Shown piece after piece: positions 1 through 64,000 of a stretch of DNA of 64,000 nt. Numbering within the stretch: position 1 is the stretch's first letter; every line of letters begins with the position of its first letter. The DNA is from Oxalicibacterium flavum (GTDB lineage: Bacteria > Pseudomonadota > Gammaproteobacteria > Burkholderiales > Burkholderiaceae_D). The notes beneath the pieces are model-generated. The model was not told where the DNA came from. It saw only the letters and a program-made list of their open reading frames with translations, and searched no databases. The stretch lies in contig NZ_BMCG01000003.1 in the NCBI RefSeq assembly GCF_014635065.1, positions 186,001-250,000 of the forward strand, written 5' to 3'. The translations under genes and the position numbers were made by a program.

Positions 1-1
1 T

Positions 2-1075
2 GGCGATCCGTCTTTTTCACAGGCCGTGATCGCATGGCAGAAGCAGCATGGCCGCCACGCGCTGCCGTGGCAGAACACGCGCGATGCCTATCGTGTCTGG
101 CTGTCCGAGATCATGCTGCAGCAGACCCAGGTCGCGGCAGTCATTCCCTATTACCAGCGTTTTCTCGAAACCTTTCCGACCGTCGAGGCGCTGGCGGCTG
201 CGCCGTCGGAACAGGTGATGGCGCACTGGAGCGGGCTCGGCTACTACTCGCGCGCGCGCAATCTGCATCGCTGCGCGCAGATGGTGGTGGCCGAGCACGG
301 CGGGCGTTTCCCGGCCGATCCAGGCCTGCTGGAAGAATTGCCCGGCATAGGCCGCTCGACGGCGGCGGCGATCTCGGCCTTTTCCTACGGCACGCGCGCC
401 GCCATCCTCGACGGCAACGTCAAGCGCGTGTTCGCGCGCGTGTTCGGCATCGACGGTTTCCCGGGCGAGAAGGCGGTCGAGAACGACATGTGGCAACGCG
501 CGGTGGCGCTGTTGCCGGAGAGCGGCGTCGAATCCTATACGCAGGGTTTGATGGATCTGGGCGCGACGCTGTGCACGCGCAATCGTCCGGCCTGTCCGCG
601 TTGTCCGCTGGCCTCGCGCTGCGTGGCGCACCTGACCGGACGCACGGCGGAGCTGCCGGTACGCAAGCCGAAGAAAAAGGTGCCTGAACGGCATGCGCAC
701 ATGTTCGTCATCGCGCATGACGGCGCCATCCTGCTCGAGCAGCGCCCGCCATCCGGTATCTGGGGCGGGTTGCTATCGTTGCCGGAACGGGCAAAAGAGA
801 GCGCTGCGGACGAACTGCCGCCGGATATCGATGCCGTGGTCGCGCTGCATGGCGAGGCGGCGGCTGTCACGCGGCTGACCGGCTTCACGCATGTCTTCAC
901 GCATTTCCGTCTGCACGTCACGCCGTACCGCATCGATCTGCGCACGCGCCGGCATGGCGTGGCGCAGTCGGCGCAGGTCTGGTATCCGGTGACGGAACTG
1001 GCAGGCGCACCGTTGCCGGCGCCGGTCAAGAAGATGCTGCTGGCGTTGTTCGCCGCTCCCGATCTGCTTTCCTGA
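2..1075 (+). CDS. mutY: Adenine DNA glycosylase MutY (5' end cut by window edge)
   Basis: Base-excision repair enzyme that removes adenine mispaired with 8-oxoguanine. The reading frame is open to the left edge: eight residues (GDPSFSQA) precede the GTG at 26, and they match the usual MutY N-terminus, so the true start lies outside the window. Counting from that GTG, the catalytic Glu is E28 in LSEIMLQQT, the helix-hairpin-helix LPGIG is near 105-109, and the catalytic Asp is D129 in LDGNVKRV. A 4Fe-4S site C-x6-C-x2-C-x5-C lies near residues 188-204. The last 130 residues form the NUDIX-like 8-oxoG recognition domain. It converges on the LON-domain gene with only 6 bp between stops. Family identification is secure. 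Confidence 0.95.
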   Translation, partial: GDPSFSQAVIAWQKQHGRHALPWQNTRDAYRVWLSEIMLQQTQVAAVIPYYQRFLETFPTVEALAAAPSEQVMAHWSGLGYYSRARNLHRCAQMVVAEHGGRFPADPGLLEELPGIGRSTAAAISAFSYGTRAAILDGNVKRVFARVFGIDGFPGEKAVENDMWQRAVALLPESGVESYTQGLMDLGATLCTRNRPACPRCPLASRCVAHLTGRTAELPVRKPKKKVPERHAHMFVIAHDGAILLEQRPPSGIWGGLLSLPERAKESAADELPPDIDAVVALHGEAAAVTRLTGFTHVFTHFRLHVTPYRIDLRTRRHGVAQSAQVWYPVTELAGAPLPAPVKKMLLALFAAPDLLS

Positions 1076-1081
1076 GCGCTT

Positions 1082-1708
1082 CTAAAGAATGTGATGCTGC
1101 AGCAGATACTCGTGGACGATGGCGAGTCTGGCCGGCACGTCCTGCAGTTCCAGCAGTCGTTGTCGCGCCTTGAGCGGAATCGGCAGGATTTCGCTCCAGC
1201 GATTGGCAACCCAGCCCGCATCTTCCAGTTTCAGACGGTCCGGGAACGGGCTTTCGAAATCCTCACCCAGTTCGTCGCGTCCGCGCATGTTGATGTCCTC
1301 GATGATGAGGCCGAGCGTGCGAGCGCAGGCGGTGTGCCGATCCATGATGCGCAGCGGTTCGTCGGCAGGCATGAGATCGATTCTGGCTTCCAGCAGCTTG
1401 TTGGGACGGGTGCGCGTCTCGATGATGCGAAAACGCCTGCCGCCCTGGGTGCGCAGCAACAGGACGCCGAGCTGTTGCGCATCCCAGTCGATGATGTGGG
1501 CCAGGCAGCCGACCGTCTCGGGATCGGCGGCGATGCCGATCTCCTGGCCGGCGCGGATCAGCACGACACCGAACGGAACGCGTTCCTTCATGCAGTCGCG
1601 CACCATGTCCAGATAGCGCGGTTCGAAAACCTTGAGCGGCAGGATGCCGTCCGGAAACAGGACGGTATTGAGGGTGAAGAGAGGAATCCAGTCTGATCGA
1701 TCGTTCAT
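1082..1708 (-). CDS. LON peptidase substrate-binding domain protein
   Basis: A 208-residue protein made only of the N-terminal substrate-binding domain of Lon protease (COG2802-like). It has no AAA+ or Ser-Lys protease part, so it is not a protease. The start fits the family: IPLFTLNTVLFPDG, followed by LKVFEPRYLDMVRD and FGVVLI, are typical of the domain's first half. The C-terminal half is helical and charged. Stand-alone proteins of this kind are common in proteobacteria, but their role is unknown. Substrate or peptide binding is an inference from the domain. It lies downstream of rapZ on the same strand (96 bp gap) and may be read through from the ptsN-hprK-rapZ transcript. Confidence 0.85.
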   Translation of the reverse strand: MNDRSDWIPLFTLNTVLFPDGILPLKVFEPRYLDMVRDCMKERVPFGVVLIRAGQEIGIAADPETVGCLAHIIDWDAQQLGVLLLRTQGGRRFRIIETRTRPNKLLEARIDLMPADEPLRIMDRHTACARTLGLIIEDINMRGRDELGEDFESPFPDRLKLEDAGWVANRWSEILPIPLKARQRLLELQDVPARLAIVHEYLLQHHIL

Positions 1709-1804
1709 GGCGCGCGGTAGAGGGAAGGGTTGTTACCGATGCGCCGTATGGGTGTCGGCAGGAAAATGGATCTTGATGCGTGGTTCCTGGTGCGGCGGCT
1801 CGCG

Positions 1805-2668
1805 TCAGTCGAGTTCGCGATGCCGCAGCAGCACGTGTTCGGTGGTGCGGAAATGCGCGGCCAGCCGTTCGGCGAAATAGACCGAGCGATGCTGGCCGCC
1901 GGTGCAGCCGATGGCGATCGTCAGGTAGCCGCGATTGTCGTTCTTGAAGGAGGGCAGCCAGCGTTCGATGAAGCCGCGGATGTCGGCCAGCAGCGCCACC
2001 GCATCGGGTTGCGCCAGCAGGAATTCCTGCACCGGCAGGTCGCGTCCGGTCAGCGGCCGCAGTTTTTCGTCGTAATGCGGATTGGGCAGGGTGCGCACGT
2101 CGAACACGAGGTCGGCGTCGAGCGGCACGCCGAACTTGAAGGCGAACGATTCGAACAGGATGGTCAGCGGCGACTGGTCGCTTTCGACCAGGCTCTTGAT
2201 CCACGCGCGCAGCTTGTTGGCGCGCATGCCCGAGGTATCGATGACGTGGCTGATTTCCTCGATGCCGGCCAGCATCTCGCGTTCGGCCAGGATGCATTCG
2301 GTCAGAGTGCGGCGCTCGTCGGCAGAGTCGGTGACGGCGCTGCGATGCGACAGCGGGTGGCTGCGGCGCGTTTCGGAAAAGCGCGCGATCAGGGAATCGG
2401 TCTTGGCGGTCAGGAACAGCGATTTGACGTCGTGCCCCTGTGCGCGCAGCCAAGCCAGGTCGGCCGGCAGGCCACCCAGCGAGCGGGCGCTGCGCACGTC
2501 CATCGAGACGGCCAGGTTGTCGCCGCCTTCTTCAAGGCGCGCGGCGACCAGCGCGCGCAGCAGCGTGGGCGGCAGGTTGTCGACACAGAAATAGCCGGCG
2601 TCTTCCAGGGCCTTGAGGCCGACCGATTTGCCGGAGCCGGAAATGCCGGTGATGAGGATGATGCGCAT
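1805..2668 (-). CDS. rapZ: RapZ, P-loop RNA-binding adaptor
   Basis: 287 residues. The Walker A motif GISGSGKS is at residues 8-15. A RapZ-typical [15 protein letters not shown] stretch sits mid-protein and [10 protein letters not shown] near the C-terminus. In enterobacteria RapZ binds the sRNA GlmZ and controls glucosamine-6-phosphate synthase. In Burkholderiales, which generally lack GlmZ, its partner is not established. I chose the ATG at 2668 because [15 protein letters not shown] matches the usual N-terminus. An in-frame upstream start at 2713 would add 15 unusual residues. It follows hprK by 99 bp and very likely belongs to the ptsN-hprK-rapZ unit. Confidence 0.93.
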
Positions 2669-2767
2669 GACGGCCATGATACCGCACTGCAAGTGCGGCG
2701 GCATGCAGACCATGCTGCCTGTGACGTTACTGCGAAAAGACGCGAAGAAGAGTCCGCGTATTCCGGC

Positions 2768-3709
2768 CTACTCGTCGCTTTCCATCGCCTTCTGCTGGCG
2801 GATCATGAAATCCTTGAGAGTGTCGATGCCGCGCATCTGCAGGATGGTGTTGCGCACGGCGGCTTCCAGCAACACGGCGATGTTGCGGCCGGCCTCGACC
2901 GGGATGACGACCTTGCGGATCTGCAAGCCGAGGATTTCCTCGGTCTGCGACGGCGCCGGCAGGCGTTCGTAGTTTTCCTCGAGCGTGCTGCGACGTACCA
3001 GGTGCACGATCAGCGTCAGGCGCATCTTGCGGCGTACAGCGGTCTCGCCGAAGATGGTCTTGATGTCGAGCAGGCCGAGGCCGCGCACCTCGAGCAGGTT
3101 CTGCAGCAGCGTCGGGCAGCGGCCCTCGATGACATTGGGCGCGATGCGCGCGAATTCGACCGCGTCATCGGCCACCAGGCCGTGGCTGCGCGAGATCAGT
3201 TCGAGACCGAGTTCGCTCTTGCCGAGGCCCGATTCGCCGGTGATCAGCACGCCCACGCCGAGTACGTCCATGAACACGCCGTGCATGGTGATGCGCTGTG
3301 CGAGCTTCTTCGACAGATACACGCGCAGGTAGTCGATCACCTGCGCTGCCGACAGCGGCGTCGAGAACAGCGGGATGTTCTTGTCGTCGCAGATCGTCAT
3401 GATGTCGGGCGGCGTTTCCAGTCCCTGCGCGATGATCATGGCCGGCGGCTGGCCGGCGATCAGCTCGGCCGTGTGATAGGCGCGCGCGCCCGGCGACAGG
3501 CGTTCGTAGTATTCGGTTTCCTGGTGGCCGAAGACCTGGATGCGGCCCGGATGGATCAGGTTCAGGTGGCCGATCTGGTCGGCGGCCGAGGTGGCGTCGC
3601 CGAGGATCTGCCGTTCTCCGCCCGGAAAACCGGCAAACCACCCGAGCTGCAGCGATTCGCGATTGTCATCGTAAAGCTGCTGGATCGAGAGCGGCGTGGT
3701 CAGTGGCAT
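2768..3709 (-). CDS. hprK: HPr kinase/phosphorylase
   Basis: 313 residues, the normal length for HprK. The protein phosphorylates or dephosphorylates Ser46 of the PTS carrier HPr in the cytoplasm. Visible are the N-terminal hprK domain (about 1-130), the MHG histidine near 143, the P-loop GESGLGKS at 158-165 and the family signature [11 protein letters not shown] near 215. It lies between ptsN and rapZ on the same strand, 58 bp after ptsN, the order commonly seen in betaproteobacteria. There the kinase is thought to work with the nitrogen PTS rather than with sugar uptake. Start ATG and length agree with the family. Confidence 0.95.
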
Positions 3710-3767
3710 CTGATCGGAAGGGCGTGGGCGGAGAGGAAGAAGAAAAGACCGTAGGCGCGGGCCGCGT

Positions 3768-4241
3768 TCAGTCCATGTCCTGCAGGCTGGGTTGCCAGGT
3801 GATCAGGCGCGCATGCACGGCGGCCGGATCGTCGAGCGTCATCAGCAGATTGCGGAAGGATTCGTCGGAGAACATCTCGGCGACTTCCGACAGGATTTCC
3901 AGATGCTGCTGCGTGACGTGATCCGGAATCAGCAGGAAGATCATCAGCCGCACCGGCTGGCCGTCTGGCGACTCGAACGGAATCGGCTGCGCCAGCCGCA
4001 CGAAGGCTGCCAGCGGCGACTTCAATCCCTTGATGCGTCCGTGCGGTACCGCCACGCCATGGCCGAGCCCGGTCGACCCCAGGCGCTCGCGCGCGAAGAG
4101 ATTGTCCGACACATCGGAACGTGCAATGCCGCAATTGTTTTCGAAAATCAGGCCGACTTGCTCGAACGACCGTTTCTTGCTGGAGACATCAAGGTCAAGC
4201 ACAACATTGGCGGGGGGGAGAATCTGACTGAGATGGTTCAT
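3768..4241 (-). CDS. ptsN: Nitrogen-regulatory PTS EIIA component PtsN
   Basis: EIIA-type phosphocarrier of the nitrogen PTS (PtsP-NPr-PtsN). The phosphorylated histidine lies in GVAVPHGRI, matching His73 of E. coli PtsN. The start at 4241 gives [10 protein letters not shown], the usual N-terminus; an in-frame ATG at 4256 would add five residues. It is the first gene of a minus-strand unit with hprK and rapZ. In many relatives hpf and rpoN precede ptsN. Here the upstream neighbour is instead the divergent aryl polyene operon. A TATAAT in the right orientation lies about 35 bp upstream. Confidence 0.93.
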
Positions 4242-4273
4242 TGTTGCGAAGCACAAAAAAGGATTCTGCGCAG

Positions 4274-4279
4274 ATTATA
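4274..4279 (-). promoter_or_regulatory. Candidate -10 box for ptsN-hprK-rapZ
   Basis: TATAAT read on the minus strand, about 33 nt upstream of the ptsN ATG. No good -35 hexamer is visible 16-18 bp further up. The 10-bp palindrome ATAGGCCTAT overlaps it and could be an operator. Sequence-only call. Confidence 0.45.
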
Positions 4280-4428
4280 GGCCTATTTGCAGTTCGCCAG
4301 ACTTTTCCGCTGCCGCTGCCGGAAAGGTGTGGTTAATGTGCAAACCGACTTGCTCTCGCGTGCGATCCATGCAGACAGGGAGGGAGCGCGCAAAAGACGC
4401 GCTGCCGCGTTTGTGCGCGATGCGGCGC

Positions 4429-4457
4429 TGTCCAGCACCAGGACCTTTCGTTATAAT
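4429..4457 (+). promoter_or_regulatory. Candidate promoter of the plus-strand pigment operon
   Basis: A consensus -10 TATAAT lies at 4452-4457, with a weak -35 (TGTCCA at 4429-4434, 17-bp spacer). Transcription from here would leave a leader of roughly 95 nt, with a GC hairpin at 4464-4478, before the first acyltransferase gene. No Shine-Dalgarno sequence is obvious before that gene. Confidence 0.45.
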
Positions 4458-4561
4458 TTTTCTCGGCCTTGGGGGCCGCTGCTTGCATCATCGACACGGC
4501 CGGCGGACAATCATCACCCTTTTCAGACACATACCGCCGGCTTACTGTCAGTTTTCTTATG

Positions 4562-5356
4562 ATGCGCTTCATGACTCCATTCAAGCACGCCCGGAATGTT
4601 CTGATTCTTTTCCTGAGCCTGTTGGGCCTGACGCTCATGATGCTGTTCGGCTCGCCATGGCTGGCGCTGCGCTCGGCATTCATGCCGCGCTCGGAACGCC
4701 AGGCCTACGTGCGTCGTGCCATCACCACCGGCTACCGCCGTTATTTCACGACACTGCATTTCTTCAATGTCTTTCATCTCGACCTGACCGAACTCGACCG
4801 CCTGCGCGGCGACGACGGATTGATCCTGACGGCCAATCATCCGTCACTGTTCGACGCGCTGCTGATCATTTCGCGCCTGCCCAACGTGGTCTGCATCATG
4901 AAGGCGCAGGTGTTGCGCAACGTCATGTTCGGCCATGGCGCCAAGATGGCCGGCTACATTCCCAACGATTCGATCCGCAACATCGTCAACGAGGCCGCGC
5001 GCGAACTCGAGGAAGGCAGCCAGCTGCTGCTGTTTCCCGAAGGCACGCGCAGCCGGCGCGGCCGCATCAATCCGTTCCAGGGAACGGTCGGACTGATCGC
5101 GCGCCGCACCGGCTGCCCGGTGCAGACCATCTTCATCGAATCGGATTCGGGTTTCCTCGGCAAGGGCTGGCCGTTCTGGAAGGCGCCGGACTTCCCGGTG
5201 CGCATCCGCGTGCGGCTGGGGCAGCGGTTCTCTCCGGGCGACGACAGCAAACAATTCATTGCCGAACTGCAGCACTATTACGAGCAGGAGCTGGCACCGC
5301 CTGCTTGTTCCACGCATCGGGCAGACGATGCGCGCACGTCCGCATCGCGTCCATAG
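4562..5356 (+). CDS. Lysophospholipid-type acyltransferase (PlsC family) of the aryl polyene cluster
   Basis: About 264 residues. An N-terminal membrane helix (about residues 12-30) is followed by a PlsC domain with the acyltransferase motif NHPSLFD (H-x4-D, residues 92-98) and FPEGTRS (159-165). Such enzymes transfer acyl groups to lysophospholipids or related acceptors. In aryl polyene clusters they are thought to help attach the polyene to its lipid anchor at the inner membrane. The start is uncertain: ATG codons at 4559, 4562 and 4571 are all in frame and none has a clear ribosome-binding site. It is the first gene of the plus operon, 17 bp before the glycosyltransferase. Confidence 0.85.
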   Translation: MRFMTPFKHARNVLILFLSLLGLTLMMLFGSPWLALRSAFMPRSERQAYVRRAITTGYRRYFTTLHFFNVFHLDLTELDRLRGDDGLILTANHPSLFDALLIISRLPNVVCIMKAQVLRNVMFGHGAKMAGYIPNDSIRNIVNEAARELEEGSQLLLFPEGTRSRRGRINPFQGTVGLIARRTGCPVQTIFIESDSGFLGKGWPFWKAPDFPVRIRVRLGQRFSPGDDSKQFIAELQHYYEQELAPPACSTHRADDARTSASRP

Positions 5357-5373
5357 GGAACACGGAACAATCG

Positions 5374-6132
5374 ATGCAAGCATCCACCACTCATCTGGTC
5401 CTGATCCCCAGCTACAACCCTGGCGCTGTCGTCTATGAGACGGTGGCTTCCGCGCGCGCGCAGTGGGCGCCGGTATGGGTGGTGGTCGACGGCAGCACCG
5501 ACGGCACCGCCGAGCAGTTGCAGCGCATGGCGGCCGAGGACGACGGCCTGGAAATCATCGTGCTGCCGCACAACGGCGGCAAGGGCGCGGCCGTGTTGCA
5601 CGGCGTGGAGCGCGCGCTGGCGCGCGGCTTTACCCACGTGCTGACGATGGATTCGGACGGCCAGCACGATGCGGCGATGATCGCGCACTTCATGCAGACG
5701 TCCGCCGCCAATCCGGACGGGATGGTGCTCGGCGTGCCCGTGTTCGACGACAGCGCACCGAGCATCCGCGTCAAGGGCCGCAAGATTTCGAACTGGTGGG
5801 CCAACTTCGAAACGCTGGGCGGCGGTATCGGCGACTCGCTGTTCGGTTTCCGTGTCTATCCGGCGCGCGTGCTGCGCGATGTCATGCAGGGCAGCGTCTG
5901 GATGCGGCGCTTCGATTTCGATCCCGAAGCCGTGGTGCGGCTGGCCTGGCGCGGCGTGCGCCCGGTCAACGTGCCGACCAGGGTGCGCTACCTCAGCGCG
6001 GAAGAAGGCGGCGTCTCGCATTTCAATTACTGGCGCGACAACAAGCTGCTCACCTGGATGCACACGCGGCTGTTCCTGGGCTTCGTGCTGCGGCTGCCGT
6101 TGCTGATCTGGCGCAGGCTGGCCGGGCGTTGA
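5374..6132 (+). CDS. Family 2 glycosyltransferase
   Basis: 252 residues starting MQASTTHLVLIPSYNPG. This is a GT-A fold with VVVDGSTDGT near 36-45, the metal-binding DSD at 93-95 (TMDSDGQHD), and a hydrophobic C-terminal end that may touch the membrane. It has the dolichyl-phosphate-mannose-synthase/WcaA-like look of the glycosyltransferases found in aryl polyene clusters, where it probably adds sugar to the lipid anchor. Donor and acceptor cannot be read from sequence. It sits in the plus-strand operon between the PlsC-type acyltransferase and a membrane protein. The start at 5374 gives the full N-terminal beta strand; longer in-frame starts overlap the preceding gene. Confidence 0.88.
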   Translation: MQASTTHLVLIPSYNPGAVVYETVASARAQWAPVWVVVDGSTDGTAEQLQRMAAEDDGLEIIVLPHNGGKGAAVLHGVERALARGFTHVLTMDSDGQHDAAMIAHFMQTSAANPDGMVLGVPVFDDSAPSIRVKGRKISNWWANFETLGGGIGDSLFGFRVYPARVLRDVMQGSVWMRRFDFDPEAVVRLAWRGVRPVNVPTRVRYLSAEEGGVSHFNYWRDNKLLTWMHTRLFLGFVLRLPLLIWRRLAGR

Positions 6133-6218
6133 AAAAAGAACGGTTTGCCATTTGGCTTTGCCTTATACTGCCTCTCTTTTTCGCGTAAGCCATTGATTTT
6201 CCTGGGATCAATCCGTCC

Positions 6219-6887
6219 ATGTCCGTCGTCAAGATCGTCCTGACCGTTCTCGCCATCGCGGCCTATGTGGCTCTCAGCCACGCGGCGCTGGTGATCGAGG
6301 ATGCCTTCAGCATCTGGCGCCAGCTGGCGGTCCTGATGCTGATCGTGCCGATCGTCGGGTTTGCGTGCTGGGGCGTCGTCATGGCGATCCGTTCGGCCGG
6401 TTTCGGCCGCGCGCTGCAACTGGCCGGCGGCGGCGCGGTGGCGGCCTTTTCCGTTTGGCTGACTGCCGACTTCTGGGTCACGCTGCTGACGCGGCTCGAC
6501 TGGATCTACCTGATCCAGCACGTGGCCGCCAATTCCATGCTGTGCTGGTTCTTTCTGCAGACGCTGTACGGCGGACGCACGCCGGCCATCACCACCATCG
6601 CGCGTACCATCCACCCCGACATGCCGGACAGCGTGGCGCGCTACACACGCAAGGTCACGGTTGCGTGGTCCGTCTTCTTTGCGCTGCAGGTGCTGGTGTC
6701 GCTGGCGATCTTCTACTTTGCCTCGATCGAAACCTGGTCGATGTTCGCCAACGTGCTGAACTGGCCGATGATCATCCTGATGTTTGCCGGCGAGTACGCC
6801 TGCCGCAAGCGCTGCAACCCGGATTTCAGGCATGCGACGATACGCGAGAGCGTCTCGGCCTATCTGAACAGCAGAAACAAGATATGA
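6219..6887 (+). CDS. COG4648-like membrane protein of aryl polyene clusters
   Basis: 222 residues with about six hydrophobic segments (roughly 4-26, 34-56, 66-88, 95-115, 146-168, 175-192) and a short basic tail. It resembles the uncharacterised integral membrane protein regularly found in aryl polyene loci next to the acyltransferases. No catalytic motif is visible. Its stop overlaps the next start by 4 bp (ATGA), so the two are translationally coupled. A role in membrane assembly or transport of the pigment is inferred from position only. Confidence 0.78.
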   Translation: MSVVKIVLTVLAIAAYVALSHAALVIEDAFSIWRQLAVLMLIVPIVGFACWGVVMAIRSAGFGRALQLAGGGAVAAFSVWLTADFWVTLLTRLDWIYLIQHVAANSMLCWFFLQTLYGGRTPAITTIARTIHPDMPDSVARYTRKVTVAWSVFFALQVLVSLAIFYFASIETWSMFANVLNWPMIILMFAGEYACRKRCNPDFRHATIRESVSAYLNSRNKI

Positions 6888-7885
6888 CCAACATGCAGCT
6901 CGATTCTTCCGACTCCAAGCGGGTCGCGCCGGCCAAGCCTGTCAGCCAGGCGGACGCCGGGCCGCAGGACGCCGCCGCCCAGGACTGGACCGCCAGAAAG
7001 GAGCGCGGTTGCCTGGCTGCGCTGCGCGTGATGGCATGGATCGCCCGCACCTTCGGCCGCACGGCGTCGCGCCTGGTGCTGTATCCGGTCACGCTCTATT
7101 ACGTGTTGACCGCGACCGACGCTTGCCGCGCGTCGCGCGCCTATCTGTCGCGCGTGCATGGCCGCCCGGCGCGCTGGCGCGAGGTGTTCGGCCACGTGCA
7201 CGCGTTTGCCAGCGTGGTGCTGGACCGTGTCTATTTCCTGCTCGGCCATGGCGAGAAGTTCGACATCCGCGTCGTCAGCGATGCCTACATGGAATCCGAT
7301 GTCGCCGAGCGCGAGGAGGGCGTGTTCCTGATGGGCGCGCACATGGGCAGCTTCGAAGTGGTGCGCATGATCTCGCGCAAGCACGATTCGCTCAAACTCG
7401 TGCTGCTGATGTACGAGGAAAACGCGCGCAAGATCGGCGCGCTGCTGTCGGCCATCAATCCCGATGCGCAGCAGGAGATCGTCCCGCTCGGCAACCTGTC
7501 TGCCATGTTGACGGTCAAGGACCGGCTGGCGCAGGGTGCGCTGGTCGGCGTGCTGGCCGACCGTTCGCTCGGCCAGGAAAAGATCAGCATGCTGCCCTTC
7601 CTCGGCGTGCCGGCGCCGTTCGCGCAGGGACCGTTCCGCATGGCCGCCATGATGCGGCGCCCGGTCTATCTGATGATGGGCCTGTACCTGGGCGGCAACC
7701 GCTACGACATCCACATCGAACGCATCGCCGACTTTACCGATGCGCCGGACGGCACGCGCCGCAACCGCGAGGAGCAGGTCAACGCGGCGATGGCGCATTA
7801 CGTCTCGCGCCTCGAGCATTTCGCGCGCCTGGCGCCGTTCAACTGGTTCAACTTCTACGACTTCTGGCAGGGGAACGACCGATGA
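6884..7885 (+). CDS. LpxL/HtrB-type lipid acyltransferase
   Basis: 333 residues. The core fits the lysophospholipid acyltransferase (LpxL/LpxM) superfamily: VFLMGAHMGSFEVV carries the H-x4-E acyltransferase motif (HMGSFE). ADRSLG lies further on, and the C-terminus PFNWFNFYDFWQ is typical of these enzymes in aryl polyene clusters. The first 50 residues are polar and low complexity, then a hydrophobic stretch follows around 60-75. It probably acylates the glycolipid or polyene at the inner membrane. It overlaps both neighbours by ATGA, so translation is tightly coupled. Confidence 0.86.
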   Translation: MTNMQLDSSDSKRVAPAKPVSQADAGPQDAAAQDWTARKERGCLAALRVMAWIARTFGRTASRLVLYPVTLYYVLTATDACRASRAYLSRVHGRPARWREVFGHVHAFASVVLDRVYFLLGHGEKFDIRVVSDAYMESDVAEREEGVFLMGAHMGSFEVVRMISRKHDSLKLVLLMYEENARKIGALLSAINPDAQQEIVPLGNLSAMLTVKDRLAQGALVGVLADRSLGQEKISMLPFLGVPAPFAQGPFRMAAMMRRPVYLMMGLYLGGNRYDIHIERIADFTDAPDGTRRNREEQVNAAMAHYVSRLEHFARLAPFNWFNFYDFWQGNDR

Positions 7886-9534
7886 GCGCGCAGCCGTCCG
7901 CACGGTATGACGTCGTCATCATGGGCGGAGGGCTGGCCGGCCTGACCCTGGCGTTGCAGTTGCGCCAGCGCTTTGCAGACCTGGCGATTCTCGTCATCGA
8001 GCGCCGCGCGCATCCGGTGCCGGCCGCCGCGCACAAGGTCGGCGAATCCTCGGTCGAGATCGCCGCGCATTATTTCGATACCGTGCTCGGGCTGAAGGAC
8101 CACCTGGAAACCGAGCAGTTGAAGAAGTTCGGCTTCCGCTTCTTCTTTTCCGACGGCCGCCGCGACCTTGATCGCGTGACCGAACTCGGCGGCAGTCACG
8201 TGCTGCCGACTTCCTCGTACCAGATCGATCGCGGCATCTTCGAAAATCGCCTGGCGGAGATGGCGGCCGAGCGCGGCGTGCATTTCGTTGATGGTGCGGT
8301 GATCCGCAGGTTCGAGATCGGTGACAAGGACGCATCGCATCGCATCGCCTACGAAGCCGATGGCCATGCCGTCGAGGCCGACGCGCGCTGGCTGGTCGAT
8401 GCCTCGGGACGCGCCGGCCTCGTCAAGCGCAAGCTCGACCTGGCGCAGGACAATGCGCATCGCGCGGGTGCAGTATGGTTCCGCATCGGCAGGCGCATCG
8501 ACGTGCACGACTGGTCGCAGGATACCGAGTGGCTAAGCGCCTGTCAGCCGCCGGATCGCTGGCGCTCGACCAATCACCTGGTCGGCGAGGGCTACTGGGT
8601 GTGGCTGATTCCGTTGTCGTCGGGCTCGCACTCGGTCGGCATCGTGGCCGATGCCGATCTGCATCCGGTCGAGAACATGAACACCTTCGACAAGGCGATG
8701 GACTGGCTGAAGATCCATCAGCCGCGTCTGCACGAACACCTCGACGCCGAACGCGCGCAGTTGCAGGACTTCGCCTTCTTCAAGCGTTTTTCCTACGGCT
8801 GCAAGCGCATGTACGACGGCGAGCGGCGCTGGGCGCTGACCGGCGAGGCCGGCGTGTTCCTCGATCCCTTCTATTCGCCCGGCAGCGATTTCATCGCCAT
8901 CGGCAACACCAATATCGTCGAACTGATTGCGCAGGATCGCGCGCGCGGCCCGGTCGTCATGATGGCCGACTACTTCGAGCAGATCTATTTCTCGCTCTAC
9001 GAATCCATGCTGCCGGTCTATCTCGACCAGTATCCGCTGTTCGGCGATCCGGAAGTATTGCCGCACAAGGTGTCGTGGGATTACGCCTATTACTGGGGCG
9101 TGATGTGCCTGCTGTTCTACCAGGACCGGCTGACCGACCTGGTCGTCATGGGCCGTCTGCAGCCGAGGCTGATGCACATGCAGAAGGTGAACGGCGCGAT
9201 CCAGGCCTTCTTCCGCGCGTGGAGCAGGCACAGCGCGCGCCGCAATCCGTCGCGGATGCTGGACCAGACGCAGCTCGACTGGTTTGCCGAACTCAACCGC
9301 GGTCTCAAGGACGAGCTCGACGCCGCGCAGTTCATGCAGCGCATGGACGACAACCTGATGCTGCTGCAGCGGCTGGCGCTGGCGATCATGGAACTGGCCT
9401 GCGGCGATCATTCGCAGCTGCGCGATGAAGTCGAATACGCAGCGCTGCATGCGTTGCTCGATCATGCCGCCTTGTCGGCACGGCAGGAGCCGGCCCCCAT
9501 GCTGTTTTCCAGCCCGATGGCGTGCGCCACATGA
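7882..9534 (+). CDS. Flavin-dependent halogenase-like oxidoreductase 1
   Basis: 550 residues. The FAD-binding GGGLAGL lies at 15-21. The protein carries GESS (54-57), a lysine in KKFGFRF (K82) where flavin halogenases keep their catalytic Lys, the WxWxIP motif as WVWLIP (239-244), and FLDPFYSPG near 325, fitting the F-x2-P-x2-S-x-G pattern reported in halogenases. It is longer than the second flavoprotein of the cluster, with a helical C-terminal extension (about 400-550). It may halogenate, hydroxylate or reduce the polyene or its aryl head. Sequence alone cannot decide, and motif-bearing relatives without halogenase activity exist. ATGA overlaps couple it to both neighbours. Confidence 0.82.
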   Translation: MSAQPSARYDVVIMGGGLAGLTLALQLRQRFADLAILVIERRAHPVPAAAHKVGESSVEIAAHYFDTVLGLKDHLETEQLKKFGFRFFFSDGRRDLDRVTELGGSHVLPTSSYQIDRGIFENRLAEMAAERGVHFVDGAVIRRFEIGDKDASHRIAYEADGHAVEADARWLVDASGRAGLVKRKLDLAQDNAHRAGAVWFRIGRRIDVHDWSQDTEWLSACQPPDRWRSTNHLVGEGYWVWLIPLSSGSHSVGIVADADLHPVENMNTFDKAMDWLKIHQPRLHEHLDAERAQLQDFAFFKRFSYGCKRMYDGERRWALTGEAGVFLDPFYSPGSDFIAIGNTNIVELIAQDRARGPVVMMADYFEQIYFSLYESMLPVYLDQYPLFGDPEVLPHKVSWDYAYYWGVMCLLFYQDRLTDLVVMGRLQPRLMHMQKVNGAIQAFFRAWSRHSARRNPSRMLDQTQLDWFAELNRGLKDELDAAQFMQRMDDNLMLLQRLALAIMELACGDHSQLRDEVEYAALHALLDHAALSARQEPAPMLFSSPMACAT

Positions 9535-10388
9535 AGAACGCCTCCACCATTGCCGCGCGCCGCTGGCAGCCTAGCCCCTTCCTCATGGCATCCGCCGTGC
9601 TGCACGTCGGCGCTGCCGCGTCCGCGATTGCCTGGCCGGGCACCCTGGGTTGGAGCGTTGCCAGCGTGATCGCCAACCATGCCGCCATCACGGCGATCGG
9701 CCTGTGGCCGCGCAGCGTGCTGCTGGGACCGAACGTGCTGCGCCTGCCGGATGGGCGTGCCGAGATTGCCGTCACCATCGACGACGGCCCCGATCCCGAG
9801 GTCACGCCGCGCGTGCTCGATCTGCTCGCCGAGCACGGCGCCACGGCCACCTTCTTCTGCATCGCCGACAAGGTGCGCGCGCAGCCGGCGCTGGCGCGCC
9901 GCATCGTCGAGGCCGGCCACACGATCGAGAACCACAGCATGCTGCATCGCCATTATTTCTCGGTGCTCGGCATGCGCGGCATGCGGCGGGAACTCGAACA
10001 GGCGCAGCAGGTCCTCACCGAGGTGACCGGGCGCGTGCCGCGGTACTTCCGCGCGCCGGCCGGTCTGCGCAATCCCTTCCTCGATCCGGTGCTGCATGCG
10101 CTGGACCTGAAGCTCGTGAGCTGGACGCGGCGTGGTTTCGATACGCGCGTCGGCGATGCGCAGCGCGTCACGCAGCGGCTGCTGAACGGCCTGCGCGGCG
10201 GCGACATCCTGCTGCTGCACGACGGCAATGCGGCGCGCACGGCGCAGGGCCGGCCGGTGATTCTCGAAGCGCTGCCGCGTGTGCTAGCAGCGGCGAGCGC
10301 GCAGGGATTGCAATGCGTGACGGTGGAGCAGGGCCTGCGCGATCGGCGCGCATCAGAACACGATACGCACGATATACAAGATACATAA
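9531..10388 (+). CDS. NodB-type polysaccharide deacetylase, membrane-anchored
   Basis: 285 residues. Two hydrophobic segments (about 18-36 and 42-60) precede a NodB homology domain: TIDDGPD at 82-88 (catalytic Asp and metal Asp), H-x3-H at 135-139 (HSMLH), RAPAG further on, and LLLHDG as the last motif. The family removes N- or O-acetyl groups from polysaccharides or glycolipids with a divalent metal. The start at 9531 overlaps the preceding stop (ATGA) like the other junctions of this operon; an in-frame ATG lies 9 bp earlier. Its place inside an aryl polyene operon suggests trimming of the sugar-bearing anchor, which is inference. Confidence 0.87.
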   Translation: MKNASTIAARRWQPSPFLMASAVLHVGAAASAIAWPGTLGWSVASVIANHAAITAIGLWPRSVLLGPNVLRLPDGRAEIAVTIDDGPDPEVTPRVLDLLAEHGATATFFCIADKVRAQPALARRIVEAGHTIENHSMLHRHYFSVLGMRGMRRELEQAQQVLTEVTGRVPRYFRAPAGLRNPFLDPVLHALDLKLVSWTRRGFDTRVGDAQRVTQRLLNGLRGGDILLLHDGNAARTAQGRPVILEALPRVLAAASAQGLQCVTVEQGLRDRRASEHDTHDIQDT

Positions 10389-10407
10389 GGGGACACGGTC
10401 CGACCGT

Positions 10408-11613
10408 ATGCAAACACTCGAACTCCGTCATTACACGCTCTCGACCTGCCTCGGACTCGGGCGGGATGAAAACTGGGCCAGGCTGGCCGCGCGCGAAGGC
10501 AATCTGAAGCCCTGCGATTTCGAAACCGTGAACCTGCCGACCTGGATCGGCGAGGTGCGCGGCGTCGATGACGTGGCCCTGCGCGCGGCGCTGGCCGACT
10601 TCGACTGCCGCAACAATCGCCTGGCGCAGCTCGCGTTGCAGCAGGACGGGTTTGAGGAAGCGGTGCGCGCGGCGATCGCCGAATTCGGCGCCGACCGCAT
10701 CGGCTGTTATCTGGGCACCAGCACCTCGGGCATCCTGCAGACCGAACTGGCGTATCGCCGTCGCGAGCCTGACGCCGATGGCAATCCGGGTGTCTTACCG
10801 GCCGATTTCCGCTACGCCGAAACGCACAACACCTATTCGGTCGCGGCCTTCGTCGCCGCCTATTTCGGCCTGACCGGACCGGCGCTGACCGTGTCCTCCG
10901 CCTGTTCGTCGAGCGCCAAGGTGTTCGGCAATGCGGCGCGCATGATTGAAGCCGGTTTCATCGACGCGGCGGTGGTCGGCGGCGTCGATACACTGTGCCT
11001 GACCACGCTCTACGGTTTCAATTCGCTGCAGCTGCTGTCGCCGGAACCGGCGCGTCCCTATGGCGAAGGCCGTCAGGGCATTTCGATCGGCGAGGGCGCG
11101 GCCTTTGCGCTGCTGGTCCGGGCGCCGGCGCAAGCCACCAGGGGCAGCGTGCTGTTGTGCGGCGTCGGCGAATCCAGCGATGCGCATCACATGTCGTCAC
11201 CGCATCCGGAAGGACTGGGCGCGCAGATGGCGATGAAGGATGCGCTGGCTTCGGCCGGTTTGACTCCGGAAAGCATCGGCTACATCAATCTGCATGGCAC
11301 CGCCACGCCGAGCAATGACGCCGCCGAAGGCAAGGCCGTGCACGCGGTGTTCGGCAGCAGGACGCCCTGCAGTTCGACCAAGGGCGCAACCGGTCACACG
11401 CTGGGTGCGGCCGGTGCGGTGGAAGCGGCGATCTGCGCGATGGCGATGACGCACGACGAACTGCCGGCCGGCATCAACACCACGAAGGTCGATGCCGAAC
11501 TGCAGGTCGATTACCTGCTCGAGAATCGCCCTGCGCAGATCGACTACGCGCTCAACAATTCATTCGGCTTCGGCGGTTCCAACTGCAGCCTGGTACTGGG
11601 AGTGGTGCGATGA
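10408..11613 (+). CDS. Beta-ketoacyl-ACP synthase (aryl polyene ketosynthase)
   Basis: 401 residues with a complete thiolase-fold ketosynthase active site: C166 in SSACSSS, H296 in NLHGTATP and H330 in GATGHTLGAAG. It condenses malonyl-ACP with the growing aryl polyene chain. The next gene overlaps by ATGA and encodes a homologue that lacks the triad, so the two should form a ketosynthase/chain-length-factor heterodimer, as in type II polyketide synthases and characterised aryl polyene systems. The family is certain; exact substrate is inferred from context. Confidence 0.93.
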   Translation: MQTLELRHYTLSTCLGLGRDENWARLAAREGNLKPCDFETVNLPTWIGEVRGVDDVALRAALADFDCRNNRLAQLALQQDGFEEAVRAAIAEFGADRIGCYLGTSTSGILQTELAYRRREPDADGNPGVLPADFRYAETHNTYSVAAFVAAYFGLTGPALTVSSACSSSAKVFGNAARMIEAGFIDAAVVGGVDTLCLTTLYGFNSLQLLSPEPARPYGEGRQGISIGEGAAFALLVRAPAQATRGSVLLCGVGESSDAHHMSSPHPEGLGAQMAMKDALASAGLTPESIGYINLHGTATPSNDAAEGKAVHAVFGSRTPCSSTKGATGHTLGAAGAVEAAICAMAMTHDELPAGINTTKVDAELQVDYLLENRPAQIDYALNNSFGFGGSNCSLVLGVVR

Positions 11614-12404
11614 ACGCGCGCGTGCATATACAGGCGGTCGGCGTGATCGGCCCCGGCGCCGGCAACTGGCAGGAATGGGCGGCGCTGCTGCAGGCCGAGG
11701 CAAGTTACGTGCGCAACGCGACCGTGGTGCCGGCGTTGAACGCGCTGCCGGCCGCTGAACGCCGCCGCACCGGCGCCGGTGTCAAGCTCGCGCTGGCCTG
11801 CGGTATGGAAGCATTGCAGAACGCCGGCGTGGCGCCGGCCGAGGTGACCACCGTGTTCTGTTCGTCCGGCGGCGATGGCGAGAACTGCCACATGATCTGC
11901 CAGGCACTGGCTGGCAGCGACCGCCTGATCTCGCCGACGCGCTTTCACAACTCGGTGCATAACGCGCCGTCCGGCTACTGGGGTATCGCCAGCGGCGCCA
12001 TGCTGCCGTCCACCAGCCTGTGCGCCTACGACGGCGGTTTTGCCGTCGGCCTGCTCGAGGCGGCGGTGCAGGTCGCGGTCGAGCAGCGGCCGGTACTGCT
12101 GGTCGTCTATGACACGCCGTATCCCGAACCCTTGCATGCGACGCGACCGCTGGCCGATCAGTTCGCGGTCGCCATGCTGCTGACGCCGCAAGCAGCGGCG
12201 AACGGTCTGGGCAGCATTGCACTGGCGCTGGACGACGCGGCGCAGACTGCGATGCAGCATGCGGACCTCGAAACCGTGCGGCGCGGCATTCCGGCGGCGC
12301 GCAGCCTGCCGCTGTTGCGCGCGCTGGCGACAAGGCGGCAGGAGGATGTGCAGCTCGAATACGTCAACGGCCGCACGCTGCGGGTGGCATATGCGCCGGC
12401 ATAG
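11610..12404 (+). CDS. Chain-length-factor-like ketosynthase partner
   Basis: 264 residues, shorter than a full ketosynthase. The thiolase fold is recognisable (TGAGVKLALACGMEAL, FHNSVHNAPSGYWGIASG, AYDGGFAVGLLEA), but there is no nucleophilic cysteine in the usual SACS context and neither of the HGT and GHT histidine motifs. This is the pattern of the non-catalytic partner encoded next to the ketosynthase in aryl polyene clusters, thought to help set chain length. It is the last gene of the plus operon and is followed 30 bp later by a strong hairpin terminator. Confidence 0.87.
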   Translation: MNARVHIQAVGVIGPGAGNWQEWAALLQAEASYVRNATVVPALNALPAAERRRTGAGVKLALACGMEALQNAGVAPAEVTTVFCSSGGDGENCHMICQALAGSDRLISPTRFHNSVHNAPSGYWGIASGAMLPSTSLCAYDGGFAVGLLEAAVQVAVEQRPVLLVVYDTPYPEPLHATRPLADQFAVAMLLTPQAAANGLGSIALALDDAAQTAMQHADLETVRRGIPAARSLPLLRALATRRQEDVQLEYVNGRTLRVAYAPA

Positions 12405-12434
12405 GGGCGACGTGCAGCGGGTTTCGTGAATTTT

Positions 12435-12465
12435 AAAAAAGCCGTCGTGATGCGACGGCTTTTTT
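12435..12465. terminator. Bidirectional terminator between pigment operon and chorismatase gene
   Basis: A6, then GCCGTCG (12441-12447), loop TGATG, CGACGGC (12453-12459) and T6: a perfect 7-bp stem with A and T tracts on both sides, placed between two convergent genes. A second, weaker structure (AGACC at 12515-12519 pairing GGTCT at 12537-12541, followed by T6) lies 50 bp further on and may back up plus-strand termination. Confidence 0.85.
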
Positions 12466-12564
12466 ATCGCCGGGCCGTCCCAAGATAAAAAGCGTCCCCT
12501 TGGGGGACCAGGCAAGACCGTAGGGCTCGACCGAGAGGTCTTTTTTATGTGCGAAGCGGAATGG

Positions 12565-13563
12565 TCAGGCGGCCGGCAACTGCGCCGAGCCTTCGATCTC
12601 CACCAGCAGGTCGGCGCGACAGATGTCGGCCAGCAGGTAGGACGCACGCACCGTGCTGCCGAGTTCGGCTTTGACGATGGCGCGAACCGTGGGCAGATCG
12701 GCTTCACGGCGTACATAGACGATGTAGTCGAGATCGGTCAGCGCGCAGTGCGTCTGCATCTTGCGCGCTGCTTCCCCGATCACCGCGCGGATGTTGACGA
12801 GCGTCTCGCGCGTCTGCGCGGCGATGTCGCCGTCGTGCAGGGTTTGGTGTCCGACGATGCTGGCCGTACCCGACAGGAACAGGTGCCGGCCGCTGCCTAC
12901 ATTGGCCACGCTGGCGCGCGAGAACAGCGGGCTGCGCGGGCCGTACTGTTCCGGATAGTCGTAGGCGCTCACCTGGCGCGGATTCTCGATCGGTAGCGAC
13001 GGCTGGCGTCCGGCAAGAAACGCGACCACCAGCGGACCGTGCGAGGTGCCGAGCGCGCAGGCTGCGGGCACGTTGCCGGAAACCGCCTGGCCGCTTTCGG
13101 CGAAGGCTTGCTGGCGGCCGAGGTTGAACTGGCGGTAGCGCTCGAGGCCGTTGGCTTCGCCGTTGATGTCGGCCATGTAGTTCCAGAAGCGCAGCACGTA
13201 GGGGAACCCCTGTGCGCGCAGCAACTCGAAGATGCGCAGATAGGCTTGCTCGGCTGCGGTTTCCAGGGCCGAACCTGAGGTCGCCGTCATCGTGCTTTCA
13301 TCGAGCTGGATGACGCCGAACAGCACATCGTCGTTGAAACGGTAGGCAATGTCCTTGAAGCTGCCGCCGCGGATGGCGGCGCGTCCGCCCAGGGTCTCGC
13401 ACAGCAGCGGCACGCCGTCCAGGCGCGGCATGGCGACGCGCGCGCACGGAAGATCGGCCACGGCGCCGGTCGACACCGCATCATCGCTGCCGAACAGCAG
13501 GCAGCCGAACACCGAGCCGGTCTGCTCGGACGAGGGGAGTGTGCCGTAGGTGAGGTTCAGCAT
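12565..13563 (-). CDS. Chorismatase (XanB2/FkbO/Hyg5 family), hydroxybenzoate-forming
   Basis: 332 residues. The sequence carries LRFWNYMADING (about 124-135), YDYPEQYGPRSPLFSRA (201-217), LFLSGTASIVGHQTLHDGD (228-246) and a C-terminal RADLLVEIEG (about 316-325), all characteristic of this family. The class cleaves chorismate. The Xanthomonas member XanB2 yields 3- and 4-hydroxybenzoate, which feed xanthomonadin and coenzyme Q. Its position between the two pigment operons strongly suggests that it makes the aryl starter unit. The exact product ratio cannot be read from sequence. It is transcribed on its own, with a 117-bp divergent region upstream. Confidence 0.9.
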   Translation of the reverse strand: MLNLTYGTLPSSEQTGSVFGCLLFGSDDAVSTGAVADLPCARVAMPRLDGVPLLCETLGGRAAIRGGSFKDIAYRFNDDVLFGVIQLDESTMTATSGSALETAAEQAYLRIFELLRAQGFPYVLRFWNYMADINGEANGLERYRQFNLGRQQAFAESGQAVSGNVPAACALGTSHGPLVVAFLAGRQPSLPIENPRQVSAYDYPEQYGPRSPLFSRASVANVGSGRHLFLSGTASIVGHQTLHDGDIAAQTRETLVNIRAVIGEAARKMQTHCALTDLDYIVYVRREADLPTVRAIVKAELGSTVRASYLLADICRADLLVEIEGSAQLPAA

Positions 13564-13657
13564 GAAATGATCGGCGTGATGGGTAACGTGATGAAGCGCG
13601 GTGATCGTGATGGCGATTCTGATCGATGATCGTGCCGGAGCGGCATGATGCTGCTCT

Positions 13658-13677
13658 TATAATGGAATGCAGGAAAA
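13658..13677 (+). promoter_or_regulatory. Candidate -10 and ribosome-binding site for the lipoprotein hydrolase
   Basis: TATAAT at 13658-13663 with no clear -35. AGGA at 13671-13674 is well spaced (6 nt) from the ATG at 13681, but too close to the ATG at 13678. A start site about 7 nt after the -10 box would give a very short leader. The same intergenic stretch has four TGATCG direct repeats (13568, 13602, 13620, 13627). Confidence 0.4.
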
Positions 13678-13680
13678 ATG

Positions 13681-14457
13681 ATGAACATCGGACGATTAAA
13701 CATCGGACGATTGAACCTTGCCGGCCTGATCCTCGTGTCAGGCTGGTTTCTGACTGCCTGTATGCCCACCGCCACCGTCAAAAGCAAGCTGGATGTTATT
13801 GAGGATCGCTGTCCTTGTAAAGCCGCGCCCGATACCCTGATCGTGCTGCTGCCCGGTGCCTATGATACGCCGGGCGATTTCGTGGCGCATGGTTTCGTCG
13901 CCGCTGCGCGCGCGCGGCGCATCGCGGCCGACATCGTGATGGCCGACACGCACGTCGGCTACTACACGTCGGCGCTGGTGGTGGAGCGCCTGCAGCAGGA
14001 TATCGTGGCGCCGGCCAGGGCGCGCGGCTACCGTCACGTATGGCTGGTCGGCATTTCACTGGGCGGCTACGGTTCGCTGCTCTACAGCAAGCAGTACGGC
14101 GGGCAGATCGCCGGCATGTTCCTGATGGCGCCGTTTCTCGGCAACCGCAGCCTGGTTGCGGAAATCCGCAAGACCGGACTCGCTGCATGGCAACCCGGCG
14201 AGATTGCGGCCACCGATTACGACCGCGAACTGTGGGCGTGGATCAGGGGCTACAGCGATGCGCCGAGGCAACGGCCGCCGCTGTATCTCGGTTACGGATT
14301 GGAAGACCGCTTCGCCGGCAGCAATCGCCTGATCGGCGATGTGTTGCCGCCGGGGCACGTCGGCACCGTGCCCGGCGGACACGAATGGCGGCCGTGGCGC
14401 GCGCTGTGGGAGGAATTCCTCGATCGCGATGTACTGCCGCGCTGCGACGACGTATGA
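13681..14457 (+). CDS. Putative lipoprotein of the alpha/beta-hydrolase fold
   Basis: 258 residues from the ATG at 13681, preferred because AGGA lies 6 nt upstream; an ATG at 13678 is also in frame. The N-terminus contains a tandem NIGRL repeat, then a hydrophobic segment and a lipobox LTA-C (C27), so it should be lipid-anchored after signal peptidase II cleavage. LIVLLPGAYDTPGDF, GISLGGYGS (nucleophile elbow with Ser) and GGHEW near the C-terminus (probable catalytic His) mark a serine hydrolase. It sits inside the pigment cluster, 34 bp before a halogenase-like gene. A role in releasing or transferring the polyene, or as replacement for the missing thioesterase, is speculation. Confidence 0.8.
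   Translation: MNIGRLNIGRLNLAGLILVSGWFLTACMPTATVKSKLDVIEDRCPCKAAPDTLIVLLPGAYDTPGDFVAHGFVAAARARRIAADIVMADTHVGYYTSALVVERLQQDIVAPARARGYRHVWLVGISLGGYGSLLYSKQYGGQIAGMFLMAPFLGNRSLVAEIRKTGLAAWQPGEIAATDYDRELWAWIRGYSDAPRQRPPLYLGYGLEDRFAGSNRLIGDVLPPGHVGTVPGGHEWRPWRALWEEFLDRDVLPRCDDV
13684..13713 (+). repeat. Tandem 15-bp duplication at the lipoprotein N-terminus
   Basis: Two adjacent 15-bp units (13684-13698 and 13699-13713) differ at one base and encode NIGRL twice, in frame, in the positively charged n-region of the signal peptide. This is most simply a slippage duplication. Confidence 0.85.
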
Positions 14458-14491
14458 TGTCGAGCACACCCATTTCAGACGGAGCCTGGGC

Positions 14492-15844
14492 ATGACGCAA
14501 GCCGCAGAAACAATCACCCGACCCACGCAGCAGGAAGCGGCCACGGCGCCCATGCGTACCCAGGTGCTGATCATCGGCGGCGGCCCGGCCGGCTCCACTG
14601 CCGCAGCGTTGTTGGCGCAGGACGGTTTCACGGTGACGCTGCTAGAGAAGGACGTGCATCCGCGCTTCCACATCGGCGAATCGCTGCTGCCGGCCAACAT
14701 TCCGCTGCTCGAAAAACTCGGCGTCAAGGAACAGGTGGAAGCGATCGGCATGCCGAAATGGGGCGTGGAGTTCAATGCCGTCGAGCAGGACATGAAGACC
14801 CACATCGAATTCTGCGAAGCCTTCGACAAGTCCATGCCCTATGCTTTTCAGGTGCGGCGCTCGGAGTTCGACCATATCCTGCTCAGGAATGCGCGCACGC
14901 GCGGCGCCAGCGTGATCGAGGACTGCCGCGTGCGCAAGGTCGATTTCCAGCCCGAGCACGTGCTGGTGCAGGCCAAACACGGCGACGGCCGCATGCAGGA
15001 ATACATCGCTGATTACGTGATCGACGCCTCGGGCCGCGATACCTTTCTCGCCAACCAGTTCAAGAGCAAGCAGAAGAACCGCAAGCACAACAGCTCGGCC
15101 ATCTTCAGCCACTTCACCGGCGTGGAACGCTACGAAGGCAAGCGCGAAGGCGACATCAGCCTGTTCTGGTTCGAGCACGGCTGGTTCTGGCTGATCCCGC
15201 TGTCGGACGGCACCACCAGCGTCGGCGCGGTCTGCTGGCCGCATTACCTGGCCTCGCGCAAGGTCGGACTCGAACAGTTCCTGATGGATACCATCGCGAT
15301 GGCGCCCAAGCTGGCCGACCGCATGAAGAATGCGGTGCGCGTCGGCGAGGTGCACGCAACCGGCAACTATTCCTACACCAGCAGCAAGTCCCACGGCGAC
15401 CGTTGCATGCTGCTCGGCGATGCCTATGCCTTCATCGACCCGGTGTTTTCGTCGGGCGTGCTGCTGGCGATGCAGAGCGCCTTCGTCGGCGTCGAGGCGG
15501 TTGCCGCCTGCCTGCGCGCGCCGCAGGAGGCGCAGCGCGCGCTGGAGAAGTTCGATCACCACATGCGGCGCGGCCCGACCATCTTTTCGTGGTTCATCTA
15601 CCGCGTCACCAATCCGGCGATGCGCTTCCTGTTCCTGAACCCGCGCGACTTCCTGCAGACCAAGGCGGCGGTCATGTCGGTGCTGGCCGGCGACATCTTC
15701 CACAACAAGGCGATTTGGCCGTCGCTGTATGCATTCAAGGCGATCTATTACCTGTCGTCGCTGTTCAACCCGATGCGCACGCTGGCTGCGTGGCGGCGAC
15801 GCAAGATCAATATCCGCGATCCGGAAGCCGGCTCGGCAACCTGA
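14492..15844 (+). CDS. Flavin-dependent halogenase-like oxidoreductase 2
   Basis: 450 residues, a usual length for phenolic and pyrrolic flavin halogenases. It has the FAD motif GGGPAGS (29-35), GESLLP (62-67), and K89 in MPKWGVEF at the position of the conserved catalytic Lys. WxWxIP is present as WFWLIP (231-236), and FIDPVFSSG near 315 matches F-x2-P-x2-S-x-G. The start at 14492 has GGAG 8 nt upstream. Together with the chorismatase this recalls xanthomonadin loci, whose pigments are brominated. Halogenase activity is the favoured but unproven function; hydroxylation or saturation of the polyene are alternatives. It is followed by a terminator. Confidence 0.85.
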   Translation: MTQAAETITRPTQQEAATAPMRTQVLIIGGGPAGSTAAALLAQDGFTVTLLEKDVHPRFHIGESLLPANIPLLEKLGVKEQVEAIGMPKWGVEFNAVEQDMKTHIEFCEAFDKSMPYAFQVRRSEFDHILLRNARTRGASVIEDCRVRKVDFQPEHVLVQAKHGDGRMQEYIADYVIDASGRDTFLANQFKSKQKNRKHNSSAIFSHFTGVERYEGKREGDISLFWFEHGWFWLIPLSDGTTSVGAVCWPHYLASRKVGLEQFLMDTIAMAPKLADRMKNAVRVGEVHATGNYSYTSSKSHGDRCMLLGDAYAFIDPVFSSGVLLAMQSAFVGVEAVAACLRAPQEAQRALEKFDHHMRRGPTIFSWFIYRVTNPAMRFLFLNPRDFLQTKAAVMSVLAGDIFHNKAIWPSLYAFKAIYYLSSLFNPMRTLAAWRRRKINIRDPEAGSAT

Positions 15845-15850
15845 TCCGCA

Positions 15851-15878
15851 AAAAAGCGCCCGCAGCAGCGGGCGTTTT
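15851..15878. terminator. Bidirectional terminator between halogenase-like gene and ketoreductase
   Basis: A-rich run, then CGCCCGC (15857-15863), loop AGCA, GCGGGCG (15868-15874) and T4. A perfect 7-bp GC stem between convergent genes. Confidence 0.85.
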
Positions 15879-15896
15879 GCATTGGATCGGCGCGGA

Positions 15897-16616
15897 TCAG
15901 ATCATGCCGCCGTTGATCGAAATCACCTGTCCAGAAATATAGGCGGCCTGCTCGGATGCGAGGAAGGCCACCAGGTCGGCCACTTCCTCGGGTTTGCCGA
16001 CGCGCTTCATCGGTACCATGCTCTGCACCAGCTTGTCGTCGAATGCCTGCTCGATCATGTCGGTGGCGATGATGCCGGGCGCCACCGCGTTGACGGTGAT
16101 GCCGCGGCTCGCCAGTTCGAGCGACAGCGACTTGGTGGCCGAATGCAGCGCGCCCTTGGCGGCCGAGTAGTTGACCTGGCCGCGGTTGCCCGCCAGTGCG
16201 GCGACCGAGGAAATGTTGACGATGCGGCCCCAGCGCGTGCGGATCATCGGCATCGTCAGCGGCTGGGTCACGTTGAAAAAGCCGTGCAGGTTGACGTCGA
16301 TCACGTCGTGCCATTGCCTTGCCGACATGCCCGGGAACACGGCGTCGTCGTGCATGCCGGCATTGTTGACGAGCACCTGGATGGTGCCGGCCTGCGTCAG
16401 CTGTTCGAGTGCCGTTTGCGTCGCTTCGGCATCGGTGATGTCGAATACCGCCACTTCCGCGCTGCCGCCGGCGGCAACGATGTCGTCGCACACCTGCTGT
16501 GCCTTGTCACGGTTGCGGTTGGCGTGCACGATCACGTGCAGGCCGTCGGCGGACAGGCGCCTGCAGATGGCGGCGCCGATGCCGCCGCTGCCGCCGGTCA
16601 CGAGTGCGCGTTTCAT
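15897..16616 (-). CDS. fabG: 3-oxoacyl-ACP reductase of the aryl polyene cluster
   Basis: 239-residue short-chain dehydrogenase with the NADP(H) motif TGGSGGIG (7-14), NNAG (84-87) and the triad S137, Y150, K154 (YSAAK). It reduces the beta-keto group after each condensation. It is the last gene of the minus-strand pigment operon, 10 bp after the hotdog dehydratase. FabG-like reductases with this placement (ApeQ type) serve polyene formation; housekeeping FabG activity cannot be excluded, but no other fatty-acid synthase gene is nearby. The C-terminus SGQVISINGGMI is typical of the family. Confidence 0.92.
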   Translation of the reverse strand: MKRALVTGGSGGIGAAICRRLSADGLHVIVHANRNRDKAQQVCDDIVAAGGSAEVAVFDITDAEATQTALEQLTQAGTIQVLVNNAGMHDDAVFPGMSARQWHDVIDVNLHGFFNVTQPLTMPMIRTRWGRIVNISSVAALAGNRGQVNYSAAKGALHSATKSLSLELASRGITVNAVAPGIIATDMIEQAFDDKLVQSMVPMKRVGKPEEVADLVAFLASEQAAYISGQVISINGGMI

Positions 16617-16626
16617 GCGTGTCTCC

Positions 16627-17094
16627 TTATCTGTTGTCGAGCGCCGTGGCGTCGATGATCACGGTGGCGCGGCCGTCGAGCAAATCCCTGCCGCTCGCGC
16701 TGCGCACGGCGAACTGGTAGAGGATGCAGTTGGGCTCGCCGTGCATGAGCGTGACCTCGATGGCCAGCGCTTCGCCGATGTCGTCGAGCCGCGCCACGTG
16801 CAGGGTCGTGTTGCGCACGCTGGCGAGGAAGCCGGCACGCGGCCGCTCGGCAACGGCGGCATCGGCTTGCGTGGTGCCGAGCAGCGCCGTGTGCACCGCC
16901 ATCGCCTGCGCCGCATACTCGATGCCGTTGGCGGCACCGAGCCGGCCGTCGGCGCGCAGCGGATTGTCGGGCGACAGGTGGCTGGTCGCCACCGCCTTCA
17001 TGCCCTGCGCATCCCATTCCGCGACATGATCGAGCAGGCACATGCTGCCCTGGTGCGGGATATGGGCCAGCATCCAGTCGCGATCGACGCTCAT
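16627..17094 (-). CDS. Hotdog-fold 3-hydroxyacyl-ACP dehydratase (ApeP-like)
   Basis: 155 residues. IPHQGSMCLLD places a histidine at 14, and ANGIEYAAQAMAVH places E59 on the central helix, the two expected catalytic positions of a hotdog dehydratase. It lacks the HFPG-x-PxxPG motif seen in the second dehydratase of the cluster (20911-21201). Aryl polyene systems use two different dehydratase subunits, reported to act together, so these two are probable partners. The gene lies between the methyltransferase and the ketoreductase with 10-bp gaps on both sides. Confidence 0.86.
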   Translation of the reverse strand: MSVDRDWMLAHIPHQGSMCLLDHVAEWDAQGMKAVATSHLSPDNPLRADGRLGAANGIEYAAQAMAVHTALLGTTQADAAVAERPRAGFLASVRNTTLHVARLDDIGEALAIEVTLMHGEPNCILYQFAVRSASGRDLLDGRATVIIDATALDNR

Positions 17095-17104
17095 GCGGTT
17101 TCCT

Positions 17105-17869
17105 TCATGTAGTTTCTTTCAGCTTCCGACAGACCAGCAGGATGTTGGCGAACGGCGTGCCTTCGTTCATCGGCATTGCCTGCACCGAGAAGCCGATGGC
17201 AGCAATCGCGCCTTGCCAGTCGGCGATGCTGCGGCAGAAGGTCGGCAGCGTGCGGTGGCCGCGTATGCTGGTGACCACGTTATCGACCCAGTTGCTGAAG
17301 CGGAACGGCAGGCCGCCGGCCGCGTCGCCCACGCGCAGCAACAGCACGCCATCGTCGGAAAGACAGGCATGCACGCGGCGCAGCACGTCGTCCTGTGCCG
17401 GGAAATCCACGTAGTGCAGCACGTCGAGGATGACGACGGCGTCCGATGCGGGAAAGGCGGCGGTGCACATGTTGGCGGCTTCGAAGCTGGCGCGGCCGGC
17501 AGCAGTTGCCTGATTGTTCAACGCCGCCTGCGCGCGTTCGACGTCACGCGGCATGAGTTCGATGCCGTGGATGTGCGCGATGGCAGGCGGCGCCGGCCAG
17601 TCGGACGGCCAGTCGCCGCGCGCATGTTGAGCCTGCGCCGACAACAGCCACGACGACAGCAGACCCTGGCCGCAACCGATGTCGAGCACGCGGATTCCCG
17701 CATCGCGCTGGATGTGCGGGCTGCCTTGCAGCAGGCCGCGCGCCAGCATGCCCTTGAAGACCGGGTCGCGGCCGAGCTTGCCCTGCGCGAAATGCCAGGC
17801 AAACCTGCCGGCGGCGCGATAGGGCTGGCAGGCGGCGGTCAACAGATTGCGGATCGCGTTGTTACTCAT
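17105..17869 (-). CDS. SAM-dependent methyltransferase
   Basis: 254 residues, class I fold. Motif I is VLDIGCGQGLL near 61-71, followed by IHGIELMPRDVERA (acidic loop) and AVVILDVLHYVDF (motif IV region). The C-terminal part is typical of small-molecule methyltransferases. Its start overlaps the MMPL stop by ATGA. Characterised aryl polyene clusters often contain a methyltransferase acting on the aryl head (O- or C-methylation), which is the likely role here. The acceptor cannot be read from sequence. Confidence 0.86.
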   Translation of the reverse strand: MSNNAIRNLLTAACQPYRAAGRFAWHFAQGKLGRDPVFKGMLARGLLQGSPHIQRDAGIRVLDIGCGQGLLSSWLLSAQAQHARGDWPSDWPAPPAIAHIHGIELMPRDVERAQAALNNQATAAGRASFEAANMCTAAFPASDAVVILDVLHYVDFPAQDDVLRRVHACLSDDGVLLLRVGDAAGGLPFRFSNWVDNVVTSIRGHRTLPTFCRSIADWQGAIAAIGFSVQAMPMNEGTPFANILLVCRKLKETT

Positions 17870-20337
17870 GGAGTTCCTGTGGAGCGGGAAGAGTCATGGG
17901 AGGCATTCGCGGCGCGCGGACGCAGGCTGCCGGAGAACACGGCGGCGTACAGCAGCGCCAGGATCACGCCGATGCCGACCGTCTTGCCGATGGCCGACAG
18001 GATCGGCACGCTCGAAAAGCCAAGCACGCCGAAGCCGATCACCGTGGTGACGTTGGCGAACACCAGCGAAGCCAGCGTGGTCGGGGCGATGGCGGTCGGG
18101 TTGCCGTGTTCATCCTTGGGCGGCTGCGCAAAGAACAGCGCGTAGTTGGAACCGACCGCGACGATCAGCAGCAGGCCGACCAGATGCAGGATGGTCATGC
18201 GCTCGCCGGTGGCGGCGAAGAAGGCCGCCACGCTGAGCACGGCGATCACCAGCGGAATCATCACGCGCGCCAGGCCGGCGGCCGAGCGGATCGTGAAGCC
18301 GAGCATGATCGTCATCGCCAGCATGCCGTACAGCGCCAGCAGCACGGCTTCGTGCATGTAGCCGTTGTAGAGCTTGTCGGTCTCGGCCTTGAGGTCGATG
18401 AAATAGACGCGCTCGACGCCCGAGCGCGCGAGCTCGGCGCGCATGCGCTCGGCATCGATCACATGTTCGGCGTTGGCGGTCAGCGGCAGCAGCGCGGTGG
18501 CGACGTCCTTCTGTTCGATCAGCAGTGCATCGGTCGCCATTGCCATCGAGGTGCCGGCCAGATCCTTGCGCGTCAGCAGGCGCTGTTCGCGCGTCTGTTC
18601 GTCGGCATTGACGCGCGCCAGTGCATCAACCGAGGAAACGAAGGGTGCCAGCACCGAAGTCTGCACTGGCAGGTCCTGCACCGCCTGGCCCAGGCGTGCC
18701 TGCAATTGCTCGGCGGAGGGCAGGCTGGCCAGACGTACGCGTTGCGCGGCGCGGCTGGGCAGGTATCGCGTCGGCGTTTCGTAGGCGGCAAGCTGTCCTT
18801 CCTCGACCAGCGTATCGAGGCGCGGCGCGACTTTCTCGGCGGCCTGCAGCACGTCTTCCAGCGACTTGCCCTTGACCACCACCAGATAGCGCACGTCGGG
18901 CGCACCGATATCCTTGCGCAGCTTCTCGTCGAGGTCTTTGTCGGCCTGGCTGACGGGGCTCAGTGCACCCAGTTCCGCCTGCCACAGTTGATCGCGCTGC
19001 AACCACAGCGTGGCACAGGCGAGGGCGAAGATCAGCAGCAGTATCCAGCGCAGCTTCTGCAGGAAATCGATGGCGCGCTGTACCGTGCGGCCGACATGGC
19101 TGAGATCGCGCACCACGAACTCGCGCGGCAGCAGCGACGGCAGCACGTAGCGCGTGACGAAGGCGGCCGAGATCAGCCCGGCGATCGTATACAGGCCGAG
19201 TTGCGCGAGCCCGGGGAAGCCCGAGAACAGCAGTGCGCCGAAGCCGGCCATGGAGGTCAGCACGCCGAGCCGAATCGTTGGCCACGACTTGCGCGCCCAT
19301 TCGGCGCTGTTGCGCGCGCTGCCGGACTGGATGAACAGGTAGATCGCATAGTCGATCGCTTCGCCGATCATGGTGGTGCCGAAACCGAGCGTGATCGCAT
19401 GCACCGTGCCGAAGCCCAGACTGACCGCGACCGTGCCGGCCAGGATGCCGCTGAGGACAGGAGCCAGGCCGAGCAGTACCGCCATGCCTGAGCGGTAGGT
19501 GAAGAACAGCAGGCCCATGATCAGCGTGGCGCTGGCGATGGCGAACAGGCTGGCTTCGGTGGAGATCGTGTTGCGCGCGTTGACGCCGAACACGCCGGGA
19601 CCGGTCAGGATCAGCGACGCGCTGGATGCGGCTGCATGTTGCTTGCCGACTTCCGCCCTGGCGCGCTCGAACTTCTCGCGGATGTGGTTGATCGCCGCTT
19701 CCTGCGCATCGGTGTCGGAACCGAGCGCGCGCGTCTGCGCCAGCAGCAGGGCGCGGCTGCCGTCGCGCGCGACCCAGATGCCATGCTGCTTGCGCGGCTG
19801 CTGGCCGCTGTTGAACTGGGCGATCAGCGTCGCCATCTCGCCGGTCGGGTCCTGCGGCAGGATGTCCTTGACCAGCAGGCCGGCCGGCGAGGCCAGCAGG
19901 TCGATGGTCTCGCCGATCGCCGTGTGCAGGCCTTCCGTGCCGAAGTGGTCGGGCGTGACGGCCGGGCTCAGCAGATAGCGGTTGTTGAACAGATAGGCGT
20001 GGTCGGCTTCCTGGTTGACGGGCTCGCCGTTGTTGACGGAGATGAACTCGTCGTTCTCGCGCATCTGCTTCGCCAGCGAGCGCGACAGCGCGGCGCGCGC
20101 CTGCGGATCGGCGCCCTCGATGCCCATCAGGATCATGCGCGACACCATGCCGTCGCGCAGCTGCTCGACCAGCAACTGCTGTTCCTCGGTCGGGTCCTTG
20201 GGCAGGAAGGCCGTCAGGTCGGCCGTGAAGGTGGTGCGGAACAGCACGCCGATGCCGAGCAGCGCCACCAGCAGCCAGACGCAGATGGCGGTCCAGGCGC
20301 GCGGCGGGGCGCCGTTCTGCATCGCCGGCTTGTTCAT
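17866..20337 (-). CDS. MMPL/RND-type exporter of the aryl polyene cluster
   Basis: 823 residues with the classic two-times-six transmembrane layout: one helix at about 15-33, a large periplasmic loop, five helices (about 255-400), a helix at about 425, a second periplasmic loop and a final helix set (about 690-800). The pore-type motif EAIDYAIYLF lies near 325 and its counterpart VGSNYALFFAQ near 730. Such COG4258-like exporters occur in nearly all aryl polyene loci and are thought to move the lipid-linked pigment across the inner membrane. It overlaps the LolA-like gene and the methyltransferase by 4 bp each. Confidence 0.9.
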   Translation of the reverse strand: MNKPAMQNGAPPRAWTAICVWLLVALLGIGVLFRTTFTADLTAFLPKDPTEEQQLLVEQLRDGMVSRMILMGIEGADPQARAALSRSLAKQMRENDEFISVNNGEPVNQEADHAYLFNNRYLLSPAVTPDHFGTEGLHTAIGETIDLLASPAGLLVKDILPQDPTGEMATLIAQFNSGQQPRKQHGIWVARDGSRALLLAQTRALGSDTDAQEAAINHIREKFERARAEVGKQHAAASSASLILTGPGVFGVNARNTISTEASLFAIASATLIMGLLFFTYRSGMAVLLGLAPVLSGILAGTVAVSLGFGTVHAITLGFGTTMIGEAIDYAIYLFIQSGSARNSAEWARKSWPTIRLGVLTSMAGFGALLFSGFPGLAQLGLYTIAGLISAAFVTRYVLPSLLPREFVVRDLSHVGRTVQRAIDFLQKLRWILLLIFALACATLWLQRDQLWQAELGALSPVSQADKDLDEKLRKDIGAPDVRYLVVVKGKSLEDVLQAAEKVAPRLDTLVEEGQLAAYETPTRYLPSRAAQRVRLASLPSAEQLQARLGQAVQDLPVQTSVLAPFVSSVDALARVNADEQTREQRLLTRKDLAGTSMAMATDALLIEQKDVATALLPLTANAEHVIDAERMRAELARSGVERVYFIDLKAETDKLYNGYMHEAVLLALYGMLAMTIMLGFTIRSAAGLARVMIPLVIAVLSVAAFFAATGERMTILHLVGLLLIVAVGSNYALFFAQPPKDEHGNPTAIAPTTLASLVFANVTTVIGFGVLGFSSVPILSAIGKTVGIGVILALLYAAVFSGSLRPRAANASHDSSRSTGTP

Positions 20338-20918
20338 GGGTTCAGCTTCTCGATGGTCATGACCGAGCGGTCGCCGTCGGCCTGCAGCACTTCGACTTCA
20401 CGCACCACGCCTTCGCTGCCGCCAAGGGTGATGTGCTCGACCTTCTGGCGCGCCTCGAAATTGCTGGGCGTCAGTTGCAGCTTCCAGCCGGCGCGCGTGC
20501 CGCTGAGCTTGACCACGTAGTTGAGTTCGAGCGAGCGGCGGTCGCCGGCCAGCGTGGCGCGTATGCTTTCGATCAGCGTCGCGAATTCCGGCGAATCGTC
20601 GAGATCGATCGCGAACTTGTGCTTGCCGCGTTCGAGCGTCAGCATGTTGCGCTCGAGGCGCATGCTTTCGGGCTTCGGTTTGAGCGTGCGTTTCTCGAGC
20701 CGGTCCGGCGGCGAATACGAGAGTTCACCCGAGGATTCGACCGGGCGGTCGAGCGTGGAGATGTATTTCTTCTCGACGAAGCGGGCCTTGGACGGGCCGG
20801 TCTGCGCAAGGCTGGCGGTCAGCTGGCCGAGATCCCATTCGGCCGCATGCGTGAAGCCGCTCGTCAGGATCAGGATGGACGCACCGATCGCGTGTCGCAG
20901 GCGGGAAAATTTATGCAT
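20334..20918 (-). CDS. LolA-like outer membrane lipid carrier
   Basis: 194 residues from the ATG at 20918, chosen because GGAG lies 7 nt upstream and the protein then begins with a clean signal peptide (cleavage after about residue 25, THA/AEW). The mature part fits the LolA/LppM fold, with ARFVEKKYI near its start and SGELSYSPPDRLEKRT after it. It probably carries the pigment lipid through the periplasm after MMPL export. The start overlaps the end of the dehydratase gene by 8 bp and the stop overlaps MMPL, so the chain is tightly coupled. Confidence 0.87.
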   Translation of the reverse strand: MHKFSRLRHAIGASILILTSGFTHAAEWDLGQLTASLAQTGPSKARFVEKKYISTLDRPVESSGELSYSPPDRLEKRTLKPKPESMRLERNMLTLERGKHKFAIDLDDSPEFATLIESIRATLAGDRRSLELNYVVKLSGTRAGWKLQLTPSNFEARQKVEHITLGGSEGVVREVEVLQADGDRSVMTIEKLNP

Positions 20919-21201
20919 GAAAGGCTCCGGAAACGGCGACATGGCCGGCGTCGAGGATGTCGAAGCGGATGTTGCCGCTGTCGCTGGTTTCGTATTGCAG
21001 GGTCAGTTCGGTATCCGGCATCACCGGACGCAGGAACTTGACGTTGTTGAGGCGGCAGCCGGCAGGTTCGCGTTGCAGATGGCTGGTGATGGCCGTCAGC
21101 GCGAGGTCGAGCAGCACCACGCCCGGCGTGATCGGCATGCCCGGAAAGTGGCCGGCAAAGGCAGGATGATCGGCTGCGATGTGCAGCGCAATGGTCTGCA
21201 T
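20911..21201 (-). CDS. FabZ/FabA-like hotdog dehydratase (ApeI-like)
   Basis: Only 96 residues, a small single hotdog domain. HFPGMPITPGVVLLD (about 18-32) is the catalytic-His/FPG motif of FabZ-like dehydratases, followed by VKFLRPVMPDTELTL. It would dehydrate beta-hydroxyacyl-ACP intermediates, probably as a heterodimer with the other cluster dehydratase at 16627-17094, as described for ApeI and ApeP. Start and stop overlap the ligase (TGATG, 1 bp) and LolA-like gene (8 bp). Confidence 0.85.
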   Translation of the reverse strand: MQTIALHIAADHPAFAGHFPGMPITPGVVLLDLALTAITSHLQREPAGCRLNNVKFLRPVMPDTELTLQYETSDSGNIRFDILDAGHVAVSGAFHA

Positions 21202-22628
21202 CAGCCGGCCTCCGGCAGGGAACGATGAGTGAGCGACTGTGCGAGTTCGGCCAGTGCCGCCTGCGGCAGCTTGCCGGTGGCATTGCGCGGCAGCGCCGCG
21301 ACCTTGTGCAGCGGCCGCGGCATGAAGGCGGCATCGATGCGCGTGCGCAGCGCGGCCAGGATGTCCGCCGGCTCCAGCGTGGGCGCAACGACGAAGGCCT
21401 GCAGGCGCGTGACCTCGCCCGAGGTCTTTTCGGGCGGCATGTAGAACACGCCGTCCTCGACGCCCGGAATCGCGTTCAGGTGGTGGTTCAGATAGGCCAG
21501 CGAACTGCGCTTGCCGGCGATGTTGATCATGTCGGCCATGCGGCCGTGCAGCAGGAAGCGCTGGTCGCCGGTCAGTTCGATCGCATCGTTCATCGGCATC
21601 GCGGCTTCGACGTGGCCGCCGCTGATCCACATGCGTTCGTCCTGCGGGTTGTTGGCGTCGCGCTGCATGCACACGCCCGGAAACAGCGTCCACTCCTGCG
21701 ACTGCGTCGGCCGGCGCGAGGCGATCTGGCCGGTTTCCGTGCTGCCGTAGATTTCGAGCAGCGGCGCGTCGAAGGCCTGCTCGGACTGCAACGCCAGTTG
21801 CGGCGACAGCGGCGCGGTGGCCGACACCAGCAGCGCCACCTCAGGCAGCGGTGCCGGCATCGCCAGCAGCTGGCGCAGGTGGACCGGCGTGGTGACCAGC
21901 ACGCGCGGCGCCGGCACGCGCTGCAGCGCGGCGCAGATGTCGGCTGGATAGAACCACGGCGAGCTGTCGAGCGCAAAGCCGTTCACCAGCGGCATCAGTA
22001 CCGTCGATTCGAACCCGTACATGTGCTGCGGCGGCACGGTGCCGACGATGGTGCAGGCGCTGCCCGCAGACAGTCCCAGTTGCTGCGCTTCGGCCTGCAC
22101 GTTGCGCACCAGCGCGCCCCAGGTCTTGCGGTGCGCGACCGGCACGCCGGTGGAGCCGGAGGTGAAGACGTAGGCAACCGTCTGCGCGGGATCGAGCTGC
22201 GGGACTTCAAACCGACCGGCGTCATCGCCGCCAGGGACGGCATCCGGAAAATGCATGCGCGGCAGCGCGATCGTGCATTGCGTCTGGTCGGTCAGGCAGC
22301 AGGCGTCGGGTGCGAACAGCTGCAGCTGGCGGATCGTCTCCGGCGTGCGTGTCGAGGGCAGCAGGTTGATCTTGCCGGCAACCATGATCGCGCACAGCGT
22401 CACCAGGAAACGATAGCGGTCGTGGCAGTCGTTGAGGATATGGGTCGAGGCCGGCAGCAGCGGCACCAGCCGCCGCACGTCGGCCAGGAAAGCCGCCGCC
22501 GTGACCGCACCTTCCTCGCGCCAGGCGACGATCTGCGTCGGCACGGCATGCGGGAGGAGTGGAACGGGCCGGTGCGACAAGGTCGGGGGCGCGCATTCCT
22601 GTCTGTCGGTGTACGGCATGCGCGACAA
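21201..22628 (-). CDS. AMP-dependent acyl/aryl-ACP ligase
   Basis: 475 residues of the ANL adenylate-forming superfamily: P-loop TSGSTG at 156-161, EIYGSTETG mid-protein, HGRMADMINIAGKR hinge region and the catalytic lysine K453 in RNATGKLP. The family activates a carboxylic acid as adenylate and loads it onto CoA or a carrier protein. Adjacent ACP and chorismatase genes suggest that the substrate is a hydroxybenzoate and the acceptor the ACP at 22632, as with ApeH. It follows the ACP gene by 3 bp. Confidence 0.9.
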   Translation of the reverse strand: MSRMPYTDRQECAPPTLSHRPVPLLPHAVPTQIVAWREEGAVTAAAFLADVRRLVPLLPASTHILNDCHDRYRFLVTLCAIMVAGKINLLPSTRTPETIRQLQLFAPDACCLTDQTQCTIALPRMHFPDAVPGGDDAGRFEVPQLDPAQTVAYVFTSGSTGVPVAHRKTWGALVRNVQAEAQQLGLSAGSACTIVGTVPPQHMYGFESTVLMPLVNGFALDSSPWFYPADICAALQRVPAPRVLVTTPVHLRQLLAMPAPLPEVALLVSATAPLSPQLALQSEQAFDAPLLEIYGSTETGQIASRRPTQSQEWTLFPGVCMQRDANNPQDERMWISGGHVEAAMPMNDAIELTGDQRFLLHGRMADMINIAGKRSSLAYLNHHLNAIPGVEDGVFYMPPEKTSGEVTRLQAFVVAPTLEPADILAALRTRIDAAFMPRPLHKVAALPRNATGKLPQAALAELAQSLTHRSLPEAG

Positions 22629-22631
22629 GGC

Positions 22632-22919
22632 TCAGGAGGTCTTGTGGGCGGCGATATGGTCGGACAGCGAACGCAGCGAGGCGAAGATCTTCTGGTTGTC
22701 TTCGTGATCCGCACGCAGCTGGACGCCGTAGTTTTTCGACACCACCAGCGCGACCTCGAGGATATCGATGGAGTCCAGTCCCAGACCGTCGCCGTACAGC
22801 GGTTCGTCGGGCGCGATGGAAGCCGGATCGGTGTCGAGGTTGAGCGCGTGCACGATGAGGCTGGCTACTTCCAGCATGAAGGCCGGATCGGCGGAAATGT
22901 TGTTGTCTGGATTCGTCAT
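22632..22919 (-). CDS. Acyl carrier protein
   Basis: 95 residues. The 4'-phosphopantetheine attachment serine is S50 in GLGLDSIDILE. The DSI context and the acidic helices are typical of ACPs from aryl polyene loci. It is the first gene of the minus-strand operon and carries the starter and growing chain. Many aryl polyene clusters have two ACP genes in tandem; I see only one here. A minus-strand TATAAT sits about 30 bp upstream of the ATG. Confidence 0.9.
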   Translation of the reverse strand: MTNPDNNISADPAFMLEVASLIVHALNLDTDPASIAPDEPLYGDGLGLDSIDILEVALVVSKNYGVQLRADHEDNQKIFASLRSLSDHIAAHKTS

Positions 22920-22949
22920 AAGAGTCTTGGTGATGATTCTGCGCCGGCG

Positions 22950-22955
22950 ATTATA
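22950..22955 (-). promoter_or_regulatory. Candidate -10 box of the minus-strand pigment operon
   Basis: TATAAT on the minus strand, 30 bp before the ACP start, in the 194-bp gap to queF. No convincing -35 at the right distance, so an activator may be needed. Position fits the whole eight-gene unit from ACP to ketoreductase. Confidence 0.45.
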
Positions 22956-23113
22956 TAGAAAGAGTGGGGCCGGAAAGCTGCCCGTGCGGCGGCGTCATTC
23001 CATGTACATCGTCAATGCACGTGGCTGTCTGCCATGTTAGCCAATAAACCGCGTCGTGCGCCGCAAAATAACATTTTGCAAGCATTTTTCCTGTCCGCAA
23101 TTCGCCCGCGACC

Positions 23114-23953
23114 TCATTGCCGCGCGTTGCGTGCGTTCGACGGCGGCGTGCCGGTGCTGAAATTGCTGCGCCACGGATTGATGTCGAGTCCGCCGCGCCG
23201 CGTGTAGCGCGCATAGACCGCCAGCTTCTGCGGTTTGCACTGGCGCAGCACATCCATGAAGATGCGCTCCACGCACTGCTCGTGGAATTCGTTGTGCTCG
23301 CGGAACCCGATCAGGTATTGCAGCAGGCGTTCCTGATCGAGCTGCGGACCGACGTACTTGATCTGCACGCTGGCCCAGTCGGGCTGGCCGGTCACCAGGC
23401 AGTTGGACTTGAGCAGGTGCGACACCAGCGTTTCCTCGACCGGCGCCTCGTCGTGCGCGGCGCGCAGCAGCGACGGGTTGGGCGAATAGTCCAGCACCTC
23501 GATGTCGAGCCGGTCCAGCAGCAGGCCTTCGAGTTCGCCGACCGGCTGCTGGCCGAACTGTTCGGACAGCGTCAGCGATACCTGCACCTGCGAGCCGAAG
23601 GCGGTCGAGAGGTCTTCGCGCAGCAGTTCGAGCAGTGCGTCGGTGCCGCCGAGCCGGGTCTGGTTCAGCGAGTTCAGGTAGAGCTTGAAGGACTTGGATT
23701 CGACGATGTTGGGCGAGTCGGCCGGCACCATGATGCGCGCCAGCGCGACCTGCGGCTTGCCGCGCATGTTGAGCCACGAGACTTCGTAGGCGTTCCAGAT
23801 ATCGACGCCGAAGAAGGGCAGCGAGGTGCCGAGTCCGATCTCTTCGCGCTTGTACAGGCGCGGGATCGAGAACAGCAGCGACGGATCGTAATGCGAGCGA
23901 TAGACCGACGGCTTGCCCAGCGGCGAATCGTCGGGTTTGAGGGGCGAATTCAT
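23114..23953 (-). CDS. queF: NADPH-dependent 7-cyano-7-deazaguanine reductase
   Basis: 279 residues, the long (E. coli-like, two-domain) form. It reduces preQ0 to preQ1 in queuosine tRNA modification. The QueF motif ESKSFKLY is at 85-92, the catalytic cysteine is C185 in [12 protein letters not shown] with D192 close by, and [10 protein letters not shown] is in the C-terminal part. It lies 9 bp downstream of ilvA on the same strand and is probably co-transcribed with it. Confidence 0.95.
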
Positions 23954-23962
23954 GCGTGCCTC

Positions 23963-25486
23963 CTAGAGGAACAGGCGATAGACGGGATTCTCGCTCTCGT
24001 CCCAATGGCGATAGCCGAGGCCGGCGAGGAAGGCGCGGAAGTCCTTCATCTCCTTCTTCGGCACCTGCAGGCCGACCAGGATGCGGCCGACGTCGCCGCC
24101 CTGGTTGCGGTAGTGGAACAGGCTGATGTTCCAGTTCGGCGCCATGCTGGCGAGGAAGCGCATCAGCGCGCCCGGCCGCTCGGGGAATTCGAAGCGGTAC
24201 AGCAGTTCGTTCTGTGCCAGTTCGCTCTTGCCGCCGATCAGGTGGCGCAGATGGCCCTTGGCCAGTTCGTCGTGCGTGAGGTCCAGCGTCTGGAAACCGT
24301 GCTTCTCGAAACCCCTGGCGATCTTGGACGGTTCCTCGCGCTCGGCAATTTGCACGCCCACGAAGACGTGCGCCTTTTGCGCATCGCTGATGCGGTAGTT
24401 GAACTCGGTCACGTTGCGCGGGCCGATCAGTTCGCAGAAGCGGCGGAAGCTGCCGCGCTCCTCGGGGAAGGTCACCGCGAACAGCGCCTCGCGCGCCTCG
24501 CCGACGTCGGCGCGTTCGGCGACGAAGCCGAGGCGGTCGAAGTTCATGTTGGCGCCGCAGGCGATGGTGACCAGCGTTTCGTTCTTCAGCGGCTTCTTGT
24601 CGGCGCGCGCGCGTTCGACGTAGGCCTTGGCGCCGGCCACGGCCAGCGCGCCGGCCGGCTCGAGGATGCTGCGCGTGTCCTGGAACACGTCCTTGATGGC
24701 GGCGCAAACGGCATCGGTGTCAACCAGGATGATGTCGTCGATGACTTCCTTGGCGAGCCGGAAGGTTTCCTCGCCGACCAGCTTGACGGCGGTGCCGTCC
24801 GAGAACAGGCCGACATCGTTGAGCGCGACGCGGCGGCCGGCCTTAAGGCTGCGCGCCATGGCGTCGGAGTCCGTGGTCTGCACGCCGATCACCTTGATCT
24901 CGGGACGCACCGCCTTGATGTAGGCGCCGACGCCGCCGATCAGCCCGCCGCCGCCGATGGCGACGAACACGGCGTGGATCGGGCCCGGATGCTGGCGCAG
25001 GATTTCCATCGCGATCGTGCCCTGGCCGGCGATCACGTCCGGATCATCGAACGGGTGGACGAAGGTCAACTTGTGCTTCTTCTCGAGATCGAGCGCGTGC
25101 TGGTAGGCGTCCGAATAGGAGTCGCCGAACAGCACGACCTCGCCGCCGCGCGCCTTGACGGCATTGATCTTGACCGGCGGCGTGGTGGTGGGCATCACGA
25201 TCATGGCCTTGCAGCCGAGCCGCGTGGCCGACAGCGCGACACCTTGCGCGTGGTTCCCGGCTGAGGCGCAGATCACGCCGCGCTTGAGTTTCTCGGGCGG
25301 CAGATTGGCCATCTTGTTGTAGGCGCCGCGCAGCTTGAAGCTGAAGACGCTCTGGATATCCTCGCGCTTGAAGTAAATCCGGTTGCCCAGGCGTTCGGAC
25401 AGGGTGGGGGCAAGATCCAGCGGCGATTCGACGGCGACGTCATAGACGCGCGCGGTCAGGATTTTCTTCAGGTAGTCGGTCGTCAT
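23963..25486 (-). CDS. ilvA: Threonine ammonia-lyase, biosynthetic
   Basis: 507 residues. It converts threonine to 2-oxobutanoate, the first step to isoleucine. The PLP lysine is K51 in SFKLRGAYNK, AGNHAQG binds phosphate or substrate carboxylate, and GGGGLIGG is the PLP phosphate loop. Two ACT-like regulatory domains follow (about 325-500), so isoleucine feedback control is expected. It is transcribed from a very symmetrical promoter region shared with the divergent membrane protein gene. The queF gene follows. Confidence 0.95.
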   Translation of the reverse strand: MTTDYLKKILTARVYDVAVESPLDLAPTLSERLGNRIYFKREDIQSVFSFKLRGAYNKMANLPPEKLKRGVICASAGNHAQGVALSATRLGCKAMIVMPTTTPPVKINAVKARGGEVVLFGDSYSDAYQHALDLEKKHKLTFVHPFDDPDVIAGQGTIAMEILRQHPGPIHAVFVAIGGGGLIGGVGAYIKAVRPEIKVIGVQTTDSDAMARSLKAGRRVALNDVGLFSDGTAVKLVGEETFRLAKEVIDDIILVDTDAVCAAIKDVFQDTRSILEPAGALAVAGAKAYVERARADKKPLKNETLVTIACGANMNFDRLGFVAERADVGEAREALFAVTFPEERGSFRRFCELIGPRNVTEFNYRISDAQKAHVFVGVQIAEREEPSKIARGFEKHGFQTLDLTHDELAKGHLRHLIGGKSELAQNELLYRFEFPERPGALMRFLASMAPNWNISLFHYRNQGGDVGRILVGLQVPKKEMKDFRAFLAGLGYRHWDESENPVYRLFL

Positions 25487-25538
25487 GATGTTCGTGTGGC
25501 GTGGCGCGCGTGCAAGGGAGTAGGGGGATCGCGGCGCA

Positions 25539-25560
25539 GCCGTTCATTATAATGGACGGC
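25539..25560. promoter_or_regulatory. Palindromic, probably bidirectional promoter between ilvA and yqaA
   Basis: A 22-bp near-perfect palindrome with one mismatched pair. Its core CATTATAATG holds overlapping TATAAT -10 boxes on both strands (plus 25548-25553, minus 25546-25551). It lies 53 bp from the ilvA ATG and 190 bp from the divergent yqaA start. No clear -35 element is visible in either direction. Confidence 0.55.
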
Positions 25561-25750
25561 TTGCCCGCGGGGCGGTGTGGCGTAACCGGCGTGTTGCGAA
25601 AGGATGCCAAAGCGGCACCGCAGGAGCGCCGGGGCCGCCGAATGGAACGAAAACGCCGCGCGCAGGTTCGAACATCCCTCTTCATTTTTCCGCGAATGCC
25701 CGCATTGGAACTGCCGTTGAAGCCTCCCCGTCCTTGTCCCATGAGTGTCC

Positions 25751-26239
25751 ATGATTGAAGCCGGCGTGCAATGGCTGCTGGAAGTGCTGGCCGCGCCGCA
25801 GGTCGGCCTGACCTCGGTCTTCATCGTCAGCCTGGTGTCGGCCACGCTGCTGCCGCTGGGTTCGGAGCCGGCCGTGTTCGCCGTGGTCAAGGCCAATGCC
25901 GCGCTGTTCTGGCCGGTGATCCTGGTGGCGACCGCCGGCAACACGCTGGGTGGCGCCATCGACTACTGGATGGGGCTCGGCGCGCGCCAGGGTTTCGCGC
26001 GCGAACGCCAGACGCGCTGGTTCGGCTGGCTCGAACGCTTCGGCGCAAAGATGCTGCTGCTGTCGTGGCTGCCGGGCATCGGCGACCCGATCTGCGCGCT
26101 GGCCGGCTGGCTGCGGCTGCCGTTCTGGCCTTGTGTTTTTTACATGGCCATTGGCAAGTTCCTGCGCTACGTGACCATGACCTGGCTGCTGCTGTATGTG
26201 CCGGACGGCTTCTGGCACTGGATAGGCAGTTGGTTCTAA
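25751..26239 (+). CDS. yqaA: YqaA-like (DedA superfamily) membrane protein
   Basis: 162 residues. It has a shortened SNARE-associated/DedA fold: reentrant-type segment FIVSLVSATLLPLGSEPAVFAVV, then TAGNTLGGAIDYWMG and LLSWLPGIGDPICALAGWLRLP, both signatures of the YqaA subgroup. Relatives in the wider DedA superfamily act in lipid flipping and membrane homeostasis; the role of YqaA itself is not settled. The ATG at 25751 is preferred over a GTG two codons earlier, though no clear ribosome-binding site is seen. It is divergent from ilvA. Confidence 0.85.
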   Translation: MIEAGVQWLLEVLAAPQVGLTSVFIVSLVSATLLPLGSEPAVFAVVKANAALFWPVILVATAGNTLGGAIDYWMGLGARQGFARERQTRWFGWLERFGAKMLLLSWLPGIGDPICALAGWLRLPFWPCVFYMAIGKFLRYVTMTWLLLYVPDGFWHWIGSWF

Positions 26240-26444
26240 GGCAAGGTTGCCGCCAACCTGCATGCTTTTTTGCCTATTTGCATCGCTTTTGCACGGATCT
26301 GTTAGGTTTTTTGTGATGTTTTGCCTATCTTTCATGACTGTCGCGATGCGGTTTTTCCGCCACCCAGCGTGCGCTGGCGCGCCGACGGGAAAACCGGCAA
26401 TCGGCTAGAATGCGTATTTAGCGTCGAATGCAAGCCATCTCCCG
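26240..26444. other. Intergenic region before the FAD/Fe-S oxidase
   Basis: 205 bp, AT-richer than the surroundings. A weak hairpin (AGGTT 26244-26248 with AACCT 26255-26259) followed by T6 at 26266-26271 may terminate yqaA. TAGAAT at 26406-26411, 34 bp before the next ATG, is a possible -10 box without a clear -35. The motif TTTTGCCTAT occurs twice (near 26268 and 26313). No gene seen. Confidence 0.4.
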
Positions 26445-29400
26445 ATGAACGCCCCCGTACAAGTGCAGACCCTGATCGCCGACCTTCCGGGCGCGGCGAC
26501 CACGCGTTTGCGTGAAATTCCCTACAACTACACCTCCTTTTCCGACCGCGAGATCGTGATCCGCCTGCTCGGCGAGGAAGCGTGGCAGTTGCTGTCGGAA
26601 TTGCGGACCGAGCGCCAGACCGGCCGGTCGGCGCGCATGCTGTACGAGGTGCTCGGCGACATCTGGGTGGTGCGGCGCAATCCGTACCTGCAGGACGACA
26701 TGCTCGACAACCCGAAGCGTCGCGCCGCCCTGATCGATGCGCTCAACCATCGTCTCGGCGAGGTCGAGAAGCGCCGCCAGCGCGATCTCGAAGCCTCGGG
26801 CGACGCCAACGCGCTGCGCCGCGCGCAGGCGGTCGAGACGCTGGTGCAACTGGCCTGCAAGGCGGTCGCCGATTTCGCCGAGGAATTCCGCAATACCTGG
26901 GACTTGCGCAAGCGCGCCATGCGCGTGCTGGGCCGCTATACCGACAAGGACAACATCAAGTTCGACGGCCTGTCGCGCGTCTCGCACGTGACGGACGCGA
27001 CCGACTGGCGCGTCGAATATCCGTTCGTGGTGCTGACTCCCGACAGCGAGGAAGAGATGGCCGGCCTCGTCAAGGGCTGCATCGAGCTCGGCCTGACCAT
27101 CATCCCGCGCGGCGGCGGTACCGGCTACACCGGCGGCGCGATCCCGCTGACCCCGATGTCGGCCGTCATCAATACCGAAAAACTGATCCAGCTCGGCGAG
27201 GTCGAGATGATGCGCCTGCCGGGTGTCGAGCGCGACTACGCGACCATCTATTCGGGTGCGGGCGTGGTCACCAAGCGCGTGGCGGACGCGGCCGAGAAGG
27301 CCGGCTTCGTGTTCGCGGTTGACCCGACCTCGGCCGAAGCCTCGTGCATCGGCGGCAACATCGCGATGAACGCCGGCGGCAAGAAGGCCGTGCTGTGGGG
27401 CACCGCGCTCGACAACCTCGCGAGCTGGCGCATGGTGGACCCGAACGGCGACTGGCTCGAAGTCACGCGCATCGAGCACAACCTCGGCAAGATTCACGAC
27501 GCGCCGGTGGCGAAATTCAAGCTCGAATGGACGCACCCGAGCGAGAGGAGCCGCAGGAAGAACCAGCCGTTCAGGACCGAGATGCTGGAGATCGAAGGCC
27601 GCACCTTCCGCAAGGAAGGTCTCGGCAAGGACGTCACCGACAAGTTCCTGTCTGGCCTGCCCGGCGTGCAGAAGGAAGGCTGCGACGGCCTGATCACGTC
27701 GGCGCGCTGGATCCTGCATCGCATGCCCAAGCACACGCGCACGGTCTGTCTCGAATTCTTCGGCCATTCGCGTGATGCGATCCCATCCATCGTCGAGATC
27801 AAGAATTTCCTCGAAGCCGAAACGAAGAAGGGCGGCGCCATCCTGGCCGGCCTCGAACACCTCGACGAACGCTATCTGCGCGCGGTCGGTTACGCGACCA
27901 AGTCCAAGCGCGGCATCCTGCCGAAGATGGCGCTGTTCGGCGACATCGTCGGCGACGACGAGAACGCGGTGGCGCAGGCCGCATCCGAAGTCGTGCGCCT
28001 CGCCAATACGCGTGTCGGCGAAGGCTTCGTCGCCGTGAGTCCGGAGGCGCGCAAGAAATTCTGGCTCGACCGCGCGCGTACCGCCGCCATCTCCAAGCAC
28101 ACCAACGCCTTCAAGATCAACGAGGACGTGGTGATCCCGCTCGACCGCATGGGCGAGTATTCGGACGGCATCGAGCGCATCAACATCGAACTGTCGATCA
28201 AGAACAAGCTGCAGCTGCTGGCCGAACTGCGCAGCTTCTTCGTGCGCGGCAACCTTCCGCTGGGCAAGAGCGACGACGCCGAAGGCGACGACATCCCGGC
28301 GGCCGAACTGCTGGAAGATCGCGTGCACCAGGCCGAGGAGCTGATCGACCGCACGCATGCGCGCTGGTCGTATGTGCTCGGCAATCTGGACCAGCCGCTG
28401 CGCGAGGCGAAGGCCGAACTGCTGACGCACGGTTTCGAGAAGATGGCAGGCATCTTCGACGAACGACTCGCCAGCCAGCCCGACGCCACGCTGTTCGACA
28501 TCGTGCAGGACCGCACGGTGCGCGTATCGTGGAAGACCGAGGTGCGCGTGCCGCTGCGCCAGATATTCAGCGGCGCCGCATTCCGCCTGATCCTCGACGA
28601 GACCGCCGCGATCCACAAGCGCGTGCTGCGCGGCCGCGTGTTCGTCGCGCTGCACATGCATGCGGGCGACGGCAACGTGCACACCAACATTCCGGTCAAC
28701 TCCGACCACTACCAGATGCTGCAGGACGCGCACGAAGCGGTGGCGCGCATCATGAAGCTCGCGCGTTCGCTCAACGGCGTGATCTCCGGCGAGCACGGCA
28801 TCGGCATCACCAAGCTCGAATTCCTGACCGACGCCGAACTGGCCGACTTCCGCTCCTACAAGCGCCGCATCGATCCCGAGGGCCGCTTCAACAAGGGCAA
28901 GCTGATGGACATGGCCGAGCTCGGCGCCGATCTGCGCAACGCCTACACGCCGTCGTTCGGCCTGATGGGCCACGAGTCGCTGATCATGCAGCAGAGCGAC
29001 ATCGGCGCGATCGCGTCCAGCGTCAAGGACTGCCTGCGCTGCGGCAAGTGCAAGCCGGTCTGCTCGACTCACGTGCCGCGCGCCAACCTGCTCTATTCGC
29101 CGCGCAACAAGATTCTCGCGACCTCGCTGCTGGTCGAAGCCTTCCTCTACGAGGAACAGACGCGGCGCGGCATCTCGATCAAGCACTGGGAAGAATTCGA
29201 GGACGTGGCCGACCATTGCACGGTCTGCCACAAGTGCCTGACGCCGTGCCCGGTCGATATCGATTTCGGCGACGTCTCGATGAACATGCGCAACCTGCTG
29301 CGCAAGATGGACAAGAAGTCATTCAATCCGGGCACCACGGCGGCGATGTTCTTCCTCAATGCGACCGATCCGACCACCATCAACGCCACGCGCAAGGTCA

Positions 29401-30443
29401 TGATCGACTGGGGCTACAAGGCCCAGCGCCTGGGGCACGATTTCCTGAAGAAGGTAGCGAAGCGCCAGACGCGCGCGCCGCAGCCGACCGTCGGCAAGCC
29501 GCCGGTCAAGGAACAGGTGATCCACTTCATCAACAAGAAGATGCCGGGCAACCTGCCGAAGAAGACCGCGCGCGCGCTGCTCGACATCGAGGACGACAAG
29601 GTCGTGCCCATCATCCGCGATCCGAAGGCGACCACGGCCGACAGCGAAGCCGTGTTCTACTTCCCGGGCTGCGGTTCCGAGCGCCTGTTCTCGCAGGTTG
29701 GCCTGGCGACGCAGGCCATGCTGTGGAACGTCGGCGTGCAGACCGTGCTGCCGCCGGGCTACCTGTGCTGCGGCTATCCGCAGCGCGGCTCGGGCGACTA
29801 CGACAAGGCCGAGAAGATCATCACCGACAACCGCGTGCTGTTCCATCGCATGGCCAACACGCTCAACTACCTCGACATCAAGACCGTGGTGGTCTCGTGC
29901 GGCACCTGCTACGACCAGTTGCAGGGCTACCAGTTCGAGAAGATCTTCCCGGGCTGCCGCATCATCGACATCCACGAATTCCTGATGGAGAAGGGCGTCA
30001 AGCTCGAAGGCGTGTCCGGCGTGCGCTACATGTATCACGATCCTTGCCACACGCCGATGAAGCTGCAGGATTCGATCAAGACCGTCAATGCGCTGATCAC
30101 CACCGCCGACGCGCAGAAGATCGAGAAGAACGACCGCTGCTGCGGCGAGTCCGGCACCTTTGCCGTCACGCGTCCGGACATTTCGACCCAGGTGCGCTTC
30201 CGCAAGGAAGAGGAAATGGAAAAGGGTGCCGACAAGCTACGCGCCGACGGCTTCGACGGCCAGGTCAAGGTGCTGACCTCGTGCCCGTCGTGCCTGCAGG
30301 GCCTGTCGCGCTACAACGATGACGCCGGCACCACCGCCGACTACATCGTGGTCGAGATGGCGCGCCACCTGCTCGGCCCGAACTGGCTGCCCGAGTACGT
30401 GGAACGCGCCAACAACGGTGGCATCGAGCGCGTGCTGGTATGA
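26445..30443 (+). CDS. Fused FAD-linked oxidase / Fe-S / CCG-domain oxidoreductase (DUF3683 type)
   Basis: 1332 residues, an unusually large fusion. Order: N-terminal helical DUF3683-like region (about 1-150); FAD-binding domain with [16 protein letters not shown] near 205 and MNAGGKKA near 310; FAD-oxidase C-terminal domain to about 830, with [10 protein letters not shown] and SGEHGIG; two ferredoxin-type clusters [11 protein letters not shown] (about 862) and [12 protein letters not shown] (about 927); then two CCG domains (YFPGCG near 1072 with CCGYP, HDPCHTP near 1198 with CCGESG). This equals GlcD plus GlcF/DLD-type subunits in one chain. The likely substrate is a D-2-hydroxyacid such as D-lactate or glycolate, with electrons passed to quinone. 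Substrate is inferred. Confidence 0.9.
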
Positions 30444-30883
30444 GCGCCGATATCGGGGCTGCTTGCGAACTGTGTACCGGCGAGGGCGGCGAAGTGCTGT
30501 TCCGCAACGAGCAACTGCGCGTGGTGCTGATCGACGATGCCGACTATCCGGGTTTCTGCCGCGTGATCTGGCATGCGCACGTGGCCGAGATGACCGACCT
30601 GCCGCCGTCCGATCGTTCGCTGCTGATGCGTGCCGTGTGCCAGGTCGAGGCCGCGTTGCGCGAAGTCATGCAGCCGCAGAAGATCAACCTCGCCAGTCTC
30701 GGCAACATGGTGCCGCACCTGCACTGGCACGTGATTCCGCGCTACGCCGACGATGCGCATTTTCCGGCACCGGTGTGGGCGCGCTCGGTGCGCACCGCGG
30801 AAGACGCCGCGCTGGCGCAACGCCGCGATCTGCTGCCGGCGCTGCGTGCGGCCATCGCGCGCCAGGTGGGATGCGTCGCTTGA
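30440..30883 (+). CDS. HIT family protein
   Basis: 147 residues with the histidine triad HLHWHV (catalytic nucleotidyl-transfer site) near 93-98 and two early cysteines (CELC) that resemble a small metal-binding start seen in some HIT proteins. Family members hydrolyse nucleoside phosphoramidates or dinucleotides. The specific substrate is unknown. It overlaps the oxidase stop by ATGA, so it is co-translated with the giant oxidoreductase; the functional link is unclear. Confidence 0.9.
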
Positions 30884-30950
30884 CCGGCGCGGCATTGCAC
30901 CCCATATTCCTTGCGGATTCCCGCAAGACACTTTCCGACGAGAGGACAAG

Positions 30951-31382
30951 ATGACCGATTCCAGCCAGGCCACTGCCCAGCCCCTGCCGACCGATCTGGT
31001 CGTGCACACGCAATCGCGCGTGCTCGAAATCGCCTTCGACGATGGCAAGCGCTTCTCGCTGCCGTTCGAATTCCTGCGCGTGTGCTCGCCGTCGGCCGAA
31101 GTGCGCGGCCATGCGCCAGGCCAGGAAACCTTGCAGACCGGCAAGCGCAACGTCGGCATCACGGCGGTGGAGCCGGTCGGCAACTACGGTATCAAGCCGG
31201 TGTTTTCGGACGGCCACGACAGCGGCATCTACTCGTGGGAATACCTGCATCGTCTCGGCCGCAACCAGCCGCTGATGTGGGAAGATTACCTGCGCCGGCT
31301 GGAGGCAGCCGGCTTCACGCGCGAAAGCGGACGCGACGCGCCGATGCCGGAAAACTCGGCCGGCGGTTGCAGCGTGCATTGA
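30951..31382 (+). CDS. DUF971 protein (gamma-butyrobetaine hydroxylase N-terminal-like)
   Basis: 143 residues. VLEIAFDDGKRFSLPFEFLRVCSPSAEV and the following VEPVGNYGIKPVFSDGHDSGIYSWEYLH define the small DUF971 beta domain. The C-terminal GGCSVH ending is typical of proteobacterial members and might bind metal. No catalytic activity is established. AGAGGA lies 5 nt upstream of the ATG. In Burkholderiales this gene commonly precedes ubiE, as here, suggesting a connection with quinone or Fe-S metabolism, which is unproven. Confidence 0.87.
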   Translation: MTDSSQATAQPLPTDLVVHTQSRVLEIAFDDGKRFSLPFEFLRVCSPSAEVRGHAPGQETLQTGKRNVGITAVEPVGNYGIKPVFSDGHDSGIYSWEYLHRLGRNQPLMWEDYLRRLEAAGFTRESGRDAPMPENSAGGCSVH

Positions 31383-31426
31383 GCCGGTACGCAACGCATT
31401 TGCAAAGCGGCAAGTAAACTAACGTT

Positions 31427-31455
31427 TTTTCACGTTTTTCTAACATCTGTATAAT
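31427..31455 (+). promoter_or_regulatory. Candidate promoter of the ubi operon
   Basis: TATAAT at 31450-31455 with TTTTCA at 31427-31432 (17-bp spacer), 21 bp before the ubiE ATG, in a 94-bp AT-rich gap. Confidence 0.5.
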
Positions 31456-31476
31456 TCAATCTCGAACCCGAACGCC

Positions 31477-32211
31477 ATGACAAATTCCACCCATTTCGGT
31501 TACCAGACCGTTGCCGAAGAAGAGAAGGTCCACAAGGTTGCCGAAGTGTTCCATTCGGTGGCGGCCAAGTACGACGTGATGAACGACTTCATGTCGGCCG
31601 GCCTGCATCGCGTGTGGAAGGCGTTCACGATCGCCGAGGCGGGGATTCGTCCCGGCTTCAAGGTGCTCGACATCGCGGGCGGTACCGGCGACCTTGCCAA
31701 GGCGTTCGCGAAGCAGGCGGGACCCGGCGGCGAGGTGTGGCTGACCGACATCAACGAGTCGATGCTGCGTGTGGGGCGCGATCGGCTGTTGAACAAGGGG
31801 CTGATCACCCCCACATCCCTGTGTGACGCGGAGAAATTGCCGTTTCCCGACAATTACTTCGATCGCGTCAGCGTGGCCTTCGGCCTGCGCAACATGACGC
31901 ACAAGGACGTGGCGCTGGCCGAGATGCGGCGCGTGCTCAAGCCCGGCGGCAAGCTGCTGGTGCTGGAATTTTCCAAGGTGTGGGAGCCGTTGAAGAAGCC
32001 CTACGACCTTTACTCGTTTTCCGTGTTGCCGTGGCTCGGCAAGCGTGTGGCGGACGATGCCGACAGCTATCGCTATCTGGCCGAGTCGATCCGCATGCAC
32101 CCCGACCAGGAAACGCTGAAGGCAATGATGCAGGAGGCCGGTCTCGAAAGAGTGCGGTACTTCAATTTGACGGCCGGCGTGGCGGCATTGCACACCGGCA
32201 TTAAACTCTAG
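31477..32211 (+). CDS. ubiE: Ubiquinone/menaquinone C-methyltransferase UbiE
   Basis: 244 residues. The protein methylates the quinone ring carbon in coenzyme Q synthesis. [18 protein letters not shown] at the N-terminus, motif [16 protein letters not shown], and the UbiE signatures ([20 protein letters not shown]) are all present. The C-terminus [14 protein letters not shown] is family-typical. It starts the ubiE-Tim44-ubiJ-ubiB block. Confidence 0.96.
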
Positions 32212-32219
32212 GAGACAGC

Positions 32220-33164
32220 ATGAAAAAATTACTATTGGCAGTGGCGGTCATGGTCAGCTCGATGACCTTCGTCGCTACCGAAGTCGAAGCGCGCCGCATG
32301 GGCGGCGGCGGTTCGTTCGGCAAGCAATCGCAAAGCTTCCAGCGTCCGGCGCCGGCGCAGCAGTCGCAGGCGACCAACGCCGCACGTCCGGCCACGCCGG
32401 CCAATGCAGGCGCAGCCGGTGCTGCCGGCGCCGCCGCCAAGCCCAGCATGATGCGCAACATCCTTGGCGGCGCCTTGCTCGGCCTCGGCCTGGGCGCGCT
32501 GCTGTCGCACCTCGGCATCGGCGGTGCGCTGGCCAGCATGATCAGCACCGTGCTGATGATCGCGCTGCTGGCATTCGCCGCGATGTTCATCTATCGCATG
32601 TTCAAGGCCAAAAGCGCAGGCGGCAACAATCGTCAGCCTTCCTTCGCCAACGGCTATTCGGCCAAATCGAATACGCCGGAGATCGGCTCGGGCCTGAATC
32701 AGGGTAACAACGGTTCGTCCTTCCAGCCATCCGCATTGCAATCGTCTGCGCCGTTCGGCGGTGCAGCCGCTGTTGAAGCAGATGACCGCGTGCCGGCAGA
32801 TTTCGACGTGGAATCGTTCATCCGTAACGCCAAGACCTATTTCATCCGCCTGCAGGCGGCATGGGATCGCGCCGATGTGCAGGATATCCGCGAGTTCACC
32901 ACGCCGGAAATGTTCGCCGAGATCAAGATGCAGCTGACCGAGCGCGGCGCGGCCGAAAACCACACCGACGTGGTGCAGCTCGATGCCGAGTTCTACGGTG
33001 TCGAAACCGTGGGCGACGAGTACATCGCCAGCATCAAGTTCAGCGGCCTGATTCGCGAATCGCAGGATACGCCGACCCAGCCGTTCACCGAAGCCTGGAA
33101 CCTGTCCAAGCCGGTCAACGGCGACGGCGGCTGGGTGCTGGCCGGCATTCAGCAACTGCCTTGA
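32220..33164 (+). CDS. Tim44-domain membrane protein
   Basis: 314 residues. A signal peptide (to about VEA at 24) is followed by a Gly/Ala/Gln-rich linker, one or two hydrophobic segments (about 76-122) and a C-terminal Tim44/MRP45-like domain (about 195-314; VESFIRNAKTYFIRLQAAWDRAD, ending WVLAGIQQLP). In mitochondria Tim44 anchors the import motor; bacterial relatives have no settled role. It lies 8 bp after ubiE and before ubiJ-ubiB, a setting often seen in betaproteobacteria. This suggests help with a membrane-attached complex, perhaps the Ubi complex (inference). Confidence 0.88.
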   Translation: MKKLLLAVAVMVSSMTFVATEVEARRMGGGGSFGKQSQSFQRPAPAQQSQATNAARPATPANAGAAGAAGAAAKPSMMRNILGGALLGLGLGALLSHLGIGGALASMISTVLMIALLAFAAMFIYRMFKAKSAGGNNRQPSFANGYSAKSNTPEIGSGLNQGNNGSSFQPSALQSSAPFGGAAAVEADDRVPADFDVESFIRNAKTYFIRLQAAWDRADVQDIREFTTPEMFAEIKMQLTERGAAENHTDVVQLDAEFYGVETVGDEYIASIKFSGLIRESQDTPTQPFTEAWNLSKPVNGDGGWVLAGIQQLP

Positions 33165-33235
33165 TGAGTTGAACGGCGATTCGCGTTTTTCGACGACGGA
33201 TCGCTGGCAGCTTCGCGCTGCATACTGTTAAACTT

Positions 33236-33273
33236 GAAGCCGCCCGCGAATGGTCGCCGGCGGCTTCTTTTTT
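33236..33273 (+). terminator. Terminator-like hairpin abutting the ubiJ start
   Basis: GAAGCCGCC (33236-33244) pairs perfectly with GGCGGCTTC (33259-33267) across a 14-nt loop and is followed by T6 (33268-33273). The ubiJ ATG is at 33277, so the hairpin ends only 3 nt before it. It may terminate the ubiE-Tim44 transcript, or control ubiJ-ubiB by attenuation or by hiding the start. No room is left for a promoter between hairpin and ATG. Confidence 0.75.
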
Positions 33274-33276
33274 GCC

Positions 33277-33867
33277 ATGACATCACTCTCGCCTGCTGCC
33301 GTTCCACCCGCTGCCATCAATCATCTGCTCGCGCAGGAATCGTGGGCGCGCGCGCTGCTCGCGCCGCATGCCGGCAAGGTCGCCGTGTTCGATGCCGGCG
33401 TGCTGGCGCTGCGGCTCAAGGTCAAGGCCGACGGCCTGCTCGAAGCGGCAAGCGCCGACGAGACGCCGGCCGTCACGATCCGCGTGCAGTTGGCCGACGT
33501 GCCGCGCATACTGCAGGATCGCGCGCGCGCGTTTTCCTACGTGAAGATCGAGGGCGACGCCGATTTCGCCAATACCATTTCGCAATTGAGCCAGTCGCTG
33601 CGCTGGGAGGTCGAGGACGACCTCGGCCGCGTGGTCGGCGACATCGCCGCGCAGCGCATCGCCGGCGGTGCGCGCGCCGCCGTGCGCAATGCGCAGGCAT
33701 TGCATCGCTCGGTCACGGAAAACATCGCCGAATATTTTCTCGAGGAGAATCCCTTGCTGGTACGGCCGCGCGCGGTGCAGGAATTCACGGAAGACGTCAC
33801 GCGCCTGCGCGACGACGTGGCGCGCCTTGCCAAGCGCATCGACAAGCTCAAGGGCGGCCGTCCATGA
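33277..33867 (+). CDS. ubiJ: Ubiquinone biosynthesis accessory factor UbiJ (SCP2 domain)
   Basis: 196 residues from the ATG at 33277; E. coli UbiJ has about 201. The SCP2 lipid-binding domain covers roughly 20-110 (VRLKVKAD-like beta strands, then [10 protein letters not shown]-type helix), followed by a helical C-terminus that ends in a heptad-rich segment ([18 protein letters not shown]). It binds lipid Q intermediates in the soluble Ubi complex. An in-frame ATG at 33250 lies inside the hairpin stem region and would add nine unlikely residues. It overlaps ubiB by ATGA. Confidence 0.88.
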
Positions 33868-35426
33868 TGCTCAAATTCATGCGGGTGCTGAAAATCCTGC
33901 GCGTCGCATTGCGCTACGGTCTCGACGAGATCGTCATCTCCGGTCTCGCCATTCCGCGCACCGTGCGCGTGATGGATCGCCTGATGTTCTGGCGCGACCT
34001 GTCGGCGCCGCGCGGCGAGCGCCTGCGGCTGGCGCTGGAGGAACTGGGGCCGATCTTCGTCAAGTTCGGCCAGGTGCTGTCGACGCGGCGCGACCTGATG
34101 CCGATGGATATTGCCGACGAACTGGCGCGCCTGCAGGACCGCGTGCCGCCGTTTTCGTCGGACGTCGCCATCGCGCAGATCGTCAAGTCGCTGGGAGCGC
34201 ATCCGGACGAGCTGTTCGCGCGCTTCGAGCGCGAACCGGTCGCTTCGGCCTCGATCGCGCAGGTGCACTTTGCGCAGCTGCACAATGGCCGCGAGGTGGC
34301 GGTCAAGGTGCTGCGTCCCGGCATCAAGCGCTCGATCGACGACGACGTCGCGCTCATGCATATCGTCGCCAACATGATCGAGCGGCTGTGGGCCGACGGC
34401 AAGCGCCTGAAGCCGCGCGAGGTGGTGGCCGAATTCGACAAGTACCTGCACGACGAGCTCGACCTGATGCGCGAGGCGGCCAACGGCAGCCAGTTGCGCC
34501 GCAACTTCGTCGATTCCGAACTGCTGGTGGTGCCCGAGATGTTCTGGGATTTCTGCTCGACCTCGGTGATCACGATGGAACGCATGAACGGCATCCCGAT
34601 CTCGCAGACCGAACGCCTGATCGCGGCTGGCGTCGATCTCAAGAAGCTCTCGCGCGACGGTGTGGAGATTTTCTTCACGCAGGTGTTCCGCGACGGCTTC
34701 TTCCATGCCGACATGCATCCGGGGAACATCCTGGTCTCGACCGATCCGGCAACCTTCGGCCGCTACATCGCGCTCGACTTCGGCATCGTCGGTACGCTGA
34801 CCGATTTCGACAAGGATTACCTCGCGCAGAACTTCCTCGCCTTCTTCCGCCGCGACTACAAGCGCGTGGCCGAGGCGCACATCGAATCGGGCTGGGCGCC
34901 CAAGGAAACGCGCGTCGATGAACTCGAATCGGCGGTGCGCGCCTGCTGCGAACCGATCTTCGACCGTCCGCTGTCCGAGATTTCCTTCGGCCAGGTGCTG
35001 CTGCGCCTGTTCCAGACCTCGCGCCGTTTCAATGTCGAGGTGCAGCCGCAACTGGTGCTGCTGCAGAAGACGCTGCTGAACGTGGAAGGGCTCGGGCGCC
35101 AGCTCGATCCCGAGCTCGACCTCTGGAAGACCGCCAAGCCTTCGCTGGAAAAATGGATGAAGGAGCAGATCGGCTGGCGCGGTTTTCTCGAAAACCTGAA
35201 GACCGAGGCGCCGCGCTACAGCAAGCTGCTGCCGCAATTGCCGCGGCTCGCGCATCAGGCCCTGACCCAGGCCGCCGAGCCGCATCCCGACCATGCGGAA
35301 TTGCTCAGGCGCCTGCTGGAAGAGCAGCGGCGCACCAATCTCCTGCTGGGACTCGCCGTGTATTTCGGTGGCGGACTGATCGCCGGCGGCGTGCTGGTCC
35401 TGATCCTGTTTTCCCTGGCGGCCTAG
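33864..35426 (+). CDS. ubiB: UbiB, atypical kinase/ATPase of ubiquinone synthesis
   Basis: 520 residues. UbiB-specific features are the KxGQ motif in [16 protein letters not shown], the A-rich loop [18 protein letters not shown] (ATP lysine), HADMHPGN and LDFGIVG (metal-binding Asp). Two C-terminal transmembrane helices end the protein. It is required for coenzyme Q synthesis, probably by ATP-driven handling of lipid precursors at the inner membrane. Two adjacent ATG codons (33864, 33867) are possible starts; the first overlaps the ubiJ stop. Confidence 0.95.
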
Positions 35427-35526
35427 AAAAAGCGGCGCTGGCCGCGAGCGGGCATTGTTTTCGCTTGATTTCCTGGAAAACGCACTTTATTTGCGCGGCG
35501 GTTTGGCGGCCTCCGGGCCGCGAGTT

Positions 35527-35535
35527 TGCTACAAT
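35527..35535 (+). promoter_or_regulatory. Candidate extended -10 promoter of the polyamine transporter operon
   Basis: TGCTACAAT at 35527-35535 fits an extended -10 (TGnTACAAT). It lies 46 bp upstream of potA, after an AT-rich stretch. AGGA at 35574-35577 is the probable ribosome-binding site. Confidence 0.5.
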
Positions 35536-35581
35536 TGCCCGGTTTTTTTAACCCTCCGATCTCCTCGCGGCCCAGGAAATA

Positions 35582-36682
35582 ATGGCGCTTCTCGAAATTC
35601 GCAATCTCAGCCGTCGTTTCGGCGATTACATGGCAGTCGATAACATCAGCCTTTCGATCGAGGCGGGCGAGTTCTTCACGCTGCTTGGTCCTTCGGGTTG
35701 CGGCAAGACCACGCTGCTGCGCATGATCGCCGGTTTCGATGCGCCGGATGCCGGGCAGATCCTGCTCGACTGCGTCGATCTGACCGGCGTGCCGCCCGAG
35801 CGGCGTCCGGTGCGTACCGTGTTCCAGAACTATGCGCTGTTCCCGCACATGACGGTGGCGCAGAACATCGCGTTCCCGCTCGAGATGGCGAATACGCCGA
35901 AGTCCGAGATCAAGGGCAAGGTCGATGAGGCGCTGGAAGACGTGCGCCTGATGGGATTCGCGCAGCGTTTCCCGCACGAACTGTCGGGAGGCCAGCGCCA
36001 GCGCGTTTCCATCGCGCGCGCGCTGGTCACGCATCCCAAGCTGCTGCTGCTCGACGAACCGCTGTCGGCGCTCGATGCGCAGCTGCGCGAACAGATGCAG
36101 ATCGAACTGATCAACCTGCAGAAGGAAGTCGGCATCACCTTCATCTACGTCACGCACGACCAGGCAGAGGCGCTGGCGTTGTCGCACCGCATCGCGGTCA
36201 TGAACCGTGGGCAGGTCGAGCAGCTCGACGAACCGACGCGCATCTACAGCTATCCGACAAGCCGCTTCGTGGCGGATTTCATCGGCACCTGCAATCTGTT
36301 CGACGGCACCGTCACGCAGATCGACGGCAACATCATGTGGCTGGACGTGCCGGGCATGGGCGCGGTCAAGGCATCCGCGGTTGCCGGTGCACGCGTCGGC
36401 CTGCGCGGCACGATCGCGCTGCGTCCAGAGAAAACGCTGGTCAGCGCCGAGATCGTGCGCGGCGTGCCGGATGAAAACCACTTCGACGGCCACGTCAAGG
36501 AACTGCTCTACATGGGCGGCGTGACCGTTTATATCGTCGAGACCGACGGCGGCGCGCGGCTCGAGACCATGCTGGCCAATTCCGCCATCGGCCGCCCGCG
36601 CTTCTTCGAGGTCGGCGACGCGGTTGACGTCGCCTGGCGTATCGACGCCGGACATTTCATCGTCGAACCCGATCATGAGTGA
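35582..36682 (+). CDS. potA: Polyamine ABC transporter ATPase
   Basis: 366 residues. It energises uptake of spermidine or putrescine. Walker A GPSGCGKTT is at 36-44, Q-loop VFQNYALFPHMTV follows, ABC signature LSGGQRQR, Walker B LLLLDEPLSALD, H-loop VTHDQ; a C-terminal TOBE domain (about 280-360) is present. It begins a four-gene operon with two permeases and the binding protein and overlaps the first permease by 8 bp. PotG of a putrescine system is an equally good name. Confidence 0.92.
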   Translation: MALLEIRNLSRRFGDYMAVDNISLSIEAGEFFTLLGPSGCGKTTLLRMIAGFDAPDAGQILLDCVDLTGVPPERRPVRTVFQNYALFPHMTVAQNIAFPLEMANTPKSEIKGKVDEALEDVRLMGFAQRFPHELSGGQRQRVSIARALVTHPKLLLLDEPLSALDAQLREQMQIELINLQKEVGITFIYVTHDQAEALALSHRIAVMNRGQVEQLDEPTRIYSYPTSRFVADFIGTCNLFDGTVTQIDGNIMWLDVPGMGAVKASAVAGARVGLRGTIALRPEKTLVSAEIVRGVPDENHFDGHVKELLYMGGVTVYIVETDGGARLETMLANSAIGRPRFFEVGDAVDVAWRIDAGHFIVEPDHE

Positions 36683-37607
36683 CGCGGTAGCCAAGCCCGA
36701 GGCGAGCGCAGCGGCCGGCGGTTCGGCACGCGCCTCCTCGCTGGCCCGCTGGCTGATCAGCGGACCGCCGCTGCTCTACCTGCTGGTGTTCTTCGCGGTG
36801 CCGACGCTGATCATGGCATTCGCCGCCTTCCGCTATCCGGGCGACTACGGCGGACTGGCGCCGATCTTCACCGAGGACGGCCAGCTCGACCTGACGCTGG
36901 AAAGCTTCCAGGCCGTGTTCTCGAGCTCGATCTACCTGGCGATCTTCCTCAAGTCGCTGCTGTACGCGCTGATCACCACGCTGGTCTGCATCGCCATGGC
37001 CTATCCGGTCGCGCTGCTGATCGCGCGCAGTCCGCGCAAGTGGCGCAACCTGCTGGTGCTGCTGGTGATCCTGCCTTTCTGGAGCAACTTCCTGATCCGC
37101 ATCTATGCGTGGATGATCATTCTCGGCCCGCAATCGCTGTTCACGCGCGGGCTCAACGCCGTGCTCGGCACCTTCGGCTTCGAGCCGGTCTCGCTGCTCT
37201 ATAGTGCGTTCGCGGTCATCGTCGGCCTGGTCTATGTGCACCTGCCGTTCATGGTGCTGCCGCTGTACGCCAATCTCGAGAAGCACGACCCGGCACTGCT
37301 CGACGCCGCGCAGGACCTCGGCGCCAATGCCTGGCAGCGCTTCTGGCGCATCACCTTCCCGCTCTCGCTGCCCGGGGTGGTGGCCGGCTCGGCGCTGGTG
37401 TTCATTCCGGCGCTCGGCATCTTCGCCGTGTCCGATATCCTCGGCGGCACCGACGGCATCATGATCGGCAACGTCATCAAGCAGCAGTTCCTCGAGTCGC
37501 GCGACTGGCCGTTCGGCAGCGTGCTGTCGGTCATGCTGACGGTGGCGGCGCTGGCGGCGGCCGGACTCGCCGCGCTGCTGGCGCGCCCGCGCAGGAGGGC
37601 GGCATGA
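36675..37607 (+). CDS. potB: Polyamine ABC transporter permease (PotB/PotH)
   Basis: 310 residues, six transmembrane segments, with the EAA loop as LLDAAQDLGANAWQRFWRITFPLSLPG. An Ala/Ser-rich cytoplasmic N-terminus (about 30 residues) precedes the first helix. The ATG at 36675 overlaps potA by 8 bp; an in-frame upstream start at 36624 lies deeper in potA and is less likely. It forms the channel with the next permease. Confidence 0.92.
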   Translation: MSDAVAKPEASAAAGGSARASSLARWLISGPPLLYLLVFFAVPTLIMAFAAFRYPGDYGGLAPIFTEDGQLDLTLESFQAVFSSSIYLAIFLKSLLYALITTLVCIAMAYPVALLIARSPRKWRNLLVLLVILPFWSNFLIRIYAWMIILGPQSLFTRGLNAVLGTFGFEPVSLLYSAFAVIVGLVYVHLPFMVLPLYANLEKHDPALLDAAQDLGANAWQRFWRITFPLSLPGVVAGSALVFIPALGIFAVSDILGGTDGIMIGNVIKQQFLESRDWPFGSVLSVMLTVAALAAAGLAALLARPRRRAA

Positions 37608-38380
37608 GCCGGATGCGTCATTCGCTGCTGCTGACGACCAGCGCGGTGCTGGTCTATGCCTTCCTCTACGTGCCGCTGGCGATCGTGGTGCTGTATTCGT
37701 TCAACGATTCGCGCCTGAATGCCGAGTGGGTCGGCTTTACGCTCGACTGGTACCGGCAGCTGTTCAACAACCAGGAAATGCTGCGCGCGGCCGGCAATTC
37801 GCTGGTCATCGCGCTGATGTCGAGCGCCGTCTCCACCGTGCTCGGCACCATGGCCGGCTTTGCGCTGCATCGCTACAAGGTCAAGGCGCTGCAGATCCTG
37901 GTGCTGACGCCGATCGCGATTCCCGAAATCCTGGTCGGCGTGTCGCTGCTGATCTTCTTCGTGATGCTGAACATGACACTCGGCATGCTGTCGATCACGC
38001 TCGCGCACATCGCGTTCAGCCTCGGCTTCGTCGCCATCGTCGTGCAGTCACGCCTGTCCGGCATGGACGAAAGCCTGACCGAAGCCGCGCGCGACTGCGG
38101 TGCCACGCCGTGGCAGGCCTTCCGCCGCGTGACGCTGCCGCTGATCATGCCGGGCGTGGTGGCGGGCGCGCTGATGGCCTTCACGCTGTCGATCGACGAT
38201 TTCGTGATCACCTTCTTCACCGCCGGTGCCAACACGCAGACGCTGCCGCTGCAGATCTATTCGATGATCAAGATCGCGGTCACGCCCGAGGTCAATGCGA
38301 TCTCGACGCTGCTGATGGCGCTGACGCTGGTGCTGATCGTGATCGCCTCCAAGCTGTCGCCCAACGCCTTCCGTTCATAA
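37604..38380 (+). CDS. potC: Polyamine ABC transporter permease (PotC/PotI)
   Basis: 258 residues, six transmembrane segments and the EAA loop LTEAARDCGATPWQAFRRVTLPLIMPG. VLYSFNDSRLNAEWVGFTLDWY after the first helix is typical of PotC/PotI. Its start overlaps the previous stop by ATGA. Second half of the permease heterodimer. Confidence 0.93.
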   Translation: MSRMRHSLLLTTSAVLVYAFLYVPLAIVVLYSFNDSRLNAEWVGFTLDWYRQLFNNQEMLRAAGNSLVIALMSSAVSTVLGTMAGFALHRYKVKALQILVLTPIAIPEILVGVSLLIFFVMLNMTLGMLSITLAHIAFSLGFVAIVVQSRLSGMDESLTEAARDCGATPWQAFRRVTLPLIMPGVVAGALMAFTLSIDDFVITFFTAGANTQTLPLQIYSMIKIAVTPEVNAISTLLMALTLVLIVIASKLSPNAFRS

Positions 38381-38413
38381 CCTGTTCCTGATTTCATTTG
38401 CCGGGGATTCGCC

Positions 38414-39475
38414 ATGAAAAAACTGTTTGCCGTCCTTTCTCTCCTGCTGCTCGGCGCCTCGGCGCAGGCGCAGGACAAGCTGCATCTCTACAACTGGAAC
38501 AACTACCTCGGCGAGGAAACCGCCAAGCGCTTCGAGGCATCGTGCAAGTGCCAGCTCGTGCAGAGCTACTACGGCGACAACGAGGAAATGCTGGCCAAGC
38601 TGGCAGCCGGCGCCAAGGGTTACGACCTGCTGGTGCCGACCGGTAATGCGCTGCAGTCTCTGATCAAGCAGAACGCCTTGCAGCCACTCGACAAGAAGCA
38701 GCTGCCCAACCTGAAGAACCTGAATCCGCAGATGATGGATACCCAGTTCGACAAGGGCAACCAGTACTCGGTGCCGTATGCCTACACGATCACGCTGCTC
38801 GGCTACAACGAGCAGAAGATGAAGGAACTCGGCATCACCGTCGATAGCTGGGCCGCGATCTTCGACCCGGCCATCCTCGCCAAGATCAAGGGCAAGGTCA
38901 CGGTGCTCGATTCGGCCAACGAGCTGATGGCAGCCGCCATGAAATATCTCGGTTACTCGATCAACGACACCGACGAGAAGAAATGGCAGGAAGCTAAAAA
39001 CGTGATCCTCAAGGCCAAGCCGTACTGGGCCGCTTTCAACGGCACCAGCTACATCAAGGGCCTGACGGTCGGCGACATCTGGCTGGTGCACGGCTATTCG
39101 AACGATATCTATCAGGCTGACGAGGACGCCAAGGCGGCCGGCCGCAAGTTCCGCATCCGCCACGCGCTGCCGAAGGAGGGCGCCTCGATGTCGATCGACA
39201 GCCTGGTGATCCCCAAGGATGCGCCGCGCCCCGACCTCGCGCACAAGTTCATCAACTTCATCCTCGACGGCAAGAATGGCGCTGAGCTGAGCAACCTGGT
39301 CGGCTCGGGCAGCCCGAACAAGGCATCCGTTCCCTTCATCAAGCCCGAGATCGCCAAGAACCCGGCGATCTTCCCGGATGCAGCCACCACCGCCAGGCTG
39401 GAAATGCTGAACGACCTCAACAGCCGCCAGCGCCGCACGCTGAACCGCATCTGGACCGAGATTCGCGCACGCTGA
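38414..39475 (+). CDS. potD: Polyamine ABC transporter substrate-binding protein (PotD/PotF)
   Basis: 353 residues. The signal peptide ends after about residue 19 (AQA). The mature protein starts DKLHLYNWNNYLGEETAKRFE, the signature of periplasmic polyamine-binding proteins; YDLLVPTGNALQ and YGYNEQKM-like segments follow. Aromatic and acidic residues for binding the polyamine chain are expected from the family, but substrate preference (putrescine or spermidine) cannot be read. It closes the operon and is followed by a strong terminator. Confidence 0.92.
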   Translation: MKKLFAVLSLLLLGASAQAQDKLHLYNWNNYLGEETAKRFEASCKCQLVQSYYGDNEEMLAKLAAGAKGYDLLVPTGNALQSLIKQNALQPLDKKQLPNLKNLNPQMMDTQFDKGNQYSVPYAYTITLLGYNEQKMKELGITVDSWAAIFDPAILAKIKGKVTVLDSANELMAAAMKYLGYSINDTDEKKWQEAKNVILKAKPYWAAFNGTSYIKGLTVGDIWLVHGYSNDIYQADEDAKAAGRKFRIRHALPKEGASMSIDSLVIPKDAPRPDLAHKFINFILDGKNGAELSNLVGSGSPNKASVPFIKPEIAKNPAIFPDAATTARLEMLNDLNSRQRRTLNRIWTEIRAR

Positions 39476-39497
39476 CGTTTGTTATTGTGGAAATGAT

Positions 39498-39525
39498 ATG
39501 GCCGGCGTGAGCCGGCCATTGTTTT
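39498..39525 (+). terminator. Terminator of the polyamine transporter operon
   Basis: ATGGCCGGC (39498-39506), tetraloop GTGA, GCCGGCCAT (39511-39519), then TGTTTTT. Perfect 9-bp stem, 22 bp after the potD stop. Confidence 0.88.
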
Positions 39526-39645
39526 TGAATTCGTGCAAAGTGCGGAACGTGCCGCGTTAATAAGGGTGCAACGGAAGACGATATGCGTCTTTCTGTCTGT
39601 CGCAAACGCCGATTCTGTCGGTCGTAAAACCCGAAAATGTAGTCG

Positions 39646-39668
39646 AAACCCTTTATAATGCAGGGTTT
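39646..39668 (+). promoter_or_regulatory. Candidate promoter of the FmdB-DUF502-aspS unit, inside an inverted repeat
   Basis: TATAAT at 39654-39659 lies between perfect 7-bp inverted arms AAACCCT (39646-39652) and AGGGTTT (39662-39668). No good -35 is seen. AGGAAG at 39683-39688 is the ribosome-binding site for the following gene. The arms could be an operator straddling the -10 box. Confidence 0.5.
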
Positions 39669-39694
39669 TGTACGATTTCTGCAGGAAGTGTGCG

Positions 39695-39967
39695 ATGCCG
39701 ATCTATGCCTACCGCTGTGTTGAATGCGATTTCGCCAAGGACGTGCTGCAAAGGATGTCCGACCCCGTGCTGACCGATTGCCCGACTTGCGGCAAGCCCG
39801 GTTTTCGCAAGCAGGTGACGGCGGCCGGTTTCCAGCTCAAGGGCACCGGCTGGTACGCCACGGATTTCAAGAATGCAGGCAGCAAGCCGGCCGCGAAGAG
39901 CGATACGGCTCCGGCCTCGGCAGCGCCCGCGGCCACGCCGGCAGCGCCTGCCGCAGACGCTGCCTGA
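39695..39967 (+). CDS. FmdB-type zinc ribbon regulatory protein
   Basis: 90 residues. MPIYAYRCVECDF with CPTCGKPGFRKQV gives a four-cysteine zinc ribbon (CxxC...CxxC), the FmdB/CxxC_CxxC_SSSS family, here followed by an Ala/Pro-rich tail. Despite the family name, a regulatory role is not proven for most members. The ATG at 39695 matches the conserved start and has AGGAAG 6 nt upstream. It precedes DUF502 and aspS, the arrangement common in Burkholderiales. Confidence 0.88.
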   Translation: MPIYAYRCVECDFAKDVLQRMSDPVLTDCPTCGKPGFRKQVTAAGFQLKGTGWYATDFKNAGSKPAAKSDTAPASAAPAATPAAPAADAA

Positions 39968-39989
39968 CCAATTTTCGACTGAACAAGCC

Positions 39990-40634
39990 ATGCGCAAATA
40001 TTTCATCACCGGCCTGCTGATCCTGCTGCCCCTGGCGATCACGCTGTGGGTATTGAACCTCATCATCAGCACCATGGACCAGTCGCTGCTGTTGCTGCCG
40101 GCACGCTGGCAGCCGGAGGTGCTGTTCGGCTTCCGCATTCCGGGACTGGGCACCATCCTGACGCTGCTGATCATCTTCCTGATCGGACTGGCGACGCGCA
40201 ACTTCATCGGCAACAAGGTGGTGGAAATCTGGGAAAGCATCCTGCGCCGCATCCCGATCTTCAATGCCATCTATTCGAGCGTCAAGCAGGTCTCGGACAC
40301 GCTGTTCTCGTCGTCCGGCAATGCCTTCCGCAAGGCGCTGCTGGTGCAGTACCCGCGCCACGGCTCGTGGACCATCGCGTTCCAGACCGGCACGCCGGGC
40401 GGCGACGTGCGCAATCACCTGACCGGCGACTACGTCAGCGTCTATGTGCCGACCACGCCTAACCCGACTTCCGGCTTCTTCCTGATGATGCCGGCGGCCG
40501 ACGTGATCGAGCTCGACATGAGCGTCGACGAGGCGCTCAAGTACATCGTGTCCATGGGCGTGGTCACGCCTGGCCATTTCGAGAAGTCGCGCATTCTCGA
40601 TCCCAAGAAGAATGCGGCCGGCCCGCTGCCTTAA
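39990..40634 (+). CDS. DUF502 membrane protein
   Basis: 214 residues. Two N-terminal transmembrane helices (about 4-28 and 52-72), then a cytoplasmic or periplasmic beta-rich domain with RRIPIFNAIYSSVKQVSDTLF and VYVPTTPNPTSGFFLMMP, characteristic of DUF502 (COG2928). Function unknown; plant relatives are linked to vesicle traffic. It sits 22 bp after the zinc ribbon gene and 58 bp before aspS, probably in one transcript. Confidence 0.9.
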   Translation: MRKYFITGLLILLPLAITLWVLNLIISTMDQSLLLLPARWQPEVLFGFRIPGLGTILTLLIIFLIGLATRNFIGNKVVEIWESILRRIPIFNAIYSSVKQVSDTLFSSSGNAFRKALLVQYPRHGSWTIAFQTGTPGGDVRNHLTGDYVSVYVPTTPNPTSGFFLMMPAADVIELDMSVDEALKYIVSMGVVTPGHFEKSRILDPKKNAAGPLP

Positions 40635-40692
40635 CCCTTGCACGCTGCCGTGATCGGCGGCAGATCAAACACTGAAAACCGGAACCACAATC

Positions 40693-42498
40693 ATGTCTAT
40701 GCGAACTCAATACTGCGGCCTCACCACCGAAGCGCTGCTCGGCCAAACCGTCAGCCTGTGCGGCTGGGTCCATCGTCGCCGCGATCACGGCGGCGTCATC
40801 TTCATCGACCTGCGCGATCGCGAAGGTCTGGTGCAGGTGGTCTGCGATCCCGACCGCGCCGACGTGTTCGGCAAGGCCGAGTCGGTGCGCAACGAGTTCT
40901 GCCTGCGCATCACCGGCCTGGTGCGCAACCGTCCGGAAGGCACGACCAACGCCAACCTGAAGTCCGGCAAGATCGAAGTGCTCGCGCAGGAACTGGAAAT
41001 CCTGAACGCATCGGTCACGCCGCCGTTCCAGCTCGACGACGACAACCTGTCGGAAACCACGCGCCTCACGCACCGCGTGCTGGACCTGCGCCGCCCGCAG
41101 ATGCAGAACAACCTGCGCCTGCGCTACCGCGTGGCGATGGAAGTGCGCAAGTTCCTCGACGAGAACGGCTTCATCGACATCGAAACGCCGATGCTGACCA
41201 AATCGACGCCCGAAGGCGCGCGCGACTACCTGGTGCCGTCGCGCGTCAACGCCGGCAACTTCTTCGCGCTGCCGCAGTCGCCGCAGCTGTTCAAGCAGTT
41301 GCTGATGGTCGCCAACTTCGACCGCTACTACCAGATCACCAAGTGCTTCCGCGACGAAGACCTGCGCGCCGACCGCCAGCCCGAGTTCACGCAGATCGAC
41401 TGCGAAACCTCGTTCATGAGCGAGCAGGAAATCCGCGACCTGTTCGAGGACATGATCCGTCTCGTGTTCAAAAAGGTGCTGGACGTCGAACTGCCGAATC
41501 CGTTCCCGGTCATGGACTACGCGACCGCGATGGGCCTCTACGGCTCCGACAAGCCGGACATGCGCGTCAAGCTGCAGTTCACCGAACTGACCGACGTCAT
41601 GAAGGACGTCGATTTCAAAGTCTTCTCGGGCGCCGCCAACATGGAGAACGGCCGCGTGGTCGCGCTGCGCGTGCCGGGCGGCGGTGTCATGCCGCGTTCC
41701 GAGATCGACGCCTACACGCAGTTCGTCGCCATTTATGGTGCCAAGGGTCTGGCCTACATCAAGGTCAACGAGAAGGCGAAAGGCCGTGACGGCCTGCAGT
41801 CGCCGATCGTCAAGAACATCCACGATGCCGCATTGACGAAGATTCTCGAGCTGACGGAAGCGGAAGACGGCGATCTGATCTTCTTCGGCGCCGACAAGGC
41901 CAAGGTCGTCAACGACGCCATCGGCGCGCTGCGCGTGAAGATCGGTCACAGCGAATTCGGCCGCAAGGGTGGCCTGTTCGACGATGACTGGCGTCCGCTG
42001 TGGGTGGTTGACTTCCCGATGTTCGAATTCGACGAAGACAACCAGCGCTGGACCGCAGTTCACCATCCGTTCACCGCGCCGAAGGACGGCCACGAAGACC
42101 TGATGGAAGGCAATCCGGGCAAGTGCCTGGCGAAAGCCTACGACATGGTGCTCAACGGCTGGGAGCTCGGCGGCGGCTCGGTGCGTATCCATCGTGCGGA
42201 CGTGCAGAGCAAGGTGTTCAACGCGCTCAAGATCGGTGCCGAGGAAGCGCAGCTCAAGTTCGGCTTCCTGCTCGACGCGCTGCAGTACGGAGCGCCGCCG
42301 CATGGCGGCCTGGCCTTCGGCCTCGACCGCCTGGTGACCATGATGGCCGGCGCCGAATCGATCCGCGACGTGATCGCCTTCCCGAAAACCCAGCGCGCGC
42401 AATGCCTGCTGACGCAGGCGCCGTCCGAGGTCGACGAGAAGCAGCTGCGCGAACTGCACATCCGCCTGCGCAACGTCGAGCCGGCGGTCAAGGCGTAA
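40693..42498 (+). CDS. aspS: Aspartyl-tRNA synthetase
   Basis: 601 residues, bacterial-type class II AspRS. An N-terminal OB-fold anticodon-binding domain ([21 protein letters not shown]), motif 2 [19 protein letters not shown], a GAD insertion domain (about 290-420) and motif 3 GLAFGLDRL are all visible. It charges tRNA-Asp; whether it also misacylates tRNA-Asn depends on the rest of the genome. It is followed by a palindromic terminator. Confidence 0.97.
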
Positions 42499-42528
42499 CT
42501 GCCCGTCGAGGTTTTTGCGGCATAATCG

Positions 42529-42560
42529 AAAGGCGCGGAATTCCGCGCCTTTTGTTTTTT
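42529..42560 (+). terminator. 24-bp perfect palindrome terminator between aspS and nudB
   Basis: AAAGGCGCGGAA followed by its exact reverse complement (42529-42552), then TGTTTTTT. It can fold to a 10-bp stem with an AATT loop. CATAAT at 42521-42526 just before it could be a -10 box for nudB, whose ATG is only 26 bp after the T-run; if so the hairpin would lie in the nudB leader. Confidence 0.8.
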
Positions 42561-42585
42561 GTACGTTGCAGCCTGTCCATTCACC

Positions 42586-43083
42586 ATGTCCGACGAAACA
42601 CAGAAGACCTACAAGATTCCGGAATCGGTACTCGTCGTCATCCACACCGCGCAACTCGAGGTGCTGCTGCTGGAGCGCGCCGACCGCCCGGGATTCTGGC
42701 AGTCCGTGACCGGGTCGCGCGATACGCCGGAAGAGTCGCTGAGCGCGACCGCGGTGCGCGAGGTGGAGGAAGAGACGGGCATCCGGATCGGCGCGGCGCA
42801 AACGCAAGGGCAGGCGACGGTCCCGCCATCTGCCTTGCGCGACTGGCAACTTTCCAACGTCTATGAAATCTATCCGGTGTGGCGGCATCGCTACGCACCG
42901 GGCGTGACGCGCAACACCGAGCATGTATTCGGCCTGCAGGTGCCGCGCGACATTGTGGTGCAACTGGCGCCGCGCGAGCATCTGCAATCGGCCTGGCTGC
43001 CGTGGCGCGAGGCGGCCGATCGCTGTTTCTCGGCCTCCAACGCGGAAGCGATCCTGCAATTGCCGACGCGTATCAGCCGGTGA
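42586..43083 (+). CDS. nudB: Dihydroneopterin triphosphate diphosphatase
   Basis: 165 residues. The Nudix box fits G-x5-E-x7-REVxEExGI (GSRDTPEESLSATAVREVEEETGI region, about 52-75). KIPESVLVVIHT at the start and the downstream-of-aspS location are typical of NudB/NtpA, which removes pyrophosphate from dihydroneopterin triphosphate in folate synthesis. The ATG at 42586 matches the family start better than one nine codons upstream. Confidence 0.9.
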   Translation: MSDETQKTYKIPESVLVVIHTAQLEVLLLERADRPGFWQSVTGSRDTPEESLSATAVREVEEETGIRIGAAQTQGQATVPPSALRDWQLSNVYEIYPVWRHRYAPGVTRNTEHVFGLQVPRDIVVQLAPREHLQSAWLPWREAADRCFSASNAEAILQLPTRISR

Positions 43084-43208
43084 AACAGCGCCCCTGATGT
43101 GAGGCAGCGAACGGAAGCGCGGCGTCCCCCTGCGGACAATGCTGAATGTGCATCTTGAATAATGCGCGAGTGGCACTACATGGAAAAACAACGGCTCATG
43201 CAACGTGT

Positions 43209-44003
43209 ATGAAACTTCGTATCACGACGTACAACATCCATAAGGGCGTGTCCTCTTTCGGAGCGCGGCCCCGCATTCACGCCCTCAAGCAGGCCATCAA
43301 CGCAATGCAATCGGACGTCCTGTTCCTGCAGGAAGTGCAGGGACGGCACGACCTGCATGCACTCAAGCACGCAACCGACTGGCCGGAGCTGCCGCAGCAG
43401 GATTTCCTGGCCGGCGACTCGCACCAGTGTGCCTACGGCATGAACGCCGTCTATGACCACGGCCACCATGGCAATGCGCTGCTGAGCTGCTTTCCGATCC
43501 TGTCGTCCAACAACCGCAACATCTCCGATCACAAGTACGAATCGCGCGGCATCCTGCACTGCGTGGTGCAGGCGCCGGAAGCAGAGGTGCATTGCTACGT
43601 GATCCATCTGGGACTGTTTGCCGGCAGCCGCAAGCGCCAGAACGAGGCGCTGATCGATGCCGTCAATTCGACCGCACCGTCAGGCGCGCCCATTATCATC
43701 GCCGGCGACTTCAACGACTGGAGCAACCAGTTGAGCGATGAGTTGCGCGAACGCCTCGGCGTCAGCGAGGTATTCGACGAGAACATTTCGCGGCGCGGCT
43801 TCGGTACCTACCTGCGGCAGCTGAGCGGACGCGGTACCCGGATTCAGCCGGCACGCACCTTTCCGGCCGCCATGCCGTTCCTGCAACTGGACCGCATCTA
43901 TGTGCGCGGCTTCAAGGTAGAATCGGCCGAAGTCCTGCACGGCAGGATCTGGGCCAAGCTGTCCGATCACGCGCCCATCATCGCCTCGCTGGCGTTGAAA
44001 TGA
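43209..44003 (+). CDS. Endonuclease/exonuclease/phosphatase (EEP) family protein
   Basis: 264 residues. Motifs in order: TYNIHKG near 7-13, LQEVQG (metal-binding Glu), GDFNDW and SDHAPI (catalytic Asp-His). Members without a signal peptide that are encoded beside clsB act on phosphodiesters; in E. coli the equivalent YbhP precedes clsB (YbhO). I chose the ATG at 43209 because the sequence then starts MKLRITTYN. It lies 80 bp upstream of clsB. Confidence 0.88.
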   Translation: MKLRITTYNIHKGVSSFGARPRIHALKQAINAMQSDVLFLQEVQGRHDLHALKHATDWPELPQQDFLAGDSHQCAYGMNAVYDHGHHGNALLSCFPILSSNNRNISDHKYESRGILHCVVQAPEAEVHCYVIHLGLFAGSRKRQNEALIDAVNSTAPSGAPIIIAGDFNDWSNQLSDELRERLGVSEVFDENISRRGFGTYLRQLSGRGTRIQPARTFPAAMPFLQLDRIYVRGFKVESAEVLHGRIWAKLSDHAPIIASLALK

Positions 44004-44083
44004 TGCTTCGCGGTCGTATGGCCATGCGCTTCCCGGCGCATGGCGCGCGATCTTTCCGATAGTCGTTTGCCGGTTCTCCATCC

Positions 44084-45250
44084 ATGCGCTCGGTCAGCTT
44101 CACAGGACACAACGACATCCGCCTGCTGCATTGCGGCGCCGAGTATTTCCCGGCGCTGATCGAGGCCTTCGATGCAGCGCAGATCGAAATTTATTTCGAA
44201 ACCTATATCTTCGCCGCCGACGAGACCGCCGAATCGATCAAGGCCGCGCTCGGGCGTGCCGCCGCACGCGGCGTCATTGTCAATGTGCTTACCGACTGGG
44301 TCGGTACCGGCAATGCGCAGGCGCAGGCGCTGCAGCGCGATTTCGACACGCTGGGCGTGACGCATCGCAGCTTCAATCCCTGGTTCGTGCGCGGCATTGC
44401 GCGCATGCATCGCAAGCTGTGCGTGGTTGACAGGCAGGTCGCCTTCCTCGGCGGGCTCAACGTCGTCGATGATCTGCACGACGATGACGACGCCAGCATC
44501 GCGCTGCCGGCGCCACGCTGGGATTTCGGCGTGCGCATCACGGGGCCGCTGGTGGCGACCATTCATTGGGAAATGGCGGTGCACTGGGCGCGCCTCGGCA
44601 GCATCAGCTGGCGCACGCGCTGGGCCACTTTTCAGGAGCGGCGGCGCGCGCGTATCGAGGAAGCGCACGAACCGGTGGTGGCGGGACTGGTGGTGCGCGA
44701 CAACCTGCGCAACCGGCGCACGATCCAGAAAGCCTATCTGCAGGCGCTGGGTGGCGCGCGGTATTCGGCGCTGCTCGCCAATCCGTATTTCGCGCCCGGC
44801 CGCAAGATGCGCCGCGCGTTGACCATCGCCGCCCGACGCGGCATCGACGTCACCTTGCTGCTCGGCGTCGGGCAATATCGCTTCCAGGACGTGATCGCAC
44901 GCTCCTACTTTCCGCGCCTGCTGAAGGCCGGCGTGAGGATCGTCGAATACCGCAAGACCCAGCTGCACGGCAAGGTGGCCGTGATCGACGATCGCTGGTC
45001 AACCGTCGGTTCCAGCAACTATGACGGCTTCAGCCTCTTCGTCAACCAGGAAGCCAACGTGGTGGTGATCGATGCCGACTTCGCGCGGACGTTGCGCGCG
45101 CATATCGAGAAGGGCATTGCGGAGGGGCAGGAAGTGACGCTGGCCGACTTCGAAGGCATACCGTGGCATCGCAAGGCTTTCCATCGCATCGCCTACCTGG
45201 TCTATGCCAGCGTGCTGCGTCTGATCACCTGGGGCAAGTCGGTCGAGTAG
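44084..45250 (+). CDS. clsB: Cardiolipin synthase ClsB
   Basis: 388 residues, phospholipase D superfamily with two HKD-type motifs: HRKLCVVDRQVAFLGG (about 107-122) and HGKVAVIDDRWSTVGSSN (about 295-312). It forms cardiolipin from phosphatidyl groups at the inner membrane. It lacks the N-terminal transmembrane helices of ClsA, as ClsB does. The upstream EEP gene mirrors the ybhP-clsB pair of enterobacteria. Confidence 0.92.
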   Translation: MRSVSFTGHNDIRLLHCGAEYFPALIEAFDAAQIEIYFETYIFAADETAESIKAALGRAAARGVIVNVLTDWVGTGNAQAQALQRDFDTLGVTHRSFNPWFVRGIARMHRKLCVVDRQVAFLGGLNVVDDLHDDDDASIALPAPRWDFGVRITGPLVATIHWEMAVHWARLGSISWRTRWATFQERRRARIEEAHEPVVAGLVVRDNLRNRRTIQKAYLQALGGARYSALLANPYFAPGRKMRRALTIAARRGIDVTLLLGVGQYRFQDVIARSYFPRLLKAGVRIVEYRKTQLHGKVAVIDDRWSTVGSSNYDGFSLFVNQEANVVVIDADFARTLRAHIEKGIAEGQEVTLADFEGIPWHRKAFHRIAYLVYASVLRLITWGKSVE

Positions 45251-45357
45251 CGCCCGCCTACGCCGAGAGGCAAATCGATTTACACTATGGAAAGTACGGG
45301 TGGTGGTACCGGGGAACGGACCGCCACCTGTGTTTTTGAGGCAACCAGCGAGCAGAC

Positions 45358-46755
45358 ATGGGCGGGCAGAGGGCCGACGCGAATCCGAACGAAGTGGTGA
45401 CCGATGGCGGCCTGCCGCCTGCGGCACGCAACCGCGCGGTACTGGCGGTCGCGATGGGCGTATCGATGTCGTCGCTGGACACCGCCATCGCCAATACCGC
45501 CTTGCCCGCGATGGCCGCGCAGCTGATGGCGACGCCGGCCGATTCGGTCTGGATCGTCAATATCTATCAGCTGGCGATGGTGGCGACCCTGCTGCCCTTT
45601 GCCGCGCTGGCGGAGATCGTCAGCTACCGCCGCATCTTCATCTTCGGCCTGATCCTGTTCACGGTGGCATCGGCCGCCTGCGCGATGGCGTGGTCGCTGC
45701 CGTCGCTGGTGATCGCGCGCTTCTTCCAGGGCGTGGGCGCGGCGGCCGTGATGGGCATCAACACCGCGCTGCTGCGCGAGATCTATCCGCGCCACATGCT
45801 GGGGCGCGGACTTGGCACCAATGCACTGGTGGTAGCGGTGTCCTTTGCCGTCGGCCCGACGCTGGCTTCCACCATCCTGACGCTGTGGTCGTGGCCGTGG
45901 CTGTTTGCGATCAACCTGCCGTTCGGCGCGCTGGCGATCTACCTGGCCTGCAAGGCGCTGCCGCAAACGGCCAGGGCCGGTCACAAACTCGACGCGCTGA
46001 CCGCGTTCTACAGTTTCTGCGCCTTCGGCCTGCTGATTCTGACGATCGGCGAGGGCGCGCACCTGAGCAGCGTGCGCACCGTGCTGCTCGAAGCCTGCGG
46101 CGCGCTGATCTTCTTCGTGCTGCTGCTGCGCCGGCAGGCCGGGCACCACGCGCCCATGCTGCCGGTCGATCTGTTCCGGCTGCCGCAGTTTTCGCTGTCG
46201 GCATTGACGGCGGTCTTCACCTTCGCGGCGCAGGGACTGGCCTTCGTTTCATTGCCGTTCTACTTCGAAGCAGTGCTCGGCCGTTCGGCGGTCGAGACCG
46301 GTTTTCTGCTCACACCATGGGCAGTGCTGGTCGGCGTGATGGCGCCGATCGCCGGACGCCTGAGCGACCGCTATCCGGTCGGTATCCTCGGCGGCGTCGG
46401 CACTGCCGTGCTGGCGAGCGGGCTGATGCTGATGATCTTCATGCCTGCGCATGCCAGCACCTTCGATATCTGCTGGCGCATGGCGGTCTGCGGCATCGGC
46501 TTCGGTTTCTTCCAGGCGCCCAATCTGCGTGCCATCCTGAGCAGCGCGCCGCCCTCGCGCGGCGGCGGTGCCAGCGGCGTCGTCGCGACTTCGCGCCTGA
46601 TCGGCCAGGCGTCGGGCGCGGCGCTGGTCGCATTCTGCTTCACGATTTCGGCACGGCATGGCGAAACGCTGGCGCTGAGTCTGGGCGTTGCTTTTGCGGC
46701 AGCCGCCAGCGTGACCAGCTTTGCGCGCATGTTCGTGCCGGCGAAGGTGGATTGA
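45358..46755 (+). CDS. MFS transporter, DHA2 (14-helix drug exporter) type
   Basis: 465 residues with about 14 hydrophobic helices. VSMSSLDTAIANTALPAMA (motif D1-type start of EmrB/QacA proteins), LAEIVSYRRIFIFG (motif A region) and RFFQGVGAAAVMGINTALLREIYP (motif B/C region) support a proton-driven drug or metabolite exporter. Substrate unknown. It is shorter than most EmrB proteins. It is followed after 2 bp by the Hsp15-like gene, probably co-transcribed. Confidence 0.87.
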   Translation: MGGQRADANPNEVVTDGGLPPAARNRAVLAVAMGVSMSSLDTAIANTALPAMAAQLMATPADSVWIVNIYQLAMVATLLPFAALAEIVSYRRIFIFGLILFTVASAACAMAWSLPSLVIARFFQGVGAAAVMGINTALLREIYPRHMLGRGLGTNALVVAVSFAVGPTLASTILTLWSWPWLFAINLPFGALAIYLACKALPQTARAGHKLDALTAFYSFCAFGLLILTIGEGAHLSSVRTVLLEACGALIFFVLLLRRQAGHHAPMLPVDLFRLPQFSLSALTAVFTFAAQGLAFVSLPFYFEAVLGRSAVETGFLLTPWAVLVGVMAPIAGRLSDRYPVGILGGVGTAVLASGLMLMIFMPAHASTFDICWRMAVCGIGFGFFQAPNLRAILSSAPPSRGGGASGVVATSRLIGQASGAALVAFCFTISARHGETLALSLGVAFAAAASVTSFARMFVPAKVD

Positions 46756-46757
46756 CC

Positions 46758-47135
<378 letters not shown>

Positions 47136-47150
47136 GACTCGCATCGGCAG

Positions 47151-47176
47151 GATGATGTCACGCGCAGGACATCATC
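47151..47176. promoter_or_regulatory. Inverted repeat upstream of the beta-oxidation genes, candidate operator
   Basis: GATGATGTC (47151-47159) and GACATCATC (47168-47176) are perfect 9-bp inverted arms with an 8-nt spacer, 57 bp before the acyl-CoA dehydrogenase ATG. No T-run follows, so it is not a standard terminator. It fits a TetR- or GntR-type operator, unproven. A very strong ribosome-binding site AGGAGGAGA (47218-47226) follows. Confidence 0.5.
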
Positions 47177-47232
47177 GGCGCGGCATCATGCGGTAGTATT
47201 CTGATAAAGACAACCGCAGGAGGAGACGTTTC

Positions 47233-49023
47233 ATGGGTCAATACATTGCGCCGTTGCGCGACATGCAATTCGTGCTGCACGAACTGCTGAACGTGTCGGA
47301 TGAGTTGAAGCAACTGCCGAAATATGCCGACATCGATGCCGACATCATCAACCAGGTGCTGGAGGAAGGCGCAAGATTCACGTCGGAAATCCTTTTTCCG
47401 CTCAACCATGTGGGCGACCGCGAAGGCTGTACGCTCGATACGGCCACGCACGAGGTAACGCCACCGACCGGCTTCAAGGAAGCCTACGAGCAATACGTTG
47501 CGGCAGGCTGGCCGGCATTGGCAGCCGATCCCGAGTACGGCGGCCAGGGCCTGCCGACCGTGGTGCAGACGGTTTTCCTCGAAATGCTCAATTCCGCCAA
47601 TCAGGCATGGACCATGTATCCGGGCCTGTCGCACGGCGCCTACGAATGCCTGCTCAAGCACGGCACCGACGAACAAAAATCGCTGTATCTGCCCAAGCTG
47701 GTGTCCGGCGAGTGGACCGGCACCATGTGCCTGACCGAGGCGCATTCGGGCACCGATCTGGGACTGCTGCGCACCAGGGCCGAACCGCAGGGCGACGGCT
47801 CCTACAAGATCACCGGCAACAAGATTTTCATCTCGGCCGGCGAGCACAACATGTCGCACAACATCGTGCACCTGGTGCTGGCGCGATTGCCCGATGCGCC
47901 GGCCGGCACCCACGGCATCTCGCTGTTTCTGGTGCCCAAGTTCCTGCCCAAGGAAGACGGCACGCCGGGTGAGCGCAATCCGATCTTTTGCGGCGCGCTG
48001 GAAGAGAAGATGGGCATCCACGGCAATGCCACCTGCCAGATGAACATCGACGGCGCCCGGGGCTGGCTGATCGGCGAACCCAACAAGGGTTTGAATGCGA
48101 TGTTCGTGATGATGAACGCCGCGCGCCTCGGCGTCGGCGTGCAGTCGCTGGGCCTGACCGAAGTGGCCTACCAGAACGCGCTGATCTACGCCAAGGACCG
48201 CCTGCAGATGCGCAGCCTGAGCGGCCCCAAGGCGACCGACAAGCCGGCCGACCCGATCATCGTGCACCCGGACGTGCGGCGCATGCTGCTGACCGCGCGC
48301 GCCTATGCCGAGGGCGGCCGCGCGTTCAGCGCCTACGTCGCCTTGCAGATCGATCGCGAGTTGAACCATCCCGACGAGAAGGTGCGGCAGGAAGCGGCCG
48401 ACGAGGTGGCGCTGCTGACGCCCATCATCAAGGCCTTCCTGACCGACAACGGCTGGATTTCGACCTCGGAAGCGATGCAGGTCTATGGCGGCCACGGCTT
48501 CATCGCCGAATGGGGCATGGAGCAGTACGTGCGCGACTCGCGCATCAACATGATCTACGAAGGCACCAACACCATCCAGTCGCTCGACCTGCTGGGCCGC
48601 AAGATCCTGCAGGACAACGGCGTCAAGCTGCGCAAGCTGGGCGAGAAGATCCGCAGCTACGTCGAGGAAAACGGCCTCGATGAATCGCTGTCCGAGTTCA
48701 TCACGCCGCTGGCCGATCTGGCCGCCAAGGTCGAGAAGCTGACGGTCGAGATCGGCATGAAGGCGATGCGCAATCCGGATGAGGTCGGTGCGGCGGCGGT
48801 GCCGTATCTGCGCGTGGTCGGCCACCTGATCTATGCCTATCTGTTCACGCGCATGGCCAAGATCGCGCTCGACAAGCGTGCCGAGGACGAGCGTTTCTAT
48901 ACCGCCAAGCTGGCGACGGCACGTTTCTACTTCGCGCGCCTGCTGCCGGAAACCGCCATGCTGATCCGCCAGGCACGCGCCGGTTCGGACAGCCTGATGG
49001 CGCTGGATGCCGAGCTGTTCTAG
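47233..49023 (+). CDS. Acyl-CoA dehydrogenase (DmdC/FadE12-like, long form)
   Basis: 596 residues. It has an extra N-terminal stretch (YIAPLRDMQFVLHELL), the usual acyl-CoA dehydrogenase core with CLTEAHSGTDLGLLRT and the active-site region YEGTNTIQSLDLLGRK (Glu near 442), plus a C-terminal extension domain. This is the family often annotated as 3-methylmercaptopropionyl-CoA dehydrogenase, but most members are general fatty acyl-CoA dehydrogenases. Together with the next two genes it makes a complete beta-oxidation set. AGGAGGAGA upstream suggests high translation. Confidence 0.92.
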   Translation: MGQYIAPLRDMQFVLHELLNVSDELKQLPKYADIDADIINQVLEEGARFTSEILFPLNHVGDREGCTLDTATHEVTPPTGFKEAYEQYVAAGWPALAADPEYGGQGLPTVVQTVFLEMLNSANQAWTMYPGLSHGAYECLLKHGTDEQKSLYLPKLVSGEWTGTMCLTEAHSGTDLGLLRTRAEPQGDGSYKITGNKIFISAGEHNMSHNIVHLVLARLPDAPAGTHGISLFLVPKFLPKEDGTPGERNPIFCGALEEKMGIHGNATCQMNIDGARGWLIGEPNKGLNAMFVMMNAARLGVGVQSLGLTEVAYQNALIYAKDRLQMRSLSGPKATDKPADPIIVHPDVRRMLLTARAYAEGGRAFSAYVALQIDRELNHPDEKVRQEAADEVALLTPIIKAFLTDNGWISTSEAMQVYGGHGFIAEWGMEQYVRDSRINMIYEGTNTIQSLDLLGRKILQDNGVKLRKLGEKIRSYVEENGLDESLSEFITPLADLAAKVEKLTVEIGMKAMRNPDEVGAAAVPYLRVVGHLIYAYLFTRMAKIALDKRAEDERFYTAKLATARFYFARLLPETAMLIRQARAGSDSLMALDAELF

Positions 49024-49107
49024 CCACACATCCGTTGCTTTGATCGTCGATATCGGGCAGGTGCATGCAGCATCGCATGCGCTGCCTTCTGTTCTGAAAG
49101 GCCTTGC

Positions 49108-51507
<2,400 letters not shown>

Positions 51508-51661
51508 AGGGGCGATAAAGCTACTGCGCGAACCAATCCCGACACTGCGATGCTCGCCGTACATCGGTACGGCTGCGCTTCTCGCGCCGGCCTTGATTCG
51601 CTCGCTACGTTTTCTCCCCTTCCGAAGCTGATTAAAGAATCCATTCTCCTTGGAGCACAAG

Positions 51662-52858
51662 ATGAGCAAACAACTTCAGGATGCCTACATCGTCGCCGCC
51701 ACCCGCACGCCGATCGGCAAGGCACCGCGCGGCATGTTCCGTAACACGCGTCCCGACGACCTGCTGGTGCGCGTGCTGCAGTCGGCGCTGGCGCAGGTGC
51801 CGTCGCTCGATCCGGATGTGATCGAAGACGCCATCGTCGGCTGCTCGTTCCCGGAAGCCGAGCAGGGTCTGAACATGGCGCGCATGAGTGTGCTGCTCGC
51901 GGGTCTGCCGCAGACGGTCGGCGGCGTCACGGTCAACCGCTATTGCGCGTCGGGCCTGACGGCGCTGGCGATGGCGGCCGATCGCATTCGCGTCGGCGAG
52001 GCCGACGTCATCATCGCCGCCGGTGCCGAATCGATGTCCATGGTGCCGATGATGGGTCACCATCCATCGATGAACATGGGCATCTTCAAGGACGAGAACG
52101 TCGGCATGGCCTATGGCATGGGCCTGACCGCCGAGAAGGTCGCCGCGCAGTGGAAGGTCTCGCGCGAGGCGCAGGATGAATTCGCGCTGAATTCGCACCT
52201 GAAGGCACTGGCTGCGCAGCAGGCCGGCCAGTTCAACGACGAGATGACCGAGGTCGAGATCGTCACGCGCACGCCCAACCTTGCTAACGGCGAGATCGAC
52301 ATCGCCACCCGCATCGTCAACATGGACGAAGGCGCGCGCGCCGACACCAGCCTGGAAGCCCTGGCAAAACTCAAGCCGGTGTTCTCGCCCAAGGGCTCGG
52401 TCACCGCCGGCAACAGTTCGCAGACCTCGGACGGTGCCGGCGCACTGATCGTCGTCAGCGAAAAGATCCTCAGGCAGTTCAACCTGACGCCGCTGGCGCG
52501 CTTCGTCTCGTTCTCGGTGCGCGGTGTGCCGCCCGAGATCATGGGCATTGGCCCCAAGGAGGCGATTCCTGCCGCCCTGCGCGCGGCCGGCCTCAAGCAG
52601 GACCAGATGGACTGGATCGAACTCAACGAAGCCTTCGCCGCCCAGGCGCTGGCCGTGATCCACGACCTCGGCCTCGATCCCGCCAAGGTCAACCCCATGG
52701 GCGGCGCCATCGCCCTCGGCCACCCGCTCGGCGCCACCGGCGCCATCCGCTCCGCTACCGTCGTTCATGCCCTGCGCCGCAACAAGCTCAAGTACGGCAT
52801 GGTGACGATGTGCGTGGGAACGGGGATGGGCGCGGCGGGGATTTTTGAGCGTATGTAA
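51662..52858 (+). CDS. Acetyl-CoA C-acyltransferase (3-ketoacyl-CoA thiolase)
   Basis: 398 residues. The active-site residues are C95 in RYCASGLTA, H354 in GHPLGATG and C384 in CVGTGMG. It cleaves 3-ketoacyl-CoA in the last step of beta-oxidation. The ATG at 51662 has GGAG 6 nt upstream; a TTG four codons earlier overlaps that site and is rejected. It ends in a very strong terminator, so it closes the operon. Confidence 0.95.
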   Translation: MSKQLQDAYIVAATRTPIGKAPRGMFRNTRPDDLLVRVLQSALAQVPSLDPDVIEDAIVGCSFPEAEQGLNMARMSVLLAGLPQTVGGVTVNRYCASGLTALAMAADRIRVGEADVIIAAGAESMSMVPMMGHHPSMNMGIFKDENVGMAYGMGLTAEKVAAQWKVSREAQDEFALNSHLKALAAQQAGQFNDEMTEVEIVTRTPNLANGEIDIATRIVNMDEGARADTSLEALAKLKPVFSPKGSVTAGNSSQTSDGAGALIVVSEKILRQFNLTPLARFVSFSVRGVPPEIMGIGPKEAIPAALRAAGLKQDQMDWIELNEAFAAQALAVIHDLGLDPAKVNPMGGAIALGHPLGATGAIRSATVVHALRRNKLKYGMVTMCVGTGMGAAGIFERM

Positions 52859-52872
52859 TATCTATCAGCTTC

Positions 52873-52910
52873 AATAAAAACCGCAGCCTCAAAAGGCTGC
52901 GGTTTTTATT
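52873..52910. terminator. Strong bidirectional terminator after the beta-oxidation genes
   Basis: A 16-bp perfect inverted repeat (52873-52888 and 52895-52910) with loop TCAAAA. GC-rich core CCGCAGCC/GGCTGCGG, flanked by A5 and T5. Confidence 0.93.
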
Positions 52911-53097
52911 TGAGAATCGCTTGGGGAAGCCGGTCGTCCGAACGGTATGTTATAGGCCCTCGTTGAAAAGATGGTCATATGGGCAACCTGTCGTATTTCT
53001 GGAAATATTTGCCAAGCTGTCGTCTTTGTCGAGCCGCGCGTATACACTCTCTTGCGCTTGAGCGTCGGCCACCGTTCCTGATTCTCCTTACATATCC

Positions 53098-54123
53098 ATG
53101 TTCTCCTCATTGTTCATCTCTCTTCTTCGGGGTGCCTCTCGCCTGTTGAGCTACCTGCAGCCGCGCCATCTAGCGCAGTATCCCGGTCATCCGGCTCCGG
53201 TGGCATTTCTTGGCGAAGAAGTGGACGCCCGGTCACAAGTATGTGCGCTCCAGCCGATTCCCGAGCACATCTGGACGTATTGGGATTCGGAGAGGCCGGA
53301 TGCATTGGTGGATCAATGCATTGCGAACTGGCGAGCGCACAATCCGGGTTTCGAAATCCATGTTCTCAACAGTCAGAACATGGGCGTTCATATTCCGCAG
53401 GAAGATATTCCGGCGGTGTTTGGCGAGCTGCATCCGACCAAGCGCTCGGACTGGATACGTCTCTATCTTGTCAGTCGTTATGGCGGTTACTGGCTGGATG
53501 CTTCGATTCTGCTGACGTGCTCGCTGGGCTGGCTGGAATCGCAGCGGTGCGTGCAGGGAGCTGAAGCTGTCGGCTTCTATCTGGAAGGCTATACGCATGA
53601 CGTGCGTTTCCCGGTCGTGGAAAGCTGGGCATTCGGTGCGCCGGCGAATTCGCCGTTCATGATCGCCTGGCAGCGGGAGTTTCATCGTGCCTTGATCGAG
53701 GTCGGTACCGAATCCTATCTGGATGCGTTGCGCAGCCGTGAAGATGGCACGACCGTGTTGCAGGGGATTGCCGATCCGGCCTATCTGCTGATTCACGTCG
53801 CCGCGCAACAGGTACTGCGCCGTTCCAACGGCTACCGCCTTGCCTTGTTCAAGGCGGAAGACACTGCCTATTTCTATCAGAAGGCGCTTGGCTGGAAATG
53901 GTATTGGTTGTATGCGCGGCTGTGTCTTGTCAATAGTGAGCCCGTACCTGCACCGCTGGTCAAGTTGCGCGGCGGCGAGCGACGGCACTTTGCTGAACTT
54001 TTCACTCAATATGGCGGCCCGGACAATGCCAGTATCTGGCAACTGGCTTGCCAAGACTTGGGCAATGCCGATGCCGATAATTCTCAGATGCTTGTCGATA
54101 AACCGCCCTGCCACACATCCTAG
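53098..54123 (+). CDS. Glycosyltransferase of the capsular-polysaccharide-synthesis (GT32-like) type
   Basis: 341 residues. PEHIWTYWDSERPD near 53-66 and SDWIRLYLVSRYGGYWLDASILLT near 125-148 match the polymerase-free capsular polysaccharide synthesis/GT32-like family. The LDAS motif replaces the more usual DxD. It probably transfers a sugar to a surface glycan. It stands alone between two strong terminators. Its base composition is lower in GC than its neighbours (31 of 60 at 53461-53520 against 42 of 60 at 52561-52620), which suggests acquisition by transfer. No ribosome-binding site is clear at the ATG. Confidence 0.82.
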   Translation: MFSSLFISLLRGASRLLSYLQPRHLAQYPGHPAPVAFLGEEVDARSQVCALQPIPEHIWTYWDSERPDALVDQCIANWRAHNPGFEIHVLNSQNMGVHIPQEDIPAVFGELHPTKRSDWIRLYLVSRYGGYWLDASILLTCSLGWLESQRCVQGAEAVGFYLEGYTHDVRFPVVESWAFGAPANSPFMIAWQREFHRALIEVGTESYLDALRSREDGTTVLQGIADPAYLLIHVAAQQVLRRSNGYRLALFKAEDTAYFYQKALGWKWYWLYARLCLVNSEPVPAPLVKLRGGERRHFAELFTQYGGPDNASIWQLACQDLGNADADNSQMLVDKPPCHTS

Positions 54124-54438
54124 ATGCGCGTCCCTTTGATCATTTAGCATCGCTTGCATGGAAAGATAAGCCGCAGTGCCAGCAGGCCTGCGGCTTTTTT
54201 CATGGCGGCATGCGTAGTGCACTGCCGTGGTGCAAGGCGCACCATGCGAATGCCGCAATCCGTGAACCAGCGATCTTCCTTTCCATTCATGCCTTTTAAA
54301 CGCGGCTCACGCGCTTTGCTGACATGGCACAGACCTTGCTGAATGGTAGTCGTGCTTGTACACAAGAAGGTATTCCAGTTTTGAGCATCCTTCTTGCGTG
54401 CTTGCGGCCGCCATTCACCGACTTCCAAAGGAACAGCC
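54124..54438. other. Intergenic region between glycosyltransferase and ABC importer
   Basis: 315 bp. It holds the terminator at 54168-54200. Further on, CTTGT-AC-ACAAG at 54355-54366 is a short inverted repeat that could be an operator for the importer operon. A ribosome-binding site (AAAGGAAC) lies just before 54439. No -10/-35 pair stands out and no gene is seen. Confidence 0.45.
54168..54200 (+). terminator. Terminator after the glycosyltransferase gene
   Basis: AAGCCGCAG (54168-54176), an 11-nt loop, CTGCGGCTT (54188-54196), then T-run to 54200. Perfect 9-bp stem. Confidence 0.88.
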
Positions 54439-55383
54439 ATGCAGACTCGCAGACATTTCATCGCCACCCTCATTGCCGCTTCGCTCGCGGCGGCCGGATC
54501 AGGTTCGGTACTGGCAGCGGATCAGGTCATCCGTGTCGGTACTCTGAAGCTGATGCATGGCATCACACCGTATTTCTACGACAAGTTCACGCCGCCCGGC
54601 TACAAGATCGAGGTGATTCCCTTCGAGACGCCGACTGACGGCAAGAATGCCGTGGTGACCAAGTCCGTCGATTTCGGCACCTACGGTCTGGCGGCAGCCA
54701 CGCTGGGTGCCGCCGCGGGCGAGCCGGTAGTGGTTGTGGCGGCGCAGTGCAATCGCGGCATGGCAGTGGTTGCGCGCGCCGATGGCAAGATTTCCTCGAT
54801 CAAGGATCTGAAAGGCCAACGCGTCGGCATCCTGCCGGGCTCGACGCAGGAAGTCGTGATCCTCGACCGTCTCAAGCAGGAGGGCATGACCGTCAAGGAC
54901 ATCAAGCCGGTGCGCGTGTCGTTCAGCGAGATGGCGTCGGCACTGGAGCGCGGCGATGTGGATGCCTACGTGGGGGCGGAACCTGGTCCATCGATCAGCG
55001 TCGGCAAGGGAATCGGCAAGATCGTTGAGTATCCGTATTCGACGCCGACCGGCAGCGTCAACATGGTGATGACGACCCATGCCGATACGGTCAAGAACAA
55101 GCCCGAACTGATCAAGGTATTCCTGAAGATTCATCAGCAGGCGACCGATTACGTGATGGCCAATCGTTCGGCATTTGTCGATATGTCGGTGCAGAAGCTG
55201 GGTTTGCCGGCAAAGACTGCGGAGCTGGCAGCACCCAACGTGGAGCTGACCTGGAAAGTCGATGACGACTGGACCAAGCGTGCCAAATACTACGGCTCGC
55301 AGATGCTGGACAAGAAGCAGATTCGCCGGCTGCCCGACTACAACGCCTTCATCGAAACGGGTTTCGTGAAGCAGATTCAGTAA
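54439..55383 (+). CDS. NitT/TauT-type ABC transporter substrate-binding protein
   Basis: 314 residues. The N-terminus RRHFIATLIAAS looks like a twin-arginine-containing or Sec signal peptide with cleavage after about residue 26 (VLA). The mature part fits the SsuA/THI5-like fold: IRVGTLKLMHGITPYFYDKF, VDFGTYGLAAATLGAAAGEP, LKGQRVGILPGSTQEVVI. Ligands in the family include sulfonates, nitrate, pyrimidines and aromatic acids; the ligand here is unknown. Start at 54439 has AAAGGAAC upstream. First gene of a four-gene unit. Confidence 0.88.
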   Translation: MQTRRHFIATLIAASLAAAGSGSVLAADQVIRVGTLKLMHGITPYFYDKFTPPGYKIEVIPFETPTDGKNAVVTKSVDFGTYGLAAATLGAAAGEPVVVVAAQCNRGMAVVARADGKISSIKDLKGQRVGILPGSTQEVVILDRLKQEGMTVKDIKPVRVSFSEMASALERGDVDAYVGAEPGPSISVGKGIGKIVEYPYSTPTGSVNMVMTTHADTVKNKPELIKVFLKIHQQATDYVMANRSAFVDMSVQKLGLPAKTAELAAPNVELTWKVDDDWTKRAKYYGSQMLDKKQIRRLPDYNAFIETGFVKQIQ

Positions 55384-55405
55384 TCATTTTCGGGAAGGAG
55401 CTGTC

Positions 55406-56233
55406 GTGGGACAAGCTGCATTGACGATGCGAACGGGGCGGGCCGGCCATGCGTGGCGGCCGGCGCGATTCGTCACCCCTCTGGTCATGCCATTGCTGTT
55501 ACTGGTGGCATGGGATATTGCGGTCAGGATGACAGGCACGTTGCTGATTCCGTCGCCGCGCGAAGTCGGTTTGATGCTGTGGGATTTCGCCTTTGGCGGC
55601 GTGTATGACGATGCCTTCAGCGAAACCCTGTCGCTGCATCTGTGGAAGTCAGTGACGCGGGTCTATGGCGGCTTTCTTGCTGCGGCACTGGTCGGCATTC
55701 CGCTGGGCTTGCTGATCGGCCGCATCCGCGTGATTCGCGAACTGCTGGACCCGACCCTGCAACTGCTGCGTCCGGTGCCGGTCACGGCCTGGTTGCCGCT
55801 GTCGATGATCTTCTTCGGCATCGGCCCGAATGCGGCCATCTTCCTGGTCTTCCTGGGGGCTTTCTATCCGATCGTCTTCAATACCATCTTTGGCGTGAAG
55901 TCGGTGGACAACCGCTTGTTCGAGGCGGCGCAGATGCTGGGTTGCACGGGTTCGGCGATGTTCCGCCAGGTGGTGCTGCCGGCCGCCACGCCGTCGATCC
56001 TCAACGGCTTGCGGCTCGGTCACGGTTTTGCCTGGATCCTGATCGTGGTGGGCGAGATGACCGGCGTGCCGGAAGGCCTGGGTGCTGTGATCATGGATGG
56101 CCGCATGTTGTCGCGTACCGATCTGGTCATTGCAGGCATGATCGTCATCGGCATCACCGGCTATACGACCGACCGCCTGCTGGTCATGTTGAACAACCGT
56201 CTTCTCAAATGGAGCCCGCAGCATCATGTCTGA
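55406..56233 (+). CDS. NitT/TauT-type ABC transporter permease
   Basis: 275 residues starting at GTG with GGGAAGGAG 5 nt upstream. About six transmembrane helices and the EAA loop LFEAAQMLGCTGSAMFRQVVLPAATPS. SsuC/TauC-like. It overlaps the ATPase gene by 8 bp. It forms the membrane channel for the ligand bound by the preceding gene product. Confidence 0.9.
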   Translation: MGQAALTMRTGRAGHAWRPARFVTPLVMPLLLLVAWDIAVRMTGTLLIPSPREVGLMLWDFAFGGVYDDAFSETLSLHLWKSVTRVYGGFLAAALVGIPLGLLIGRIRVIRELLDPTLQLLRPVPVTAWLPLSMIFFGIGPNAAIFLVFLGAFYPIVFNTIFGVKSVDNRLFEAAQMLGCTGSAMFRQVVLPAATPSILNGLRLGHGFAWILIVVGEMTGVPEGLGAVIMDGRMLSRTDLVIAGMIVIGITGYTTDRLLVMLNNRLLKWSPQHHV

Positions 56234-57023
56234 AATCTATGCGGAGCGCCGGCCCCTACCGGCGATCGACATCAAGGGTGTCAGCAAGGTCTTCTCGATT
56301 GGCGGCAACACCGTGCACGCACTGCGCGACGTCAATCTCACCATCAACAAGGGCGAGTTCGTCTGCCTGATCGGTGCGTCGGGATGCGGAAAATCGACGC
56401 TGTTGCGCATCATGGCGGGATTCGAGACGGTTTCGTCGGGCACCGCCAGCATGTACGGCATGCCGATCGACGGCCCGAGTCCGGAACGCGGCATGGTGTT
56501 CCAGGATTACGGTCTGTTCCCGTGGCTGACGGTGAAGGAGAACATCGGCTTCGGTCAGCGTCAGCGTAATCTGCCGAAGGCGAAGCTCGACGAGATCGCC
56601 ATGCATTACACCGACATGGTTGGGCTCGGCAAATTTGCCGATTACTATCCCGGCCAACTCTCGGGTGGCATGAAGCAGCGCGTGGCGATCGCGCGCGTGC
56701 TGGCCAACGATTGCGAGGTGTTGCTGATGGACGAGCCGTTCGGTGCACTGGACGCCCTGACCCGTGAGAAACTGCAGCAGGATCTGCTGGAAATATGGGC
56801 GCGTACCAAGGTCACCGTGGTGTTCGTCACACATGCGGTGGAGGAGGCCGTGATGCTGTCGGATCGCGTGGTGGTGATGACGGCGGGGCCGGGACGCATC
56901 GAGAAGGATATCCGCCTCGAACTGCCGCGTCCGCGCGACATCACGGCCATCGAATTCAACGAAGTGCGCCGCGACATGACGCAGTATCTGACCAGTCACG
57001 TTTCGAGCCGGGTTGCGGCATGA
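56226..57023 (+). CDS. NitT/TauT-type ABC transporter ATPase
   Basis: 265 residues. Walker [10 protein letters not shown] near 49-57, Q-loop [12 protein letters not shown], signature LSGGMKQR, Walker [13 protein letters not shown] and H-loop VTHAVEEA. SsuB/TauB-like. It is followed by a formamidase-like hydrolase gene whose ribosome-binding site overlaps its stop, suggesting one transcript. Confidence 0.92.
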
Positions 57024-57033
57024 AGGGAATCGC

Positions 57034-57873
57034 ATGATGCAGGAGCGGCAGGAGGCGATCTATCGCGGCATGGACAAAGCCGTGCTGGATGCCGCCTACA
57101 ACAATACGCTGGCGGTACGCGACAGCGCGCTGCTGCTCCAGGGTTTCGACGCGCGCAGTGCCGCCCTGCGCGAAAGGCATCCGGCACATCTGGACCTGCG
57201 CTACGGGAACGCGCCGCGCAACCGTATCGACTACTTTGCAGCAGACCGTCCGGGGCCGCTGCTGGTGTTCATCCATGGCGGCTACTGGCAGATGCGCGCC
57301 AAGGAAACCTTCAGCTTCATCGCCGAAGGACCGTTGGCGCACGGCTTCCATGTGGCGCTGATCGGCTATACGCTGGCGCCCGAACAAAACCTGACAGGTA
57401 TTGTGCGCGAAGTGCGCGAGGGGCTGGCCTGGTTGCGCGAGCATGCACCGGCGCTGGGTGGCGATGCGTCTCACATGTTCATATCCGGCTGGTCCGCCGG
57501 CGGCCATCTGACCGCGATGTGTCTCGATGAACCGGGTGTGGCGGGTGGTGTGGCGATCAGCGGCATTTACGATCTCGAGCCGATCCGCCTGTGCTATCTG
57601 AACGAAAAACTGAGCTTGAGCGACGAGGAAGAGCGGATGCTGAGTCCCTTGCGTCTGCCGCCAAGTGCGCGACCGCTCGTGCTCGCATATGGTTGTGGCG
57701 AACTGGATGAATTGCAGCGGCAATCCACATCGTTCGCCTCGTTACGGCAGGCTCTTCCCGGCAGTCTGTTGCCCTTGCCCGAACATAACCACTTCACTAT
57801 CCTGAACGAACTGGCTTCCGCGCAAGGGGCCATCATGCGGTCGCTGACGGCGTTGCGTGACGAACGGTATTGA
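57034..57873 (+). CDS. Alpha/beta hydrolase, kynurenine formamidase-like
   Basis: 279 residues. The motifs HGGYWQ (oxyanion-hole HGGxW), GWSAGGH (nucleophile Ser) and a C-terminal HNHF (probable catalytic His) match arylformamidase/BNA7-type hydrolases. These remove formyl groups from N-formylkynurenine or related amides and esters. No kynurenine pathway gene is near. Since it follows an importer operon, it may process the imported compound. Two adjacent ATG codons (57034, 57037) follow AAGGGA. Its stop directly abuts the stop of the convergent regulator gene. Confidence 0.85.
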   Translation: MMQERQEAIYRGMDKAVLDAAYNNTLAVRDSALLLQGFDARSAALRERHPAHLDLRYGNAPRNRIDYFAADRPGPLLVFIHGGYWQMRAKETFSFIAEGPLAHGFHVALIGYTLAPEQNLTGIVREVREGLAWLREHAPALGGDASHMFISGWSAGGHLTAMCLDEPGVAGGVAISGIYDLEPIRLCYLNEKLSLSDEEERMLSPLRLPPSARPLVLAYGCGELDELQRQSTSFASLRQALPGSLLPLPEHNHFTILNELASAQGAIMRSLTALRDERY

Positions 57874-58851
57874 TCAGATGGTCATGTCTTCCGAATGAAA
57901 GCGCTGCCGGTAATCGCCAGGACTGATGCCCAGGCGCTTGCCGAATATGCGGCGGAAGGTTGAGGCATTGCCGAAACCGCAGCGGCGCGCAATTTCCGTC
58001 AGCGGCAGGTCGGTCGCTTCGAGCTGATGGCGTGCGGCATCGATGCGCGCGTCGTTGACGAAGTTCATCACGGTCATGCCGCATTCCTGCTTGAAGATGC
58101 GCGACAGGTGGCGTGCGCTCATCTGCATTTTTCCGGCGATGGATGGCAGCGTCAGTTCGCTTTCCAGGTTGCCGAGGATATAGCCCTGCACGGCCGCGGT
58201 CGGCGTGTCGCTTTCGACCTGCAGGTCGAGCAGCGGACTGAACTGCGACTGGCCGCCGGCACGGCGCAGATAGACGATCAGGTACTTTGCCACATCGACC
58301 GCCATCTTCTTGCCGAAATCTTCCTCGATCAGCGCCAGCGACAGGTCGATGCCGGCCGTCACGCCGGCGGTGGTATAGAGCGCACCATCCTTGACGTAAA
58401 TCCGATCCGGTTCGATCGTGGCCTTGCGGAACATGGCGGCGAGCCGTGCCGCATCCATCCAGTGTGTGGTGACGGTGCGGCCATTGATCATGCCGGCGGC
58501 GCCGAGCGCGAACACGCCGTTGCAGATGGCGCCGATGCGGCGACAGTTCTCGCCCTGCGCGGCGAGCCAGTCGGTCAGGGTGGTGTCTTCGAGGATGTCG
58601 AACACGCCAAGCCCACCCGGCACGATCAGCGTATCGAAATGCGGACAGGGATCGAAGATGGTGCGGTCGGGCGAAATGGTGAGTCCGCTCGACGACTGGA
58701 TCGGGCCGCGCGTGGTGCCGACGGTCAGGATTTCGTATTCGCCGACCTCCTTACCGAGCACCTTGACTTCGGCAAAGGCGTCGCTCGGCGCGGCGATGTC
58801 GAGCATCTGGAAGCGCGGGAATACCAGGAGTCCGACGGTGATCTTGCGCAT
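57874..58851 (-). CDS. GlxA-family transcriptional regulator (DJ-1/PfpI plus AraC)
   Basis: 325 residues. The N-terminal DJ-1/PfpI-like domain (about 1-185) has IGAICNGVFALG with a cysteine at the nucleophile-elbow position and GVTAGIDLSLALI. The C-terminal AraC-type DNA-binding domain (about 220-320) has ISARHLSRIFK-like and IARRCGFGNASTFRRIFGKRLG helices. Related regulators (FtrA, GbdR, ArgR types) respond to nitrogenous metabolites. It is convergent with the hydrolase gene without a gap; it may regulate the importer, but its targets are unknown. Confidence 0.9.
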   Translation of the reverse strand: MRKITVGLLVFPRFQMLDIAAPSDAFAEVKVLGKEVGEYEILTVGTTRGPIQSSSGLTISPDRTIFDPCPHFDTLIVPGGLGVFDILEDTTLTDWLAAQGENCRRIGAICNGVFALGAAGMINGRTVTTHWMDAARLAAMFRKATIEPDRIYVKDGALYTTAGVTAGIDLSLALIEEDFGKKMAVDVAKYLIVYLRRAGGQSQFSPLLDLQVESDTPTAAVQGYILGNLESELTLPSIAGKMQMSARHLSRIFKQECGMTVMNFVNDARIDAARHQLEATDLPLTEIARRCGFGNASTFRRIFGKRLGISPGDYRQRFHSEDMTI

Positions 58852-58936
58852 GCTGGTGAAAAGTGCGAAAAGGAATGGCGATCATAGCAAACCGTCCGGC
58901 GAGGTGGGCGCCGGGCGGTGCTGGTGCGGGACGTGC

Positions 58937-60187
58937 TCAGACTGCCTGTTGTGCGTGCAGGGCGGCGATCTGCTCGTCGCTGTAGCCGAGCCGTTTCAGC
59001 ACTTCGTCCGTATGCTCGCCGAGCAGCGGCGATGCCTTGATCTCGGGCGTGAGTTCCGAGAACTTGATCGGGCTGCCGACGGTCAGGTACTTGCCGCGTT
59101 CCTTGTGCTCGACTTCGACGATGGAGCCGCTCTTGCGCAGCGACTCGTCCTCGGCGATTTCCTTCATCGACAGCACCGGCGCGCACGGGATGTCGAACTT
59201 GCGGAAGATATCGACTGCCTCGAACTTGGTCTTGTCCTTGATGAAGTCCTCAATGAAGGCAAAGATGTCGAAGATCTTGTCCTGTCGCGCGATGGGCGTG
59301 TTGTAGGCCGGGTCGTCTATCCATTCTTCCTTGCCCAGCGCCTTGCAGATCTGTCCCCACGCATGGCTCTGGATGGTGAAGTAGATATAGGCATTGGGAT
59401 CGGTTTCCCAGCCCTTGCACTTCAGCACCCAGCCTGGCTGACCGCCGCCGCCGGCATTGCCGCCGCGCGGCACGACGTCGGTGAACTTGCCGTTCGGGTA
59501 CTGCGGATACTCTTCGAGGAAGCCGACCTTGTCGAGGCGTTGCTGGTCGCGCAGCTTGACGCGCGTGAGGTTGAGCACGGCGTCCTGCATCGAGGCAGAG
59601 ACCTTCTGGCCACGTCCGGTTTTCTGGCGGCCCATCAGCGCGGTCAAAATGCCGATGGCAAGGTGCATGCCCGTGTTGGAGTCGCCGAGCGCCGCGCCGC
59701 TGACGGTCGGCGGACCGTCCCAGAAGCCGGTGGTGGAGGCTGCGCCGCCTGCGCATTGCGCGACGTTCTCATAGACCTTGAGGTCTTCGTAATGGTGGCC
59801 CTCCGAGAAGCCCTTGACCGATGCCAGGATCATGCGCGGATTCAGTTCCTGGATGCGTTCCCACGAAAAGCCCATGCGATCCAGCGCGCCGGGCGCAAAA
59901 TTCTCGACCAGCACGTCGGATTCGCGGATCAGCTTTTCCAGCACTTCCTTGCCTTCCGGTTTCTTGGTATCCAGCGTCAGCGATTTCTTGTTGCTGTTCA
60001 ACATGGTGAAGTAGAGCGCATCCACGCCCGGAATGTCGCGCAGCTGCGAGCGCGTGACGTCGCCCGCGCCCGGACGTTCGATCTTGATGACGTCGGCGCC
60101 GAACCACGCCAGCATCTGCGTACACGCGGGGCCGGCCTGCACGTGCGTAAAGTCGATGATCTTGATTCCTTCCAGTGGCATGCTCAT
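58937..60187 (-). CDS. frc: Formyl-CoA:oxalate CoA-transferase
   Basis: 416 residues, the same length as E. coli YfdW/Frc. It transfers CoA from formyl-CoA (or succinyl-CoA) to oxalate. Catalytic D169 lies in ALGDSNTG, the active-site Q17 in VQAGP and the mobile glycine loop GGGGQP at 246-251, all at the numbering of the enterobacterial enzyme. The start at 60187 has AAGGA 8 nt upstream and gives this numbering; an upstream in-frame start would break it. The usual partner oxalyl-CoA decarboxylase (oxc) is not in the window. Confidence 0.95.
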
Positions 60188-60729
60188 GTCTGAAGTCCTT
60201 TTTTCACGAAATGGTGGACGCACGCATGGCTGTTTCTGATGCATGGGACAAGTCCCTGATCGGCCATGCCGTATGTGCGGATGCCAGCGGCTTGCCGGTT
60301 GCCGGCTATGCCTGTATCGCTGGTCCGGACTGATTCTGCGCGGGCTTTTCGGGTGTTTCCACGCCTATTTTTCGCTTGGCTGACGATGCGGAAGTGATGT
60401 CGGAAATGGGAAGGATGCATGTCCTTATTCTTATGAAAGGCAAAATAGTGACATGCCTTCCATGGCGGTTTTTTCCGGTTGACGGGACTGAGGAAAGGAT
60501 GGCGAGGACGGCGAGGTGGCCGTCGCAGCGAAAGAGTGCCGCATGGAGATCGTGCGTAACGCTGTACCGCAGTTGCGCGCCTTCGTGCTCCATATTCGTC
60601 GGTCTCGATCGGCTACGCTTGAAAGTGCGGCTGAAATAAATTCATCCCGGCCTGCCGGTGACGCTGCCGCAGGTGCTGCTACGATAGGCATCCGCGCCAC
60701 GCAAGCGCAACTTCGTCTTCGACCAGACC
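60188..60729. other. Divergent intergenic region between frc and lrgA
   Basis: 542 bp, the longest gene-free stretch here. Short frames exist on both strands (for example 60376-60639 plus, 60306-60593 minus), but they show no family motif and mixed composition. A 16-bp inverted repeat AAGGATGCATGTCCTT (60411-60426, 5-bp arms around a TGCATG centre) is the clearest signal and could be an operator. No strong -10/-35 pair is visible. The region is AT-richer near 60415-60480 than its flanks. Confidence 0.5.
60411..60426. promoter_or_regulatory. Candidate operator between frc and lrgA
   Basis: Inverted repeat AAGGA-TGCATG-TCCTT, about 224 bp upstream of frc and 304 bp upstream of lrgA. Binding protein unknown. 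Confidence 0.3.
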
Positions 60730-61080
60730 ATGCTCGATACCTTGCTGACGCTTCTCATCTTCCAGACCCTGGGTGAAGGTCTGGTCTATCTTGTCGGGCT
60801 GCCGGTGCCCGGGCCGGTGATCGGTATGCTGCTCCTGCTGGGCTACCTGATCCTCCGCAAGGGGCTGGCCGACCGGCTGGCGCCTTCGGCATCGCAATTG
60901 CTGGCGCACATGGCGCTGCTGTTCGTGCCGGCGGGTGTCGGCATCAGCGTGCATTTCCATCGCATTGCCGACGAGTGGTTCGCCATCCTGGTCTCGGTGC
61001 TGGTCAGCACGCTGGTTTCCATCGTGGTGACGGCGCTGGTGATCCGCTGGCTGTCGCGCATGCGCAGGGAGGGCCGGTAA
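60730..61080 (+). CDS. lrgA: LrgA/CidA family membrane protein
   Basis: 116 residues with four hydrophobic helices; LPVPGPVIGMLLLL near 24-37 is the family signature. First described as holin-like, LrgA/LrgB pairs are now linked to transport of small organic acids in several organisms. It overlaps lrgB (TAATG-type junction, shared base at 61080). Divergent from the oxalate gene frc. Confidence 0.9.
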   Translation: MLDTLLTLLIFQTLGEGLVYLVGLPVPGPVIGMLLLLGYLILRKGLADRLAPSASQLLAHMALLFVPAGVGISVHFHRIADEWFAILVSVLVSTLVSIVVTALVIRWLSRMRREGR

Positions 61081-61805
61081 TGATTCCGCACCTGGATACG
61101 CTGTGGGTCTATATGGCGGGTTCGCCGCTGCTGTGGCTGACGGCGACGCTGCTGGCCTATCGCATCGCGCTCTTCATCTACGAGCGCAGCGGCCGCAGCG
61201 GACTGGCCAATCCGGTTGCGATCTCGGTCGCCTTGCTGGTGCTGGTCCTGTTGATCACCGATACGCCGTATGCCGTGTATTTCAACGGTGCGCAGTTCGT
61301 GCACTTCCTGCTGGGGCCGGTCACGGTGGCCCTGGCGATTCCGTTGTATCACCAGCTCGCCAAGCTCAGGCGCAACTGGTTTGCGTTGCTGGCGGGAGCA
61401 TTGGCTGGCGGCGTGGCGGGAATCGCATCGTCGATGAGCATTGCCTGGGCTCTTGGTGCGTCGCCGTTGACGATGCTGTCGCTTGCGCCCAAATCCGTGA
61501 CCATGCCGATCGCGATGGGTGTGACCGAGAAGATCGGCGGCCTGCCGACGCTGACGGCAGTGATGGTAATGCTGACCGGCGTGTTCGGTGCCGGCGTCGC
61601 GCACTATGTATTCAAGGCATTCAAGATAGAGGACGAGGCCACCTGCGGCTTCGCGCTCGGCGCCACCGCGCACGGCGTGGGCACGGCGCGCGCGTTCCAG
61701 GTCAGCGCGGAAATGGGCGCCTTCTCCGGCTTGGCGATGGGCGTGTGCGGTATCCTGACCGCGCTGCTGCTGCCGCTGGCGCTGAAACTGTTCGGCGTGA
61801 TCTGA
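61080..61805 (+). CDS. lrgB: LrgB family membrane protein
   Basis: 241 residues, multi-helix membrane protein with the family signature LAPKSVTMPIAMGVTEKIGG. It works with LrgA. The plant homologue PLGG1, an LrgA-LrgB fusion, carries glycolate/glycerate. ATG at 61080 shares a base with the lrgA stop, so translation is coupled. It ends 17 bp before the convergent TM2 gene. Confidence 0.91.
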   Translation: MIPHLDTLWVYMAGSPLLWLTATLLAYRIALFIYERSGRSGLANPVAISVALLVLVLLITDTPYAVYFNGAQFVHFLLGPVTVALAIPLYHQLAKLRRNWFALLAGALAGGVAGIASSMSIAWALGASPLTMLSLAPKSVTMPIAMGVTEKIGGLPTLTAVMVMLTGVFGAGVAHYVFKAFKIEDEATCGFALGATAHGVGTARAFQVSAEMGAFSGLAMGVCGILTALLLPLALKLFGVI

Positions 61806-61821
61806 GGCTGCGGTTCGATCT

Positions 61822-62268
61822 TCAGCCGAAGGCGCCGCCCGTCAGGAACAGGTCGATCGCGCGCGAGATGCTGACGAGGAAGGCGGTGATGCCGATGGCG
61901 AAGGTCAGCACCAGCAGCACGGCCACCGGCCAGCGCGAGCGCGTGGACTGGCCCGAATGCGGATTGAAGCGCGCATCCCATTTTTCGTCCGGTGTCAGGC
62001 CGATCACCAGCGCCTCGACCAGGCCGATGTAGATCGAGATCGGAAACAGCGCGAGCACGCTGATTGCCCACGAATGCGGTCCCTGCGCCACGATCACGGC
62101 GCCGATGAACAGCAGTAGCGCCAGCAGATAATTCCATGCGAGGAAATCGCGTTTTCCATACAGATAGAAGCGGTGCGCGCCGGTCCCGCCCAGGAAGATG
62201 GCGAGCAGCAGGGCGAGGATCTTGCTCTTGTGCTGACTGATGACGGCGGTGTGCGTGCTTGCGTTCAT
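61822..62268 (-). CDS. TM2-domain membrane protein
   Basis: 148 residues. The TM2 domain (about 15-85) has LLAIFLGGTGAHRFYLYG, the typical GxxGxHRFYLG-like motif, and two helices; a third hydrophobic segment lies near 113-137. Function unknown. Its start overlaps the end of the cytochrome gene by ATGA, so it is the last gene of that unit. Confidence 0.87.
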   Translation of the reverse strand: MNASTHTAVISQHKSKILALLLAIFLGGTGAHRFYLYGKRDFLAWNYLLALLLFIGAVIVAQGPHSWAISVLALFPISIYIGLVEALVIGLTPDEKWDARFNPHSGQSTRSRWPVAVLLVLTFAIGITAFLVSISRAIDLFLTGGAFG

Positions 62269-63545
62269 AACCCTTCCTGAGAGCGATACTGGTTGACGTC
62301 GTGGGCGCTGACGGCGCTGGCCTGGTTGCCCCAGGCGTTACGGATGTAGGTCACGACGGCGGCGATTTCCGCATCCGTCATCACCTGTCCGAACGGCGGC
62401 ATGCCATAGGGGCGCGGATTGCCGCCGGTACTCGGTGCAAAGCCGCCATGCAATACCAGCCGGATCGGATTGGCCGCAATCGCCGCGGTGACCGCACGGT
62501 TGCCGGCCAGCGCCGGATACATGGCGGGCACGCCCTTGCCGGATGCCTGGTGGCAGCTTGCACACTGGTTTTCATACAGGCGCGCGCCGCTGGCGATGAT
62601 CGCCTGTTTTTCATCCGGCCGCAAATTGTCCGTGGAGGCCGGCATGCCCTCACGCGCCGGCAGCGACTTCAGATAGCCAGCCATCGCCTGCACGTCTTCT
62701 TGCGTCAGGTGCTGCAGGCTGTTGGCGACGACTTCGGCCATCGGTCCGGTCACCGCGCGCTGTGGCGTGACGCCGTCGCGCAGGAAGGCGGCCACGTGCT
62801 GCGCTTCCCATGCGACTAGGCTGTCGGCATCCAGCGCCGGCGCATACCAGTTCAGCGACGGGATCAGGCCGCCGCCGAGCTCGGCCTTCGGTCCGATGCC
62901 GCCGAGGCTGTCACGCGTCGAATGACAGGCGCTGCAATGACCGAGGCCCTGCACCAGGTAGGCGCCACGGTTCCATTCCACGCTTTGCGAGCGATCGTCC
63001 ACGTACTGGCCGGGGCGGAAATAGAGGGCGCGCCATGCCGCCAGCAACGCGCGGTTGTCGTAGGGCGCGCGCAGTTCGGGGGCGCGATTTTCCTGCCGGA
63101 CGGCCGGCAGTGTCTGCAGCCAGGCGAAGATCGCATCCGAATCGGCACGCGTGACCCTGGTGTAGTTCGTATAGGGAAAGGCCGGGTAGAGCAGGCTGCC
63201 GTCCTTGGAACGGCCATCGTGCATGGCACGCCAGAAGTCGTCGCTGTTCCAGCTGCCGAGACCGGTTTCGGGATCGGGCGTCAGGTTGGAGGCATAGATG
63301 GTCCCGAAGGGTGTGGGAATCGCGCGTCCACCCGCATAGGCCGCGCCGCCGCGCGCGGTGTGGCAGCTCATGCAGTTGCCGACGCGCGCCAGATATTCGC
63401 CCTGTGCGAGTTGCTGCTGGCGGTCGGCGACAGGCACTGACTGCTGGTCGAGATCGGGGTTGCGGTTGGCAAGCGTCAGCCAGAGTGCGATAGCCGCGAC
63501 CAGCACAAGAACAAAGGCGCCAATGCCGATGAACAGGCGCTTCAT
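62265..63545 (-). CDS. Three-heme c-type cytochrome (alcohol dehydrogenase cytochrome subunit type)
   Basis: 426 residues. An N-terminal hydrophobic segment (about 5-25) acts as signal or membrane anchor. Three CxxCH heme sites follow: CMSCH, CSACH and CASCH, with YAGGRAIPTPFGTIYASNLTPD after the first, as in the cytochrome subunits of membrane alcohol, aldehyde or gluconate dehydrogenases. It passes electrons to quinone or a terminal oxidase. The dehydrogenase partner is not in the window. It overlaps the preceding cytochrome gene by 4 bp. Confidence 0.92.
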   Translation of the reverse strand: MKRLFIGIGAFVLVLVAAIALWLTLANRNPDLDQQSVPVADRQQQLAQGEYLARVGNCMSCHTARGGAAYAGGRAIPTPFGTIYASNLTPDPETGLGSWNSDDFWRAMHDGRSKDGSLLYPAFPYTNYTRVTRADSDAIFAWLQTLPAVRQENRAPELRAPYDNRALLAAWRALYFRPGQYVDDRSQSVEWNRGAYLVQGLGHCSACHSTRDSLGGIGPKAELGGGLIPSLNWYAPALDADSLVAWEAQHVAAFLRDGVTPQRAVTGPMAEVVANSLQHLTQEDVQAMAGYLKSLPAREGMPASTDNLRPDEKQAIIASGARLYENQCASCHQASGKGVPAMYPALAGNRAVTAAIAANPIRLVLHGGFAPSTGGNPRPYGMPPFGQVMTDAEIAAVVTYIRNAWGNQASAVSAHDVNQYRSQEGL

Positions 63546-64000
63546 GGTCGTGCCTCCAGCGCATGCTGGCCACCGCATTCCAGCGGCAGGCTGGCGCCGG
63601 CAGGCAGGACCGCGGGCTGGCTGTCGGCCGGCACGGTCTGCGCGGACAGCCACGATGCGACAGCGCTGATGTCGGCGGCACTCAGTTTCTGCACGATCTG
63701 CGCCATGCAGTCGGGTTCGGCCGCCTTGCGCACACCGATCTTCCAGGCGCCGATCTGGCCCAGCAGATAGTCGCGCGGTAGGCCGATCAGGCCCGGCACG
63801 GCCGGTGCCAGGCCCGTCATGCGTGCGCCGTGACACGCGATGCAGGCCGGAATGCCGTTGGCAGCGTCGCCCGCATGCACGAGCTGGCGGCCGCGTTCGA
63901 GTTCGGCGGCGCTGGCGCGGCTCGGTTGCGGTGCCGGGTAGGGCGGGTGCTGGTCGGCGAAGTATTGCGCGATCTCGCGCAGGTAGGCGTCGGACAGGTT
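63542..64000 (-). CDS. c-type cytochrome (5' part beyond window edge)
   Basis: 152 codons are visible and the frame is open to the right edge, so the N-terminus is missing. The visible part begins NLSDAYLREIAQYFADQ and contains one CxxCH (CIACHG) and a later AAEPDCMAQIVQKLSAADISAVASWL. This is the C-terminal half of a cytochrome c4/c553-type protein, which usually has two heme domains; the first would lie outside. Its stop overlaps the three-heme cytochrome start by ATGA, so the two belong to one electron-transfer unit. Confidence 0.85.
   Translation of the reverse strand, partial: NLSDAYLREIAQYFADQHPPYPAPQPSRASAAELERGRQLVHAGDAANGIPACIACHGARMTGLAPAVPGLIGLPRDYLLGQIGAWKIGVRKAAEPDCMAQIVQKLSAADISAVASWLSAQTVPADSQPAVLPAGASLPLECGGQHALEARP

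Follow-up and report, generated by a model that had tools for sequence, protein, structure and literature searches.

The interval between ptsN and queF in Oxalicibacterium flavum holds 19 genes (positions 4562-22919 of the window, the whole 64,000-nucleotide stretch analysed) that form an aryl polyene (APE)-like pathway, and this cluster is a new betaproteobacterial representative of the XanB2-type APE clusters. Judged by its sequence, it is very probably a complete-looking XanB2-type (xanthomonadin/arcuflavin-like) APE cluster, and most of its gene set has been described in other bacteria. A first-pass annotation had proposed an APE cluster of xanthomonadin type in a bacterium other than Xanthomonas and had called its combination of genes unusual; the first part of that interpretation stands, the second does not. 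All 19 genes recur in identical order in four congeneric genomes, those of the nearest named relative, Oxalicibacterium faecigallinarum (L005; Oxalobacteraceae, Burkholderiales), and of L006, L007 and L049, and the cluster is therefore more than a chance assembly. Among the matches listed, a literature search on Oxalicibacterium and yellow returned no pigment of the genus, and searches on APE and galactosamine and on the genus or family returned nothing on the present cluster.

Layout and gene content of the cluster

Eight plus-strand genes (4562-12404) are followed by a central trio, XanB2 (-), a hydrolase (+) and Flavo2 (+), and then by eight minus-strand genes (22919-15897); the outer limits are the first start, at 4562, and the start of the minus-strand acyl carrier protein (ACP) gene, at 22919 (Table 1). 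Strands and positions thus give two facing runs around a three-gene core, as first annotated, and every gene type then claimed was recovered by Pfam or motifs, with the second dehydratase placed by synteny. Promoter-like sites showed no excess (2 versus 2.8 in shuffles).

Assignment to the aryl polyene class was likewise upheld by gene content. We found a ketosynthase (KS) with a chain-length-factor (CLF)-like partner (Pfam and the solved relatives 6qsp_A and 6qsp_B), an aryl-acid ligase, an ACP, a ketoreductase (KR) and dehydratases (the second via synteny only), together with an MMPL/RND exporter, a LolA-like carrier and acyltransferases (Pfam). The KS and the CLF-like protein each match best to a different chain of the same solved entry, 6qsp, which we take to be Xenorhabdus ApeO:ApeC. 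Among NCBIfam models, the KR scored above the cut-off for FabG and below that for flexirubin FlxB, and the ligase matched 4-coumarate ligase below cut-off (E 8.9e-38). The first dehydratase reached 25.1 bits against an ApeI-like model, below the cut-off of 28.5, while the second, which had no match in Pfam or NCBIfam, is labelled by synteny with arcI of Azoarcus, the sole basis for the name. No thioesterase model matched the cluster proteins in the Pfam scan.

Table 1. Features of the cluster and its flanks, in window coordinates
Feature	Position	Strand	Basis
ptsN, left flank	3768..4256	-	Pfam PF00359 E 3.9e-31
PlsC-type acyltransferase (LPLAT1)	4562..5356	+	Pfam PF01553 E 1.4e-17
Family 2 glycosyltransferase (GT2)	5374..6132	+	Pfam PF00535 E 1.1e-20
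Membrane protein, probably ApeG/COG4648-like	6219..6887	+	Label presumed, plus synteny
HtrB-type acyltransferase (LPLAT2)	6884..7885	+	Pfam PF03279 E 1.1e-7
Flavo1, flavin-dependent halogenase-like	7882..9534	+	PltA E 1.9e-17 by sequence, 1.1e-30 by family profile
NodB-type polysaccharide deacetylase	9531..10388	+	Pfam PF01522 E 2.4e-29; NodB-like motifs
KS, active-site Cys166	10408..11613	+	Pfam PF00109/PF02801; best solved relative 6qsp_A E 2.1e-78
CLF-like KS half	11610..12404	+	Pfam PF13723 E 3.8e-33; best solved relative 6qsp_B E 8.4e-15
Terminator-like stem and T run, 3' of KS-CLF	12444..12459	+	Pattern scan only
XanB2-type chorismatase (FkbO/Hyg5-type)	12565..13563	-	Pfam PF21168 E 2.3e-37; solved FkbO 4bps E 8.3e-52
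Lipoprotein alpha/beta hydrolase	13678..14457	+	Pfam Esterase E 3.6e-5; lipobox (LTAC), GxSxG
Flavo2, flavin-dependent halogenase-like (start chosen)	14492..15844	+	ChlB4 E 1.5e-60
KR (SDR)	15897..16616	-	Pfam PF00106 E 1.1e-57
Second dehydratase, ArcI-like by synteny	16627..17094	-	Beside KR and CLF in relatives
SAM-dependent methyltransferase	17105..17869	-	Pfam PF13489 E 1.1e-11; no match at G010 site
MMPL/RND-type exporter	17866..20337	-	Pfam PF03176 E 4.8e-16
LolA-like carrier	20334..20942	-	Pfam PF19574 E 4.7e-20; flexirubin LolA2 model below cut-off
First dehydratase (FabA/FabZ-like), 96 aa	20911..21201	-	Pfam FabA 30.8 bits (cut-off 23), scanned on a longer reading frame
Aryl-acid AMP ligase, start 22628 or 22619	21201..22628	-	Pfam PF00501 E 1e-18
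ACP, Ser50	22632..22919	-	Pfam PF00550 E 8.7e-7; NCBIfam NF006617 above cut-off
queF, right flank	23114..23953	-	Pfam QueF_N E 8.8e-45

Among the remaining genes, LPLAT1 is conserved in the four full-cluster relatives and has no match at the site in a fifth congeneric genome, G010, and GT2 finds its best NCBIfam match in polyprenyl-phospho-GalNAc synthase at 56.7 bits, far under the cut-off of 370. The membrane protein had no match in Pfam or NCBIfam; we take it to be ApeG/COG4648-like, and in L014, L023, L053 and L066 its homologues adjoin genes for an ACP and a ligase. The motifs of the deacetylase are presumably those of NodB-like enzymes, and a homologue of the alpha/beta hydrolase occurs in the loci of 11/20 named relatives.

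XanB2 and the starter acid

A XanB2-type chorismatase inside the cluster, as expected of xanthomonadin and arcuflavin clusters, was identified by Pfam and the solved FkbO 4bps, below the NCBIfam subfamily cut-off (TIGR04444, 241 bits against 325). 'Pteridine-dependent dioxygenase' is, we assume, an old name of this family. Since ubiC is present in 13/13 same-genus genomes and XanB2 in 6/13, we rejected XanB2 as the sole source of 4-hydroxybenzoate (4-HBA); with ubiC at hand, XanB2 probably serves pigment synthesis alone. Schoner et al. state that the product of XanB2-like chorismatases is not predictable from sequence. XanB2 is also the least conserved cluster protein relative to O. faecigallinarum (62%; others 67-87%). 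A recent import was considered and rejected because its identity is again the lowest of the cluster in L006 (61%), L007 (56%) and L049 (57%), for which faster change suffices.

Two flavoproteins with halogenase motifs

The earlier claim of two flavoproteins bearing halogenase motifs was confirmed, halogenation itself being putative. Both match Pfam Trp_halogenase, and the matches of Flavo2 after ChlB4 are other halogenases, PltA among them. In Flavo1, K82, W239-x-W241-x-I243-P244 and F326-x-D-P-x-x-S-x-G are invariant in 11/11 aligned sequences, as are K89, W231-x-W233-x-I235-P236 and F314-x-D-P-x-x-S-x-G of Flavo2 in 12/12. We take the lysine and W-x-W-x-I-P to be halogenase motifs, and on that assumption the cluster has the halogenase-like gene expected for a brominated xanthomonadin. 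Flavo1 is rare, being found in 8/369 class genomes, and 8/8 of these also carry XanB2. Its AlphaFold model, built from four sequences, had a mean pLDDT of 45 and was left unused. Flavo2 adjoins XanB2 in many clusters. For xanthomonadin, the literature searched, a small part of the whole, yielded no assignment of enzyme to halogen position.

Comparison with known clusters

The description of the gene set as unusual was dropped because the Azoarcus arc table names the roles of 16/19 cluster genes (gene-table comparison) and the Xanthomonas cluster (PMC3838355) contains XanB2 and two halogenase-like genes, a halogenase and XanB1 ('putative reductase/halogenase'). The arc loci of Azoarcus sp. BH72 (PMC3949708) include the halogenase ArcA, the chorismatase ArcB and the PS-deacetylase ArcN, and they have in common with our cluster XanB2, a halogenase, ligase, KS, CLF-like half, KR, two dehydratases, ACP, methyltransferase, deacetylase, two acyltransferases, glycosyltransferase, LolA and exporter. 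As reported for Azoarcus, a mutant in either arc locus is colourless, ArcB makes 3-hydroxybenzoate (3-HBA) and ArcT activates it, and the pigment is non-brominated despite the halogenase gene. By the gene tables, Azoarcus has two loci with one halogenase listed, whereas O. flavum has one locus with two halogenase-like genes; the Azoarcus polyene is joined to a dialkylresorcinol, whereas no DarB above cut-off was found here.

Xanthomonas, which NCBI taxonomy places in another class, shares by gene content a halogenase, XanB1, XanB2, AMP ligase, ACP, dehydratase, acyltransferases and exporter; its XanB2 reportedly also feeds ubiquinone, whereas ubiC is present here. The Lysobacter enzymogenes cluster (PMC3691225) likewise has a KS with a CLF-like ORF16, KR, two dehydratases, ACP and exporters, and its ORF5, a 'pteridine-dependent dioxygenase', corresponds by that name to our XanB2. 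That cluster is reportedly without a halogenase, in contrast to the two halogenase-like genes here, and the paper's Figure 5 legend places halogenase genes beside the KS pair in other genomes. The E. coli ape cluster (PMC8253772) shares the ligase, KS/CLF, KR, two dehydratases, ACP, LolA-like protein, RND transporter, acyltransferases, COG4648 protein and methyltransferase, but its Table 1 is without the XanB2, halogenase-like and deacetylase genes present here, and its starter is 4-HBA made by UbiC. Outside Xanthomonas, xanthomonadin-type pigments are reported from Lysobacter (non-brominated), Azoarcus (non-brominated) and Steroidobacter (dibrominated).

Proposed route and alternative readings

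In the route that we favor, XanB2 would convert chorismate to 3-HBA, the ligase would load this acid onto the ACP, and KS-CLF, the KR and the two dehydratases would build a conjugated polyene, which the methyltransferase and at least one of the flavoproteins may alter on ring or chain. The two acyltransferases, the glycosyltransferase and the deacetylase could then anchor the polyene on a lipid, perhaps one bearing an amino sugar, and the MMPL and LolA-like proteins would carry it to the outer membrane, where the pigment may shield the cell from light and oxidants. The LolA-like step is the weaker because the Lysobacter LolA-like gene is reportedly dispensable for pigment production. What the sequence shows directly is gene content, family membership, motifs and a conserved order; from these we infer the steps, halogenation, anchor and function, and with high probability an aryl polyene pigment, predicted to be yellow and membrane-anchored, as the product.

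A 4-HBA-based polyene as in E. coli, with XanB2 put to a different use, for instance making a diffusible signal, would draw on the 4-HBA that ubiC should put at hand, and XanB2 reportedly yields both acids in Xanthomonas, as did ArcB in E. coli cultures. We consider this starter improbable, given that XanB2 lies within the cluster in five full and one reduced same-genus versions, that the congeneric APE cluster without it (G001) is probably of another lineage, and that the Azoarcus pigment is reported to have taken in fluorinated 3-HBA and not fluorinated 4-HBA. Less probable still is an arcuflavin-type hybrid, in which the polyene would be esterified to a dialkylresorcinol whose biosynthesis genes lie outside the cluster. 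In its favor, the Azoarcus arc loci have a similar gene set, and their pigment is reportedly a hybrid of this kind, with dar genes elsewhere in the genome, but a model search of the O. flavum genome found no DarB-type dialkylresorcinol synthase above the cut-off of 550, and a hybrid is therefore very unlikely, probably none being made. The best DarB match, at a KASIII gene, was 33.2 bits, a second KASIII gene scored 22.8 bits, and the model was matched below cut-off in 9/14 control genomes as well.

Far stronger, at somewhat less than an even chance, is the reading in which both flavoproteins are monooxygenases or dehydrogenases acting on ring or polyene, and the pigment carries methyl groups but no halogen. 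Flavo1 lies far from the solved halogenases, and non-halogenase flavoproteins such as 3nix match both proteins; on the other side are the motifs invariant in both families, with their presumed meaning, and the best matches of Flavo2, to ChlB4 and other halogenases. In Azoarcus a halogenase gene reportedly lies beside XanB2 and the pigment is still non-brominated, but this may stem from a bromide-poor medium. Within the halogenation reading, we advance speculatively, and with doubt, that Flavo1 is a dedicated polyene-chain halogenase in a separate clade tied to XanB2 pigments, that Flavo2 is an aryl-ring halogenase and that the queF-ptsN slot is a site of cassette exchange. If the two enzymes did act on chain and ring, the product would be a dihalogenated, methylated xanthomonadin; if exchange did occur, whole pigment cassettes with and without halogenation steps would be swapped, trimmed and lost at queF-ptsN.

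The queF-ptsN slot across the genus

The content of the slot was classed in 12/13 same-genus genomes. It holds the full cluster in 5/13 and is empty in 4/13; one genome (G010) has a reduced cluster without Flavo1, Flavo2 and the methyltransferase at the site, one has a two-gene remnant, and one (G001) has another APE cluster, without XanB2. Such congeneric variants are natural comparisons with which to probe the tailoring enzymes: the same pigment core lies at the same site, once without the flavoproteins and methyltransferase, and pigment chemistry is therefore directly comparable. The G001 cluster is probably non-orthologous and of another lineage, which suggests replacement of a pigment cassette at this slot.

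In the initial KS tree (26 rows, rooted at the midpoint), G001, flagged as a long branch, fell outside the XanB2-type KS rows (100/99). A first clade test on KS, with no outgroup, was compatible with the seven genus rows as one clade (p-AU 0.286); the long branches of Crenobacter and G001 were joined in it. When the test was repeated with gammaproteobacterial rows and the genome's own FabF as outgroup and with Crenobacter left out, that clade was rejected at p-AU 0.0038, a value to be read with care because the test was designed with the earlier trees already in hand and includes a very long FabF branch. In the KR tree, unstarred branches united G001, Crenobacter and G405, and G001 was not clearly apart from the genus. 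In the MMPL tree without outgroup, a single branch (89/94, unstarred) split the seven genus rows from all others, and the G001 branch measured 4.88.

The cluster is a conserved aryl polyene (APE) cluster of known type

The 19 genes between ptsN and queF form a real and conserved APE cluster, in which the ketosynthase (KS) retains its active cysteine 166 and the ACP its serine 50. The host genome comprises 3.2 Mb in nine contigs, and its closest named relative by chorismatase (XanB2) is the congeneric Oxalicibacterium faecigallinarum (62%; Oxalobacteraceae).

Features of the window and of comparable loci
Feature	Position	Strand	Remark
ptsN	3768-4256	-	left flank
queF-ptsN slot	4257-23113		comparable slots L050, L066, L067, L068
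Cluster	4562-22919		19 genes
Eight-gene run		+	PlsC-type acyltransferase (LPLAT1), family 2 glycosyltransferase, membrane protein (which we take to be COG4648), HtrB-type acyltransferase, Flavo1, NodB-type deacetylase, KS, chain-length-factor-like half (CLF)
XanB2	12565-13563	-	central trio
Lipoprotein alpha/beta hydrolase		+	central trio
Flavo2	14492-15844	+	central trio
Eight-gene run		-	ACP, ligase, dehydratase 1, LolA-like, MMPL, methyltransferase, dehydratase 2, ketoreductase (KR)
queF	23114-23953	-	right flank
1332-aa protein	26445-30443		FAD-linked oxidase and cysteine-rich domains combined with DUF3683 and DUF3400
L066 (G001 slot)	2456-12594		compact APE cluster whose KS branches outside those of the XanB2-type clusters when the tree has an outgroup
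L067 (G007 slot)	1574-3144		deacetylase and membrane protein; both frames open, full-cluster orientation, alone between queF and ptsN

The first-pass annotation had called this gene set unusual, a view that was not borne out: 16 of the 19 genes have named roles in the Azoarcus arc table (PMC3949708). Those without one there are the membrane protein, the lipoprotein hydrolase and one of the two halogenase-like genes; the membrane protein would correspond to E. coli ApeG if its COG4648 label is right (PMC8253772). The Xanthomonas cluster also has a halogenase together with XanB1, a 'putative reductase/halogenase' (PMC3838355). Among 20 loci of named relatives, viewed up to 10 kb each side of XanB2 and some of them shorter, the hydrolase was matched in 11, the deacetylase in 16, Flavo2 in nine, and Flavo1 in none but the three congeneric loci. 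Flavo2 immediately precedes XanB2 in L008, L009, L010, L018, L022, L023 and L053, which is the arcA-arcB order by locus number in Azoarcus (PMC3949708). The window cluster joins the XanB2-type APE group as a new member.

The queF-ptsN slot holds trimmed, different and lost versions

The main interest of the cluster lies in this natural series and in Flavo1. Among 13 same-genus genomes, queF was located in 12 and hprK in 13; the one without a queF match was G004. The full cluster occupies the slot in the window's own genome (G000) and in G003, G006, G009 and G012. The G010 slot holds a reduced cluster, with LPLAT1, both flavoproteins and the methyltransferase unmatched at the site; for LPLAT1 and the methyltransferase this refers to the slot alone, and for Flavo1 and Flavo2 the whole genome gave no match at E 1e-10. 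In G007 only the deacetylase and membrane protein remain, a probable relic. The slot was directly seen to be empty in G008, and in G002, G005 and G011 a queF-hprK distance of 768-770 bases leaves room for ptsN alone, so these slots are empty as well.

The G001 slot carries a different APE cluster, whose KS is 51% identical to that of the window, below Methylotenera KS (62-63%). XanB2, Flavo1 and Flavo2 are absent from G001, and the deacetylase, hydrolase, LPLAT1 and methyltransferase are unmatched at the site. A KS tree rooted with gammaproteobacterial rows and the window genome's own, very long-branched FabF (without Crenobacter) rejected a clade of six XanB2-type KS plus G001 (p-AU 0.0038, to be read with care as the test was designed after earlier trees had been seen). 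The earlier test without an outgroup did not reject this clade (p-AU 0.286), and MMPL and KR trees gave no decision on the placement of G001. The two clusters are probably non-orthologous, and the simplest reading is that one cassette was swapped for another at a fixed site, with repeated loss.

Proposed pathway and role of XanB2

In PDB entry 6qsp, which we take to be the Xenorhabdus ApeO:ApeC complex, one chain is the best match of the KS and the other that of the CLF-like protein. The Xenorhabdus APE lipid includes a galactosamine-phosphate-glycerol unit, which would suit the glycosyltransferase and deacetylase pair. By homology to characterised systems, XanB2 would produce 3-hydroxybenzoate (3-HBA) and the ligase would activate it, steps shown for Azoarcus ArcB and ArcT (PMC3949708). 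Extension would then proceed through KS-CLF, KR and the dehydratases; in Lysobacter, mutants of KS, ACP, KR and the CLF-like protein lost pigment and a LolA-like gene mutant was still pigmented (PMC3691225). The MMPL and LolA-like proteins may serve export, following a proposal for E. coli (PMC8253772). Because ubiC is present in 13/13 same-genus genomes and XanB2 in 6/13 (own included), XanB2 is here probably dedicated to pigment, unlike the Xanthomonas enzyme, reported to supply both ubiquinone and pigment (PMC3949708).

Flavo1 is a rare family linked to XanB2

Of 369 genomes in the class, eight carry Flavo1, that of the window among them (E 1e-20; up to three candidates were scored per genome, so misses are possible), and 66 carry XanB2, including all eight with Flavo1. 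With the window's genome excluded, XanB2 was present in 7/7 genomes with Flavo1 versus 58/361 (p 4e-6), and with one of two same-genus genomes also dropped in 6/6 (p 2e-5), both uncorrected for relatedness. XanB2 is often distant from Flavo1, lying on a separate contig in G400, G077 and G297. Flavo1 adjoins a CLF match in five of seven loci (L042, L045-L048); a glycosyltransferase match sits between them in L043, and L044, a 4.5 kb contig, holds Flavo1 without any other match. Flavo1 is of interest as a rare, XanB2-linked halogenase-like family.

Flavo2 matched ChlB4 best (E 1.5e-60), followed by further halogenases; Flavo1 is more remote (PltA, E 1.9e-17 by sequence and 1.1e-30 with a family profile). 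The two family profiles aligned over 305 columns (probability 99.8). A lysine, W-x-W-x-I-P and F-x-D-P-x-x-S-x-G, presumably halogenase signatures, were invariant in 11/11 aligned Flavo1 and 12/12 aligned Flavo2 sequences, and were also kept in the two sequences omitted from the alignments, L006 (Flavo1) and the remote Flavo2-like gene of L046. Counting against halogenation here, the Azoarcus pigment is non-brominated despite a halogenase gene (PMC3949708). G007, the genome with the two-gene remnant, also encodes a distant Flavo2-like flavoprotein (31%) outside the slot, at G007:C23:185223-186371.
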